From Crossaster papposus (Eukaryota; Echinodermata; Asteroidea; Velatida; Solasteridae), in the NCBI GenBank assembly GCA_037893245.1, contig JBAIAA010000510.1, positions 744,001 through 808,000 of the forward strand: a DNA stretch of 64,000 nucleotides, given 5' to 3'. The notes below the pieces were generated by a model. It was given only the letters and a program-made list of their open reading frames with translations. It had not been told where the DNA came from and searched no databases. Made by a program: the position numbers and the translations under genes. Positions 1 through 64,000 of the stretch are shown piece after piece. Position 1 is the first letter of the stretch, and every line of letters starts with the position of its first letter.

Positions 1-1325
1 ATTCATGTAAATCACAAGCTCCAAATATTTTTTTAAAAACAATTCATTAGTGAGACATTGCAGTGATATGATGTAATGCAAAATATTTTGAAGATTATCA
101 TTGCTTTTTATCAGCAGATTTTAATAATACAAATTATTTAAAATCTAGATTTCATCAGCATTGTAAAAACAAAATTCATTCAGTTACAATTTCTTTTAAA
201 GGCAGGGTGTACTTTTGGTAACTACTCCACAAGTTAATGATCATGGCAACTCACTTGGTAAAAAGCACTAGAGAGCTGTTGATATTAAAAAACATTGTAA
301 GAAAAGGCCCCCTTTGAAGTAATGTAGTTTTAGAGAAAGAGGTAAATTTTCACCCCAAAATTTGAATCTGAGAAAGGCTTCAGGCATGAAGGATACACCA
401 AGGGAGAAAATGGTCTTTGACAATTACCAAAAGTATATCCTGCCTTTAAATATAAATTCATTTGAGTTGTTAAATAAAAGTATCAAATAAATTATTATGT
501 ACGAAGAGGTCTTCAGATGTTTAATTGATAAACCTACCCTATTGAGTAAACATTTTCTTGACAAAGGTATTTTCAACAAAAATAGAATTGTACTTGTTTT
601 GCTTCACCTTTTTAAGTGAATGTTTGTTAAAAAAAACCCATTATTTCATGTTATTGCAGGTTTTACTTTTACTTTAGCAGATCACATTGGTGGGTCGACA
701 TTATAATCAGAAATGCAAATGAATTCAATTTGAAGACCTGGTATTTAGGATGGTTAAAGGTGAAACAAAATTAGATGAGTAATGTATCTTGACAATACAA
801 GTTATTTTATATACATTTTAAAAGCCATATGACACTGGTTCAGTTGACGCAATCATGGTATATGCACATTTGATTCTTGTTTTCCCCTGTCAACCACTTT
901 GATAAATTATTTTCTTTAATCTGTACAAAAATCGTAAAATCATTAAATGAGTACAAACTGCTTAGGCTAAGGTATAATGTCAACATTAACAACCTTGTTT
1001 CCAAATAACTAATTAGTTGCCCTGTGATCAGTTGTCACAACCCATTCGAAATGATTACACAAATAAATAAAGTACTCTCATCCATCTCATGTCATCTCAA
1101 CAATGGCTGAATCTGCGAACAATAAAATAGCTAATATTTCCGGAAAATCCTGCTTCACATACACCCGGTTTGCTAAAATAATACCAACAGCCAACATCTT
1201 GCAACATGACAGTAACAATTTCTTATGTTTCATTGTGTAAAATCTTTGGTAAAACGACTTCACCCTTTTACAGGAGATTGCTTACTTCTTCAGAAAAGCT
1301 TAACTCAGTTTGGCTTTCATGTGTA
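1..1325. other. AT-rich non-coding stretch
   Basis: No coding frame, RNA gene or repeat stands out. It lies beyond the 3' end of the minus-strand gene that stops at 1788. Confidence 0.5.
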
Positions 1326-1340
1326 ACAATTCAATAGAAA

Positions 1341-1633
1341 TCGAACAGCTTACAATACTTCCTGCTGAACATCTCCGATTAAAACTTAGCACAATAATGC
1401 TATGTGTAATACAACAGCTACAGAATATTCTTTCAATTTTTTCTTCAGACTTACCTGGTGAACAGCCAAAATATTCAAATATACATCGAACAGCTTATAT
1501 ACTTCCTGCAGAACTTCTCTGATTAAAATTAAGCACAAAGTTGCTCTGTGTGTGTAATACAGCGGCTAACTGTTTTTTAAATGTTTTCTTCAGACAGACT
1601 TACCTGTTGAACAGCAAAAACATTGTTTCGTTT
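1341..1633. repeat. imperfect tandem duplication, about 145 bp x 2
   Basis: Two diverged copies (about 1341-1485 and 1486-1633) share the landmarks tcgaacagct, gattaaaa, cttcagac and cttacctg-tgaacagc in the same order. On the minus strand each copy contains CAG/GTAAGT, a consensus splice donor, so the repeat may derive from an exon plus donor. Confidence 0.6.
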
Positions 1634-1665
1634 TGACTGGCCTTCTGAGCAAGAAAAAAACACCT

Positions 1666-1671
1666 TTTATT
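1666..1671 (-). other. candidate polyadenylation signal AATAAA
   Basis: The minus strand reads AATAAA about 117 bases past the stop codon of the transposase-like exon. Position fits a 3' UTR; no transcript evidence is available. Confidence 0.4.
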
Positions 1672-1787
1672 GGCAGCTGAGTTATAAAGATGAGGTTACC
1701 TTGTCTTTCAGACAAGCATGAACACTTTCCATTGGAATGCAGAAAATAATTGATGCTGAATGAGCATCATTGGAAATGAAAGAGCTT

Positions 1788-2684
1788 TCAGTGGTGAAGC
1801 TGGAGATAAAATGCAACGTTATCTGCATGAGAAATTACTGGCGTGTTACCTGTGCAGAGACTCTTGAGATCGTCATACTTGCCTTGTGATATTTTTGGCG
1901 GCCCAGATGAACAGAGAAGCTGCGGGGTGATTGTTTCATCTTCCACACTTCTGCGTGCATTGCTTATGTTCAGAGTAGCAAACTGGTGGTCAGCATGGGA
2001 AAATTTAAATCTGATGATATCAGGATCAGCTTTTTCAACATTAAGTTGCATGAACTTTGGCCATTCAACTTTGATTCCTTCTTCCGATGTACGTACCTTC
2101 AACACACCTTTCCTCTGACTGAATGTCTTCCAGTCAGTTATGTCTTTGGCTTGGACCTGTATGACTTTATATGGTGTGGGATTCTTTCTGGCCATTTGGC
2201 AAATAGGAACAAGTTGAGCAGGTACACCAATATCCCCAGTATGCTTAAGAGCCTTCTCAATTACACTGTGCATAGAATCTCCCTCACTCTGGCCATGACC
2301 TGTCTTGAAGAAATGTAGTGTTATTGATCTGAGTGACTTAGACTGCTGAACAAACTCAAGCATCATTGAAGGAATTATTGAGTTTTTGTTTTGACCACAG
2401 CATCCGTCTGAAAACAAACCCATTTCTTTGAAACCAAGATTGTCCATTTTCTGCAAGAATGCATTCAAATGGGAGGCAATTTCACAAGATCCTCTTCTTG
2501 TTTGGCCTTCATGAGCCAAAAAACAATACCCATCTCTACTTGCTAGATCGTACACCGTAAAGTTATAACATGCCAAACGCCTCTTGTAGAATAGCTCTGA
2601 TCTACAAGATTTAGGTACATAAATGACCTGCTGCAAGTCGAAAACGGCAGCACAGTAGTGTTTTGATTTTGATGCTCTTTCGCA
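1788..2684 (-). CDS. transposase-derived DDE-like domain, 3' terminal exon
   Basis: Open minus-strand frame ending in TGA at 1788-1790. It reads in order HYCAAVFDLQQVIYVPKS, FYKRRLACYNFTVYD, HEGQTRRGS-EI, LFSDGCCGQNKNS, ITLHFFKTGHGQSEGDSMHS and ISQGKYDDLKSL. This succession (F-DLQQ-, Y-R-L--YNFT-YD, SD-C-GQN, GH---E-DSMH) resembles the DDE-like domain of invertebrate proteins often annotated DUF7869. Conserved acidic residues sit at YD, SDGC and the GH-E-D block. The frame is open back to a TGA just right of 2684. An acceptor-like AG lies near 2628-2634, but the FDLQQ motif upstream of it argues that coding starts further right, through an unresolved splice or frameshift. The long middle domain usual upstream in such proteins was not seen, so this may be a decayed transposon gene. 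The family name rests on memory of motifs. Confidence 0.65.
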   Translation of the reverse strand, partial: CERASKSKHYCAAVFDLQQVIYVPKSCRSELFYKRRLACYNFTVYDLASRDGYCFLAHEGQTRRGSCEIASHLNAFLQKMDNLGFKEMGLFSDGCCGQNKNSIIPSMMLEFVQQSKSLRSITLHFFKTGHGQSEGDSMHSVIEKALKHTGDIGVPAQLVPICQMARKNPTPYKVIQVQAKDITDWKTFSQRKGVLKVRTSEEGIKVEWPKFMQLNVEKADPDIIRFKFSHADHQFATLNISNARRSVEDETITPQLLCSSGPPKISQGKYDDLKSLCTGNTPVISHADNVAFYLQLHH

Positions 2685-3080
2685 TCAACAGGAAAGTCAC
2701 TGGAATATAAGTTTCCTTCATTCAAGTTGACACTGGTAGATGGTGTTTGAGATTGTCCTTCATTTGACTTACCTGTATTACCAACTGGGGCACAATCTGA
2801 TAACTTCTGTGTACCATGATCAGGAAATGCACTTACAGATCTTGTTGGCAAATGTATATCTGTAACATTACTTACGTTGTCTGTGTTAGCACTTTCTTCT
2901 TCGGGAAACATATTCCCATTTGAACAACTTACCTGGCTAGATTCTGGCATTCTGGCATTGTTAACTTCAATGTTCCTAGAACTACCTATGGGTAGACTTG
3001 CTAAATCAAGGTTAGACAAATCGGCATCAACCTGTACAGCATTAAAGAAAACATTGTGCGAACTACAGACATCACTCAGC

Positions 3081-3085
3081 AAAAA
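3081..3085 (-). other. probable one-base deletion in an A5/T5 run
   Basis: Adding one T to this minus-strand run would join CYDHF to LLSDVCSSHN without a stop, extending the cysteine pattern. This position marks the break between the two frames. Confidence 0.5.
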
Positions 3086-3367
3086 TGATCATAGCATAAC
3101 AAACACAGACACCTAGTGCATGTCGAAAAGACTTCCTTTTCACAAAAGAAATTGTCGCAAGACATTGGCTGTTGACTAAGCATTGGTGCAGTGAATGAAG
3201 CTTCTGGCCGGAGACGAGAAACTGAGTGGGAGTGCAAAGGTGGACACATTAGTAACCCTGAACTAGTGTGGGGAAGTGATGCAATCTGGGAACTTAGTAC
3301 AGACCTAGGACTGCATGCTGACTTCAGGCTGCATGGTGTTGAAGAACTAAATGTCACTTGAGGCACC

Positions 3368-3928
3368 GCTGCATTTTGCGGACTACATGCAGTAGGCGTG
3401 CTACTGGCAAGTGGCACGGCTGCATTTTGCGGACTACATGCAGTAGGCGTGCTACTGGCCAGTGGCACGGCTGCATTTTGCGGACTACATGCAGTAGGCG
3501 TGCTACTGGCCAGTGGCACCGCTGCATTTTGCGTACTACATGCAGTAGGCGTGCTACTGGCCAGTAGCACGGCTGCATTTTGCGGACTACATGCAGTAGG
3601 CGTGCTACTGGCCAGTGGCACGGCTGCATTTTGCAGACTACATGCAGTAGGCGTGCTACTGGCCAGTGGCACGGCTGCATTTTGCGGACTACATGCAGTA
3701 GGCCTGCTACTGGCCAGTTGCACGGCTGCATTTTGCAGACTACATGCAGTAGGCGTGCTACTGGCCAGTGGCACGGCTGCATTTTGCGGACTACATGCAG
3801 TAGGCGTGCTACTGGCCAGTGGCACGGCTGCATTTTGCGGACTACATGCAGTAGGCGTGCTACTGGCCAGTGGCACCGCTGCATTTTGCGGACTACATGC
3901 AGTAGGCGTGCTACTGGCCAGTGGCACT
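3368..3928 (-). repeat. coding minisatellite, 51 bp x 11
   Basis: Eleven near-identical 51-bp units, each encoding 17 residues (PTACSPQNAAVPLASST and variants), with diverged half-related units on to about 4180. The period is a multiple of three, so copy-number change keeps the frame. It also keeps long frames open on other strands and frames; these are shadows. Units differ by single substitutions such as gcggac/gcagac/gcgtac. Confidence 0.9.
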
Positions 3929-4370
3929 TGAGGCACAGTTGCATTCTGAGAACTAAATGCAGTTGGGGTGCCACTGGCCAATGGCACTGGAGGCATAGCT
4001 GCAGTCTGGGAACTTAGCGCAGTCATAGGACTGCATGCCGTCTTCAGGCTGCATGGTGTCAAAGAACTAAGCGCACCTTGAGGCGTAGATGCAATCTGTT
4101 GACTACATGCCGTTGGAGTCCCACTGGCCGGTGTCACTTGAGCCGTAGTTGCAGCACAACGGATAATTGGTATGTCATTTTCCATCTGTGAATTAGGTGC
4201 TGCCTTTGAACTTGCACATCCAACTTTACCTACAAATTAATTATGTAGAATAGTAGAGTAATTTTAAATCTTACATTCAGCCTTTTATCTTTTTAAATTT
4301 TTGTTTCTTTGTATTAATAATAAAAGTATTAAGGCAAAAGGTATAAATTCTTAAAAATTATTAGTTATAC

Positions 4371-4576
4371 CCGATTTGTAAAAAGCCAAGGGAGTATAGT
4401 CATCTGCATCAAAAAGTTTATCTTCATCAATATCTAGAACTTTTCCGGACCAAGGTGTTCCCTCCCACATCATGACAACCCTTGATGATACTCCCAGATG
4501 ACCATCACATGACAAGTCACTTAAGTCGACAACATTTTTGGTGGAGTCATGATGCCATTGCACAAGCACATCCAAA
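4371..4576 (-). CDS. internal exon upstream of the transposase-like exons
   Basis: Open minus-strand frame LDVLVQWHHDSTKNV, VDLSDLSCDGHLG, SRVVMMWEGTPWSGKVL, DIDEDKLFDADDYTPLAFYKS. It is preceded by acceptor CCTATTTCAG (ending 4577) and followed by donor GTATAACT (4370 leftwards). The last base joins in phase with the next exon at 4229 across a 141-bp intron, giving an uninterrupted reading. The fold is not recognised; the spacing of WEG and W-GKVLD suggests a small beta-barrel of the Tudor/PWWP sort, which is only a guess. Upstream exons are not found before the poly-C tract and tRNA array, so the 5' end may be lost. Confidence 0.6.
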
Positions 4577-4786
4577 CTGAAATAGGTAACGATGCATGAA
4601 AAATGCTATTATAGTACTATTATTGTGTTATATCAACAGTATAAGTATATCCAGCATTCACCTGATGATGCTTCATCAGGCAAACTAACATCTTTCTTAC
4701 AAATTATAATTCCCTTACAAAGACCACAAAAGTTGTTTCATAGTTGTGAGGAATTGTTCTGGTCAATATGCAACGGATGTTTCAGA

Positions 4787-4815
4787 CCCCCCCCCCCCCC
4801 CCCCCCCTCCCCCCC
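4787..4815. repeat. poly-C tract
   Basis: Twenty-one C, one T, then seven C. On the minus strand this is a G-run able to form G-quadruplexes. It sits 11 bases before the first tRNA gene, at the border between gene and array. Confidence 0.95.
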
Positions 4816-4825
4816 TTAACTCTGA

Positions 4826-4897
4826 TGCGCGGTGGCCAAGTGGTAAGGCGTCTGTTTCGTAAACAGAAGATCGAGGGTTCGAACCCCTCTCGCGCCT
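4826..4897 (+). tRNA. tRNA-Thr(CGT), T-type, first copy
   Basis: Folds as a standard 72-base tRNA body: acceptor GGCGCGG/TCGCGCC (here base 1 is T, so pair 1-72 is lost), D arm GCC/GGC around AAGTGGTAA, anticodon stem TCTGT/ACAGA around loop TTCGTAA, variable loop AGATC, T arm GAGGG/CCCTC around TTCGAAC, discriminator T. Anticodon CGT reads ACG, threonine. The A box (TGGCCAAGTGG) and B box (GGTTCGAACCC) match Pol III promoters, and GTTTTTAAAAC follows at once as terminator. No intron, no encoded CCA. The sequence closely resembles vertebrate tRNA-Thr(CGT) as I remember it. Confidence 0.85.
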
Positions 4898-4984
4898 TGT
4901 TTTTAAAACAATTTTAATCTGAATAACGTGAATTACAAGAACTTGCTTTTAGAAAGTTTTCATGTATGAGTCCATTAACGGCGA

Positions 4985-5056
4985 GGAGCTGTGTCCAAGT
5001 TGTAACTCGTCTATCTCGTGAACAGAAGCTAGAGGGTTTGAATCCCTCTCGTGCCA
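4985..5056 (+). pseudogene. D-type tRNA-Thr-like copy
   Basis: 72 bases in tRNA register. The 5' acceptor GGAGCTG pairs poorly with TCGTGCC (mismatches at pairs 3 and 6), the D stem is broken, and the anticodon stem TCTAT/ACAGA has an A-C pair. Loop CTCGTGA gives anticodon CGT. The B box carries a change here (GGTTTGAATCC). No T-run follows within 30 bases. Confidence 0.8.
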
Positions 5057-5140
5057 ATTATTGTTAAAGTTGAATAACATAACATGAATTACAAGAACTT
5101 GATATTAGAAAGTGTTCATGTATGAGTTCATTAACGGCGA

Positions 5141-5212
5141 GGAGCAGTGGCCAAGTTGTAACTCGTCTATCTCGTGAACAGAAGCTAGAGGGTTCGAATC
5201 CCTCTCGTGCCA
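5141..5212 (+). pseudogene. D-type tRNA-Thr-like copy
   Basis: Second D copy in the first unit, acceptor GGAGCAG against TCGTGCC. The B box GGTTCGAATCC is intact. The duplicated D segment explains the 535-bp first interval. Confidence 0.8.
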
Positions 5213-5246
5213 ATTATTGTTAAAGTTGAATAACACGAATTTATAG

Positions 5247-5290
5247 ATTTGTAAACAGAATATTTGGGCTTCACACCCCTCTATAGTGTC
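5247..5290 (+). pseudogene. C-type relic of a tRNA-Thr 3' half
   Basis: Reads ATTTGTAAACAGAA then a decayed T arm (GGGCTTCACACCCC), then TTTT. It aligns with the tRNA from the anticodon loop to the 3' end; nothing before it resembles a tRNA 5' half. Confidence 0.65.
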
Positions 5291-5360
5291 TTTTATTTGT
5301 AATGCTAAATATCATTAATTAATGAGATAAAGTGTTGATGTATTCGTTTATTAACCCTGA

Positions 5361-5432
5361 GGCGCGGTGGCCAAGTGGTAAGGCGTCTGTTTCGTAAACA
5401 GAAGATCGAGGGTTCGAACCCCTCTTGCGCCT
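5361..5432 (+). tRNA. tRNA-Thr(CGT)
   Basis: Acceptor end TTGCGCC adds a second G-T pair (6-67) to the usual 7-66 wobble; all other arms match consensus. The trailer GTGTTTTAAAAC has four T. Confidence 0.85.
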
Positions 5433-5520
5433 TGTGTTTTAAAACCATTTTAACCTAAATAACATGAATTACAAGGACTTGATAGTAGAAAGTGTTCATG
5501 TACGAGTTCATTCACGGCGA

Positions 5521-5592
5521 GGAGCAGTGGCCAAGTTGTAAGTCGTCTATCTCCTGAACTGAAGCTATTGGGTTCGAATCCCTCTCCTGCCA
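5521..5592 (+). pseudogene. D-type copy, anticodon CCT
   Basis: Loop CTCCTGA gives an Arg-type anticodon, inside a broken stem (TCTAT/ACTGA). Acceptor end TCCTGCC. Confidence 0.75.
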
Positions 5593-5626
5593 ATTATTGT
5601 TAAAGTTGAATAACACCAATTTATAG

Positions 5627-5668
5627 ATTCGTAAACATAATATCTGGGCTTCAGACCACTCTCCTGCC
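5627..5668 (+). pseudogene. C-type tRNA 3'-half relic
   Basis: ATTCGTAAACATAATATCTGG then a decayed T loop and CTCCTGCCTTTT. Confidence 0.6.
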
Positions 5669-5738
5669 TTTTATTTGTAATGCTAAATATCAATAATTAT
5701 TGAGAAAAAGTGTTGATGTATTTGTTTATTAACCTTGA

Positions 5739-5810
5739 GGCGCGGTGGCCAAGTGGTAAGGCGTCTGTTTCGTAAACATCAGATCGAGGGTTCGAACCCC
5801 TCTCGCGCCT
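5739..5810 (+). tRNA. tRNA-Thr(CGT), damaged anticodon stem
   Basis: The anticodon stem 3' side is ACATC, so two of five pairs are lost; everything else is consensus. Probably a pseudogene in progress. Confidence 0.6.
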
Positions 5811-5897
5811 TGTTTTTAAAACCATTTTAAGCTGAATAACATGAATTACAAGGACTTGATATCAGAAAGTGTTCATGTATGATTTCATTAACGGCGA

Positions 5898-5969
5898 GGA
5901 GATGTGTCCAAGTTGTAACTCGTCTATCTCGTGATCAGAAGCTAGAGGGTTCGAATCCCTCTCGTGCCA
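5898..5969 (+). pseudogene. D-type tRNA-Thr-like copy
   Basis: Acceptor GGAGATG; anticodon arm TCTAT-CTCGTGA-TCAGA. The B box is intact. Confidence 0.75.
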
Positions 5970-6003
5970 ATTATTGTTAAAGTTGAATAACACGAATTTA
6001 TAG

Positions 6004-6045
6004 TTTCGTAAACAGAATATCTGGGCTTCAGACCCCTCTCATGCC
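6004..6045 (+). pseudogene. C-type tRNA 3'-half relic
   Basis: TTCGTAAACAGAATATCTGG, then CTTCAGACC, then CTCATGCC and TTTT. Confidence 0.6.
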
Positions 6046-6115
6046 TTTTATTTGTAATGCTAAATATCATTAATTAATGAGATAAAGTGTTGATGTATTC
6101 GTTTATTAACCCTGA

Positions 6116-6187
6116 GGCGCGGTGGCCAAGTGGTAAGGCGTCTGTTTCGTAAACAGAAGATCGATGGTTCGAACCCCTCTCGCGCCT
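6116..6187 (+). tRNA. tRNA-Thr(CGT)
   Basis: T-stem pair 51-63 is lost (GATGG against CCCTC), which also alters the start of the B box. Trailer AGTTTTTAAAAC. Confidence 0.75.
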
Positions 6188-6274
6188 AGTTTTTAAAACA
6201 ATTTTAAGCTGAATAACATGAATTACAAGAACTTGCTTTTAGAAAGTGTTCATGTATGATTTCATTAATGTCGA

Positions 6275-6346
6275 GGAGCTGTGGCCACGTTGTAAGTCGT
6301 CTATCTCCTGAACTGAAGCTATTGGGTTCGAATCCCTCTCCTGCCA
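6275..6346 (+). pseudogene. D-type copy, anticodon CCT
   Basis: Same CTCCTGA loop as the copy at 5521, with CCACGTTG in the A-box region. Shared lesions show the two units are sisters. Confidence 0.75.
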
Positions 6347-6380
6347 ATTATTGTTAAAGTTGAATAACACCAATTTATAG

Positions 6381-6424
6381 ATTCGTAAACATAATATCTG
6401 GGCTTCACACCCCTCTATAGTGTC
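6381..6424 (+). pseudogene. C-type tRNA 3'-half relic
   Basis: ATTCGTAAACATAATATCTGG, decayed T arm, then TTTT. Confidence 0.6.
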
Positions 6425-6494
6425 TTTTATTTGTAATGCTAAATATCATTAATTAATGAGATAAAGTGTTGATGTATTCGTTTATTAACCCTGA

Positions 6495-6566
6495 GGCGCG
6501 GTGGCCAAGTGGTAAGGCGTCTGTTTCGTAAACAGAAGATCGATGGTTCGAACCCCTCTCGCGCCT
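6495..6566 (+). tRNA. tRNA-Thr(CGT)
   Basis: Identical to the copy at 6116, including the GATGG T-stem change: a recent unit duplication. Confidence 0.75.
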
Positions 6567-6653
6567 AGTTTTTAAAACAATTTTAAGCTGAATAACATGA
6601 ATTACAAGAACTTGCTTTTAGAAAGTGTTCATGTATGATTTCATTAATGTCGA

Positions 6654-6725
6654 GGAGCTGTGGCCACGTTGTAAGTCGTCTATCTCGTAAACAGAAGCTA
6701 GAGGGTTCGAATCCCTCTCGTGCCA
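6654..6725 (+). pseudogene. D-type tRNA-Thr-like copy
   Basis: Anticodon loop CTCGTAA, closer to the T type than other D copies (position 37 is A). The acceptor stem is still broken. Confidence 0.75.
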
Positions 6726-6753
6726 ATTATTGTTGAATAACAGGAATTTATAG

Positions 6754-6795
6754 ATTCGTAAACAGAATATATGGGCTTCAGACCCCTCTCATTCC
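6754..6795 (+). pseudogene. C-type tRNA 3'-half relic
   Basis: ATTCGTAAACAGAATATATGG, then CTTCAGACC and CATTCCTTTT. Confidence 0.6.
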
Positions 6796-6865
6796 TTTTA
6801 TTTGTAATGCTAAATATCATTAATTAATGAGATAAAGTGTTGATGTATTCGTTTATTAACCCTGA

Positions 6866-6937
6866 GGCGCGTTGGCCAAGTGGTAAGGCGTCTGTTTCGT
6901 AAACAGAAGATCGACGTTTCGAACCCCTCTCGCTCCT
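6866..6937 (+). pseudogene. decayed T-type tRNA-Thr(CGT)
   Basis: Acceptor GGCGCGT against TCGCTCC and T stem GACGT against CCCTC both carry mismatches, and the B box is damaged. The anticodon arm is intact. Confidence 0.7.
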
Positions 6938-7024
6938 ATTTTTAAAAAAAAAATTAAGCTGAATAACATGAATTACAAGAACTTGCTTTTAGAAAGAGTT
7001 CATGTATGATTTCATTAACGTCGA

Positions 7025-7096
7025 GGAGCTGTGGCCAAGTTGTAAGTCGTCTATCTCGTGAACAGAAGCTAGAGGATTCGAATCCCTCTCGTGCCA
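7025..7096 (+). pseudogene. last D-type copy of the plus array
   Basis: Complete D copy; its 3' flank ATTATTGTCAAAGTTGAATA runs into the spacer repeat at 7113, cutting off the C relic. Confidence 0.75.
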
Positions 7097-7112
7097 ATTA
7101 TTGTCAAAGTTG

Positions 7113-7190
7113 AATAGTAAAGTATTTGCATCGCTGCTTTGTTCGGACTCCAGAGTCCACATTTGATCTTAGGTATGGGTAGAAGGATTC
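7113..7190. repeat. direct repeat, copy 1 (78 bp)
   Basis: Starts AATAGTAAAGTATTTGCATC and recurs with the same sequence at 7380-7457. It contains the 15-bp terminal repeat of the adjoining element. Confidence 0.9.
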
Positions 7191-7383
7191 GAGCGTAGAG
7201 ACTATAGAATCCGAACAGCAGGACCAACCAGTATGGGGAGGGTGGGTGGGATAAATTTTGGATCTTACCTGTCCTCGGAGCGACAAACCAAAGGCTTCTT
7301 CGACTTACCGTTCTCTCTCGTAGTGACCAAATTCACAAAGTGAATGTGGATCTTCCGACCGCTACGTCGCAGCGATGCAAATA
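7123..7383. mobile_element. 261-bp element with 15-bp perfect terminal inverted repeats
   Basis: Ends are TATTTGCATCGCTGC (7123-7137) and its exact reverse complement (7369-7383). GTAAAG, within a longer shared ATAGTAAAG, lies just outside each end (7117-7122, 7384-7389), as a target-site duplication would. No coding frame of note. A MITE-like reading is reasonable; the superfamily is not identified. Confidence 0.6.
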
Positions 7384-7385
7384 GT
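7328..7385. repeat. 58-bp terminal repeat, left copy
   Basis: Identical to 16344-16401. It includes TTCACAAAGTGAA and the 15-bp terminal repeat. Confidence 0.9.
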
Positions 7386-7404
7386 AAAGTATTTGCATCG
7401 CTGC
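7369..7404. repeat. perfect 15-bp hairpin
   Basis: GCAGCGATGCAAATA, loop GTAAAG, then the exact reverse complement. It forms where the right end of one terminal-repeat element meets the left end of the next. Confidence 0.9.
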
Positions 7405-7457
7405 TTTGTTCGGACTCCAGAGTCCACATTTGATCTTAGGTATGGGTAGAAGGATTC
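7380..7457. repeat. direct repeat, copy 2 (78 bp)
   Basis: Second copy of 7113-7190, 267 bp further on. It is the left end of the 9-kb spacer body that finishes at 16399. Confidence 0.9.
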
Positions 7458-8339
7458 TTCGCTCCGATTTTAGACCCCCAATCCAACCCACTATTCTCTC
7501 TTCCTCTACCCCACAACCCCCATCCCATCCCATATCTCATCCCATTTCTCAGCCCTAATCTTACCCGTGATTATCCTCGGGATACACAGCCTTTGCCACC
7601 AATAGTTTTTGTATCGATTTGTCTACCAGTTAATGGTCTTGATGTGTTGTTCCCTGCCGACAGGATTCTCTAGCCGCTAAACCTCAAATGAGGACAAGCC
7701 CATGTTTTGCAGGTACCATCCTTGTTTGCACACTACCGCAAGGCGTTTGGCAACTTTTACTATTCCTCATAGAGCCGTCTCAAGCTGCCTTACCTTTCTG
7801 CATTGTACCTTTTCTCATTGTTCCCTTACTGCTGTAGCCGACCAATTCTTAATTTCGCTTTGTCACACGGTGTCGCCTCATCAGCCCTTGGCATGTTGCA
7901 AAATAGTGAAGGCCTGGACTACCCCGAGATGGATTGTAGCACCTCGACCATTCTTACAATGCACATAGTTTGTCTTCGTCTCGACGACATATATACATGC
8001 TGAAATCTGAGCTGCCTAAAACGACCTCTCGTCTTGCCCGTCAGCAAATTTCGAGTGAAAACCGCTTTCTCACCGAGCCCATCCATCGGCGAAATTTGGC
8101 CGCCGTCCATTATACCTCCAGGTTGCTTCAAATTAAAGGACATCCTCATCCCAGTCGACCAGCGCTATCCGAATTCCCTCAAATGCTAAATGATATGTTG
8201 TACCATATAAATTGGACTTGTGTAAATTTAAACTAGAGCATCATAAATAAATCAACCCCAACCGAATACAAGTGGATCCATTTCAATTTCCGCTGCGCCG
8301 ACTACTCCCTCTATCTATTAGATCGATGAGAAATCTGAG
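7458..8339. other. spacer DNA without a recognised gene
   Basis: Short open frames only, none with a recognisable domain. It could be remnant 5' LINE sequence, but no RT core motif was found. Confidence 0.4.
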
Positions 8340-8800
8340 ATCACCTCTAGGTATCAACATTCAGAGTAATCTGAGCTGGAACAGTCAGACCCGACATGCA
8401 GCATTCAAAGCTACCCTCATCTTGAACTTCTTCATGCGAAACTTCTACCTAGCCTCAAAAGGCTGCCAAGGAGAAGTTGTACACTGCCTTAGTTAGACCA
8501 AACCTTGAGTAGAGGTTTCCCGCTTTGTCTGTGGTGATTTCTCAAGAGGAAGTAGCGTCTCAAAAAATGCTGGCAAACTAATGCTGGTTATAACTGTAAG
8601 ATAGAAGGAAAGCGAACCAACTCACCTACATATACAAAATCCTCCACAACATATTGTTAAAATTAAACCTACCGTCCTGAAATCAAAACTTTACTTGACT
8701 GCGCAGGGGGAACAACGAACAAATCAATGAAATCACAGCCAACACTAACATTTACCTTTAGTCCTTTCTTCCCAAAATTGTGAGAAAGTGGAACAAGCAA
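8340..8800 (+). mobile_element. decayed non-LTR retrotransposon, RT C-terminal part
   Basis: Pieces of a CR1/Jockey-like reverse transcriptase tail read in order on the plus strand, in shifting frames: LGINIQSNLSWN near 8347, FMRNFYLASKGC near 8432, EKLYTALVRPNLE near 8470 (a stop replaces the Tyr usual after LE), YKILHNILLK near 8632, FFPKIVRKWNK near 8767. Order and spacing match the end of the ORF2 protein. At least two frameshifts and several stops show it is dead. Family identification is from memory of conserved motifs. Confidence 0.75.
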
Positions 8801-8832
8801 CAAAAGGAAACAAGCAACAAAAGGAAACAAGC
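8793..8832. repeat. 17-bp direct repeat x 2
   Basis: caacaaaaggaaacaag occurs twice in a row just after the LINE relic. Confidence 0.8.
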
Positions 8833-9230
8833 AAAATGCAGCATACTGTGGCGGGAACTCCCCAGGCCAACCTAAGGCTGTTAGGATAAGTCGGACACCT
8901 ATTAAACCGACGGCAATCTTCCCAACCCAAGGCTCTTCCCTATACGAGAGATCACTCAGAGCAACCTAAAGGCTAAGGGTGCAGGTCCGTTTTGGTGGAC
9001 ATATACCACCGATTATGATGATGGCGATTACTCTCTGTTAATTACACAATAAACCTGTGAACAAAGACACCTTATTGTCGGTATAGGCCTACAAAGATCA
9101 ACAATGATGATATATTCTCAACAATCAATACAATGTACGATAATTACGATTCAATTGGGGCTGTTTCATTTCCTGATTTCTAAATTACTGGGGAGGAAAA
9201 CCTACTGCTTACAGCAGCAACGCGCAACCG
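8833..9230. other. spacer DNA, nothing recognised
   Basis: No coding frame or structural RNA is supported. Confidence 0.4.
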
Positions 9231-9472
9231 CATCAACAATGTGCAACGCCATGCGCAACGCGCGACAGCATCAACAATGTGCAACGCCATGCGCAACGCC
9301 CAACTACGTAATGTCCAACAGCATACGCAGTGCACAACAGCATACGCAGTGTACTGCAGCATACGCAATGTACTACCACATACGCAATGTACTACAGCAT
9401 ATACAATGCACTATAGCGTACATAATGTATTATAGCATATACAATGCACCACAGCATATACAATGCACTAGT
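9231..9472. repeat. degenerate minisatellite, about 20-bp unit
   Basis: About ten units of the form cagcatacgcaatgtactac, drifting from GC-rich (caacgccatgcgcaacgc) on the left to AT-rich (agcatatacaatgcacta) on the right. The left part holds a 38-bp duplication (about 9231 and 9269). Confidence 0.8.
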
Positions 9473-11330
9473 GGTGTGCGCAATGTACGTACAACTCAGA
9501 ACACAAGTCGTGAACCTACATGTACTGTACTTCTTCCAGTGGCGCGGCACTCCACCAACTAACCATGAACACGCATTACGTACCACCCAGGTAAACACGT
9601 ACACCATGTAAAAACACCTACATGTACATGTACTTACACCTATAGGCTTTGTTACACAATCTCGTGCATTCACGCAGCGAGTCACTGAGCGGTAAGCTCC
9701 GCCCAGCCAGCGCGCGCAACTACAGGTCACGTACGCCCTGGGTTACATTTCATTCACAAGGTTATAATTACAATAGCATAACAGCACTAAGTCATTGCAC
9801 TTTCCGTCACAATGCCATTAACTTTGGGAGCACCAAGCTTCGACGGCAAAACAGAGTGGACGAAATTAGTCTGACCTGTTACTTACCAGCCTCACTGGAC
9901 TGCTGGGCAGAATCTCCGTGTTATTTCGTTTAAAACAATACTCACAATCTCCAATACTTTCTAGATGTCCCTTCTTCATCGTGACCCCTTCAATTGGTGC
10001 GCCAGACGAGGCCATTGTTTTAAAGAGTACCCAATGATGTGCTTTCACTTCTGATGTGCCAAAGTTCTAAACCTGACTTGCATCCTTCCAGTGCTTGCTA
10101 CAGCACTCTCCCACTTCAATGCATCATGGTCCTTCCTGTAAAGTATTCTTATGCAAAATCGGTTAGCTCAGCTAAAAATTTAAAATATATCTACTGATGC
10201 ATGCTAGCCCCAAAGTATTCAAAATCACGATTTACCTTCTCCTTATGATTGATTAGCCGACAGTGGCCTTGATATTTATCTCCTGATAATGCGCTTTGCC
10301 TAAATCATTTTGCGGCCTGCTTCCTTTATTTACGGTACTCATTCCCCAATTATTATTTCCCCGAGAGGTTTTATTATCTCATTGCTATAACCGGGGTTTA
10401 TCCCCTCATTTGTTGTTTGCTTTATTTCTTAAACTTCACTGTTATTTGCAAGACAAAACCGTGGACATCAAAATTCATCGATTGGGCCACGCCCGCCATA
10501 GTGAGTGTCTTGTAGCGTGACGTGGGCATGGCCAAACACTTGCACAGTGCAATTTTAACCTTCGTGTAATTTCATACAAGCAGGTAACTAAAACCTTGAA
10601 GTGCTCAAATGTTTCCTTTCCTCTTTATTAACAGTGATGGGGGTCGCATTTACAAACGAAAAACCCCAACCATTACTAAAACCAAGTGGGTATAATTTGC
10701 CTACAAGTGAAATACGTTAACTCAACCCAAGTGCAGAAAATCACGCTAAGGCGAAGAATCCCGCCGGAAGCATAGCGACCAATTGGTCAGACGTCAAAAT
10801 CATGCAATGCGAGTTGTCGACCTCCCGAGAATCTGTGGCCACTGAATCGGCCTATCTAGCTTACATTTAAGGGGAATACAGAATACACATAAATAACCCC
10901 GTGCTATTTAAACTGGGGCTGTTGCCCCCATTGTCGTGCCTCTGTTTTATTAGGCAATATCTACAACCTACAAGCGTCAAACCTTATACGTTTTAGATCC
11001 AATTTACCATAAATACCCGCTTCATTATTCATTTCATCTTTCTTGACTATTTTATGTTGGTATTGCCTCGCTCCTGTTTTGTCTTCTATTGTAACAACCT
11101 TGACTTCCTATTGCTGTCTAAGTAATATTCATAACCCTTTGCTTGCCCTTGTTTGTTGCTTTGTGGCTTTATTACATTATTACATTATCCTACTTTCTGC
11201 ACAAGAATATTGTTCGTTTGTTGCCATTCGTGGCCGAATAACTAATACAACATATAAAACATAACAGATACCTTTACCTGCCTTCTTAATTCACTGGGGC
11301 TATTCCCCTTTTTATAAATACATTATTACA
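9473..11330. other. spacer DNA, nothing recognised
   Basis: No domain-bearing frame. Several TACATGTACATGTAC-like palindromic words occur near 9590-9640. Confidence 0.4.
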
Positions 11331-11895
11331 AATTGGGCCTTTCCCAACCTCTGCCTTGTGCCTTCGCCAACATCAATATCTGGGGCTCTTCCCCACATCG
11401 ATCTCTGGGGCTTTTCCCCACATCGATCTCTGGGGCTTTTCCCCACATCGATCTCTGGGGCTTTTCCCCGCATTTTTTTCTGGGGCCTTTCCCCCACCTT
11501 TCTGCCTTGGGCCTTTCCCCACATCAATGTCTGGTTTTGTCCACATTAAACTCTGGGTTTTGGTCTCACATTAATCTCTGGCTTTTCCCCACATCTATAC
11601 ATCTATACATCTATACATCTACACATTCTATACATATCTCCCTGGTGCCTTTCCCCACATTAACATCCGAGCCTTTTCCTCACATTAAAATCTAGGTTTT
11701 TCCTTACATTTAATTCCTTGCTTTTTCCCATTTCTCTGGGGCCTTTCCCCATCTCAACCTGGGGCCTTTCCCCCACCTCTCAGCCTGGGGCCTTTCACCA
11801 CATCTATTTCTGGGGATTTTTCCCCGCATCGATCTCCGGGGCTTTTCCCCACATCGATCTCCGGGGCTTTTTTCCACATCGATCTCAATTTATAT
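11331..11895. repeat. hairpin minisatellite, 25-bp unit
   Basis: The core copies (11383-11470) repeat TCTGGGGCTTTTCCCCACAT plus CGATC exactly; outer copies are degenerate. Each unit contains the inverted repeat TGGGG-CTTTT-CCCCA. Confidence 0.9.
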
Positions 11896-12009
11896 CTTTG
11901 TATATGGGGCTTTCTATTTCATGCCTATCAACGGTGCTTTTGACCATTCATGTCTACAAATCAGGTTTTCCACCTGTCAAAAATAAAAATATTTTTCTGT
12001 TGCTCTCCA

Positions 12010-12545
12010 CCTCATTTTCATGAATGGGACTTTTCACCTCTTTTCCATGAATGGGACTTTTCACCTCTTTTCTATGAATGGGGGTTTTCACCTCATTTCT
12101 ATGAATGGGGGTTTTCACCTCATTTCTATGAATGGGGATTTTCACCTCAATTCTATGAATGGGGCTTTTCACCTCAATTCTATGAATGGGGCTTTTCACC
12201 TCATCTCTATGAATGGGGCTTTTTACCTCATTTCTATGAATGGGGCTTTTTAGCTCATTTGTATGATTGGGGCTTTTTACCTCATTTCTATGAATGGGTC
12301 TTTTTACCTCATTTCTATGAATGGGGCTTTTTACCTCATTTCTATGAATGGGGCTTTTTACCTCATTTCTTATAAATGGCTTTTCACCCCATTTTTTATG
12401 AATGGTTTTTCACCTCATTTGTATGAATGGCTTTTCACCTCATTTTGTATGAATGACTTTTCATCTCATTTTGTATAAACGGGGCGTCTCACTTCATTTT
12501 TATGAATGGCTTTTTATGTCATTTTGTATAAACGGGGCTTTTCCC
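12010..12545. repeat. minisatellite, 27-bp unit, about 19 copies
   Basis: Unit is ATGAATGGGGCTTTTCACCT plus CATTTCT. It shares the GGGGCTTTT core with the 25-bp satellite next to it. The period of 27 keeps several frames open (MNGAFYLIS repeats); no start context or domain supports a protein. Confidence 0.9.
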
Positions 12546-13054
12546 TGTCTATACCATGGTTACCTAAAGCATCCCCAAAAAATCTAAACAGAATTTTGGA
12601 GAAACCACAACACTCCGGAAAACACTAAACACCACAAAAGAAGGGGGAGGGGTTACCTCTGTTCCATCTCTTGCTTACCATGAAACTTGTTAGAGAAAAC
12701 AATAAAACCAACCGCAAAACTTGCCAGCCCTCTTATCTATTTTATACCCTAGTCTAAACACACATCCCCATGGGGTATGTTACTCTGCTAATGCCACAAC
12801 ACTGCCCTGCCTATGTACACATTATGTACCGCATATCTTGGATTAGCAGCAGTATCGCCTAACAGGAGTCAGTTAAAGACATAGAAATTCACAAGATAAG
12901 ATTCACAGTTAGAAGTTCTTGACATCGGGCTTAAATTAAACTACTTCCTCCACACTGACGTACCTAAATTTAGGCAAATGCTTATCACCGGTAACCTTTG
13001 TTTATAATTTTGCATCTTGACATGCGCATCTACTGCATAATATCAACTGTAAGA

Positions 13055-13081
13055 TTTTTTATTTATTTATTTATTTATTTT
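13055..13081. repeat. (ATTT)n microsatellite
   Basis: Five to six ATTT units after a T-run. Confidence 0.9.
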
Positions 13082-13251
13082 CCCAACAGTTTAACTGCAG
13101 CAAATTTGTTCGGCTTAAACCGACTCATTCCAAACATGCCTTAGTTGATAAAAGTATTATGCAGTAATATAATCCTTTATTAGGGTCAACAAAACATTAT
13201 TTCCGATTTTGGAAACAAACATACCATGGTGGCAACTTTCGTTAAGGTAAA

Positions 13252-13282
13252 CCATGGAGGAATAATTCTTATTCCTCCATGG
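13252..13282. repeat. perfect 14-bp hairpin
   Basis: CCATGGAGGAATAA, loop TTC, then the exact reverse complement. GGTAAAC-type words lie on both sides. Confidence 0.85.
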
Positions 13283-14440
13283 GTAAACTCACGCAACAGT
13301 TTGTGCACTAAGGATTAGCAAGGTTTAACAGCCAGAAAATATTCAATCGAAATAACTCTTTGTTTAGGATATGACTAGTCTTCCTGAAGACCTTATTTTA
13401 GCCAAAACATTTGTATGCGGGGCCTGTGTTTGTTTCCTCCCACCATTTCACTACTATTTCCCATATCATATAGGTACAGCACGTCTACTCCAGCAAAAGA
13501 TCAAAAACCCCTTCCGATTTTGACGCTCAGTGTCCATTGCTGTAATGCTTGCCGTTTATTAGACAGCAACAATTGTCCACTTTCAGTAATACTCTTCCAA
13601 GGAATTGACCACAATGTCATATAAATCGCCAGACTCCGAAATTTGTTGTCTGATATGCACATACAATTTGTAAATAGAAAATTGTTCCCAGATACCAGGT
13701 TGCAGTCCATTCACAGACATCACTTTCACATATTTCGTTGTGAGCCAAGCGTTACATTTATCATTATCACTTTAAGGGCATTTACCAACTATTTACCAGA
13801 CACCATTTTCTGGGTAATATTTGCCAACATCGGGGTGCCCAACCCCGCCGAGAAACCACACTCTGCCAAGACTATGGTCATCTAGAGCAACCAAATCCTG
13901 CAAGTGCAACCACAACTGAAAATTAATATATTCTCCTTAGACCTATACAGCTGCCTTTTACTGTACATGTTCCCATCGTACATGCCTACTGTACTTTCCA
14001 CCAACACCGTTTGGGAACTTCCTCTCACCAAGATATACTACCTTTGTGTCTAATCCTTGATTAATATCTATATCTTGGCTAAACTTACTCTATACAATAT
14101 TGTTTAACATCAACGCATGAGGAGGCATGGTTGTTCCCGGTCCACAAGTGCGAATTTTCTCCAATCTCGCTTGGAATACATTGAGCCACATGCTTCAAAA
14201 GAGTGAATATAATTCAACGGATGGAATGTGCTATTGCAAGGCAGCGCAAAATGCGGCCTCTGTCTTCAGTTAAAATATTGAACTTTGATTGCAACCGATA
14301 GCCAAACGCATTAATTCACCGTTTCCGGGTCTATTTCTTTGGTGAATATTGGCTATCATGAACGGAATGTTAAAGTAAATATGCACGTATACTTCACCAC
14401 CCTCTCATTCCTGTTTGCAGGTTAACACGATACAACTTGC

Positions 14441-14482
14441 CTCGTAAGGAACAACGCGTGGTTCTAAACCCATCTCATGCCC
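14441..14482 (+). pseudogene. possible tRNA 3'-half fragment
   Basis: CTCGTAAGGAAC, then a B-box-like GGTTCTAAACC, then CATCTCATGCC, as in the C relics of the array. T-stem pairing is poor. Confidence 0.3.
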
Positions 14483-15826
14483 TGTGGCTTTGCCGTGGGG
14501 CTTCGCCGCCTTGTACATACACACTCCCATAACAATCAAGGTCTGATCGCCTGGGTTGTGCCAAACATAAACCAATTTCAGGGACTAACTATAAATACCC
14601 TTTCTAGGGGCCTATTATCACTCCTAAACCTTGGAGACCCAGGGCAAAGCTTTACCCCTCTATCGCTCCAAGGACCTACTCCATTGTGTTAGTGCCTCTG
14701 GTAATGAAGATTCTGCTTCACCAGACCCCTGCCATACCAGTCATCACATGTCCTGTACATATGGGATTAAATCAATAGAAACGTGAAATACATAAACGGT
14801 GCTGTGTCTGTTAAATCACAGAGGGATAAATCCATCGTTCTAACCTTGTCCATCCTACCTCTTGCTACCAGCATACACATATTCATGGTGAACTGCCTTA
14901 GTTTACAGTCACCAGTGATAATATTTTAAATTCAGAAAAGGTCTGACATATGTCCTTATATAGGACTACAAAGTTTTCCTCTGAGATAAACCACTCATTC
15001 TGAATTTAGACAAAGTTTGGAAAAAACAACCCCTCACCTGGTAGTCACTTGGCTACCTACGGACTCATTCGCCGCATCTGATATAAAACATCCGCTAATG
15101 CCCATGAAGTTCCACTAACATACAGGTAATTGCATAAGCTGGCGCTACGGTGGCCTAAGAGCTTGAAAATGTTCTATATGCCTTTTCACAGCTATTCTCC
15201 GCAAATCTGCCCAAAGGTTTGCCAAATTCATTATTTCGATCAACCTATTGGGGATCAAGCTTCCTTTTATGCACAATTGTCACGAAGATATGAACGTGAA
15301 TCATATTTTGTAAAGAACAAATCAATAACTGTGAAACAAAGGAGAACAACCATTTAATCATATACCCATAACCAGGAAGGGTTTACTAAACCTGCTGGGT
15401 TTAACTGCCGTAGGCCTTACTTCCTTAAATCTCAGAATTGTCAGGAACGCCGAACATACGTAATAGCCGTACTATACTGTGCCAAAGCTACCACTAATAT
15501 ACTCACGGCGACGCTAAGGATTACAAATAAAATGTACATGTACATGCTTTGCATTTTGAAAGCCACCTTGCATTACTCATAGATTTAGTATACTCTGATA
15601 ACTGGACCGGCATTTTCTTTACTAAAGAGTACTACTATAAGAACCATGATAAAACCCGGTCCGACATATGCCTACTTATAAATAACCAAATTCCCATATC
15701 CACATACCTTTGGACAATACCCACGCCTTCGTGAAAATTCCGCAGGAATGCGAGGCCATCTTCTTCTCGCAGTGTCGTGTCGTGCATGCTTGAGCGCGTG
15801 CTATTATCCAAAGTACAATATAGCTT

Positions 15827-15866
15827 TGTGCAATAGCGTTGTACAATAGCTTTGTACAATACAAAG
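15827..15866. repeat. short degenerate tandem repeat
   Basis: Three copies of caatagctttgta-like sequence, ending in the palindrome CTTTGTACAATACAAAG. Confidence 0.6.
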
Positions 15867-16253
15867 ACTGCGTACGCCTACCTAATGTACCACGCCCGTC
15901 GCGCTGACCCTGTCAGCCTCAACGTACGTATATACATTGAGGAATTCCTACATGGTATATGTGAAAACACACAAATGGTATTCAAAAGAACGAATTTTAA
16001 ACAAGAACTTGCCCAAATTCTTATTATGACCTTCCGCAGCCGAATAACCATAATCAAATTTCACATTGACAAAATGACATGGCTGCTCCATAAAATTGTA
16101 CCTCCTTACCAGTGTCATGTTCGACCACCGGCAAAAATTCAGATATCTCCTACCTTGTTTCCTAAAACGAACACCAATCCAGGCTCTACCTCCATCGGAA
16201 TCGCAAACCTGCACAATTCCCCACCATTAGGATCGAAGTCCTCCCTTTAGGCA

Positions 16254-16295
16254 CCCGTTATGGCCAGCCGACCTAGTAATTGGCTGGTCAACGGG
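16254..16295. repeat. imperfect hairpin near the spacer end
   Basis: CCCGTT-GGCCAGCC pairs with GGCTGGTC-AACGGG around a 12-base loop, with a small bulge and one mismatch. Confidence 0.6.
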
Positions 16296-16343
16296 CCGGG
16301 TATACATCAGCGGAGGCTACATGTACGTCTTGCTCATATTGAT

Positions 16344-16401
16344 CAAATTCACAAAGTGAATGTGGATCTTCCGACCGCTACGTCGCAGCGATGCAAATAG
16401 T
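16344..16401. repeat. 58-bp terminal repeat, right copy
   Basis: Identical to 7328-7385. The 15-bp terminal inverted repeat (16385-16399) ends directly on a D-type tRNA copy, truncated so that only its 5' part remains (to 16426). This marks the spacer/array junction. Confidence 0.9.
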
Positions 16402-16513
16402 CGACTTACAACTTGGCCACAGCTCCTCGCCGTTAATGAACTAATACATGGACACTTTCTAAAAGCAAGTTCTTGTAATTCATGTTATTCAGCTTAAAAT
16501 GGTTTTAAAAACC

Positions 16514-16585
16514 AGGCGCGAGAGGGGTTCGAACCCTCGATCTTCTGTTTACGAAACAGACGCCTTACCACTTGGCCACCGAGCC
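16514..16585 (-). tRNA. tRNA-Thr(CGT)
   Basis: Acceptor pair 4-69 is T-C (5' end GGCTCGG). Trailer T5. Its D partner is cut by the spacer junction. Confidence 0.75.
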
Positions 16586-16655
16586 TCAAGGTTAATAATC
16601 GAATACATCAACACTTTTTCTCATTAATTATTAATATTTAGCATTACAAATAAAA

Positions 16656-16701
16656 GGCATGAGAGTGGTCTGAAGCCCAGATATTCTGTTTACAAATCTA
16701 T
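16656..16701 (-). pseudogene. C-type 3'-half relic, representative
   Basis: Minus strand reads from the anticodon loop (ATTTGTAAACAGAATATCTG) to CTCATGCC, then TTTTATTTG, the first T4 after the D copy. Confidence 0.6.
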
Positions 16702-16731
16702 AAATTCGTGTTATTCAACTTTAACAATAAT

Positions 16732-16803
16732 TGGCACGAGAGGTATTCGAACCCTCTAGCTTCTGTTCACGAGATAGAAGACTTACAACTTGGCCACAGC
16801 TCC
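16732..16803 (-). pseudogene. D-type copy, first complete one in the minus array
   Basis: Representative D copy: GGAGCTG against TCGTGCC, loop CTCGTGA, B-box region GGTTCGAATACC, no T-run before the C relic at 16656-16701. Confidence 0.75.
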
Positions 16804-16890
16804 TCGCCGTTAATTAACTCATACATGAACACTTTATAAAAGCAAGTTCTTGTAATTCATGTTAATTAGCTTAAAACTGTTTTAAAAACA

Positions 16891-16962
16891 AGGCGCGAGA
16901 GGGGTTCGAACCCTCGATCTTCTGTTTACGAAACAGACGCCTTACCACTTGGCCACCGCGCC
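16891..16962 (-). tRNA. tRNA-Thr(CGT)
   Basis: Consensus; T5 trailer. Confidence 0.92.
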
Positions 16963-17267
16963 TCAAGGTTAATAAACGAATACATCAACACTTTATCTCA
17001 TTAATTAATGATATTTAGCATTACAAATAAAAGGCATCAGAGGGTTCTGAAGCCCAGATATTCTGTTTACGAATCTATAAATTCGTGTTATTCAACTTTA
17101 ACAATAATTGGCACGAGAGGGATTCGAACCCTTTAGCTTCTGTTCAGGAGATAGTCGACTTACAACTTGGCCACAGCTCCTCGCCGTTAATGAACTCATA
17201 AATGAACACTTTCTAATATCAAGTCGTTGTAATTCATGTTATTCAGCTTAAAACGGTTTTAAAAACA

Positions 17268-17339
17268 AGGCGCGAGAGGGGTTCGAACCCTCGATCTTCT
17301 GTTTACAAAACAGACGCCTTACCACTTGGCCACCGCGCC
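17268..17339 (-). tRNA. tRNA-Thr(TGT)
   Basis: Loop TTTGTAA, anticodon TGT (codon ACA); otherwise consensus, T5 trailer. Confidence 0.92.
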
Positions 17340-17644
17340 GCAAGGTTAATAAACGAATACATAAACACTTTTTTTAATTATTTCATCATATTTAGCATTA
17401 CAAATAAAAGGCACAATAGGGGTCTGAAGCCCAGGTATTCTGTTTACGAATCTATAAATTCGTGTTATTCAGCTTTAACAACAATTGGCACGAGAGGGAT
17501 TCGAACCCTCTAGCTTCTGTTCACGAGATAGACGACTTACAACGTGGCCACAGCTCCTCGACGTAAATGTGCTCATAAATTAACACTTTCTAATATCAAG
17601 TCGTTGTAATTCATGTTATTCAGCTTAAAATGGTTTTAAAAACA

Positions 17645-17716
17645 AGGCGCGAGAGGGGTTCGAACCCTCGATCTTCTGTTTACGAAACAGACGCCTTACC
17701 ACTTGGCCACCGCGCC
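17645..17716 (-). tRNA. tRNA-Thr(CGT)
   Basis: Consensus; T5 trailer. Confidence 0.92.
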
Positions 17717-18021
17717 TCAAGGTTAATAAACGAATACATCAACACTTTTTCTCATTAATTATTAATATTTAGCATTACAAATAAAAGGCATGAGAGTGGT
17801 CTGAAGCCCAGATATTCTGTTTACAAATCTATAAATTCGTGTTATTCAACTTTAACAATAATTGGCACGAGAGGTATTCGAACCCTCTAGCTTCTGTTCA
17901 CGAGATAGACGACTTACAACTTGGCCACAGCTCCTCGCCGTTAATGAACTCATAAATGAACACTTTCTAAAAGCAAGTTCTTATAATTCATGTTAATTAG
18001 CTTAAAATTGTTTTAAAAACA

Positions 18022-18093
18022 AGGCGGGAGAGGGGTTCGAACCCTCGATCTTCTGTTTACGAAACAGACGCCTTACCACTTGGCCACCGCGCC
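18022..18093 (-). tRNA. tRNA-Thr(CGT)
   Basis: C-C mismatch at acceptor pair 5-68; T5 trailer. Confidence 0.8.
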
Positions 18094-18398
18094 TCAAGGT
18101 TAATAAACAAATACACCAACACTTTTTCTCATTAATTATTGATATTTAGCTTTACAAATAAAAGGCATGAGAGTGGTCTGAAGCCCAGATATTCTGTTTA
18201 CGAATCTATAAATTCGTGTTTTTCAACTTTAACAATAATTGGCACGAGAGGTATTCGAACCCTCTAGCTTCTGTTCTCGAGATAGTCGACTTACAACTTG
18301 GCCACAGCTCCTTGCCGTTAATGAACTCATAAATGAACACTTTCTAATATCAAGTCGTTGTAATTCATGTTATTCAGCTTAAAATGGTTTTAAAAACC

Positions 18399-18470
18399 AG
18401 GCGCGAGAGGGGTTCGAACCCTCGATCTTCTGTTTACGAAACAGACGCCTTACCACTTGGCCACCGAGCC
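18399..18470 (-). tRNA. tRNA-Thr(CGT)
   Basis: T-C mismatch at acceptor pair 4-69; T5 trailer. Confidence 0.78.
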
Positions 18471-18758
18471 TCAAGGTTAATAAACGAATACATCAACACT
18501 TTTTCTCATTAATTATTAATATTTAGCATTACAAATAAAAGGCATCAGATATTCTGTTTACGAATCTATAAATTCGTGTAATTCAACTTTAACAATAATT
18601 GGCACGAGAGGGATTCGAACCCTCTAGCTTCTGTTCACGAGATAGACGACTTACAACGTGGCCACAGCTCCTCGACGTAAATGTGCTCATAAATTAACAC
18701 TTTCTAATATCAAGTCGTTGTAATTCATGTTATTCAGCTTAAAATGGTTTTAAAAAGA

Positions 18759-18830
18759 AGGCGCGATAGGAGTTCGAACCCTTGATCTTATGTTTACGAA
18801 ACAGACGCCTTACCACTTGGCCATCGCGCC
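18759..18830 (-). pseudogene. damaged tRNA-Thr(CGT)
   Basis: Anticodon stem TCTGT/ACATA loses the C28 pair; T stem AAGGG/TCCTA loses 49-65. Acceptor pair 7-66 becomes A-T. T5 trailer. Confidence 0.65.
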
Positions 18831-19135
18831 TCAAGGTTAATAAACAAATACACCAACACTTTTTCTCATTAATTATTAATATTTAGCATTACAAATAAAA
18901 GGCATCAGAGAGTTCTGAAGCCCAGATATTCTGTTTACGAATCTATAAATTCGTGTTATTCAACTTTAACAATAATTGGCACGAGAGGGATTCGAACCCT
19001 TTAGCTTCTGTTCACGAGATAGACGACTTACAACTTGGCCACAGCTCCTCGCCGTTAATGAACTCATACATGAACACTTTCTAAAAGCAATTTCTTATAA
19101 TTCATGTTAATTAGCTTAAAATTGTTTTAAAGACA

Positions 19136-19207
19136 AGGCGCGAGAGGGGTTCGAACCCTCGATCTTCTGTTTACAAAACAGACGCCTTACCACTTGGCCA
19201 CCGCGCC
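19136..19207 (-). tRNA. tRNA-Thr(TGT)
   Basis: Consensus body; trailer reduced to GTCTTTAAAAC (T3). Confidence 0.88.
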
Positions 19208-19512
19208 TCAATGTTAATAAACGAATACATCAACACTTTTTCTCATTAATTATTAATATTTAGCATTACAAATAAAAAGAATGAGAGTGGTGTGAAGCCC
19301 AGATATTCTGTTTACGAATCTATAAATTTGTGTTATTCAACTTTAACAATAATTGGCACGAGAGGGATTCGAACCCTTTAGCTTCTGTTCACGAGATAGT
19401 CGACTTACAACTTGGCCACAGCTCCTCGCCGTTAATGAACTCATAAATGAACACTTTCTAATATCAAGTCGTTGTAATTCATGTTATTCAGCTTAAAATG
19501 GTTTTAAAAACA

Positions 19513-19584
19513 AGGCGCGAGAGGGGTTCGAACCCTCGATCTTCTGTTTACGAAACAGACGCCTTACCACTTGGCCACCGCGCC
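19513..19584 (-). tRNA. tRNA-Thr(CGT)
   Basis: Consensus; T5 trailer. Confidence 0.92.
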
Positions 19585-19889
19585 GCAAGGTTAATAAACG
19601 AATACATCAACACTTTTTAAAATTATTTTATCATATTTAGCATTACAAATAAAAGGCACAATAGGGGTCTGAAGCCCAGGTATTCTGTTTACGAATCTAT
19701 AAATTCGTGTTATTCAGCTTTAACAATAATTGGCACGAGAGGGATTCGAACCCTCTAGCTTCTGTTCACGAGATAGACGACTTACAACGTGGCCACAGCT
19801 CCTCGACGTAAATGTGCTCATAAATTAACACTTTCTAAAAGCAAGTTCTTGTAATGCATGTTAATTAGCTTAAAATGGTTTTAAAAACA

Positions 19890-19961
19890 AGGCGCGAGAG
19901 GGGTTCGAACCCTCGATCTTCTGTTTACGAAACAGACGCCTTACCACTTGGCCACCGCGCC
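19890..19961 (-). tRNA. tRNA-Thr(CGT)
   Basis: Consensus; T5 trailer. Confidence 0.92.
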
Positions 19962-20266
19962 TCAAGGTTAATAAACGAATACATCAACACTTTTTCTAAT
20001 TAATTCATCATATTTAGCATTACAAATAAAAGGCATGAGAGTGGTCTGAAGCCCAGATATTCTGTTTACAAATCTATAAATTCGTGTTATTCAACTTTAA
20101 CAATAATTGGCACGAGAGGTATTCGAACCCTCTAGCTTCTGTTCACGAGATAGAAGACTTACAACTTGGCCACAGCTCCTCGCCGTTAATTAACTCATAC
20201 ATGAACACTTTCTAAAAGCAAGTTCTTGTAATTCATGTTAATTAGCTTTAAATTGTTTTAAAAACA

Positions 20267-20338
20267 AGGCGCGAGAGGGGTTCGAACCCTCGATCTTCTG
20301 TTTACGAAACAGACGCCTTACCACTTGGCCACCGCGCC
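20267..20338 (-). tRNA. tRNA-Thr(CGT)
   Basis: Consensus; T5 trailer. Confidence 0.92.
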
Positions 20339-20643
20339 TCAAAGTTAATATACAAATACATCAACACTTTTTCTCATTAATTATTGATATTTAGCATTAC
20401 AAATAAAAGGCATGATAGTGGTCTGAAGCCCAGATATTCTGTTTACGAATCTATAAATTCGTGTTATTCAACTTTAACAATAATTGGCACGAGAGGTATT
20501 CGAACCCTCTAGCTTCTGTTCACAAGATAGATGACTTACAACTTGGCCACAGCTCCTCGCCGTTAATTAACTCATACATGAACACTTTCTAAAAGCAAGT
20601 TCTTGTAATTCATGTGAATTAGCTTTAAATTGTTTTAAAAACA

Positions 20644-20715
20644 AGGCGCGGGAGGGGTTCGAACCCTCGATCTTCTGTTTACAAAACAGACGCCTTACCA
20701 CTTGGCCACCGCGCC
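20644..20715 (-). tRNA. tRNA-Thr(TGT)
   Basis: Base 66 is C, turning the usual G7-T66 wobble into G-C: a fully Watson-Crick acceptor stem. T5 trailer. Confidence 0.92.
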
Positions 20716-21027
20716 TCAAGGTTAATAAACAAAGACACCAACACTTTTTCTCATTAATTATTGATATTTAGCATTACAAATAAAAGGCATGAGAGTGGTC
20801 TGAAGCCCAGATATTCTGTTTACGAATCAATAAATTTGTGTTATTCAAATTTAACAATAATTGGCACGAGAGGTATTCGAACCATTTAGCTTCTGTTCAC
20901 GAGATAGACGACTTACAACGTACATGTAGCCACAGCTCTTCGACGTAAATGTACTCATAAATGAACAGGATCTAATATCAAGTCGTTGTAATTCATGTTA
21001 TTCAGCTTAAAAGGGTTTTAAAACACA

Positions 21028-21099
21028 AGGCGCAAGAGGAGTTCGAACCCTTGATCTTCTGTTTACGAAACAGACGCCTTACTACTTGGCCACCGCGCC
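21028..21099 (-). tRNA. tRNA-Thr(CGT), variant group V
   Basis: Defines variant V: D loop AAGTAGTAA (G18 to A), T stem AAGGG/TCCTC (A49-C65), acceptor 3' side TTGCGCC (second G-T pair), trailer GTGTTTTAAAAC (T4). D-loop/T-loop docking should be weakened. Confidence 0.7.
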
Positions 21100-21404
21100 T
21101 CAAGCTTGATAAACGAATACCTCAAAAGTTTTTCTAATTATTTCATCATATTTAGCATTACAAATAAAAGGCATGAGAGTGGTCTGAAGCCCAGATATTC
21201 TGTTTACGAATCTATAAATTCGTGTTATTCAACTTTAACAATAATTGGCACGAGAGGGATTCGAACCCTTTAGCTTCTGTTCACGAGATAGTCGACTTAC
21301 AACTTGGCCACAACTCCTCGCCGTTAATGAACTCATACATGAACACTTTCTAAAAGCAAGTTCTTGTAATTCATGTTATTCAGCTTTAAATGGTTTTAAA
21401 AACC

Positions 21405-21476
21405 AGGCGCGAGAGGGGTTCGAACCCTCGATCTTCTGTTTACGAAACAGACGCCTTACCACTTGGCCACCGCGCC
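21405..21476 (-). tRNA. tRNA-Thr(CGT)
   Basis: Consensus; trailer TGGTTTTTAAAAC (T5). Confidence 0.92.
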
Positions 21477-21783
21477 TCAAGGTTAATAAACGAATACATC
21501 AACACTTTTTCTAATTAATTCATCATATTTAGCATTACAAATAAAAGGCATGAGAGTGGTCTGAAGCCCAGATATTCTGTTTACAAATCTATAAATTCGT
21601 GTTATTCAACTTTAACAATAATTGGCACGAGAGGTATTCGAACCCTCTAGCTTCTGTTCACGAGATAGAAGACTTACAACTTGGCCACAGCTCCTCGCCG
21701 TTAATTAACTCATACATGAACACTTTCTAAAAGCAAGTTCTTGTAATTCATGTTAATTAGCTTCAAATGGTTTTTTTTTTTAA

Positions 21784-21855
21784 AGGCGCGAGAGGTGTTC
21801 GAACCCTCGATCTTCTGTTTACAAAACAGACGCCTTACCACTTGGCCACCGCGCC
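21784..21855 (-). tRNA. tRNA-Thr(TGT), variant group P
   Basis: Defines variant P: T-stem G53-A61 mismatch, and the T5 trailer replaced by TTTAAAAAAAAAAAA, leaving only T3. Confidence 0.75.
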
Positions 21856-22160
21856 TCAAGGTTAATAAACAAAGACACCAACACTTTTTCTCATTAATTA
21901 TTGATATTTAGCATTACAAATAAAAGGCATGAGAGTGGTCTGAAGCCCAGATATTCTGTTTACGAATCTATAAATTCGTGTTATTCAACTTTAACAATAA
22001 TTGGCACGAGAGGTATTCGAACCCTCTAGCTTCTGTTCACAAGATAGATGACTTACAACTTGGCCACAGCTCCTCGCCGTTAATTAACTCATACATGAAC
22101 ACTTTCTAAAAGCAAGTTCTTGTAATTCATGTTAATTAGCTTTAAATTGTTTTAAAAACA

Positions 22161-22232
22161 AGGCGCGGGAGGGGTTCGAACCCTCGATCTTCTGTTTACA
22201 AAACAGACGCCTTACCACTTGGCCACCGCGCC
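22161..22232 (-). tRNA. tRNA-Thr(TGT)
   Basis: Fully Watson-Crick acceptor (C66), like the copy at 20644. Confidence 0.92.
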
Positions 22233-22538
22233 TCAAGGTTAATAAACAAAGACACCAACACTTTTTCTCATTAATTATTGATATTTAGCATTACAAATAA
22301 AAGGCATGAGAGTGGTCTGAAGCCCAGATATTCTGTTTACGAATCAATAAATTTGTGTTATTCAAATTTAACAATAATTGGCACGAGAAGTATTCGAACC
22401 ATTTAGCTTCTGTTCACGAGATAGACGACTTACAACGTAGCCACAGCTCTTCGACGTAAATGTACTCATAAATGAACAGGATCTAATATCAAGTCGTTGT
22501 AATTCATGTTATTCAGCTTAAAAGGGTTTTAAAACACA

Positions 22539-22610
22539 AGGCGCAAGAGGAGTTCGAACCCTTGATCTTCTGTTTACGAAACAGACGCCTTACTACTTGG
22601 CCACCGCGCC
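22539..22610 (-). tRNA. tRNA-Thr(CGT), variant V
   Basis: Variant V; lies 1511 bp from the copy at 21028 within a four-unit duplication. Confidence 0.7.
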
Positions 22611-22915
22611 TCAAGCTTGATAAACGAATACCTCAAAAGTTTTTCTAATTATTTCATCATATTTAGCATTACAAATAAAAGGCATGAGAGTGGTCTGAAG
22701 CCCAGATATTCTGTTTACGAATCTATAAATTCGTGTTATTCAACTTTAACAATAATTGGCACGAGAGGGATTCGAACCCTTTAGCTTCTGTTCACGAGAT
22801 AGTCGACTTACAACTTGGCCACAACTCCTCGCCGTTAATGAACTCATACATGAACACTTTCTAAAAGCAAGTTCTTGTAATTCATGTTATTCAGCTTTAA
22901 ATGGTTTTAAAAACC

Positions 22916-22987
22916 AGGCGCGAGAGGGGTTCGAACCCTCGATCTTCTGTTTACGAAACAGACGCCTTACCACTTGGCCACCGCGCC
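22916..22987 (-). tRNA. tRNA-Thr(CGT)
   Basis: Consensus; T5 trailer. Confidence 0.92.
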
Positions 22988-23294
22988 TCAAGGTTAATAA
23001 ACGAATACATCAACACTTTTTCTAATTAATTCATCATATTTAGCATTACAAATAAAAGGCATGAGAGTGGTCTGAAGCCCAGATATTCTGTTTACAAATC
23101 TATAAATTCGTGTTATTCAACTTTAACAATAATTGGCACGAGAGGTATTCGAACCCTCTAGCTTCTGTTCACGAGATAGAAGACTTACAACTTGGCCACA
23201 GCTCCTCGCCGTTAATTAACTCATACATGAACACTTTCTAAAAGCAAGTTCTTGTAATTCATGTTAATTAGCTTCAAATGGTTTTTTTTTTTAA

Positions 23295-23366
23295 AGGCGC
23301 GAGAGGTGTTCGAACCCTCGATCTTCTGTTTACAAAACAGACGCCTTACCACTTGGCCACCGCGCC
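23295..23366 (-). tRNA. tRNA-Thr(TGT), variant P
   Basis: Variant P (A-tract trailer). Confidence 0.75.
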
Positions 23367-23672
23367 TCAAGGTTAATAAACAAAGACACCAACACTTTTT
23401 CTCATTAATTATTGATATTTAGCATTACAAATAAAAGGCATGAGAGTGGTCTGAAGCCCAGATATTCTGTTTACGAATCTATAAATTTGTGTTATTCAAA
23501 TTTAACAATAATTGGCACGAGAGGTATTCGAACCATTTAGCTTCTGTTCACGAGATAGACGACTTACAACGTAGCCACAGCTCTTCGACGTAAATGTACT
23601 CATAAATGAACAGGATCTAATATCAAGTCGTTGTAATTCATGTTATTCAGCTTAAAAGGGTTTTAAAACACA

Positions 23673-23744
23673 AGGCGCAAGAGGAGTTCGAACCCTTGAT
23701 CTTCTGTTTACGAAACAGACGCCTTACTACTTGGCCACCGCGCC
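23673..23744 (-). tRNA. tRNA-Thr(CGT), variant V
   Basis: Variant V. Confidence 0.7.
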
Positions 23745-24049
23745 TCAAGCTTGATAAACGAATACCTCAAAAGTTTTTCTAATTATTTCATCATATTTAG
23801 CATTACAAATAAAAGGCATGAGAGTGGTCTGAAGCCCAGATATTCTGTTTACGAATCTATAAATTCGTGTTATTCAACTTTAACAATAATTGGCACGAGA
23901 GGGATTCGAACCCTTTAGCTTCTGTTCACGAGATAGTCGACTTACAACTTGGCCACAACTCCTCGCCGTTAATGAACTCATACATGAACACTTTCTAAAA
24001 GCAAGTTCTTGTAATTCATGTTAATTAGCTTAAAATGGTTTTAAAAACA

Positions 24050-24121
24050 AGGCGCGAGAGGGGTTCGAACCCTCGATCTTCTGTTTACGAAACAGACGCC
24101 TTACCACTTGGCCACCGCGCC
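24050..24121 (-). tRNA. tRNA-Thr(CGT)
   Basis: Consensus; T5 trailer. Confidence 0.92.
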
Positions 24122-24426
24122 GCAAGGTTAATAAACGAATACGTCAACACTTTTTTTAATTATTTCATCATATTTAGCATTACAAATAAAAGGCATGAGA
24201 GTGGTCTGAAGCCCAGATATTCTGTTTACAAATCTATAAATTCGTGTTATTCAACTTTAACAATAATTGGCACGAGAGGTATTCGAACCCTCTAGCTTCT
24301 GTTCACGAGATAGAAGACTTACAACTTGGCCACAGCTCCTCGCCGTTAATTAACTCATACATGAACACTTTCTAAAAGCAAGTTCTTGTAATTCATGTTA
24401 ATTAGCTTAAAATGGTTTTAAAAACA

Positions 24427-24498
24427 AGGCGCGAGAGGGGTTCGAACCCTCGATCTTCTGTTTACGAAACAGACGCCTTACCACTTGGCCACCGCGCC
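24427..24498 (-). tRNA. tRNA-Thr(CGT)
   Basis: Consensus; T5 trailer. Confidence 0.92.
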
Positions 24499-24803
24499 GC
24501 AAGGTTAATAAACGAATACGTCAACACTTTTTTTAATTATTTCATTATATTTAGCATTACAAATAAAAGGCACAATAGGGGTCTGAAGCCCAGGTATTCT
24601 GTTTACGAATCTATAAATTCGTGTTATTCAGCTTTAACAATAATTGGCACGAGAGGTATTCGAACCCTCTAGCTTCTGTTCACGAGATAGAAGACTTACA
24701 ACTTGGCCACAGCTCCTCGCCGTTAATTAACTCATACATGAACACTTTCTAAAAGCAAGTTCTTGTAATTCATGTTAATTAGCTTTAAATTGTTTTAAAA
24801 ACA

Positions 24804-24875
24804 AGGCGCGAGAGGGGTTCGAACCCTCGATCTTCTGTTTACGAAACAGACGCCTTACCACTTGGCCACCGCGCC
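24804..24875 (-). tRNA. tRNA-Thr(CGT)
   Basis: Consensus; T5 trailer. Confidence 0.92.
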
Positions 24876-25180
24876 TCAAAGTTAATATACGAATACATCA
24901 ACACTTTATCTCATTAATTAATGATATTTAGCATTACAAATAAAAGGCATCAGAGGGTTCTGAAGCCCAGATATTCTGTTTACGAATCTATAAATTCGTG
25001 TTATTCAACTTTAACAATAAATGGCACGAGAGGGATTCGAACCCTTTAGCTTCTGTTCACGAGATAGTCGACTTACAACTTGGCCACAGCTCCTCGCCGT
25101 TAATGAACTCATAAATGAACACTTTCTAAAAGCAAGTTCTTGTAATTCATGTTAATTAGCTTTAAATTGTTTTAAAAACA

Positions 25181-25252
25181 AGGCGCGAGAGGGGTTCGAA
25201 CCCTCGATCTTCTGTTTACGAAACAGACGCCTTACCACTTGGCCACCGCGCC
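25181..25252 (-). tRNA. tRNA-Thr(CGT)
   Basis: Consensus; its unit nearly duplicates the preceding one. Confidence 0.92.
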
Positions 25253-25557
25253 TCAAAGTTAATATACGAATACATCAACACTTTATCTCATTAATTAATG
25301 ATATTTAGCATTACAAATAAAAGGCATCAGAGGGTTCTGAAGCCCAGATATTCTGTTTACGAATCTATAAATTCGTGTTATTCAACTTTAACAATAAATG
25401 GCACGAGAGGGATTCGAACCCTTTAGCTTCTGTTCACGAGATAGTCGACTTACAACTTGGCCACAGCTCCTCGCCGTTAATGAACTCATAAATGAACACT
25501 TTCTAATATCAAGTCGTTGTAATTCATGTTATTCAGCTTAAAACGGTTTTAAAAACA

Positions 25558-25629
25558 AGGCGCGAGAGGGGTTCGAACCCTCGATCTTCTGTTTACGAAA
25601 CAGACGCCTTACCACTTGGCCACCGCGCC
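25558..25629 (-). tRNA. tRNA-Thr(CGT)
   Basis: Consensus; T5 trailer. Confidence 0.92.
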
Positions 25630-25936
25630 GCAAGGTTAATAAACGAATACATCAACACTTTTTTTAATTATTTCATCAAATATTTAGCATTACAAATAAA
25701 AGGCACAATAGGGGTCTGAAGCCCAGGTATTCTGTTTACGAATCTATAAATTCGTGTTATTCAGCTTTAACAATAATTGGCACGAGAGGGATTCGAACCC
25801 TCTAGCTTCTGTTCACGAGATAGACGACTTACAACATGGCCACAGCTCCTCGACGTAAATGTGCTCATAAATTAACACTTTCTAATATCAAGTCGTTGTA
25901 ATTCATGTTATTCAGCTTAAAATGGTTTTAAAAACA

Positions 25937-26008
25937 AGGCGCGAGAGGGGTTCGAACCCTCGATCTTCTGTTTACGAAACAGACGCCTTACCACTTGGCC
26001 ACCGCGCC
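25937..26008 (-). tRNA. tRNA-Thr(CGT)
   Basis: Consensus; T5 trailer. Confidence 0.92.
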
Positions 26009-26313
26009 TCAAGGTTAATAAACGAATACATCAACACTTTTTCTCATTAATTATTAATATTTAGCATTACAAATAAAAGGCATGAGAGTGGTCTGAAGCC
26101 CAGATATTCTGTTTACAAATCTATAAATTCGTGTTATTCAACTTTAACAATAATTGGCACGAGAGGTATTCGAACCCTCTAGCTTCTGTTCACGAGATAG
26201 ACGACTTACAACTTGGCCACAGCTCCTCGCCGTTAATTAACTCATACATGAACACTTTATAAAAGCAAGTTCTTGTAATTCATGTTAATTAGCTTTAAAT
26301 TGTTTTAAAAACA

Positions 26314-26385
26314 AGGCGCGAGAGGGGTTCGAACCCTCGATCTTTTGTTTACGAAACAGACGCCTTACCACTTGGCCACCGCGCC
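26314..26385 (-). tRNA. tRNA-Thr(CGT)
   Basis: C28-A42 mismatch in the anticodon stem; T5 trailer. Confidence 0.8.
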
Positions 26386-26690
26386 TCAATGTTAATCAAC
26401 GAATACATCAACCCTTTTTCTCATTAATTATTAATATTTAGCATTACAAATAAAAGGCATCAGAGAGTTCTGAAGCCCAGATATTCTGTTTACGAATCTA
26501 TAAATTCGTGTTATTCAACTTTAACAATAATTGGCACGAGAGGGATTCGAACCCTTTAGCTTCTGTTCACGAGATAGACGACTTACAACTTGGCCACAGC
26601 TCCTCGCCGTTAATGAACTCATACATGAACACTTTCTAAAAGCAAGTTCTTATAATTCATGTTAATTAGCTTAAAATTGTTTTAAAGACA

Positions 26691-26762
26691 AGGCGCGAGA
26701 GGGGTTCGAACCCTCGATCTTCTGTTTACAAAACAGACGCCTTACCACTTGGCCACCGCGCC
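26691..26762 (-). tRNA. tRNA-Thr(TGT)
   Basis: Consensus body; T3 trailer. Confidence 0.88.
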
Positions 26763-27065
26763 TCAATGTTAATAAACGAATACATCAACCCTTTTTCTCA
26801 TTAATTATTAATATTTAGCATTACAAATAAAAAGAATGAGAGTGGTGTGAAGCCTAGATATTGTGTTTACGAATCTATAAATTCGTGTTATTCAACTTTA
26901 ACAATAATTGGCACGAGAGGGATTCGAACCCTTTAGCTTCTGTTCACGAGATAGACGACTTACAACTTGGCCACAGCTCCTCGCCGTTAATGAACTCATA
27001 TGAACACTTTCTAAAAGCAAGTTCTTATAATTCATGTTAATTAGCTTAAAATTGTTTTAAAGACA

Positions 27066-27137
27066 AGGCGCGAGAGGGGTTCGAACCCTCGATCTTCTGT
27101 TTACAAAACAGACGCCTTACCACTTGGCCACCGCGCC
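27066..27137 (-). tRNA. tRNA-Thr(TGT)
   Basis: Consensus body; T3 trailer. Confidence 0.88.
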
Positions 27138-27443
27138 TCAAAGTTAATATACAAATACATCAACACTTTTTCTCATTAATTATTAATATTTAGCATTACA
27201 AATAAAAGACATCAGAGAGTTCTGAAGCCCAGATATTCTGTTTACGAATCTATAAATTTGTGTTATTCAAATTTAACAATAATTGGCACGAGAGGTATTC
27301 GAACCATTTAGCTTCTGTTCACGAGATAGACGACTTACAACGTAGCCACAGCTCTTCGACGTAAATGTACTCATAAATGAACAGGATCTAATATCAAGTC
27401 GTTGTAATTCATGTTATTCAGCTTAAAAGGGTTTTAAAACACA

Positions 27444-27515
27444 AGGCGCAAGAGGAGTTCGAACCCTTGATCTTCTGTTTACGAAACAGACGCCTTACTA
27501 CTTGGCCACCGCGCC
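27444..27515 (-). tRNA. tRNA-Thr(CGT), variant V
   Basis: Variant V. Confidence 0.7.
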
Positions 27516-27820
27516 TCAAGCTTGATAAACGAATACCTCAAAAGTTTTTCTAATTATTTCATCATATTTAGCATTACAAATAAAAGGCATGATAGTGGTC
27601 TGAAGCCCAGATATTCTGTTTACGAATCTATAAATTCGTGTTATTCAACTTTAACAATAATTGGCACGAGAGGTATTCGAACCCTCTAGCTTCTGTTCAC
27701 AAGATAGATGACTTACAACTTGGCCACAGCTCCTCGCCGTTAATTAACTCATACATGAACACTTTCTAAAAGCAAGTTCTTGTAATTCATGTTAATTAGC
27801 TTTAAATTGTTTTAAAAACA

Positions 27821-27892
27821 AGGCGCGGGAGGGGTTCGAACCCTCGATCTTCTGTTTACAAAACAGACGCCTTACCACTTGGCCACCGCGCC
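27821..27892 (-). tRNA. tRNA-Thr(TGT)
   Basis: Watson-Crick acceptor (C66); T5 trailer. Confidence 0.92.
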
Positions 27893-28198
27893 TCAAGGTT
27901 AATAAACAAAGACACCAACACTTTTTCTCATTAATTATTGATATTTAGCATTACAAATAAAAGGCATGAGAGTGGTCTGAAGCCCAGATATTCTGTTTAC
28001 GAATCAATAAATTTGTGTTATTCAAATTTAACAATAATTGGCACGAGAGGTATTCGAACCATTTAGCTTCTGTTCACGAGATAGACGACTTACAACGTAG
28101 CCACAGCTCTTCGACGTAAATGTACTCATAAATGAACAGGATCTAATATCAAGTCGTTGTAATTCATGTTATTCAGCTTAAAAGGGTTTTAAAACACA

Positions 28199-28270
28199 AG
28201 GCGCAAGAGGAGTTCGAACCCTTGATCTTCTGTTTACGAAACAGACGCCTTACTACTTGGCCACCGCGCC
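28199..28270 (-). tRNA. tRNA-Thr(CGT), variant V
   Basis: Variant V. Confidence 0.7.
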
Positions 28271-28575
28271 TCAAGCTTGATAAACGAATACCTCAAAAGT
28301 TTTTCTAATTATTTCATCATATTTAGCATTACAAATAAAAGGCATGAGAGTGGTCTGAAGCCCAGATATTCTGTTTACGAATCTATAAATTCGTGTTATT
28401 CAACTTTAACAATAATTGGCACGAGAGGGATTCGAACCCTTTAGCTTCTGTTCACGAGATAGTCGACTTACAACTTGGCCACAACTCCTCGCCGTTAATG
28501 AACTCATACATGAACACTTTCTAAAAGCAAGTTCTTGTAATTCATGTTATTCAGCTTTAAATGGTTTTAAAAACC

Positions 28576-28647
28576 AGGCGCGAGAGGGGTTCGAACCCTC
28601 GATCTTCTGTTTACGAAACAGACGCCTTACCACTTGGCCACCGCGCC
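28576..28647 (-). tRNA. tRNA-Thr(CGT)
   Basis: Consensus; T5 trailer. Confidence 0.92.
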
Positions 28648-28952
28648 TCAAGGTTAATAAACGAATACATCAACACTTTTTCTAATTAATTCATCATATT
28701 TAGCATTACAAATAAAAGGCATGAGAGTGGTCTGAAGCCCAGATATTCTGTTTACAAATCTATAAATTCGTGTTATTCAACTTTAACAATAATTGGCACG
28801 AGAGGTATTCGAACCCTCTAGCTTCTGTTCACGAGATAGAAGACTTACAACTTGGCCACAGCTCCTCGCCGTTAATTAACTCATACATGAACACTTTCTA
28901 AAAGCAAGTTCTTGTAATTCATGTTAATTAGCTTAAAATGGTTTTAAAAACA

Positions 28953-29024
28953 AGGCGCGAGAGGGGTTCGAACCCTCGATCTTCTGTTTACGAAACAGAC
29001 GCCTTACCACTTGGCCACCGCGCC
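28953..29024 (-). tRNA. tRNA-Thr(CGT)
   Basis: Consensus; T5 trailer. Confidence 0.92.
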
Positions 29025-29329
29025 TCAAGGTTAATAAACAAAGACACCAACACTTTTTCTCAATAATTATTGATATTTAGCATTACAAATAAAAGGCACA
29101 ATAGGGGTCTGAAGCCCAGGTATTCTGTTTACGAATCTATAAATTCGTGTTATTCAGCTTTAACAATAATTGGCACGAGAGGTATTCGAACCCTCTAGCT
29201 TCTGTTCACGAGATAGAAGACTTACAACTTGGCCACAGCTCCTCGCCGTTAATTAACTCATACATGAACACTTTCTAAAAGCAAGTTCTTGTAATTCATG
29301 TTAATTAGCTTTAAATTGTTTTAAAAACA

Positions 29330-29401
29330 AGGCGCGAGAGGGGTTCGAACCCTCGATCTTCTGTTTACGAAACAGACGCCTTACCACTTGGCCACCGCGC
29401 C
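29330..29401 (-). tRNA. tRNA-Thr(CGT)
   Basis: Consensus; T5 trailer. Confidence 0.92.
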
Positions 29402-29707
29402 TCAAAGTTAATATACGAATACATCAACACTTTATCTCATTAATTAATGATATTTAGCATTACAAATAAAAGGCATCAGAGGGTTCTGAAGCCCAGATAT
29501 TCTGTTTACGAATCTATAAATTCGTGTTATTCAACTTATAACAATAAATGGCACGAGAGGGATTCGAACCCTTTAGCTTCTGTTCACGAGATAGTCGACT
29601 TACAACTTGGCCACAGCTCCTCGCCGTTAATGAACTCATAAATGAACACTTTCTAATATCAAGTCGTTGTAATTCATGTTATTCAGCTTAAAACGGTTTT
29701 AAAAACA

Positions 29708-29779
29708 AGGCGCGAGAGGGGTTCGAACCCTCGATCTTCTGTTTACGAAACAGACGCCTTACCACTTGGCCACCGCGCC
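29708..29779 (-). tRNA. tRNA-Thr(CGT)
   Basis: Consensus; T5 trailer. Confidence 0.92.
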
Positions 29780-30086
29780 GCAAGGTTAATAAACGAATAC
29801 ATCAACACTTTTTTTAATTATTACATCAAATATTTAGCATTACAAATAAAAGGCACAATAGGGGTCTGAAGCCCAGGTATTCTGTTTACGAATCTATAAA
29901 TTCGTGTTATTCAGCTTTAACAATAATTGGCACGAGAGGGATTCGAACCCTCTAGCTTCTGTTCACGAGATAGACGACTTACAACGTGGCCACAGCTCCT
30001 CGACGTAAATGTGCTCATAAATTAACACTTTCTAATATCAAGTCGTTGTAATTCATGTTATTCAGCTTAAAATGGTTTTAAAAACA

Positions 30087-30158
30087 AGGCGCGAGAGGGG
30101 TTCGAACCCTCGATCTTCTGTTTACGAAACAGACGCCTTACCACTTGGCCACCGCGCC
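30087..30158 (-). tRNA. tRNA-Thr(CGT)
   Basis: Consensus; T5 trailer. Confidence 0.92.
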
Positions 30159-30463
30159 TCAAGGTTAATAAACGAATACATCAACACTTTTTCTCATTAA
30201 TTATTAATATTTAGCATTACAAATAAAAGGCATGAGAGTGGTCTGAAGCCCAGATATTCTGTTTACAAATCTATAAATTCGTGTTATTCAACTTTAACAA
30301 TAATTGGCACGAGAGGTATTCGAACCCTCTAGCTTCTGTTCACGAGATAGACGACTTACAACTTGGCCACAGCTCCTCGCCGTTAATTAACTCATACATG
30401 AACACTTTATAAAAGCAAGTTCTTGTAATTCATGTTAATTAGCTTTAAATTGTTTTAAAAACA

Positions 30464-30535
30464 AGGCGCGAGAGGGGTTCGAACCCTCGATCTTTTGTTT
30501 ACGAAACAGACGCCTTACCACTTGGCCACCGCGCC
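30464..30535 (-). tRNA. tRNA-Thr(CGT)
   Basis: C28-A42 mismatch, as at 26314. Confidence 0.8.
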
Positions 30536-30840
30536 TCAATGTTAATCAACGAATACATCAACCCTTTTTCTCATTAATTATTAATATTTAGCATTACAAA
30601 TAAAAGGCATCAGAGAGTTCTGAAGCCCAGATATTCTGTTTACGAATCTATAAATTCGTGTTATTCAACTTTAACAATAATTGGCACGAGAGGGATTCGA
30701 ACCCTTTAGCTTCTGTTCACGAGATAGACGACTTACAACTTGGCCACAGCTCCTCGCCGTTAATGAACTCATACATGAACACTTTCTAAAAGCAAGTTCT
30801 TATAATTCATGTTAATTAGCTTAAAATTGTTTTAAAGACA

Positions 30841-30912
30841 AGGCGCGAGAGGGGTTCGAACCCTCGATCTTCTGTTTACAAAACAGACGCCTTACCACTT
30901 GGCCACCGCGCC
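30841..30912 (-). tRNA. tRNA-Thr(TGT)
   Basis: Consensus body; T3 trailer. Confidence 0.88.
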
Positions 30913-31215
30913 TCAATGTTAATAAACGAATACATCAACCCTTTTTCTCATTAATTATTAATATTTAGCATTACAAATAAAAAGAATGAGAGTGGTGTGA
31001 AGCCCAGATATTGTGTTTACGAATCTATAAATTCGTGTTATTCAACTTTAACAATAATTGGCACGAGAGGGATTCGAACCCTTTAGCTTCTGTTCACGAG
31101 ATAGACGACTTACAACTTGGCCACAGCTCCTCGCCGTTAATGAACTCATATGAACACTTTCTAAAAGCAAGTTCTTATAATTCATGTTAATTAGCTTAAA
31201 ATTGTTTTAAAGACA

Positions 31216-31287
31216 AGGCGCGAGAGGGGTTCGAACCCTCGATCTTCTGTTTACAAAACAGACGCCTTACCACTTGGCCACCGCGCC
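31216..31287 (-). tRNA. tRNA-Thr(TGT)
   Basis: Consensus body; T3 trailer. Confidence 0.88.
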
Positions 31288-31592
31288 TCAAAGTTAATAT
31301 ACAAATACATCAACACTTTTTCTCATTAATTATTAATATTTAGCATTACAAATAAAAGGCATCAGAGAGTTCTGAAGCCCAGATATTCTGTTTACGAATC
31401 TATAAATTCGTGTTATTCAACTTTAACAATAATTGGCACGAGAGGGATTCGAACCCTTTAGCTTCTGTTCACGAGATAGACGACTTACAACTTGGCCACA
31501 GCTCCTCGCCGTTAATGAACTCATACATGAACACTTTCTAAAAGCAAGTTCTTATAATTCATGTTAATTAGCTTAAAATTGTTTTAAAGACA

Positions 31593-31664
31593 AGGCGCGA
31601 GAGGGGTTCGAACCCTCGATCTTCTGTTTACGAAACAGACGCCTTACCACTTGGCCACCGCGCC
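31593..31664 (-). tRNA. tRNA-Thr(CGT)
   Basis: CGT copy carrying the T3 trailer usually seen with TGT copies. Confidence 0.88.
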
Positions 31665-31968
31665 CAAGGTTAATAAACGAATACATCAACACTTTTTTAA
31701 ATTATTTCATCATATTTAGCATTACAAATAAAAGGCACAATAGGGGTCTGAAGCCCAGGTATTCTGTTTACGAATCTATAAATTCGTGTTATTCAGCTTT
31801 AACAATAATTGGCACGAGAGGGATTCGAACCCTCTAGCTTCTGTTCACGAGATAGACGACTTACAACGTGGCCACAGCTCCTCGACGTAAATGTGCTCAT
31901 AAATTAACACTTTCTAATATCAAGTCGTTGTAATTCATGTTATTCAGCTTAAAATGGTTTTAAAAAGA

Positions 31969-32040
31969 AGGCGCGATAGGAGTTCGAACCCTTGATATTA
32001 TGTTTACGAAACAGACGCCTTACCACTTGGCCATCGCGCC
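31969..32040 (-). pseudogene. damaged tRNA-Thr(CGT)
   Basis: As at 18759, with one more variable-loop change (plus strand gatattatg). Confidence 0.65.
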
Positions 32041-32346
32041 TCAAGGTTAATAAACAAATACATCAACACTTTTTCTCATTAATTATTGATATTTAGCATT
32101 ACAAATAAAAGGCATGATAGTGGTCTGAAGCCCAGATATTCTATTTACGAATCTATAAATTCGTGTTATTCAACTTTAACAATAATTGGCACGAGAGGTA
32201 TTCGAACCCTCTAGCTTCTGTTTTCGAGATAGACGACTTACAACTTGGCCACAGCTCCTCGCCGTTAATGAACTCATACATGAACACTTTCTAAAAGCAA
32301 GTTCTTGTAATTCATGTTAATTAGCTTAAAATTGTTTTTTTTTTAA

Positions 32347-32418
32347 AGGCGCGAGAGGTGTTCGAACCCTCGATCTTCTGTTTACAAAACAGACGCCTTA
32401 CCACTTGGCCACCGCGCC
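32347..32418 (-). tRNA. tRNA-Thr(TGT), variant P
   Basis: Variant P with a shorter A-tract. Confidence 0.75.
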
Positions 32419-32724
32419 TCAAGGTTAATAAACAAAGACACCAACACTTTTTCTCATTAATTATTGATATTTAGCATTACAAATAAAAGGCATGAGAGTG
32501 GTCTGAAGCCCAGATATTCTGTTTACGAATCTATAAATTTGTGTTATTCAAATTTAACAATAATTGGCACGAGAGGTATTCGAACCATTTAGCTTCTGTT
32601 CACGAGATAGACGACTTACAACGTAGCCACAGCTCTTCGACGTAAATGTACTCATAAATGAACAGGATCTAATATCAAGTCGTTGTAATTCATGTTATTC
32701 AGCTTAAAAGGGTTTTAAAACACA

Positions 32725-32796
32725 AGGCGCAAGAGGAGTTCGAACCCTTGATCTTCTGTTTACGAAACAGACGCCTTACTACTTGGCCACCGCGCC
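32725..32796 (-). tRNA. tRNA-Thr(CGT), variant V
   Basis: Variant V. Confidence 0.7.
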
Positions 32797-33101
32797 TCAA
32801 GCTTGATAAACGAATACCTCAAAAGTTTTTCTAATTATTTCATCATATTTAGCATTACAAATAAAAGGCATGAGAGTGGTCTGAAGCCCAGATATTCTGT
32901 TTACGAATCTATAAATTCGTGTTATTCAACTTTAACAATAATTGGCACGAGAGGGATTCGAACCCTTTAGCTTCTGTTCACGAGATAGTCGACTTACAAC
33001 TTGGCCACAACTCCTCGCCGTTAATGAACTCATACATGAACACTTTCTAAAAGCAAGTTCTTGTAATTCATGTTATTCAGCTTTAAATGGTTTTAAAAAC
33101 C

Positions 33102-33173
33102 AGGCGCGAGAGGGGTTCGAACCCTCGATCTTCTGTTTACGAAACAGACGCCTTACCACTTGGCCACCGCGCC
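33102..33173 (-). tRNA. tRNA-Thr(CGT)
   Basis: Consensus; T5 trailer. Confidence 0.92.
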
Positions 33174-33480
33174 TCAAGGTTAATAAACGAATACATCAAC
33201 ACTTTTTCTAATTAATTCATCATATTTAGCATTACAAATAAAAGGCATGAGAGTGGTCTGAAGCCCAGATATTCTGTTTACAAATCTATAAATTCGTGTT
33301 ATTCAACTTTAACAATAATTGGCACGAGAGGTATTCGAACCCTCTAGCTTCTGTTCACGAGATAGAAGACTTACAACTTGGCCACAGCTCCTTGCCGTTA
33401 ATTAACTCATACATGAACACTTTCTAAAAGCAAGTTCTTGTAATTCATGTTAATTAGCTTAAAATGGTTTTTTTTTTTAA

Positions 33481-33552
33481 AGGCGCGAGGGGTGTTCGAA
33501 CCCTCGATCTTCTGTTTACAAAACAGACGCCTTACCACTTGGCCACCGCGCC
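33481..33552 (-). tRNA. tRNA-Thr(TGT), variant P
   Basis: Variant P with a second T-stem mismatch (A50-C64). Confidence 0.7.
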
Positions 33553-33857
33553 TCAAGGTTAATAAACAAAGACACCAACACTTTTTCTCATTAATTATTG
33601 ATATTTAGCATTACAAATAAAAGGCACAATAGGGGTCTGAAGCCCAGGTATTCTGTTTACGAATCTATAAATTCGTGTTATTCAGCTTTAACAATAATTG
33701 GCACGAGAGGGATTCGAACCCTCTAGCTTCTGTTCACGAGATAGACGACTTACAACGTGGCCACAGCTCCTCGACGTAAATGTGCTCATAAATTAACACT
33801 TTCTAATATCAAGTCGTTGTAATTCATGTTATTCAGCTTAAAATGGTTTTAAAAACA

Positions 33858-33929
33858 AGGCGCGAGAGGGGTTCGAACCCTCGATCTTCTGTTTACGAAA
33901 CAGACGCCTTACCACTTGGCCACCGCGCC
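33858..33929 (-). tRNA. tRNA-Thr(CGT)
   Basis: Consensus; T5 trailer. Confidence 0.92.
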
Positions 33930-34234
33930 TCAAGGTTAATAAACGAATACATCAACACTTTTTCTCATTAATTATTAATATTTAGCATTACAAATAAAAG
34001 GCATGAGAGTGGTCTGAAGCCCAGATATTCTGTTTACAAATCTATAAATTCGTGTTATTCAACTTTAACAATAATTGGCACGAGAGGTATTCGAACCCTC
34101 TAGCTTCTGTTCACGAGATAGACGACTTACAACTTGGCCACAGCTCCTCGCCGTTAATTAACTCATACATGAACACTTTATAAAAGCAAGTTCTTGTAAT
34201 TCATGTTAATTAGCTTTAAATTGTTTTAAAAACA

Positions 34235-34306
34235 AGGCGCGAGAGGGGTTCGAACCCTCGATCTTTTGTTTACGAAACAGACGCCTTACCACTTGGCCAC
34301 CGCGCC
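34235..34306 (-). tRNA. tRNA-Thr(CGT)
   Basis: C28-A42 mismatch. Confidence 0.8.
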
Positions 34307-34611
34307 TCAATGTTAATCAACGAATACATCAACCCTTTTTCTCATTAATTATTAATATTTAGCATTACAAATAAAAGGCATCAGAGAGTTCTGAAGCCCA
34401 GATATTCTGTTTACGAATCTATAAATTCGTGTTATTCAACTTTAACAATAATTGGCACGAGAGGGATTCGAACCCTTTAGCTTCTGTTCACGAGATAGAC
34501 GACTTACAACTTGGCCACAGCTCCTCGCCGTTAATGAACTCATACATGAACACTTTCTAAAAGCAAGTTCTTATAATTCATGTTAATTAGCTTAAAATTG
34601 TTTTAAAGACA

Positions 34612-34683
34612 AGGCGCGAGAGGGGTTCGAACCCTCGATCTTCTGTTTACAAAACAGACGCCTTACCACTTGGCCACCGCGCC
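34612..34683 (-). tRNA. tRNA-Thr(TGT)
   Basis: Consensus body; T3 trailer. Confidence 0.88.
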
Positions 34684-34986
34684 TCAATGTTAATAAACGA
34701 ATACATCAACCCTTTTTCTCATTAATTATTAATATTTAGCATTACAAATAAAAAGAATGAGAGTGGTGTGAAGCCCAGATATTGTGTTTACGAATCTATA
34801 AATTCGTGTTATTCAACTTTAACAATAATTGGCACGAGAGGGATTCGAACCCTTTAGCTTCTGTTCACGAGATAGACGACTTACAACTTGGCCACAGCTC
34901 CTCGCCGTTAATGAACTCATATGAACACTTTCTAAAAGCAAGTTCTTATAATTCATGTTAATTAGCTTAAAATTGTTTTAAAGACA

Positions 34987-35058
34987 AGGCGCGAGAGGGG
35001 TTCGAACCCTCGATCTTCTGTTTACAAAACAGACGCCTTACCACTTGGCCACCGCGCC
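34987..35058 (-). tRNA. tRNA-Thr(TGT)
   Basis: Consensus body; T3 trailer. Confidence 0.88.
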
Positions 35059-35363
35059 TCAAAGTTAATATACAAATACATCAACACTTTTTCTCATTAA
35101 TTATTAATATTTAGCATTACAAATAAAAGGCATCAGAGAGTTCTGAAGCCCAGATATTCTGTTTACGAATCTATAAATTCGTGTTATTCAACTTTAACAA
35201 TAATTGGCACGAGAGGGATTCGAACCCTTTAGCTTCTGTTCACGAGATAGACGACTTACAACTTGGCCACAGCTCCTCGCCGTTAATGAACTCATACATG
35301 AACACTTTCTAAAAGCAAGTTCTTATAATTCATGTTAATTAGCTTAAAATTGTTTTAAAGACA

Positions 35364-35435
35364 AGGCGCGAGAGGGGTTCGAACCCTCGATCTTCTGTTT
35401 ACAAAACAGACGCCTTACCACTTGGCCACCGCGCC
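35364..35435 (-). tRNA. tRNA-Thr(TGT)
   Basis: Consensus body; T3 trailer. Third TGT copy in a row. Confidence 0.88.
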
Positions 35436-35740
35436 TCAATGTTAATAAACGAATACATCAACACTTTTTCTCATTAATTATTAATATTTAGCATTACAAA
35501 TAAAAAGAATGAGAGTGGTGTGAAGCCCAGATATTCTGTTTACGAATCTATAAATTCGTGTTATTCAACTTTAACAATAATTGGCACGAGAGGGATTCGA
35601 ACCCTTTAGCTTCTGTTCACGAGATAGACGACTTACAACTTGGCCACAGCTCCTCGCCGTTAATGAACTCATACATGAACACTTTCTAAAAGCAAGTTCT
35701 TATAATTCATGTTAATTAGCTTAAAATTGTTTTAAAAACA

Positions 35741-35812
35741 AGGCGGGAGAGGGGTTCGAACCCTCGATCTTCTGTTTACGAAACAGACGCCTTACCACTT
35801 GGCCACCGCGCC
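35741..35812 (-). tRNA. tRNA-Thr(CGT)
   Basis: C5-C68 acceptor mismatch; T5 trailer. Confidence 0.8.
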
Positions 35813-36116
35813 CAAGGTTAATAAACGAATACATCAACACTTTTTTAAATTATTTCATCATATTTAGCATTACAAATAAAAGGCACAATAGGGGTCTGAA
35901 GCCCAGGTATTCTGTTTACGAATCTATAAATTCGTGTTATTCAGCTTTAACAATAATTGGCACGAGAGGGATTCGAACCCTCTAGCTTCTGTTCACGAGA
36001 TAGACGACTTACAACGTGGCCACAGCTCCTCGACGTAAATGTGCTCATAAATTAACACTTTCTAATATCAAGTCGTTGTAATTCATGTTATTCAGCTTAA
36101 AATGGTTTTAAAAAGA

Positions 36117-36188
36117 AGGCGCGATAGGAGTTCGAACCCTTGATATTATGTTTACGAAACAGACGCCTTACCACTTGGCCATCGCGCC
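36117..36188 (-). pseudogene. damaged tRNA-Thr(CGT)
   Basis: Same lesions as at 31969, 4148 bp away. Confidence 0.65.
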
Positions 36189-36494
36189 TCAAGGTTAATA
36201 AACAAATACATCAACACTTTTTCTCATTAATTATTGATATTTAGCATTACAAATAAAAGGCATGATAGTGGTCTGAAGCCCAGATATTCTATTTACGAAT
36301 CTATAAATTCGTGTTATTCAACTTTAACAATAATTGGCACGAGAGGTATTCGAACCCTCTAGCTTCTGTTTTCGAGATAGACGACTTACAACTTGGCCAC
36401 AGCTCCTCGCCGTTAATGAACTCATACATGAACACTTTCTAAAAGCAAGTTCTTGTAATTCATGTTAATTAGCTTAAAATTGTTTTTTTTTTAA

Positions 36495-36566
36495 AGGCGC
36501 GAGAGGTGTTCGAACCCTCGATCTTCTGTTTACAAAACAGACGCCTTACCACTTGGCCACCGCGCC
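36495..36566 (-). tRNA. tRNA-Thr(TGT), variant P
   Basis: Variant P; 4148 bp from 32347. Confidence 0.75.
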
Positions 36567-36872
36567 TCAAGGTTAATAAACAAAGACACCAACACTTTTT
36601 CTCATTAATTATTGATATTTAGCATTACAAATAAAAGGCATGAGAGTGGTCTGAAGCCCAGATATTCTGTTTACGAATCTATAAATTTGTGTTATTCAAA
36701 TTTAACAATAATTGGCACGAGAGGTATTCGAACCATTTAGCTTCTGTTCACGAGATAGACGACTTACAACGTAGCCACAGCTCTTCGACGTAAATGTACT
36801 CATAAATGAACAGGATCTAATATCAAGTCGTTGTAATTCATGTTATTCAGCTTAAAAGGGTTTTAAAACACA

Positions 36873-36944
36873 AGGCGCAAGAGGAGTTCGAACCCTTGAT
36901 CTTCTGTTTACGAAACAGACGCCTTACTACTTGGCCACCGCGCC
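36873..36944 (-). tRNA. tRNA-Thr(CGT), variant V
   Basis: Variant V; 4148 bp from 32725. Confidence 0.7.
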
Positions 36945-37249
36945 TCAAGCTTGATAAACGAATACCTCAAAAGTTTTTCTAATTATTTCATCATATTTAG
37001 CATTACAAATAAAAGGCATGAGAGTGGTCTGAAGCCCAGATATTCTGTTTACGAATCTATAAATTCGTGTTATTCAACTTTAACAATAATTGGCACGAGA
37101 GGGATTCGAACCCTTTAGCTTCTGTTCACGAGATAGTCGACTTACAACTTGGCCACAACTCCTCGCCGTTAATGAACTCATACATGAACACTTTCTAAAA
37201 GCAAGTTCTTGTAATTCATGTTATTCAGCTTTAAATGGTTTTAAAAACC

Positions 37250-37321
37250 AGGCGCGAGAGGGGTTCGAACCCTCGATCTTCTGTTTACGAAACAGACGCC
37301 TTACCACTTGGCCACCGCGCC
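37250..37321 (-). tRNA. tRNA-Thr(CGT)
   Basis: Consensus; T5 trailer. Confidence 0.92.
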
Positions 37322-37628
37322 TCAAGGTTAATAAACGAATACATCAACACTTTTTCTAATTAATTCATCATATTTAGCATTACAAATAAAAGGCATGAGA
37401 GTGGTCTGAAGCCCAGATATTCTGTTTACAAATCTATAAATTCGTGTTATTCAACTTTAACAATAATTGGCACGAGAGGTATTCGAACCCTCTAGCTTCT
37501 GTTCACGAGATAGAAGACTTACAACTTGGCCACAGCTCCTTGCCGTTAATTAACTCATACATGAACACTTTCTAAAAGCAAGTTCTTGTAATTCATGTTA
37601 ATTAGCTTAAAATGGTTTTTTTTTTTAA

Positions 37629-37700
37629 AGGCGCGAGGGGTGTTCGAACCCTCGATCTTCTGTTTACAAAACAGACGCCTTACCACTTGGCCACCGCGCC
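37629..37700 (-). tRNA. tRNA-Thr(TGT), variant P
   Basis: As at 33481, with two T-stem mismatches. Confidence 0.7.
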
Positions 37701-38005
37701 TCAAGGTTAATAAACAAAGACACCAACACTTTTTCTCATTAATTATTGATATTTAGCATTACAAATAAAAGGCACAATAGGGGTCTGAAGCCCAGGTATT
37801 CTGTTTACGAATCTATAAATTCGTGTTATTCAGCTTTAACAATAATTGGCACGAGAGGGATTCGAACCCTCTAGCTTCTGTTCACGAGATAGACGACTTA
37901 CAACGTGGCCACAGCTCCTCGACGTAAATGTGCTCATAAATTAACACTTTCTAATATCAAGTCGTTGTAATTCATGTTATTCAGCTTAAAATGGTTTTAA
38001 AAACA

Positions 38006-38077
38006 AGGCGCGAGAGGGGTTCGAACCCTCGATCTTCTGTTTACGAAACAGACGCCTTACCACTTGGCCACCGCGCC
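38006..38077 (-). tRNA. tRNA-Thr(CGT)
   Basis: Consensus; T5 trailer. Confidence 0.92.
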
Positions 38078-38382
38078 TCAAGGTTAATAAACGAATACAT
38101 CAACACTTTTTCTCATTAATTATTAATATTTAGCATTACAAATAAAAGGCATGAGAGTGGTCTGAAGCCCAGATATTCTGTTTACAAATCTATAAATTCG
38201 TGTTATTCAACTTTAACAATAATTGGCACGAGAGGTATTCGAACCCTCTAGCTTCTGTTCACGAGATAGACGACTTACAACTTGGCCACAGCTCCTCGCC
38301 GTTAATTAACTCATACATGAACACTTTATAAAAGCAAGTTCTTGTAATTCATGTTAATTAGCTTTAAATTGTTTTAAAAACA

Positions 38383-38454
38383 AGGCGCGAGAGGGGTTCG
38401 AACCCTCGATCTTTTGTTTACGAAACAGACGCCTTACCACTTGGCCACCGCGCC
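38383..38454 (-). tRNA. tRNA-Thr(CGT)
   Basis: C28-A42 mismatch. Confidence 0.8.
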
Positions 38455-38759
38455 TCAATGTTAATCAACGAATACATCAACCCTTTTTCTCATTAATTAT
38501 TAATATTTAGCATTACAAATAAAAGGCATCAGAGAGTTCTGAAGCCCAGATATTCTGTTTACGAATCTATAAATTCGTGTTATTCAACTTTAACAATAAT
38601 TGGCACGAGAGGGATTCGAACCCTTTAGCTTCTGTTCACGAGATAGACGACTTACAACTTGGCCACAGCTCCTCGCCGTTAATGAACTCATACATGAACA
38701 CTTTCTAAAAGCAAGTTCTTATAATTCATGTTAATTAGCTTAAAATTGTTTTAAAGACA

Positions 38760-38831
38760 AGGCGCGAGAGGGGTTCGAACCCTCGATCTTCTGTTTACAA
38801 AACAGACGCCTTACCACTTGGCCACCGCGCC
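38760..38831 (-). tRNA. tRNA-Thr(TGT)
   Basis: Consensus body; T3 trailer. Confidence 0.88.
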
Positions 38832-39134
38832 TCAATGTTAATAAACGAATACATCAACCCTTTTTCTCATTAATTATTAATATTTAGCATTACAAATAAA
38901 AAGAATGAGAGTGGTGTGAAGCCCAGATATTGTGTTTACGAATCTATAAATTCGTGTTATTCAACTTTAACAATAATTGGCACGAGAGGGATTCGAACCC
39001 TTTAGCTTCTGTTCACGAGATAGACGACTTACAACTTGGCCACAGCTCCTCGCCGTTAATGAACTCATATGAACACTTTCTAAAAGCAAGTTCTTATAAT
39101 TCATGTTAATTAGCTTAAAATTGTTTTAAAGACA

Positions 39135-39206
39135 AGGCGCGAGAGGGGTTCGAACCCTCGATCTTCTGTTTACAAAACAGACGCCTTACCACTTGGCCAC
39201 CGCGCC
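39135..39206 (-). tRNA. tRNA-Thr(TGT)
   Basis: Consensus body; T3 trailer. Confidence 0.88.
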
Positions 39207-39511
39207 TCAAAGTTAATATACAAATACATCAACACTTTTTCTCATTAATTATTAATATTTAGCATTACAAATAAAAGGCATCAGAGAGTTCTGAAGCCCA
39301 GATATTCTGTTTACGAATCTATAAATTCGTGTTATTCAACTTTAACAATAATTGGCACGAGAGGGATTCGAACCCTTTAGCTTCTGTTCACGAGATAGAC
39401 GACTTACAACTTGGCCACAGCTCCTCGCCGTTAATGAACTCATACATGAACACTTTCTAAAAGCAAGTTCTTATAATTCATGTTAATTAGCTTAAAATTG
39501 TTTTAAAGACA

Positions 39512-39583
39512 AGGCGCGAGAGGGGTTCGAACCCTCGATCTTCTGTTTACAAAACAGACGCCTTACCACTTGGCCACCGCGCC
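39512..39583 (-). tRNA. tRNA-Thr(TGT)
   Basis: Consensus body; T3 trailer. Confidence 0.88.
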
Positions 39584-39888
39584 TCAATGTTAATAAACGA
39601 ATACATCAACACTTTTTCTCATTAATTATTAATATTTAGCATTACAAATAAAAAGAATGAGAGTGGTGTGAAGCCCAGATATTCTGTTTACGAATCTATA
39701 AATTCGTGTTATTCAACTTTAACAATAATTGGCACGAGAGGGATTCGAACCCTTTAGCTTCTGTTCACGAGATAGACGACTTACAACTTGGCCACAGCTC
39801 CTCGCCGTTAATGAACTCATACATGAACACTTTCTAAAAGCAAGTTCTTATAATTCATGTTAATTAGCTTAAAATTGTTTTAAAAACA

Positions 39889-39960
39889 AGGCGGGAGAGG
39901 GGTTCGAACCCTCGATCTTCTGTTTACGAAACAGACGCCTTACCACTTGGCCACCGCGCC
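39889..39960 (-). tRNA. tRNA-Thr(CGT)
   Basis: C5-C68 acceptor mismatch; T5 trailer. Confidence 0.8.
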
Positions 39961-40264
39961 CAAGGTTAATAAACGAATACATCAACACTTTTTTAAATTA
40001 TTTCATCATATTTAGCATTACAAATAAAAGGCACAATAGGGGTCTGAAGCCCAGGTATTCTGTTTACGAATCTATAAATTCGTGTTATTCAGCTTTAACA
40101 ATAATTGGCACGAGAGGGATTCGAACCCTCTAGCTTCTGTTCACGAGATAGACGACTTACAACGTGGCCACAGCTCCTCGACGTAAATGTGCTCATAAAT
40201 TAACACTTTCTAATATCAAGTCGTTGTAATTCATGTTATTCAGCTTAAAATGGTTTTAAAAAGA

Positions 40265-40336
40265 AGGCGCGATAGGAGTTCGAACCCTTGATATTATGTT
40301 TACGAAACAGACGCCTTACCACTTGGCCATCGCGCC
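40265..40336 (-). pseudogene. damaged tRNA-Thr(CGT)
   Basis: Same lesions as at 31969 and 36117. Confidence 0.65.
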
Positions 40337-40642
40337 TCAAGGTTAATAAACAAATACATCAACACTTTTTCTCATTAATTATTGATATTTAGCATTACAA
40401 ATAAAAGGCATGATAGTGGTCTGAAGCCCAGATATTCTATTTACGAATCTATAAATTCGTGTTATTCAACTTTAACAATAATTGGCACGAGAGGTATTCG
40501 AACCCTCTAGCTTCTGTTTTCGAGATAGACGACTTACAACTTGGCCACAGCTCCTCGCCGTTAATGAACTCATACATGAACACTTTCTAAAAGCAAGTTC
40601 TTGTAATTCATGTTAATTAGCTTAAAATTGTTTTTTTTTTAA

Positions 40643-40714
40643 AGGCGCGAGAGGTGTTCGAACCCTCGATCTTCTGTTTACAAAACAGACGCCTTACCAC
40701 TTGGCCACCGCGCC
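40643..40714 (-). tRNA. tRNA-Thr(TGT), variant P
   Basis: Variant P. Confidence 0.75.
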
Positions 40715-41020
40715 TCAAGGTTAATAAACAAAGACACCAACACTTTTTCTCATTAATTATTGATATTTAGCATTACAAATAAAAGGCATGAGAGTGGTCT
40801 GAAGCCCAGATATTCTGTTTACGAATCTATAAATTTGTGTTATTCAAATTTAACAATAATTGGCACGAGAGGTATTCGAACCATTTAGCTTCTGTTCACG
40901 AGATAGACGACTTACAACGTAGCCACAGCTCTTCGACGTAAATGTACTCATAAATGAACAGGATCTAATATCAAGTCGTTGTAATTCATGTTATTCAGCT
41001 TAAAAGGGTTTTAAAACACA

Positions 41021-41092
41021 AGGCGCAAGAGGAGTTCGAACCCTTGATCTTCTGTTTACGAAACAGACGCCTTACTACTTGGCCACCGCGCC
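41021..41092 (-). tRNA. tRNA-Thr(CGT), variant V
   Basis: Variant V. Confidence 0.7.
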
Positions 41093-41397
41093 TCAAGCTT
41101 GATAAACGAATACCTCAAAAGTTTTTCTAATTATTTCATCATATTTAGCATTACAAATAAAAGGCATGAGAGTGGTCTGAAGCCCAGATATTCTGTTTAC
41201 GAATCTATAAATTCGTGTTATTCAACTTTAACAATAATTGGCACGAGAGGGATTCGAACCCTTTAGCTTCTGTTCACGAGATAGTCGACTTACAACTTGG
41301 CCACAACTCCTCGCCGTTAATGAACTCATACATGAACACTTTCTAAAAGCAAGTTCTTGTAATTCATGTTATTCAGCTTTAAATGGTTTTAAAAACC

Positions 41398-41469
41398 AGG
41401 CGCGAGAGGGGTTCGAACCCTCGATCTTCTGTTTACGAAACAGACGCCTTACCACTTGGCCACCGCGCC
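41398..41469 (-). tRNA. tRNA-Thr(CGT)
   Basis: Consensus; T5 trailer. Confidence 0.92.
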
Positions 41470-41776
41470 TCAAGGTTAATAAACGAATACATCAACACTT
41501 TTTCTAATTAATTCATCATATTTAGCATTACAAATAAAAGGCATGAGAGTGGTCTGAAGCCCAGATATTCTGTTTACAAATCTATAAATTCGTGTTATTC
41601 AACTTTAACAATAATTGGCACGAGAGGTATTCGAACCCTCTAGCTTCTGTTCACGAGATAGAAGACTTACAACTTGGCCACAGCTCCTTGCCGTTAATTA
41701 ACTCATACATGAACACTTTCTAAAAGCAAGTTCTTGTAATTCATGTTAATTAGCTTAAAATGGTTTTTTTTTTTAA

Positions 41777-41848
41777 AGGCGCGAGGGGTGTTCGAACCCT
41801 CGATCTTCTGTTTACAAAACAGACGCCTTACCACTTGGCCACCGCGCC
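41777..41848 (-). tRNA. tRNA-Thr(TGT), variant P
   Basis: As at 33481. Confidence 0.7.
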
Positions 41849-42154
41849 TCAAGGTTAATAAACAAAGACACCAACACTTTTTCTCATTAATTATTGATAT
41901 TTAGCATTACAAATAAAAGGCATGAGAGTGGTCTGAAGCCCAGATATTCTGTTTACGAATCTATAAATTTGTGTTATTCAAATTTAACAATAATTGGCAC
42001 GAGAGGTATTCGAACCATTTAGCTTCTGTTCACGAGATAGACGACTTACAACGTAGCCACAGCTCTTCGACGTAAATGTACTCATAAATGAACAGGATCT
42101 AATATCAAGTCGTTGTAATTCATGTTATTCAGCTTAAAAGGGTTTTAAAACACA

Positions 42155-42226
42155 AGGCGCAAGAGGAGTTCGAACCTTTGATCTTCTGTTTACGAAACAG
42201 ACGCCTTACTACTTGGCCACCGCGCC
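42155..42226 (-). tRNA. tRNA-Thr(CGT), variant V
   Basis: Variant V with one extra T-stem change (plus strand gaacctttg). Confidence 0.65.
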
Positions 42227-42531
42227 TCAAGCTTGATAAACGAATACCTCAAAAGTTTTTCTAATTATTTCATCATATTTAGCATTACAAATAAAAGGCA
42301 TGAGAGTGGTCTGAAGCCCAGATATTCTGTTTACGAATCTATAAATTCGTGTTATTCAACTTTAACAATAATTGGCACGAGAGGGATTCGAACCCTTTAG
42401 CTTCTGTTCACGAGATAGTCGACTTACAACTTGGCCACAACTCCTCGCCGTTAATGAACTCATACATGAACACTTTCTAAAAGCAAGTTCTTGTAATTCA
42501 TGTTATTCAGCTTCAAATGGTTTTAAAAACC

Positions 42532-42603
42532 AGGCGCGAGAGGGGTTCGAACCCTCGATATTCTGTTTACGAAACAGACGCCTTACCACTTGGCCACCGC
42601 GCC
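42532..42603 (-). tRNA. tRNA-Thr(CGT)
   Basis: Variable loop ATATC in place of AGATC; otherwise consensus. Confidence 0.9.
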
Positions 42604-42908
42604 TCAAGGTTAATAAACGAATACATCAACACTTTTTCTAATTAATTCATCATATTTAGCATTACAAATAAAAGGCATGAGAGTGGTCTGAAGCCCAGAT
42701 ATTCTGTTTACAAATCTATAAATTCGTGTTATTCAACTTTAACAATAATTGGCACGAGAGGTATTCGAACCCTCTAGCTTCTGTTCACGAGATAGAAGAC
42801 TTACAACTTGGGCACAGCTCCTCGCCGTTAATTAACTCATACATGAACACTTTCTAAAAGCAAGTTCTTGTAATTCATGTTAATTAGCTTAAAATGGTTT
42901 TAAAAACA

Positions 42909-42980
42909 AGGCGCGAGAGGGGTTCGAACCCTCGATCTTCTGTTTACGAAACAGACGCCTTACCACTTGGCCACCGCGCC
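42909..42980 (-). tRNA. tRNA-Thr(CGT)
   Basis: Consensus; T5 trailer. Confidence 0.92.
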
Positions 42981-43285
42981 GCAAGGTTAATAAACGAATA
43001 CGTCAACACTTTTTTTAATTATTTCATCATATTTAGCATTACAAATAAAAGGCACAATAGGGGTCTGAAGCCCAGGTATTCTGTTTACGAATCTATAAAT
43101 TCGTGTTATTCAGCTTTAACAATAATTGGCACGAGAGGTATTCGAACCCTCTAGCTTCTGTTCACGAGATAGAAGACTTACAACTTGGCCACAGCTCCTC
43201 GCCGTTAATTAACTCATACATGAACACTTTCTAAAAGCAAGTTCTTGTAATTCATGTTAATTAGCTTTAAATTGTTTTAAAAACA

Positions 43286-43357
43286 AGGCGCGAGAGGGGT
43301 TCGAACCCTCGATCTTCTGTTTACGAAACAGACGCCTTACCACTTGGCCACCGCGCC
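43286..43357 (-). tRNA. tRNA-Thr(CGT)
   Basis: Consensus; T5 trailer. Confidence 0.92.
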
Positions 43358-43662
43358 TCAAAGTTAATATACGAATACATCAACACTTTATCTCATTAAT
43401 TAATGATATTTAGCATTACAAATAAAAGGCATCAGAGGGTTCTGAAGCCCAGATATTCTGTTTACGAATCTATAAATTCGTGTTATTCAACTTTAACAAT
43501 AATTGGCACGAGAGGGATTCGAACCCTTTAGCTTCTGTTCACGAGATAGACGACTTACAACGTGGCCACAGCTCCTCGACGTAAATGTGCTCATAAATTA
43601 ACACTTTCTAATATCAAGTCGTTGTAATTCATGTTATTCAGCTTAAAATGGTTTTAAAAACA

Positions 43663-43734
43663 AGGCGCGAGAGGGGTTCGAACCCTCGATCTTCTGTTTA
43701 CGAAACAGACGCCTTACCACTTGGCAACCGCGCC
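43663..43734 (-). tRNA. tRNA-Thr(CGT)
   Basis: Position 9 is T instead of G, also a change in the A box (TTGCCAAGTGG). Confidence 0.85.
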
Positions 43735-44039
43735 TCAAGGTTAATAAACGAATACATCAACACTTTTTCTCATTAATTATTAATATTTAGCATTACAAAT
43801 AAAAGGCATGAGAGTGGTCTGAAGCCCAGATATTCTGTTTACAAATCTATAAATTCGTGTTATTCAACTTTAACAATAATTGGCACGAGAGGTATTCGAA
43901 CCCTCTAGCTTCTGTTCACGAGATAGACGACTTACAACTTGGCCACAGCTCCTCGCCGTTAATTAACTCATACATGAACACTTTATAAAAGCAAGTTCTT
44001 GTAATTCATGTTAATTAGCTTTAAATTGTTTTAAAAACA

Positions 44040-44111
44040 AGGCGCGAGAGGGGTTCGAACCCTCGATCTTCTGTTTACGAAACAGACGCCTTACCACTTG
44101 GCCACCGCGCC
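44040..44111 (-). tRNA. tRNA-Thr(CGT)
   Basis: Consensus; T5 trailer. Lacks the C28-A42 change of its paralogues at 26314 and 30464. Confidence 0.92.
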
Positions 44112-44416
44112 TCAATGTTAATCAACGAATACATCAACCCTTTTTCTCATTAATTATTAATATTTAGCATTACAAATAAAAGGCATCAGAGAGTTCTGAA
44201 GCCCAGATATTCTGTTTACGAATCTATAAATTCGTGTTATTCAACTTTAACAATAATTGGCACGAGAGGGATTCGAACCCTTTAGCTTCTGTTCACGAGA
44301 TAGACGACTTACAACTTGGCCACAGCTCCTCGCCGTTAATGAACTCATACATGAACACTTTCTAAAAGCAAGTTCTTATAATTCATGTTAATTAGCTTAA
44401 AATTGTTTTAAAGACA

Positions 44417-44488
44417 AGGCGCGAGAGGGGTTCGAACCCTCGATCTTCTGTTTACAAAACAGACGCCTTACCACTTGGCCACCGCGCC
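44417..44488 (-). tRNA. tRNA-Thr(TGT)
   Basis: Consensus body; T3 trailer. Confidence 0.88.
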
Positions 44489-44797
44489 TCAATGTTAATA
44501 AACGAATACATCAACACTTTTTCTCATTAATCATTAATATTTAGCATTACAAATAAAAAGAATGAGAGTGGTGTGAAGCCCAGATACCGGTATTGTGTTT
44601 ACGAATCTATAAATTCGTGTTATTCAACTTTAACAATAATTGGCACGAGAGGGATTCGAACCCTTTAGCTTCTGTTCACGAGATAGACGACTTACAACTT
44701 GGCCACAGCTCCTCGCCGTTAATGAACTCATATGAACACTTTCTAAAAGCAAGTTCTTATAATTCATGTTAATTAGCTTAAAATTGTTTTAAAAACA

Positions 44798-44869
44798 AGG
44801 CGCGAGAGGGGTTCGAACCCTAGATCTTCTGTTTACAAAACAGACGCCTTACCACTTGGCCACCGCGCC
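44798..44869 (-). tRNA. tRNA-Thr(TGT)
   Basis: T49-C65 mismatch in the T stem; T5 trailer. Confidence 0.83.
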
Positions 44870-45174
44870 TCAATGTTAATAAACGAATACATCAACACTT
44901 TTTCTCATTAATTATTAATATTTAGCATTACAAATAAAAGGCATGAGAGTGGTCTGAAGCCCAGATATTTTGTTTACGAATCTATAAATTCGTGTTTTTC
45001 AACTTTAACAATAATTGGCACGAGAGGTATTCGAACCCTCTAGCTTCTGTTCTCGAGATAGTCGACTTACAACTTGGCCACAGCTCCTCGCCGTTAATGA
45101 ACTCATAAATGAACACTTTCTAATATCAAGTCGTTGTAATTCATGTTATTCAGCTTAAAATGGTTTTAAAAACC

Positions 45175-45246
45175 AGGCGCGAGAGGGGTTCGAACCCTCG
45201 ATCTTCTGTTTACGAAACAGACGCCTTACCACTTGGCCACCGCGCC
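45175..45246 (-). tRNA. tRNA-Thr(CGT)
   Basis: Consensus; T5 trailer. Confidence 0.92.
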
Positions 45247-45551
45247 TCAAGATTAATAAACAAATACATCAACACTTTTTCTCATTAATTATTGATATTT
45301 AGCATTACAAATAAAAGGCATGGGAGTGGTGTGAAGCCCAGATATTCAGTTTACGAATCTATAAATTCGTGTTATTCAACTTTAACAATAATTGGCACGA
45401 GAGGGATTCGAACCCTTTAGCTTCTGTTCACGAGATAGACGACTTACAACTTGGCCACAGCTCCTCGCCGTTAATGAACTCATACATGAACACTTTCTAA
45501 AAGCAAGTTTTTATAATTCATGTTAATTAGCTTAAAATTGTTTTAAAAACA

Positions 45552-45623
45552 AGGCAGGAGAGGGGTTCGAACCCTCGATCTTCTGTTTACGAAACAGACG
45601 CCTTACCACTTGGCCACCGCGCC
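45552..45623 (-). tRNA. tRNA-Thr(CGT)
   Basis: Acceptor 3' side TCCTGCC: C5-C68 mismatch plus G4-T69 wobble. Confidence 0.72.
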
Positions 45624-45928
45624 TCAAGGTTAATAAACAAATACACCAACACTTTTTCTCATTTATTATTGATATTTAGCTTTACAAATAAAAGGCATGA
45701 GAGTGGTCTGAAGCCCAGATATTCTGTTTACGAATCTATAAATTCGTGTTTTTCAACTTTAACAATAATTGGCACGAGAGGTATTCGAACCCTCTAGCTT
45801 CTGTTCTCGAGATAGTCGACTTACAACTTGGCCACAGCTCCTCGCCGTTAATGAACTCATAAATGAACACTTTCTAATATCAAGTCGTTGTAATTCATGT
45901 TATTCAGCTTAAAATGGTTTTAAAAACC

Positions 45929-46000
45929 AGGCGCGAGAGGGGTTCGAACCCTCGATCTTCTGTTTACGAAACAGACGCCTTACCACTTGGCCACCGAGCC
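45929..46000 (-). tRNA. tRNA-Thr(CGT)
   Basis: T4-C69 acceptor mismatch. Confidence 0.78.
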
Positions 46001-46288
46001 TCAAGGTTAATAAACGAATACATCAACACTTTTTCTCATTAATTATTAATATTTAGCATTACAAATAAAAGGCATCAGATATTCTGTTTACGAATCTATA
46101 AATTCGTGTAATTCAACTTTAACAATAATTGGCACGAGAGGGATTCGAACCCTTTATATTCTGTTCACGAGATAGTCGACTTACAACTTGGCCACAGCTC
46201 CTCGCCGTTTATGAACTCATAAATGAACACTTTCTAATATCAAGTCGTTGTAATTCATGTTATTCAGCTTAAAATGGTTTTAAAAAGA

Positions 46289-46360
46289 AGGCGCGATAGG
46301 AGTTCGAACCCTTGATCTTATGTTTACGAAACAGACGCCTTACCACTTGGCCACCGCGCC
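46289..46360 (-). pseudogene. damaged tRNA-Thr(CGT)
   Basis: Anticodon and T-stem lesions as at 18759, but with the consensus 5' end. Confidence 0.65.
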
Positions 46361-46665
46361 TCAAGGTTAATAAACAAATACACCAACAGTTTGTCTCATT
46401 AATTATTGATATTTAGCATTACAAATAAAAGGCATGAGAGTGGTCTGAAGCCCAGATATTCTGTTTACAAATCTATAAATTCGTGTTATTCAACTTTAAC
46501 AATAATTGGCACGAGAGGTATTCGAACCATCTAGCTTCTGTTCACGAGATAGACGACTTACAACGTGGCCACAGCTCCTCGACGTAAATGTGCTCATAAA
46601 TTAACACTTTCTAATATCAAGTCGTTGTAATTCATGTTATTCAGCTTAAAATTGTTTTAAAAACA

Positions 46666-46737
46666 AGGCGCGAGAGGGGTTCGAACCCTCGATCTTCTGT
46701 TTACGAAACAGACGCCTTACCACTTGGCCACCGCGCC
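46666..46737 (-). tRNA. tRNA-Thr(CGT)
   Basis: Consensus; T5 trailer. Confidence 0.92.
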
Positions 46738-47042
46738 TCAAGGTTAATAAACGAATACATCAACACTTTTTTTAATTATTTCATCATATTTAGCATTACA
46801 AATAAAAGGCATGAGAGTGGTCTGAAGCCCAGATATTCTGTTTACGAATCTATAAATTCGTGTTATTCAGCTTTAACAATAATTGGCACGAGAGGGATTC
46901 GAACCCTCTAGCTTCTGTTCACGAGATAGACGACTTACAACTTGGCCACAGCTCCTCGCCGTTAATTAGCTCATACATGAACACTTTCTAAAAGCAAGTT
47001 CTTGTAATGCATGTTAATTAGCTTTAAATTGTTTTAAAAACA

Positions 47043-47114
47043 AGGCGCGAGAGGGGTTCGAACCCTCGATCTTCTGTTTACGAAACAGACGCCTTACCAC
47101 TTGGCCACCGCGCC
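47043..47114 (-). tRNA. tRNA-Thr(CGT)
   Basis: Consensus; T5 trailer. Confidence 0.92.
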
Positions 47115-47417
47115 TCAAAGTATATACAAATACATCAACACTTTTTCTCATTAATTATTGATATTTAGCATTACAAATAAAAGGCATGATAGTGGTCTGA
47201 AGCCCAGATATTCTGTTTACGAATCTATAAATTTGTGTTATTCAAATTTAACAATAATTGGCAAGAGAGGGATTCGAACCCTTTAGCTTCTGTTCACGAG
47301 ATAGTCGACTTAAAAATTGGCCACAGCTCTTCGCCGTTAATGAACTCATAAATTAACACTTTCTAATATCAAGTCGTTGTAATTCATGTTATTCAGCTTT
47401 AAATGGTTTTAAAAACC

Positions 47418-47489
47418 AGGCGCGAGAGGAGTTCGAACCCTCGAACTTCTGTTTACAAAACAGACGCCTTACCACTTGGCCACCGCGCC
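47418..47489 (-). tRNA. tRNA-Thr(TGT)
   Basis: Variable loop AGTTC and a G53-T61 wobble; T5 trailer. Confidence 0.88.
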
Positions 47490-47794
47490 TCAAGGTTAAT
47501 AAACAAAGACACCAACACTTTTTCTCATTAATTATTGATATTTAGCATTACAAATAAAAGGCATGAGAGTGGTCTGAAGCCCAGATATTCTGTTTACAAA
47601 TCTATAAATTTGTGTTATTCAAATTTAACAATAATTGGCACGAGAGGTATTCGAACCCTCTAGCTTCTGTTCATGAGATAGAAGACTTACAACTTGGCCA
47701 CAGCTCCTCGCCGTTAATTAACTCATACATGAACACTTTCTAAAAGCAAGTTCTTGTAATTCATGTTAATTAGCTTAAAATGGTTTTAAAAACA

Positions 47795-47866
47795 AGGCGC
47801 GAGAGGGGTTCGAACCCTCGATCTTCTGTTTACGAAATAGACGCCTTACCACTTGGCCACTGCGCC
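47795..47866 (-). tRNA. tRNA-Thr(CGT)
   Basis: A30-C40 in the anticodon stem and A6-C67 in the acceptor. Confidence 0.72.
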
Positions 47867-48170
47867 TCAAAGTTAATATACAAATACATCAACACTTTTT
47901 CTCATAATTATTGATATTTAGCATTACAAATAAAAGGCATGAGAGTGGTCTGAAGCCCAGATATTCTGTTTACAAATCTATAAATTTGTGTTATTCAAAT
48001 TTAACAATAATTGGCACGAGAGGTATTCGAACCATTTAGCTTCTGTTCACGAGATAGAAGACTTACAACTTGGCCACAGCTCCTCGCCGTTAATTAACTC
48101 ATACATGAACACTTTCTAAAAGCAAGTTCTTGTAATTCATGTTAATTAGCTTAAAATGGTTTTAAAAACA

Positions 48171-48242
48171 AGGCGCGAGAGGGGTTCGAACCCTCGATCT
48201 TCTGTTTACGAAACAGACGCCTTACCACTTGGCCACCGCGCC
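48171..48242 (-). tRNA. tRNA-Thr(CGT)
   Basis: Consensus; T5 trailer. Confidence 0.92.
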
Positions 48243-48548
48243 TCAAGGTTAATAAACGAATACATCAACACTTTTTCTAATTAATTCATCATATTTAGCA
48301 TTACAAATAAAAGGCATGAGAGTGGTCTGAAGCCCAGATATTCTGTTTACGAATCTATAAATTTGTGTTATTCAAATTTAACAATAATTGGCACGAGAGG
48401 TATTCGAACCATTTAGCTTCTGTTCACGAGATAGACGACTTACAACGTAGCCACAGCTCTTCGACGTAAATGTACTCATAAATGAACAGGATCTAATATC
48501 AAGTCGTTGTAATTCATGTTATTCAGCTTAAAAGGGTTTTAAAACACA

Positions 48549-48620
48549 AGGCGCAAGAGGAGTTCGAACCCTTGATCTTCTGTTTACGAAACAGACGCCT
48601 TACTACTTGGCCACCGCGCC
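48549..48620 (-). tRNA. tRNA-Thr(CGT), variant V
   Basis: Variant V. Confidence 0.7.
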
Positions 48621-48925
48621 TCAAGCTTGATAAACGAATACCTCAAAAGTGTTTCTAATTATTTCATCATATTTAGCATTACAAATAAAAGGCATGAGAG
48701 TGGTCTGAAGCCCAGATATTCTGTTTACGAATCTATCAATTCGTGTTATTCAGCTTTAACAATAATTGGCACGAGAGGAATTAGAACCCTCTAGCTTCTG
48801 TTCACGAGATAGACGACTTACAACGTGGCCACAGCTCCTCGACGTAAATGTGCTCATAAATTAACACTTTCTAATATCAAGTCGTTGTAATTCATGTTAT
48901 TCAGCTTAAAATGGTTTTAAAAACA

Positions 48926-48997
48926 AGGCACGAGAGGGGTTCGAACCCTCGATCTTCTGTTTACGAAACAGACGCCTTACCACTTGGCCACCGCGCC
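48926..48997 (-). tRNA. tRNA-Thr(CGT)
   Basis: Acceptor 3' side TCGTGCC as in D copies (G4-T69 wobble), a small conversion tract. Confidence 0.9.
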
Positions 48998-49302
48998 TCA
49001 AGGTTAATAAACAAATACATCAACACTTTTTCTCATTAATTATTAATATTTAGCATTACAAATAAAAGGCATGAGAGTGGTCTGAAGCCCAGATATTCTG
49101 TTTACGAATCTATAAATTCGTGTTATTCAACTTTAACAATAATTGGCACGAGAGGGATTCGAACCCTTTAGCTTCTGTTCACGAGATAGTCGACTTACAA
49201 CTTGGCCACAACTCCTCGCCGTTAATGAACTCATACATGAACACTTTCTAAAAGCAAGTTCTTGTAATTCATGTTATTCAGCTTTAAATGGTTTTAAAAA
49301 CC

Positions 49303-49374
49303 AGGCGCGAGAGGGGTTCGAACCCTCGATCTTCTGTTTACGAAACAGACGCCTTACCACTTGGCCACCGCGCC
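49303..49374 (-). tRNA. tRNA-Thr(CGT)
   Basis: Consensus; T5 trailer. Confidence 0.92.
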
Positions 49375-49679
49375 TCAAGGTTAATAAACGAATACATCAA
49401 CACTTTTTCTAATTAATTCATCATATTTAGCATTACAAATAAAAGGCATGAGAGTGGTCTGAAGCCCAGATATTCTGTTTACAAATCTATAAATTCGTGT
49501 TATTCAACTTTAACAATAATTGGCACGAGAGGTATTCGAACCCTCTAGCTTCTGTTCACGAGATAGAAGACTTACAACTTGGCCACAGCTCCTCGCCGTT
49601 AATTAACTCATACATGAACACTTTCTAAAAGCAAGTTCTTGTAATTCATGTTAATTAGCTTAAAATGGTTTTAAAAACA

Positions 49680-49751
49680 AGGCGCGAGAGGGGTTCGAAC
49701 CCTCGATCTTCTGTTTACGAAACAGACGCCTTACCACTTGGCCACCGCGCC
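49680..49751 (-). tRNA. tRNA-Thr(CGT)
   Basis: Consensus; T5 trailer. Confidence 0.92.
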
Positions 49752-50056
49752 TCAAGGTTAATAAACGAATACATCAACACTTTTTCTAATTAATTCATCA
49801 TATTTAGCATTACAAATAAAAGGCATGAGAGTGGTCTGAAGCCCAGATATTCTGTTTACAAATCTATAAATTCGTGTTATTCAACTTTAACAATAATTGG
49901 CACGAGAGGTATTCGAACCCTCTAGCTTCTGTTCACGAGATAGAAGACTTACAACGTGGCCACAGCTCCTCGACGTAAATGTGCTCATAAATTAACACTT
50001 TCTAATATCAAGTTCTTGTAATTCATGTTATTCAGCTTAAAATGGTTTTAAAAACA

Positions 50057-50128
50057 AGGCGCGAGAGGGGTTCGAACCCTCGATCTTCTGTTTACGAAAC
50101 AGACGCCTTACCACTTGGCCACCGCGCC
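50057..50128 (-). tRNA. tRNA-Thr(CGT)
   Basis: Consensus; T5 trailer. Confidence 0.92.
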
Positions 50129-50433
50129 TCAAGGTTAATAAACGAATACATCAACACTTTTTCTCATTAATTATTAATATTTAGCATTACAAATAAAAGG
50201 CATGAGAGTGGTCTGAAGCCCACATATTCTGTTTACGAATCTATAAATTCGTGTTATTCAACTTTAACAATAATTGGCACGAGAGGGATTCGAACCCTTT
50301 AGCTTCTGTTCACGAGATAGTCGACTTACAACTTGGCCACAACTCCTCGCCGTTAATGAACTCATACATGAACACTTTCTAAAAGCAAGTTCTTGTAATT
50401 CATGTTAATTAGCTTAAAATTGTTTTAAAAACA

Positions 50434-50505
50434 AGGCGCGAGAGGGGTTCGAACCCTCGATCTTCTGTTTACGAAATAGACGCCTTACCACTTGGCCACT
50501 GCGCC
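50434..50505 (-). tRNA. tRNA-Thr(CGT)
   Basis: A30-C40 and A6-C67, as at 47795. Confidence 0.72.
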
Positions 50506-50808
50506 TCAAAGTTAATATACAAATACATCAACACTTTTTCTCATAATTATTGATATTTAGCATTACAAATAAAAGGCATGAGAGTGGTCTGAGGCCCAGA
50601 TATTCTGTTTACAAATCTATAAATTCGTGTTATTCAACTTTAACAATAATTGGCACGAGAGGGATTCGAACCCTTTAGCTTCTGTTCACGAGATAGTCGA
50701 CTTACAACTTGGCCACAGCTTTTCGCGTTAATGAACTCATAAATGAACACTTTCTAATATCAAGTCGTTGTAATTCATGTTATTCAGCTTTAAATGGTTT
50801 TAAAAACC

Positions 50809-50880
50809 AGGCGCGAGAGGGGTTCGAACCCTCGATCTTCTGTTTACGAAACAGACGCCTTACCACTTGGCCACCGCGCC
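50809..50880 (-). tRNA. tRNA-Thr(CGT)
   Basis: Consensus; T5 trailer. Confidence 0.92.
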
Positions 50881-51185
50881 TCAAGGTTAATAAACGAATA
50901 CATCAACACTTTTTCTAATTAATTCATCATATTTAGCATTACAAATAAAAGGCATGAGAGTGGTCTGAAGCCCAGATATTCTGTTTACAAATCTATAAGT
51001 TCGTGTTATTCAACTTTAACAATAATTGGCACGAGAGGTATTCGAACCCTCTAGCTTCTGTTTACGAGATAGAAGACTTACAACTTGGCCACAGCTCCTC
51101 GCCGTTAATTAACTCATACATGAACACTTTCTAAAAGCAAGTTCTTGTAATTCATGTTAATTAGCTTAAAATGGTTTTAAAAACA

Positions 51186-51257
51186 AGGCGCGAGAGGGGT
51201 TCGAACCCTCGATCTTCTGTTTACGAAACAGACGCCTTACCACTTGGCCACCGCGCC
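51186..51257 (-). tRNA. tRNA-Thr(CGT)
   Basis: Consensus; T5 trailer. Confidence 0.92.
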
Positions 51258-51569
51258 TCAAGGTTAATAAACGAATACATCAACACTTTTTCTAATTAAT
51301 TCATCATATTTAGCATTACAAATAAAAGGCATGAGAGTGGTCTGAAGCCCAGATATTCTGTTTACGAATCTATAAATTTGTGTTATTCAAATTTAACAAT
51401 AATTGGCACGAGAGGTATTCGAACCATTTAGCTTCTGTTCACGAGATAGACGACTTACATGTACAACGTAGCCACAGCTCTTCGACGTAAATGTACTCAT
51501 AAATGAACAGGATCTAATATCAAGTCGTTGTAATTCATGTTATTCAGCTTAAAAGGGTTTTAAAACACA

Positions 51570-51641
51570 AGGCGCAAGAGGAGTTCGAACCCTTGATCTT
51601 CTGTTTACGAAACAGACGCCTTACTACTTGGCCACCGCGCC
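51570..51641 (-). tRNA. tRNA-Thr(CGT), variant V
   Basis: Variant V; the D copy beside it carries a small ACATGT-like insertion, as does the one near 20920. Confidence 0.7.
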
Positions 51642-51946
51642 TCAAGGTTAATAAACGAATACATCAACACTTTTTCTCATTAATTATTAATATTTAGCAT
51701 TACAAATAAAAGGCATGAGAGTGGTCTGAAGCCCAGATATTCTGTTTACAAATCTATAAATTCGTGTTATTCAACTTTAACAATAATTGGCACGAGAGGT
51801 ATTCGAACCCTCTAGCTTCTGTTCACGAGATAGACGACTTACAACTTGGCCACAGCTCTTCGCCGTTAATTAACTAATACATGAACACTTTATAAAAGCA
51901 AGTTCTTGTAATTCATGTTAATTAGCTTTAAATTGTTTTAAAAACA

Positions 51947-52018
51947 AGGCGCGAGAGGGGTTCGAACCCTCGATCTTCTGTTTACGAAACAGACGCCTTA
52001 CCACTTGGCCACCGCGCC
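51947..52018 (-). tRNA. tRNA-Thr(CGT)
   Basis: Consensus; T5 trailer. Confidence 0.92.
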
Positions 52019-52323
52019 TCAAAGTTAATATACAAATACATCAACACTTTTTCTCATTAATTATTGATATTTAGCATTACAAATAAAAGGCATGAGAGTG
52101 GTCTGAAGCCCAGATATTCTGTTTACGAATCTATAAATTCGTGTTATTCAACTTTAACAATAATTGGCACGAGAGGGATTCGAACCCTTTAGCTTCTGTT
52201 CACGAGATAGTCGACTTACAACTTGGCCACAACTCCTCGCCGTTAATGAACTCATACATGAACACTTTCTAAAAGCAAGTTCTTGTAATTCATGTTAATT
52301 AGCTTAAAACTGTTTTAAAAACA

Positions 52324-52395
52324 AGGCGCGAGAGGGGTTCGAACCCTCGATCTTCTGTTTACGAAACAGACGCCTTACCACTTGGCCACCGCGCC
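52324..52395 (-). tRNA. tRNA-Thr(CGT)
   Basis: Consensus; T5 trailer. Confidence 0.92.
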
Positions 52396-52700
52396 TCAAG
52401 GTTAATAAACGAATACATCAACACTTTTTCTAATTAATTCATCATATTTAGCATTACAAATAAAAGGCATGAGAGTGGTCTGAAGCCCAGATATTCTGTT
52501 TACGAATCTATAAATTTGTGTTATTCAAATTTAACAATAATTGGCACGAGAGGTATTCGAACCATTTAGCTTCTGTTCACGAGATAGACGACTTACAACG
52601 TAGCCACAGCTCTTCGACGTAAATGTACTCATAAATGAACAGGATCTAATATCAAGTCGTTGTAATTCATGTTATTCAGCTTTAAATGGTTTTAAAAACC

Positions 52701-52772
52701 AGGCGTGAGAGGGGTTCGAACCCTCGATCTTCTGTTTACGAAACAGACGCCTTACCACTTGGCCACCGCGCC
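52701..52772 (-). tRNA. tRNA-Thr(CGT)
   Basis: C5-A68 acceptor mismatch. Confidence 0.8.
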
Positions 52773-53077
52773 TCAAGGTTAATAGACGAATACATCAACA
52801 CTTTTTCTAATTATTTCATCATATTTAGCATTACAAATAAAAGGCATGAGAGTGGTCTGAAGCCCAGATATTCTGTTTACAAATCTATAAATTTGTGTTA
52901 TTCAACTTTAACAATAATAGGCACGAGAGGTATTCGAACCCTCTAGCTTCTGTTCACGAGATAGACGACTTACAACTTGGCCACAGCTCCTCGCCGTTAA
53001 TGAACTCATACATGAACACTTTCTAATATCAAGTCGTTGTAATTCATGTTATTCAGCTTTAAATGGTTTTAAAAACC

Positions 53078-53149
53078 AGGCGTGAGAGGGGTTCGAACCC
53101 TCGATCTTCTGTTTACGAAACAGACGCCTTACCACTTGGCCACCGCGCC
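53078..53149 (-). tRNA. tRNA-Thr(CGT)
   Basis: C5-A68 acceptor mismatch, as in the previous unit. Confidence 0.8.
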
Positions 53150-53454
53150 TCAAGGTTAATAGACGAATACATCAACACTTTTTCTAATTATTTCATCATA
53201 TTTAGCATTACAAATAAAAGGCATGAGAGTGGTCTGAAGCCCAGATATTCTGTTTACAAATCTATAAATTCGTGTTATTCAACTTTAACAATAATAGGCA
53301 CGAGAGGTATTCGAACCCTCTAGCTTCTGTTCACGAGATAGACGACTTACAACTTGGCCACAGCTCCTCGCCGTTAATGAACTCATACATGAACACTTTC
53401 TAAAAGCAAGTTCTTGTAATTCATGTTAATTAGCTTAAAATTGTTTTAAAAACA

Positions 53455-53526
53455 AGGCGCGAGAGGGGTTCGAACCCTCGATCTTCTGTTTACGAAACAG
53501 ACGCCTTACCACTTGGCCACCGCGCC
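53455..53526 (-). tRNA. tRNA-Thr(CGT)
   Basis: Consensus; T5 trailer. Confidence 0.92.
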
Positions 53527-53830
53527 TCAAGGTTAATAAACAAATACATCAACACTTTTTCTCATTAATTATTAATATTTAGCATAACAAATAAAAGGCA
53601 TCAGAGTGGTCTGAAGCCCAGATATTCTGTTTACGAATCTATGAATTCGTGTTATTCAACTTTAACAATAATTGGCACGAGAGGTATACGAACCCCCTAG
53701 ATTCTGTTCACGAGATAGACGACTTACAACTTGGCCACAGCTCCTCGCCGTTAATGAACTGATACATGAACACTTTCTAAAAGGAAGTTCTTGTAATTCA
53801 TGTTAATTAGCTTAAATTGTTTTTAAAAAA

Positions 53831-53902
53831 AGGCGCGAGAGGTGTTCGAACCCTCGATCTTCTGTTTACGAAACAGACGCCTTACCACTTGGCCACCGCG
53901 CC
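53831..53902 (-). tRNA. tRNA-Thr(CGT)
   Basis: G53-A61 mismatch; strong T7 run at the 3' end (including the discriminator). Confidence 0.82.
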
Positions 53903-54207
53903 TCAAGGTTAATAAGCAAATACACCAACACTTTTTCTCATTAATTATTGATATTTAGCATTACAAATAAAAGGCATGAGAATGGTCTGAAGCCCAGATA
54001 TTCTGTTTACGAATCTATAAATTCGTGTTATTCAACTTTAACAATAATTGGCACGAGAGGTATTCGAACCCTCTAGCTTCTGTTCTCGAGATAGACGACT
54101 TACAACTTGGCCACAGCTCCTCGCCTTTAATGAACTAATACATGAACACTTTCTAAAAGCAAGTTCTTGTAATTCATGTTAATTAGCTTAAAATTGTTTT
54201 AAAAACA

Positions 54208-54279
54208 AGGCGCGAGAGGGGTTCGAACCCTCGATCTTCTGTTTACGAAACAGACGCCTTACCACTAGGCCACCGCGCC
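54208..54279 (-). tRNA. tRNA-Thr(CGT)
   Basis: A14 replaced by T in the D loop, a normally invariant base and part of the A box. Confidence 0.8.
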
Positions 54280-54584
54280 TCAAGGTTAATAAACGAATAC
54301 ATCAACACTTTTTCTCATTAATTATTAATATTTAGCATTACAAATAAAAGGCATCAGAGGGTTCTGAAGCCCAGATATTCTGTTTACGAATCTATGAATT
54401 CGTGTTATTCAACTTTAACAATAATTGGCACGAGAGGGATTCGAACCCTTTAGCTTCTGTTCACGAGATAGTCGACTTACAACTTGGCCACAGCTACTCG
54501 CCGTTAATGAACTCATAAATGAATACTTTCTAATATCAAGTCGTTGTAATTCATGTTATTCAGCTTAAAATGGTTTTAAAAACC

Positions 54585-54656
54585 AGGCGCGAGAAGGGTT
54601 CGAACCCTCGATCTTCTGTTTACGAAACAGACGCCTTACCACTTGGCCACCGCGCC
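54585..54656 (-). tRNA. tRNA-Thr(CGT)
   Basis: G51-T63 wobble in the T stem; T5 trailer. Confidence 0.88.
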
Positions 54657-54961
54657 TCAAGGTTAATAAACGAATACATCAACACTTTTTCTAATTATTT
54701 CATCATATTTAGCATTACAAATAAAAGTCATGAGAGTGGTCTGAAGCCCAGATATTCTGTTTACAAATCTATAAATTCGTGTTATTCAACTTTAACAATA
54801 ATTGGCACGAGAGGTATTCGAACCCTCTAGCTTCTGTTAACGAGATAGACGACTTACAACTTGGCCACAGCTCCTCGCCGTTAACGAACTCATACATGAA
54901 CACTTTCTAAAAGCAAGTTCTTGTAATTCATGTTAATTAGCTTAAAATTGTTTTAAAAACA

Positions 54962-55033
54962 AGGCGCGAGAGGGGTTCGAACCCTCGATCTTCTGTTTAC
55001 GAAACAGACGCCTTACCACTTGGCCACCGCGCC
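54962..55033 (-). tRNA. tRNA-Thr(CGT)
   Basis: Consensus; T5 trailer. Last T gene before the LTR. Confidence 0.92.
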
Positions 55034-55315
55034 TCAAGGTTAATAAACAAATACATCAACACTTTTTCTCATTAATTATTGATATTTAGCATTACAAATA
55101 AAAGGCATGAGAGTGGTCTAAAGCCCAGATATTCTGTTTACGAATCTATAAATTCGTATTATTTAACTTTAACAATAATTGGCACGAGAGGTATTCGAAC
55201 CCTCTAGCTTCTGTTCACGAGATAGACGACTTACAACTTGGCCACAGCTCATCGCCGTTAATGAACTCATAAATGAACACTTTCTAAAAGCAGAGCTCCT
55301 CGCCGTTAATGAACT

Positions 55316-55812
55316 TGTGGGAAATTATGCGGTCTCCACAATAGTCTTGATCCGAAAGATTAACTCACCAAGCAAGTTGCGAAGTCCGTGGCACCAGGCA
55401 CGTGGTCCGTGTGGTAGCGTGCACCGGGGGTGTTCTGGCCCGCGAGCACGGGGCCGATTCACGGCGAGTGTTTGCTTGAGTTCCCGCTAACGACAGTTAG
55501 TGCAATAATGGCTGGCGTAGACTAGTTCAAAAATGCACACGACGAAAAGTAATCACACTTAACAGTAGTAACAGGCAAAAACTTGGCACAAAAAGGTAAA
55601 TATAACACAACAAAACTAGCGACGACCGAGGAGATTTTACGCACGAGACACTGGTGTTCCTAGCGACACCCAAGATGTGGTAAAACCGTGTGTTAGTTCG
55701 TGTGCCCAGGTCAGGTAACTCCAACGAACGAAAAAGGTCTCCTATGGCGGGCCGAATGTATCAAAGTTTCTATGGAGGGCCGCATCCACCATTATTAGAA
55801 AGTGTCACTACA
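55316..55812. mobile_element. solo LTR, copy 1 (497 bp)
   Basis: Non-array, GC-richer sequence starting TGTGGGAAATTATGCGG and ending CACTACA, so TG...CA ended. AACT lies on both sides (55312-55315 and 55813-55816) as a 4-bp target-site duplication; removing the insert restores the array word gttaatgaactcatac. No internal retroelement coding is present, as expected for a solo LTR. A 4-bp duplication would suit a Ty3/gypsy-type element. Orientation is not settled. Just left of it the array jumps back from ctaaaagca to gagctcctcg, a separate rearrangement. Confidence 0.75.
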
Positions 55813-55887
55813 AACTCATACATGAACACTTTCTAAAAGCAAGTTCTTGTAATTCATGTTAATTAGCTTAAAATTGTTTTAAAAACA

Positions 55888-55959
55888 AGGCGCGAGAGGG
55901 GTTCGAACCCTCGATCTTCTGTTTACGAAACAGACGCCTTACCACTAGGCCACCACGCC
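55888..55959 (-). tRNA. tRNA-Thr(CGT)
   Basis: T14 in the D loop and T5-G68 wobble in the acceptor. First T gene right of the LTR. Confidence 0.78.
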
Positions 55960-56264
55960 TCAAGGTTAATAAACGAATACATCAACACTTTTTCTAATTA
56001 TTTCATCATATTTAGCATTACAAATAAAAGGCATGAGAGTGGTCTGAAGCCCAGATATTCTGTTTACAAATCTATAAATTCCTGTTATTCAACTTTAACA
56101 ATAATAGGCACGAGAGGTATTCGAACCCTCTAGCTTCTGTTCACGAGATAGACGACTTACAACTTGGCCACAGCTCCTCGCCGTTAATGAACTGATACAT
56201 GAACACTTTCTAAAAGCAAGTTCTTGTAATTCATGTTAATTAGCTTAAAATTGTTTTAAAAACA

Positions 56265-56336
56265 AGGCGCGAGAGGGGTTCGAACCCTCGATCTTCTGTT
56301 TACGAAACAGACGCCTTACCACTTGGCCACCGCGCC
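56265..56336 (-). tRNA. tRNA-Thr(CGT)
   Basis: Consensus; T5 trailer. Confidence 0.92.
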
Positions 56337-56641
56337 TCAAGGTTAATAAACAAATACATCAACACTTTTTCTCATTAATTATTGATATTTAGCATTACAA
56401 ATAAGAGGCATGAGAGTGGTCTGAAGCCCAGATATTCTGTTTACGAATCTATAAATTCGTGTTATTCAACTTCAACAATAATTGGCATGAGAGGTATTCG
56501 AACCCTCTAGCTTCTGTTCACGAGATAGACGACTTACAACTTGGCCACAGCTACTCGCCGTTAATGAACTCATACATGAACACTTTCTAAAAGCAAGTTC
56601 TTGTAATTCATGTTAATTAGCTTAAAATTGTTTTAAAAACA

Positions 56642-56713
56642 AGGCGCGAGAGGGGTTCGAACCCTTGATCTTCTGTTTACGAAACAGACGCCTTACAACT
56701 TGGCCACCGCGCC
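56642..56713 (-). tRNA. tRNA-Thr(CGT)
   Basis: D loop AAGTTGTAA as in D copies and A49-C65 mismatch: partly converted towards the D type. Confidence 0.75.
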
Positions 56714-56859
56714 TCAAGGTTAATAAACAAATACATCAACACTTTTTCTCATTAATTATTAACATTTAGCATAACAAATAAAAGGCATCAGAGTGGTCTG
56801 AAGCCCAGATATTCTGTTTACGAATCTATGAATTCGTGTTATTCAACTTTAACAATAAT

Positions 56860-56931
56860 TGGCACGAGAGGTATTCGAACCCTCGATCTTCTGTTTACGA
56901 AACAGACGCCTTGCCACTTGGCCACCGCGCC
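56860..56931 (-). tRNA. chimeric T/D tRNA-Thr(CGT)
   Basis: The 5' part through the anticodon arm and variable loop is T type, while the 3' end (AATACCTC, TCGTGCC, discriminator A) is D type. The acceptor GGCGCGG/TCGTGCC still pairs (two G-T wobbles); G53-A61 is a mismatch. Only 218 bp from the previous T gene. No T-run trailer. Confidence 0.75.
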
Positions 56932-57236
56932 TCAGGGTTAATAAACAAATACACCAACACTTTTTCTCATTAATTATTGATATTTAGCATTACAAATAAG
57001 AGGCATGAGAGTGGTCTGAAGCCCAGATATTCTGTTTACGAATCTATAAATTCGTGTTATTCAACTTTAACAATAATTGGCACGAGAGGTATTCGAACCC
57101 TCTAGCTTCTGTTCACGAGATAGACGACTTACAACTTGGCCACAGCTCCTCGCCGTTAATGAACTCATACATGAACACTTTCTAAAAGCAAGTTCTTGTA
57201 ATTCATGTTAATTAGCTTAAAATTGTTTTAAAAACA

Positions 57237-57308
57237 AGGCGCGAGAGGGGTTCGAACCCTCGATCTTCTGTTTACGAAACAGACGCCTTACCACTTGGCC
57301 ACCGCGCC
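57237..57308 (-). tRNA. tRNA-Thr(CGT)
   Basis: Consensus; T5 trailer. Confidence 0.92.
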
Positions 57309-57613
57309 TCAAGGTTAATAAACAAATACATCAACACTTTTTCTCATTAATTATTAATATTTAGCATAACAAATAAAAGGCATCAGAGTGGTCTGAAGCC
57401 CAGATATTCTGTTTACGAATCTATGAATTCGTGTTATTCAACTTTAACAATAATTGGCACGAGAGGTATACGAACCCCCTAGATTCTGTTCACGAGATAG
57501 ACGACTTACAACTTGGCCACAGCTACTCGCCGTTAATGAACTCATACATGAACACTTTCTAAAAGCAAGTTCTTGTAATTCATGTTAATTAGCTTAAAAT
57601 TGTTTTAAAAACA

Positions 57614-57685
57614 AGGCGCGAGAGGGGTTCGAACCCTTGATCTTCTGTTTACGAAACAGACGCCTTACAACTTGGCCACCGCGCC
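57614..57685 (-). tRNA. tRNA-Thr(CGT)
   Basis: D-like D loop and A49-C65, as at 56642. Confidence 0.75.
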
Positions 57686-57831
57686 TCAAGGTTAATAAAC
57701 AAATACATCAACACTTTTTCTCATTAATTATTAACATTTAGCATAACAAATAAAAGGCATCAGAGTGGTCTGAAGCCCAGATATTCTGTTTACGAATCTA
57801 TGAATTCGTGTTATTCAACTTTAACAATAAT

Positions 57832-57903
57832 TGGCACGAGAGGTATTCGAACCCTCGATCTTCTGTTTACGAAACAGACGCCTTGCCACTTGGCCACTGC
57901 GCC
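57832..57903 (-). tRNA. chimeric T/D tRNA-Thr(CGT)
   Basis: Same chimera as at 56860, plus A6-C67 in the acceptor. Confidence 0.7.
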
Positions 57904-58208
57904 TCAGGGTTAATAAACAAATACACCAACACTTTTTCTCATTAATTATTAATATTTAGCATTACAAATAAAAGGCATGAGAGTGGTCTGAAGCCCAGAT
58001 ATTCTGTTTACGAATCTATAAATTCGTGTTATTCAACTTTAACAATAATTGGCACGAGAGGTATTCGAACCCTCTAGCTTCTGTTCACGAGATAGACGAC
58101 TTACAACTTGGCCACAGCTCCTCGCCGTTAATTAACTAATACATGAACACTTTATAAAAGCAAGTTCTTGTAACTCATGTTAATTAGCTTTAAATTGTTT
58201 TAAAAACA

Positions 58209-58280
58209 AGGCGCGAGAGGGGTTCGAACCCTCGATCTTCTGTTTACGAAATAGACGCCTTACCACTTGGCCACTGCGCC
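58209..58280 (-). tRNA. tRNA-Thr(CGT)
   Basis: A30-C40 and A6-C67; counterpart of 50434. Confidence 0.72.
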
Positions 58281-58583
58281 TCAAAGTTAATATACAAATA
58301 CATCAACACTTTTTCTCATAATTATTGATATTTAGCATTACAAATAAAAGGCATGAGAGTGGTCTGAAGCCCAGATATTCTGTTTACAAATCTATAAATT
58401 CGTGTTATTCAACTTTAACAATAATTGGCACGAGAGGGATTCGAACCCTTTAGCTTCTGTTCACGAGATAGTCGACTTACAACTTGGCCACAGCTTTTCG
58501 CGTTAATGAACTCATAAATGAACACTTTCTAATATCAAGTCGTTGTAATTCATGTTATTCAGCTTTAAATGGTTTTAAAAACC

Positions 58584-58655
58584 AGGCGCGAGAGGGGTTC
58601 GAACCCTCGATCTTCTGTTTACGAAACAGACGCCTTACCACTTGGCCACCGCGCC
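58584..58655 (-). tRNA. tRNA-Thr(CGT)
   Basis: Consensus; counterpart of 50809. Confidence 0.92.
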
Positions 58656-58960
58656 TCAAGGTTAATAAACGAATACATCAACACTTTTTCTAATTAATTC
58701 ATCATATTTAGCATTACAAATAAAAGGCATGAGAGTGGTCTGAAGCCCAGATATTCTGTTTACAAATCTATAAATTCGTGTTATTCAACTTTAACAATAA
58801 TTGGCACGAGAGGTATTCGAACCCTCTAGCTTCTGTTCACGAGATAGAAGACTTACAACTTGGCCACAGCTCCTCGCCGTTAATTAACTCATACATGAAC
58901 ACTTTCTAAAAGCAAGTTCTTGTAATTCATGTTAATTAGCTTAAAATGGTTTTAAAAACA

Positions 58961-59032
58961 AGGCGCGAGAGGGGTTCGAACCCTCGATCTTCTGTTTACG
59001 AAACAGACGCCTTACCACTTGGCCACCGCGCC
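58961..59032 (-). tRNA. tRNA-Thr(CGT)
   Basis: Consensus; counterpart of 51186. Confidence 0.92.
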
Positions 59033-59337
59033 TCAAGGTTAATAAACGAATACATCAACACTTTTTCTAATTAATTCATCATATTTAGCATTACAAATAA
59101 AAGGCATGAGAGTGGTCTGAAGCCCAGATATTCTGTTTACGAATCTATAAATTTGTGTTATTCAAATTTAACAATAATTGGCACGAGAGGTATTCGAACC
59201 ATTTAGCTTCTGTTCACGAGATAGACGACTTACAACGTAGCCACAGCTCTTCGACGTAAATGTACTCATAAATGAACAGGATCTAATATCAAGTCGTTGT
59301 AATTCATGTTATTCAGCTTTAAATGGTTTTAAAAACC

Positions 59338-59409
59338 AGGCGTGAGAGGGGTTCGAACCCTCGATCTTCTGTTTACGAAACAGACGCCTTACCACTTGGC
59401 CACCGCGCC
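59338..59409 (-). tRNA. tRNA-Thr(CGT)
   Basis: C5-A68; counterpart of 52701. Confidence 0.8.
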
Positions 59410-59714
59410 TCAAGGTTAATAGACGAATACATCAACACTTTTTCTAATTATTTCATCATATTTAGCATTACAAATAAAAGGCATGAGAGTGGTCTGAAGC
59501 CCAGATATTCTGTTTACAAATCTATAAATTCGTGTTATTCAACTTTAACAATAATAGGCACGAGAGGTATTCGAACCCTCTAGCTTCTGTTCACGAGATA
59601 GACGACTTACAACTTGGCCACAGCTCCTCGCCGTTAATGAACTCATACATGAACACTTTCTAATATCAAGTCGTTGTAATTCATGTTATTCAGCTTTAAA
59701 TGGTTTTAAAAACC

Positions 59715-59786
59715 AGGCGTGAGAGGGGTTCGAACCCTCGATCTTCTGTTTACGAAACAGACGCCTTACCACTTGGCCACCGCGCC
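59715..59786 (-). tRNA. tRNA-Thr(CGT)
   Basis: C5-A68; counterpart of 53078. Confidence 0.8.
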
Positions 59787-60091
59787 TCAAGGTTAATAGA
59801 CGAATACATCAACACTTTTTCTAATTATTTCATCATATTTAGCATTACAAATAAAAGGCATGAGAGTGGTCTGAAGCCCAGATATTCTGTTTACAAATCT
59901 ATAAATTCGTGTTATTCAACTTTAACAATAATAGGCACGAGAGGTATTCGAACCCTCTAGCTTCTGTTCACGAGATAGACGACTTACAACTTGGCCACAG
60001 CTCCTCGCCGTTAATGAACTCATACATGAACACTTTCTAAAAGCAAGTTCTTGTAATTCATGTTAATTAGCTTAAAATTGTTTTAAAAACA

Positions 60092-60163
60092 AGGCGCGAG
60101 AGGGGTTCGAACCCTCGATCTTCTGTTTACGAAACAGACGCCTTACCACTTGGCCACCGCGCC
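60092..60163 (-). tRNA. tRNA-Thr(CGT)
   Basis: Consensus; counterpart of 53455. Confidence 0.92.
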
Positions 60164-60467
60164 TCAAGGTTAATAAACAAATACATCAACACTTTTTCTC
60201 ATTAATTATTAATATTTAGCATAACAAATAAAAGGCATCAGAGTGGTCTGAAGCCCAGATATTCTGTTTACGAATCTATGAATTCGTGTTATTCAACTTT
60301 AACAATAATTGGCACGAGAGGTATACGAACCCCCTAGATTCTGTTCACGAGATAGACGACTTACAACTTGGCCACAGCTCCTCGCCGTTAATGAACTGAT
60401 ACATGAACACTTTCTAAAAGGAAGTTCTTGTAATTCATGTTAATTAGCTTAAATTGTTTTTAAAAAA

Positions 60468-60539
60468 AGGCGCGAGAGGTGTTCGAACCCTCGATCTTCT
60501 GTTTACGAAACAGACGCCTTACCACTTGGCCACCGCGCC
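60468..60539 (-). tRNA. tRNA-Thr(CGT)
   Basis: G53-A61, T7 run; counterpart of 53831. Confidence 0.82.
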
Positions 60540-60844
60540 TCAAGGTTAATAAGCAAATACACCAACACTTTTTCTCATTAATTATTGATATTTAGCATTA
60601 CAAATAAAAGGCATGAGAATGGTCTGAAGCCCAGATATTCTGTTTACGAATCTATAAATTCGTGTTATTCAACTTTAACAATAATTGGCACGAGAGGTAT
60701 TCGAACCCTCTAGCTTCTGTTCTCGAGATAGACGACTTACAACTTGGCCACAGCTCCTCGCCTTTAATGAACTAATACATGAACACTTTCTAAAAGCAAG
60801 TTCTTGTAATTCATGTTAATTAGCTTAAAATTGTTTTAAAAACA

Positions 60845-60916
60845 AGGCGCGAGAGGGGTTCGAACCCTCGATCTTCTGTTTACGAAACAGACGCCTTACC
60901 ACTAGGCCACCGCGCC
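60845..60916 (-). tRNA. tRNA-Thr(CGT)
   Basis: T14; counterpart of 54208. Confidence 0.8.
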
Positions 60917-61221
60917 TCAAGGTTAATAAACGAATACATCAACACTTTTTCTCATTAATTATTAATATTTAGCATTACAAATAAAAGGCATCAGAGGGTT
61001 CTGAAGCCCAGATATTCTGTTTACGAATCTATGAATTCGTGTTATTCAACTTTAACAATAATTGGCACGAGAGGGATTCGAACCCTTTAGCTTCTGTTCA
61101 CGAGATAGTCGACTTACAACTTGGCCACAGCTACTCGCCGTTAATGAACTCATAAATGAATACTTTCTAATATCAAGTCGTTGTAATTCATGTTATTCAG
61201 CTTAAAATGGTTTTAAAAACC

Positions 61222-61293
61222 AGGCGCGAGAAGGGTTCGAACCCTCGATCTTCTGTTTACGAAACAGACGCCTTACCACTTGGCCACCGCGCC
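61222..61293 (-). tRNA. tRNA-Thr(CGT)
   Basis: G51-T63; counterpart of 54585. Confidence 0.88.
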
Positions 61294-61598
61294 TCAAGGT
61301 TAATAAACGAATACATCAACACTTTTTCTAATTATTTCATCATATTTAGCATTACAAATAAAAGTCATGAGAGTGGTCTGAAGCCCAGATATTCTGTTTA
61401 CAAATCTATAAATTCGTGTTATTCAACTTTAACAATAATTGGCACGAGAGGTATTCGAACCCTCTAGCTTCTGTTAACGAGATAGACGACTTACAACTTG
61501 GCCACAGCTCCTCGCCGTTAACGAACTCATACATGAACACTTTCTAAAAGCAAGTTCTTGTAATTCATGTTAATTAGCTTAAAATTGTTTTAAAAACA

Positions 61599-61670
61599 AG
61601 GCGCGAGAGGGGTTCGAACCCTCGATCTTCTGTTTACGAAACAGACGCCTTACCACTTGGCCACCGCGCC
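61599..61670 (-). tRNA. tRNA-Thr(CGT)
   Basis: Consensus; counterpart of 54962. Confidence 0.92.
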
Positions 61671-61952
61671 TCAAGGTTAATAAACAAATACATCAACACT
61701 TTTTCTCATTAATTATTGATATTTAGCATTACAAATAAAAGGCATGAGAGTGGTCTAAAGCCCAGATATTCTGTTTACGAATCTATAAATTCGTATTATT
61801 TAACTTTAACAATAATTGGCACGAGAGGTATTCGAACCCTCTAGCTTCTGTTCACGAGATAGACGACTTACAACTTGGCCACAGCTCATCGCCGTTAATG
61901 AACTCATAAATGAACACTTTCTAAAAGCAGAGCTCCTCGCCGTTAATGAACT

Positions 61953-62445
61953 TGTGGGAAATTATGCGGTCTCCACAATAGTCTTGATCCGAAAGATTAA
62001 CTCACCAAGCAAGTTGCGAAGTCCGTGGCACCAGGCACGTGGTCCGTGTGGTAGCGTGCACCGGGGGTGTTCTGGCCCGCGAGCACGGGGCCGATTCACG
62101 GCGAGTGTTTGCTTGAGTTCCCGCTAACGACAGTTAGTGCAATAATGGCTGGCGTAGACTAGTTCAAAAATGCACACGACGAAAAGTAATCACACTTAAC
62201 AGTAGTAACAGGCAAAAACTTGGCACAAAAAGGTAAATATAACACAACAAAACTAGCGACGACCGAGGAGATTTTACGCACGAGACACTGGTGTTCCTAG
62301 CGACACCCAAGATGTGGTAAAACCGTGTGTTAGTTCGTGTGCCCAGGTCAGGTAACTCCAACGAACGAAAAAGGTCTCCTATGGCGGGCCGAATGTATCA
62401 AAGTTTCTATGGAGGGCCGCATCCACCATTATTAGAAAGTGTACA
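61953..62445. mobile_element. solo LTR, copy 2 (493 bp)
   Basis: Matches copy 1 at an offset of 6637 bp with the same insertion point; it lacks 4 bases near the right end (gtgtacaaactc against gtgtcactacaaactc). It was duplicated with its surroundings and is not a second insertion. Confidence 0.75.
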
Positions 62446-62520
62446 AACTCATACATGAACACTTTCTAAAAGCAAGTTCTTGTAATTCATGTTAATTAGC
62501 TTAAAATTGTTTTAAAAACA

Positions 62521-62592
62521 AGGCGCGAGAGGGGTTCGAACCCTCGATCTTCTGTTTACGAAACAGACGCCTTACCACTAGGCCACCACGCC
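62521..62592 (-). tRNA. tRNA-Thr(CGT)
   Basis: T14 and T5-G68; counterpart of 55888. Confidence 0.78.
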
Positions 62593-62897
62593 TCAAGGTT
62601 AATAAACGAATACATCAACACTTTTTCTAATTATTTCATCATATTTAGCATTACAAATAAAAGGCATGAGAGTGGTCTGAAGCCCAGATATTCTGTTTAC
62701 AAATCTATAAATTCCTGTTATTCAACTTTAACAATAATAGGCACGAGAGGTATTCGAACCCTCTAGCTTCTGTTCACGAGATAGACGACTTACAACTTGG
62801 CCACAGCTCCTCGCCGTTAATGAACTGATACATGAACACTTTCTAAAAGCAAGTTCTTGTAATTCATGTTAATTAGCTTAAAATTGTTTTAAAAACA

Positions 62898-62969
62898 AGG
62901 CGCGAGAGGGGTTCGAACCCTCGATCTTCTGTTTACGAAACAGACGCCTTACCACTTGGCCACCGCGCC
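62898..62969 (-). tRNA. tRNA-Thr(CGT)
   Basis: Consensus; counterpart of 56265. Confidence 0.92.
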
Positions 62970-63274
62970 TCAAGGTTAATAAACAAATACATCAACACTT
63001 TTTCTCATTAATTATTGATATTTAGCATTACAAATAAGAGGCATGAGAGTGGTCTGAAGCCCAGATATTCTGTTTACGAATCTATAAATTCGTGTTATTC
63101 AACTTCAACAATAATTGGCATGAGAGGTATTCGAACCCTCTAGCTTCTGTTCACGAGATAGACGACTTACAACTTGGCCACAGCTACTCGCCGTTAATGA
63201 ACTCATACATGAACACTTTCTAAAAGCAAGTTCTTGTAATTCATGTTAATTAGCTTAAAATTGTTTTAAAAACA

Positions 63275-63346
63275 AGGCGCGAGAGGGGTTCGAACCCTTG
63301 ATCTTCTGTTTACGAAACAGACGCCTTACAACTTGGCCACCGCGCC
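63275..63346 (-). tRNA. tRNA-Thr(CGT)
   Basis: D-like D loop; counterpart of 56642. Confidence 0.75.
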
Positions 63347-63492
63347 TCAAGGTTAATAAACAAATACATCAACACTTTTTCTCATTAATTATTAACATTT
63401 AGCATAACAAATAAAAGGCATCAGAGTGGTCTGAAGCCCAGATATTCTGTTTACGAATCTATGAATTCGTGTTATTCAACTTTAACAATAAT

Positions 63493-63564
63493 TGGCACGA
63501 GAGGTATTCGAACCCTCGATCTTCTGTTTACGAAACAGACGCCTTGCCACTTGGCCACCGCGCC
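63493..63564 (-). tRNA. chimeric T/D tRNA-Thr(CGT)
   Basis: Counterpart of the chimera at 56860. Confidence 0.75.
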
Positions 63565-63869
63565 TCAGGGTTAATAAACAAATACACCAACACTTTTTCT
63601 CATTAATTATTGATATTTAGCATTACAAATAAGAGGCATGAGAGTGGTCTGAAGCCCAGATATTCTGTTTACGAATCTATAAATTCGTGTTATTCAACTT
63701 TAACAATAATTGGCACGAGAGGTATTCGAACCCTCTAGCTTCTGTTCACGAGATAGACGACTTACAACTTGGCCACAGCTCCTCGCCGTTAATGAACTCA
63801 TACATGAACACTTTCTAAAAGCAAGTTCTTGTAATTCATGTTAATTAGCTTAAAATTGTTTTAAAAACA

Positions 63870-63941
63870 AGGCGCGAGAGGGGTTCGAACCCTCGATCTT
63901 CTGTTTACGAAACAGACGCCTTACCACTTGGCCACCGCGCC
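63870..63941 (-). tRNA. tRNA-Thr(CGT)
   Basis: Consensus; counterpart of 57237. Last T gene before the window edge. Confidence 0.92.
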
Positions 63942-64000
63942 TCAAGGTTAATAAACAAATACATCAACACTTTTTCTCATTAATTATTAATATTTAGCAT

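Follow-up and report, generated by a model that had tools for sequence, protein, structure and literature searches.

A probable tRNA-derived megasatellite built on threonine tRNA genes in the sea star Crossaster papposus

A single stretch of 64,000 nucleotides of the Crossaster papposus genome (the window, on contig C510) holds 131 genes for tRNA-Thr and, according to ARAGORN, none for any other isotype. The question raised by this locus is what so many copies of one gene are for: a strong supply of one tRNA, some other role, or nothing beyond their own spread as a selfish satellite. The genes lie in two opposed arrays separated by a tRNA-free segment, as follows.

4825..7116, plus strand: short array of six tRNA-Thr(CGT) genes in units of about 377 bp with degenerate second copies (ARAGORN, Rfam, TRF)
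7117..16401, no strand: inter-array segment of 9.3 kb, free of tRNA genes, with 25- and 27-bp minisatellites (ARAGORN, TRF)
16397..64000, minus strand: main array of 377-bp units with 125 tRNA-Thr genes in the window (ARAGORN, TRF, Rfam)
55293..55812, no strand: non-array insert of about 500 bp within the main array, with a second copy from 61930 (sequence identity)

The original prediction of at least 131 threonine genes, six on the plus and 125 on the minus strand, is confirmed by ARAGORN, which places them at 4825-6938 and 16513-63942, respectively. All 131 were recovered with Rfam RF00005, at 43.6-73.4 bits. At the gathering threshold this model gave 132 matches in the window, 16 in positions 1-20000 and 116 in 20001-64000; the additional one, at 46884, is a degenerate second copy that scores 32.3 bits. 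TRF found a 377 period in 103 copies from 16397 to 55292, with more arrays up to the window end, and the minus-strand array extends as far as contig position 832264, or 88264 in window coordinates, for a total of 187 genes in 71.8 kb. A long head-to-tail array of a single unit is thus present, as expected of satellite DNA. The insert of about 500 bp occurs at five places in two C510 arrays, 100% identical across 513-520 bases, and one repeat family occupies both edges of the 9.3-kb segment (7317-7385 and 16333-16401, 95.7% alike).

Each 377-bp unit is composite, consisting of a tRNA-Thr(CGT), copy A, a degenerate second copy, B, and a remnant, C. One unit of the main array serves as an example.

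16891..16962, minus strand: copy A, tRNA-Thr(CGT) (Rfam, 68.4 bits)
16732..16803, minus strand: copy B, the second, degenerate tRNA-Thr in that unit (unit consensus 162-233)
16655..16702, minus strand: remnant C, 3′-half tRNA remnant of the same unit (consensus 263-310, by eye)

The features of a working tRNA gene are largely kept in copy A. A loose A-box pattern was matched in 116 of the 131 window genes, the strict B box (GGTTCGANNCC) in 100, and a run of four or more T no more than about 35 nt from the gene end in 126; all three elements occur together in 96. With the cloverleaf recognized by Rfam in 131/131, the earlier statement that cloverleaf, promoter boxes and T-run are mostly intact holds, and a working tRNA cluster would look the same in this respect. 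The central B-box letters GGTTCGA are found in 172 of 174 main-array units; a tighter, fixed-spacing A-box pattern, tried first, matched none of these 174, and the looser pattern was used instead. Copy B is not followed by a run of four T within 38 nt in any main-array unit for which this could be scored (156 of 174; 18 were unscorable). Origin as a tRNA-derived SINE was set aside because the copies examined, those of the window and of the fetched arrays, stand in tandem, head to tail at 377 bp; no A-rich tail was seen by eye in the unit consensus.

The original prediction of a threonine tRNA megacluster was correct but understated. A 53-base core of copy A has 2,712 matches with at most three mismatches in the 1.02-Gb genome (reversed control, 0), whose mitochondrial COX1 is that of an echinoderm; the matches listed sit on several contigs. 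The core of degenerate copy B has 2,354, a number near that of copy A, so that the pseudo-copy has been carried along in similar number. One isotype does make up the array, but this is not peculiar to threonine: the Lys-CTT core has 1,557 matches and that of initiator Met 14,825. All three isotypes counted are therefore amplified, with about 19,000 core matches combined.

The C510 arrays are nested in larger tandem macro-repeats of 120-160 kb, three copies of which lie on that contig. The flanks of sister macro-repeats are 99.87% identical across 13.2 kb, and the arrays within them have 74 and 187 genes, with one colinear block, three units long, in common. At the site of the short array, two sister C510 macro-repeats have seven and nine genes, compared with six in the window. 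Blocks of 17 units (lag 14) and of 16 units (lag 11) have been duplicated, and 111 of 174 units in the main array are distinct. Block duplication and change of array length, both characteristic of satellite DNA, are evident in these blocks and in the 74- and 187-gene arrays. So is homogenization between arrays, which have variants in common: when sets of units from four contigs (242, 24, 22 and 26 units) were compared pairwise, copy A had no fixed differences in any of the six comparisons, and over the six regions counted in the same sets there are at most two.

That the two arrays are opposed is better explained by inversion than by insertion of a transposon. Simple insertion of a transposon into one array would leave this orientation unexplained, and on contig C174 the sequence of window 6365-13618 is present in inverted orientation at 98.4% identity, an arrangement that supports inversion. 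One breakpoint there, at window 13618, falls inside the central segment, the other 2.8 kb of which were absent from the 10-kb stretch read on that contig, so that the arrangement falls short of demonstrating a clean flip from one array to the other.

Mutation of the copies was compared among the parts of the unit. Events per non-CpG site were 2.23 in copy A, 2.25 in copy B and 2.56 in the spacers (p = 0.31), and stems were broken by 87 of 179 events, compared with 79.7 ± 5.2 expected. When parsimony was applied to the main array by itself, A had 1.19 steps per site versus 1.63 in the spacers (p = 0.28). Strong purifying selection on single copies is thus unsupported, the tRNA changing about as often as the spacers and its stems not being avoided; a lower standing diversity remains. 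Diversity was 0.041 in A versus 0.081 in the pooled spacers (permutation over sites, p = 0.008) and, at non-CpG sites, 0.035 versus 0.079 (p = 0.007), and common variants at variable non-CpG sites were rarer in A (5/33 versus 43/99, Fisher p = 0.003), p-values which linkage renders too optimistic. The comparison of A with copy B (5/33 versus 14/43) gave p = 0.11, and spacer 2, of 29 bp, had a diversity equal to or below that of A in all four sets (0.017-0.044). Likewise, in a Lys-CTT array of 32 units, tRNA diversity was below that of the spacers, 0.049 versus 0.156. Since the pooled spacers hold about twice the standing diversity of the tRNA, there is room for a weak constraint at the level of the array.

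All 20 stem pairs are intact in 151 of 314 copies, and across the 314 units the anticodons include 35 TGT and six others (three AGT, and CAT, CTT and GGT); wrecked copies are under-counted in these figures, because ARAGORN genes set the limits of the units and 21 of 335 intervals were left out. In the window the anticodons are CGT in 105 genes and TGT in 26, and 13 of the latter differ from the consensus solely by C>T at the anticodon CpG. CpG sites of copy A show 4.25 events per site, compared with 2.23 at its other sites, and of these 68 events 46 are C>T or G>A. This decay suggests DNA methylation, though indirectly; methylation with silencing in most tissues is the mark of clustered tDNAs of the Arabidopsis SYY type.

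Outside the arrays there is a stand-alone, well-paired tRNA-Thr(CGT) gene (L041, 67.7 bits), whose likeness to the unit is confined to the tRNA part and which differs from the array genes in anticodon arm and acceptor stem. It was recovered solely with a pattern incompatible with the array consensus, and the count of one such gene is for this reason a minimum. A human-type Thr-CGT query, with 40 of 223 candidates scored, gave 41 of 41 rows on array-carrying contigs. Given the separate gene, ACG can probably be decoded without the array. Decayed relatives are present on contigs C605 and C1246, with a spacing of about 140-160 bp.

Of the three possibilities posed by the original prediction, the satellite is favored, on account of the 2,712 core matches, the nesting in macro-repeats, the turnover, the spacer-like frequency of events, the unspared stems and the separate Thr-CGT gene. 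The reduced standing diversity of the tRNA leaves room for supply at some stage. Judged from sequence, the arrays are probably a tRNA-derived megasatellite, grown from a Thr-CGT gene and homogenized, with copies that mutate almost freely; they resemble a growing and decaying satellite repeat more than a working gene cluster. Growth would have begun with tandem duplication of a Thr-CGT gene in a unit of about 140-160 bp, the spacing of the two decayed relatives, from which the 377-bp composite unit presumably arose. Sister arrays would then have expanded and been homogenized by unequal exchange and conversion, and the opposed arrays, acting as inverted repeats, may have promoted inversion of the segment that they enclose. 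Single copies would meanwhile have mutated nearly freely and lost CpGs. Because of this near-free mutation, and of a CpG decay suggestive of methylation, the majority of copies are probably silent or redundant. Homogenization may be biased toward intact copies.

The best of the other explanations, though an unlikely one, is a stage-specific reserve, in which arrays of several isotypes would be silent in the majority of cells and transcribed by Pol III in oocytes or early embryos, where the capacity for translation has to be established quickly. It draws on the amplification of every isotype counted, on the promoter boxes and T-run kept in most window genes, and on the reduced standing diversity of the tRNA relative to pooled spacers in both the threonine and the lysine arrays. 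Against it are the event frequency of copy A, which is like that of the pseudo-copy and the spacers, stems that are not avoided, and the units with TGT or other anticodons, some of which might misread codons if charged with threonine; moreover, threonine has four codons, of which ACG is a single one. An analogy for a gated reserve is offered by amplified oocyte-type 5S or tRNA genes. By extension, and quite speculatively, several isotypes as separate single-isotype megasatellites could form a developmentally gated reserve, silent and methylated in somatic tissue and opened in oocytes or early embryos, of which homogenization, rather than selection on single copies, would keep enough intact. 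It is still more doubtful that the arrays act in chromatin, their dense TFIIIC sites serving as boundaries or structural elements with tRNA output irrelevant. The near-universal GGTTCGA of the main array and the frequent strict B box of the window genes would suit such a role, and a human tRNA tandem repeat has been proposed as a boundary element (PMC4041453), but the units were picked by a tRNA finder that itself requires B-box letters. Mis-joined or duplicated haplotypes that inflate copy number, for which the near-identical flanks on one contig and elsewhere might speak, are very improbable, because the units differ from one another and the arrangement recurs with other array lengths and contents, in three tandem macro copies on a single contig and with the middle segment inverted on C174.

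A megasatellite of this kind may be compared with known systems, as these are described in the passages cited. The SYY cluster on Arabidopsis chromosome 1, made up of tRNA-Ser/Tyr genes, has 54 clustered tDNA-Tyr, one major sequence in 32 copies and nine minor ones totalling 22, and 16 more are dispersed (PMC12308677). Repeated tandem units, many variants and dispersed genes for the same tRNA are common to both, whereas SYY has two isotypes in tens of copies and the sea star a single isotype with thousands of core matches, as well as macro-repeats of 120-160 kb. In Entamoeba, arrays make up more than 10% of the genome, in 25 array units of at most five tRNA genes each (PMC2652664); there too tRNA genes form tandem array units, but these hold almost all tRNA genes, while here the unit has a single isotype and a separate gene exists. 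The human 1q23.3 VNTR is likewise a tRNA tandem repeat of variable copy number, but its unit measures 7.3 kb and its alleles carry 9-43 units (PMC4041453), whereas the sea star arrays are built of 377-bp units and hold 74 or 187 genes each. Very high numbers are also known from Nematostella, with more than 17,000 tRNA genes and pseudogenes, from zebrafish, in which 65% of tDNAs are clustered (PMC2888827), and from the sea star Asterias amurensis, with 14,926 and 6,779 tRNAs in two annotations (PMC10625585, PMC11090083); the cited passages of these accounts contain no single-isotype satellite organization. Among the papers listed by searches of the open-access journal literature on tRNA arrays, tRNA-derived satellites and sea-star genomes, none deals with single-isotype tRNA satellites in echinoderms.

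The locus shows how a small Pol III gene can turn into a satellite with thousands of copies, and hints at why the tRNA counts reported for sea stars are so high. It cautions that counts of tRNA genes should not be taken for tRNA supply. Since some copies look intact and many carry variants of their own, tRNA-seq could directly distinguish expressed from silent arrays, and hence show the relevance, if any, of gene number to decoding.

Two further features lie in the flank.

1791..2684, minus strand: open reading frame of 298 aa with a weak DUF7869 domain, in the macro-repeat flank (Pfam PF25273)
3362..4014, no strand: 51-bp minisatellite with a 60-bp variant (TRF)

The domain match (E = 3.8e-06, 27.1 bits, cut-off 26) is the only one, and a weak one, among the five nearby ORF translations compared with Pfam. 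The DNA at 1800-2680 recurs at 98-100% identity in ten places, three each on C510 and C185 and one each on C174, C686, C593 and C553, the last covering 683 of 881 bases, and piecewise at two places on C639.

In the window, 131 tRNAs were called by ARAGORN, exclusively threonine, and Rfam recovered every one of them together with one degenerate second copy; the original prediction of at least 131 copies, six on the plus strand and 125 on the minus strand, is thereby borne out. The anticodon is CGT in 105 genes and TGT in 26.

Threonine tRNA genes in the window (ARAGORN)
4825-6938, plus strand, 6 tRNA-Thr genes
16513-63942, minus strand, 125 tRNA-Thr genes

The arrays have a period of 377 bp in the window (TRF). 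In the consensus unit, copy A is an intact tRNA-Thr and copy B a degenerate one, and a third tRNA was recognised by eye as a remnant. In the main, minus-strand array, 172 of 174 units have a run of at least four T after copy A, and 0 of 156 scorable units have one after copy B. Among the 131 window genes, a loose A box is present in 116, a strict B box in 100 and a T-run in 126, all three occurring together in 96. A tighter, fixed-spacing A-box pattern matched none of the 174 main-array units.

The best-supported reading, which we consider probable from the sequence, is that these arrays are a tRNA-derived megasatellite. A search of 1,023,315,904 bases in 1,841 contigs with a 53-base tRNA-Thr core, allowing up to three mismatches, gave 2,712 matches (68 forward, 2,644 reverse), and the reversed control gave none genome-wide. 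A 52-base core of copy B gave 2,354 (59 forward, 2,295 reverse). Among the matches listed, about the first hundred per search for the two cores, these cores and the first BLAST matches lay on contigs C174, C185, C214, C510 (which carries the window at 744001-808000), C639, C686 and C1291.

The order of a short plus array, an interval of 8.5-9.6 kb and a long minus array occurs three times on C510.

Macro-repeat copies on C510
First copy: short plus array of 7 genes, then long minus array of 74 genes
Second copy (window): short plus array of 6 genes, then long minus array of 187 genes
Third copy: short plus array of 9 genes, then a long array, of which the stretch read reaches the first gene only

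Between the first and second copies the flanks share 99.87% identity over 13.2 kb; between the second and third they share 99.4% over 7.3 kb. This repeated arrangement and the near-identity of the flanks indicate that the arrays lie within macro-repeats of ~121 and ~159 kb. After both long arrays read to their end there is a ~1.86 kb tandem repeat (C510:668005-685673 and 832611-846874) containing an ORF, one 216-aa version of which had no match in Pfam. Another, flanking ORF encodes a DUF7869 protein (Pfam, weak match); its DNA has ten matches at 98-100% identity, on C510, C185, C174, C686, C593 and C553; fragments occur at two sites on C639, and 14 more sites show 64-67% identity. Both ends of the central segment between the opposed arrays (window 7113-7457 and 16333-16401) bear members of a single repeat family whose termini are inverted, by eye TATTTGCATCGCTGC and its complement, as of a putative DNA transposon.

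Mean unit identity inside the long array is 0.930, and it holds duplicated blocks of 17 units (lag 14) and of 16 units (lag 11). Despite almost the same flanking sequence, the two C510 long arrays have in common only one run of colinear units at 98.5% identity or more, of three units. A 500-bp insert recurs with 100% identity at five places across both arrays, and appears to be a marker of recent exchange between them.

The 500-bp insert inside the main array
Window 55293-55812, one insert
Window from 61930, another insert

Window 6365-13618, mostly central segment, is inverted on C174 at 98.4% identity. The inversion would fit recombination between opposed arrays, but one breakpoint lies inside the central segment, so the event was probably no clean flip.

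Mutation was followed in 314 units (226 distinct; C510 242, C174 24, C1291 22, C185 26), kept from 335 ARAGORN gene-to-gene intervals after 21 were left out for spacing. Copy A had 2.23 parsimony events per non-CpG site, copy B 2.25 and the pooled spacers 2.56 (copy A versus spacers, p = 0.31). Events that break stem pairs were 87 of 179, against 79.7 ± 5.2 expected for sites drawn randomly by base and CpG class. These rates and the stem-break count speak against selection on single copies; all 20 stem pairs are intact in 151 of the 314 copies. CpG sites of copy A had 4.25 events per site, 46 of 68 being C>T or G>A, an excess that would fit methylation. Weighing against the absence of single-copy selection are the halved standing diversity of copy A (0.041 versus 0.081 in pooled spacers, p = 0.008) and its fewer common variants at variable non-CpG sites (5 of 33 versus 43 of 99, p = 0.003), both p values being optimistic owing to linked sites. 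Copy B is intermediate in diversity (0.064; A versus B, p = 0.07), and the short spacer 2 is no more diverse than copy A in all four sets. Homogenisation biased to intact copies, or weak selection on the whole array, would produce the low diversity of copy A. The main rival to a megasatellite, and the most interesting alternative, is a stage-specific tRNA reserve, which we regard as unlikely.

ARAGORN reads single array copies as Met (CAT), Arg (CCT, TCG) or Lys (CTT). Such anticodons in a threonine body could lead to mistranslation if expressed.

Array copies read as other isotypes (ARAGORN)
Locus L031, on C1291
Loci L001 and L002, on C639
C510:638976-667646

An anticodon-arm pattern that calls for C as the first loop base, and that the array consensus is unable to match, was found at three places, on C415, C605 and C1246. 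The first (locus L041, C415:669101-669500) is a complete, well-paired tRNA-Thr(CGT) gene scoring 67.7 bits, outside the contigs seen to carry the array. Since its likeness to the 377-bp unit is limited to the tRNA part, there is at least one separate predicted tRNA-Thr(CGT) gene. The other two are decayed satellite relatives, ~69-73% identical to the unit over longer matches, with tRNA-like segments spaced 138 and 162 bp apart on C605 and 138 bp on C1246, perhaps reflecting an older, shorter unit of the threonine satellite.

Lys-CTT and initiator Met were counted as a control, with 41-base cores and up to three mismatches, and all three isotypes counted, Thr-CGT included, are amplified. The Lys-CTT core had 1,557 genome matches; 33 Lys genes in 174-bp units occupy 5.8 kb of C28 (C28:248501-254300, loci L044 and L045), and Lys-CTT forms a second single-isotype satellite. 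Among the matches listed, eight that differ in the anticodon arm appear to be dispersed. Initiator Met had 14,825 matches, those listed lying on C13, C146, C885 and others; judged from their positions, these cluster densely on C13, with spacings of mostly ~400 or ~800 bp, and also on C146. High tRNA counts in echinoderms were already known from annotations of Asterias amurensis, with 14,926 and 6,779 tRNAs (PMC10625585, PMC11090083), and of the sea urchin Arbacia lixula, with 3,393. The passages giving these counts say nothing on how the genes are arranged.

Contig C1841 is of mitochondrial type and encodes COX1, whose conserved stretches are as expected under code 9 (for instance FSTNHKD; codes 4, 5 and 13 give FSTKHKD). 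COX2 follows COX1. Visual inspection places ND4L in the gap between the two genes, and ND1 upstream and on the other strand. We take this genetic code and gene order to be echinoderm and compatible with sea stars. Mitochondrial gene order is reported as identical among the sea stars compared (PMC6262923). COX1 matches on another contig, C8 (~2.87 and ~5.21 Mb), have no in-frame stops in the standard code; C8 is taken as a candidate bacterial contig, symbiont or contaminant.
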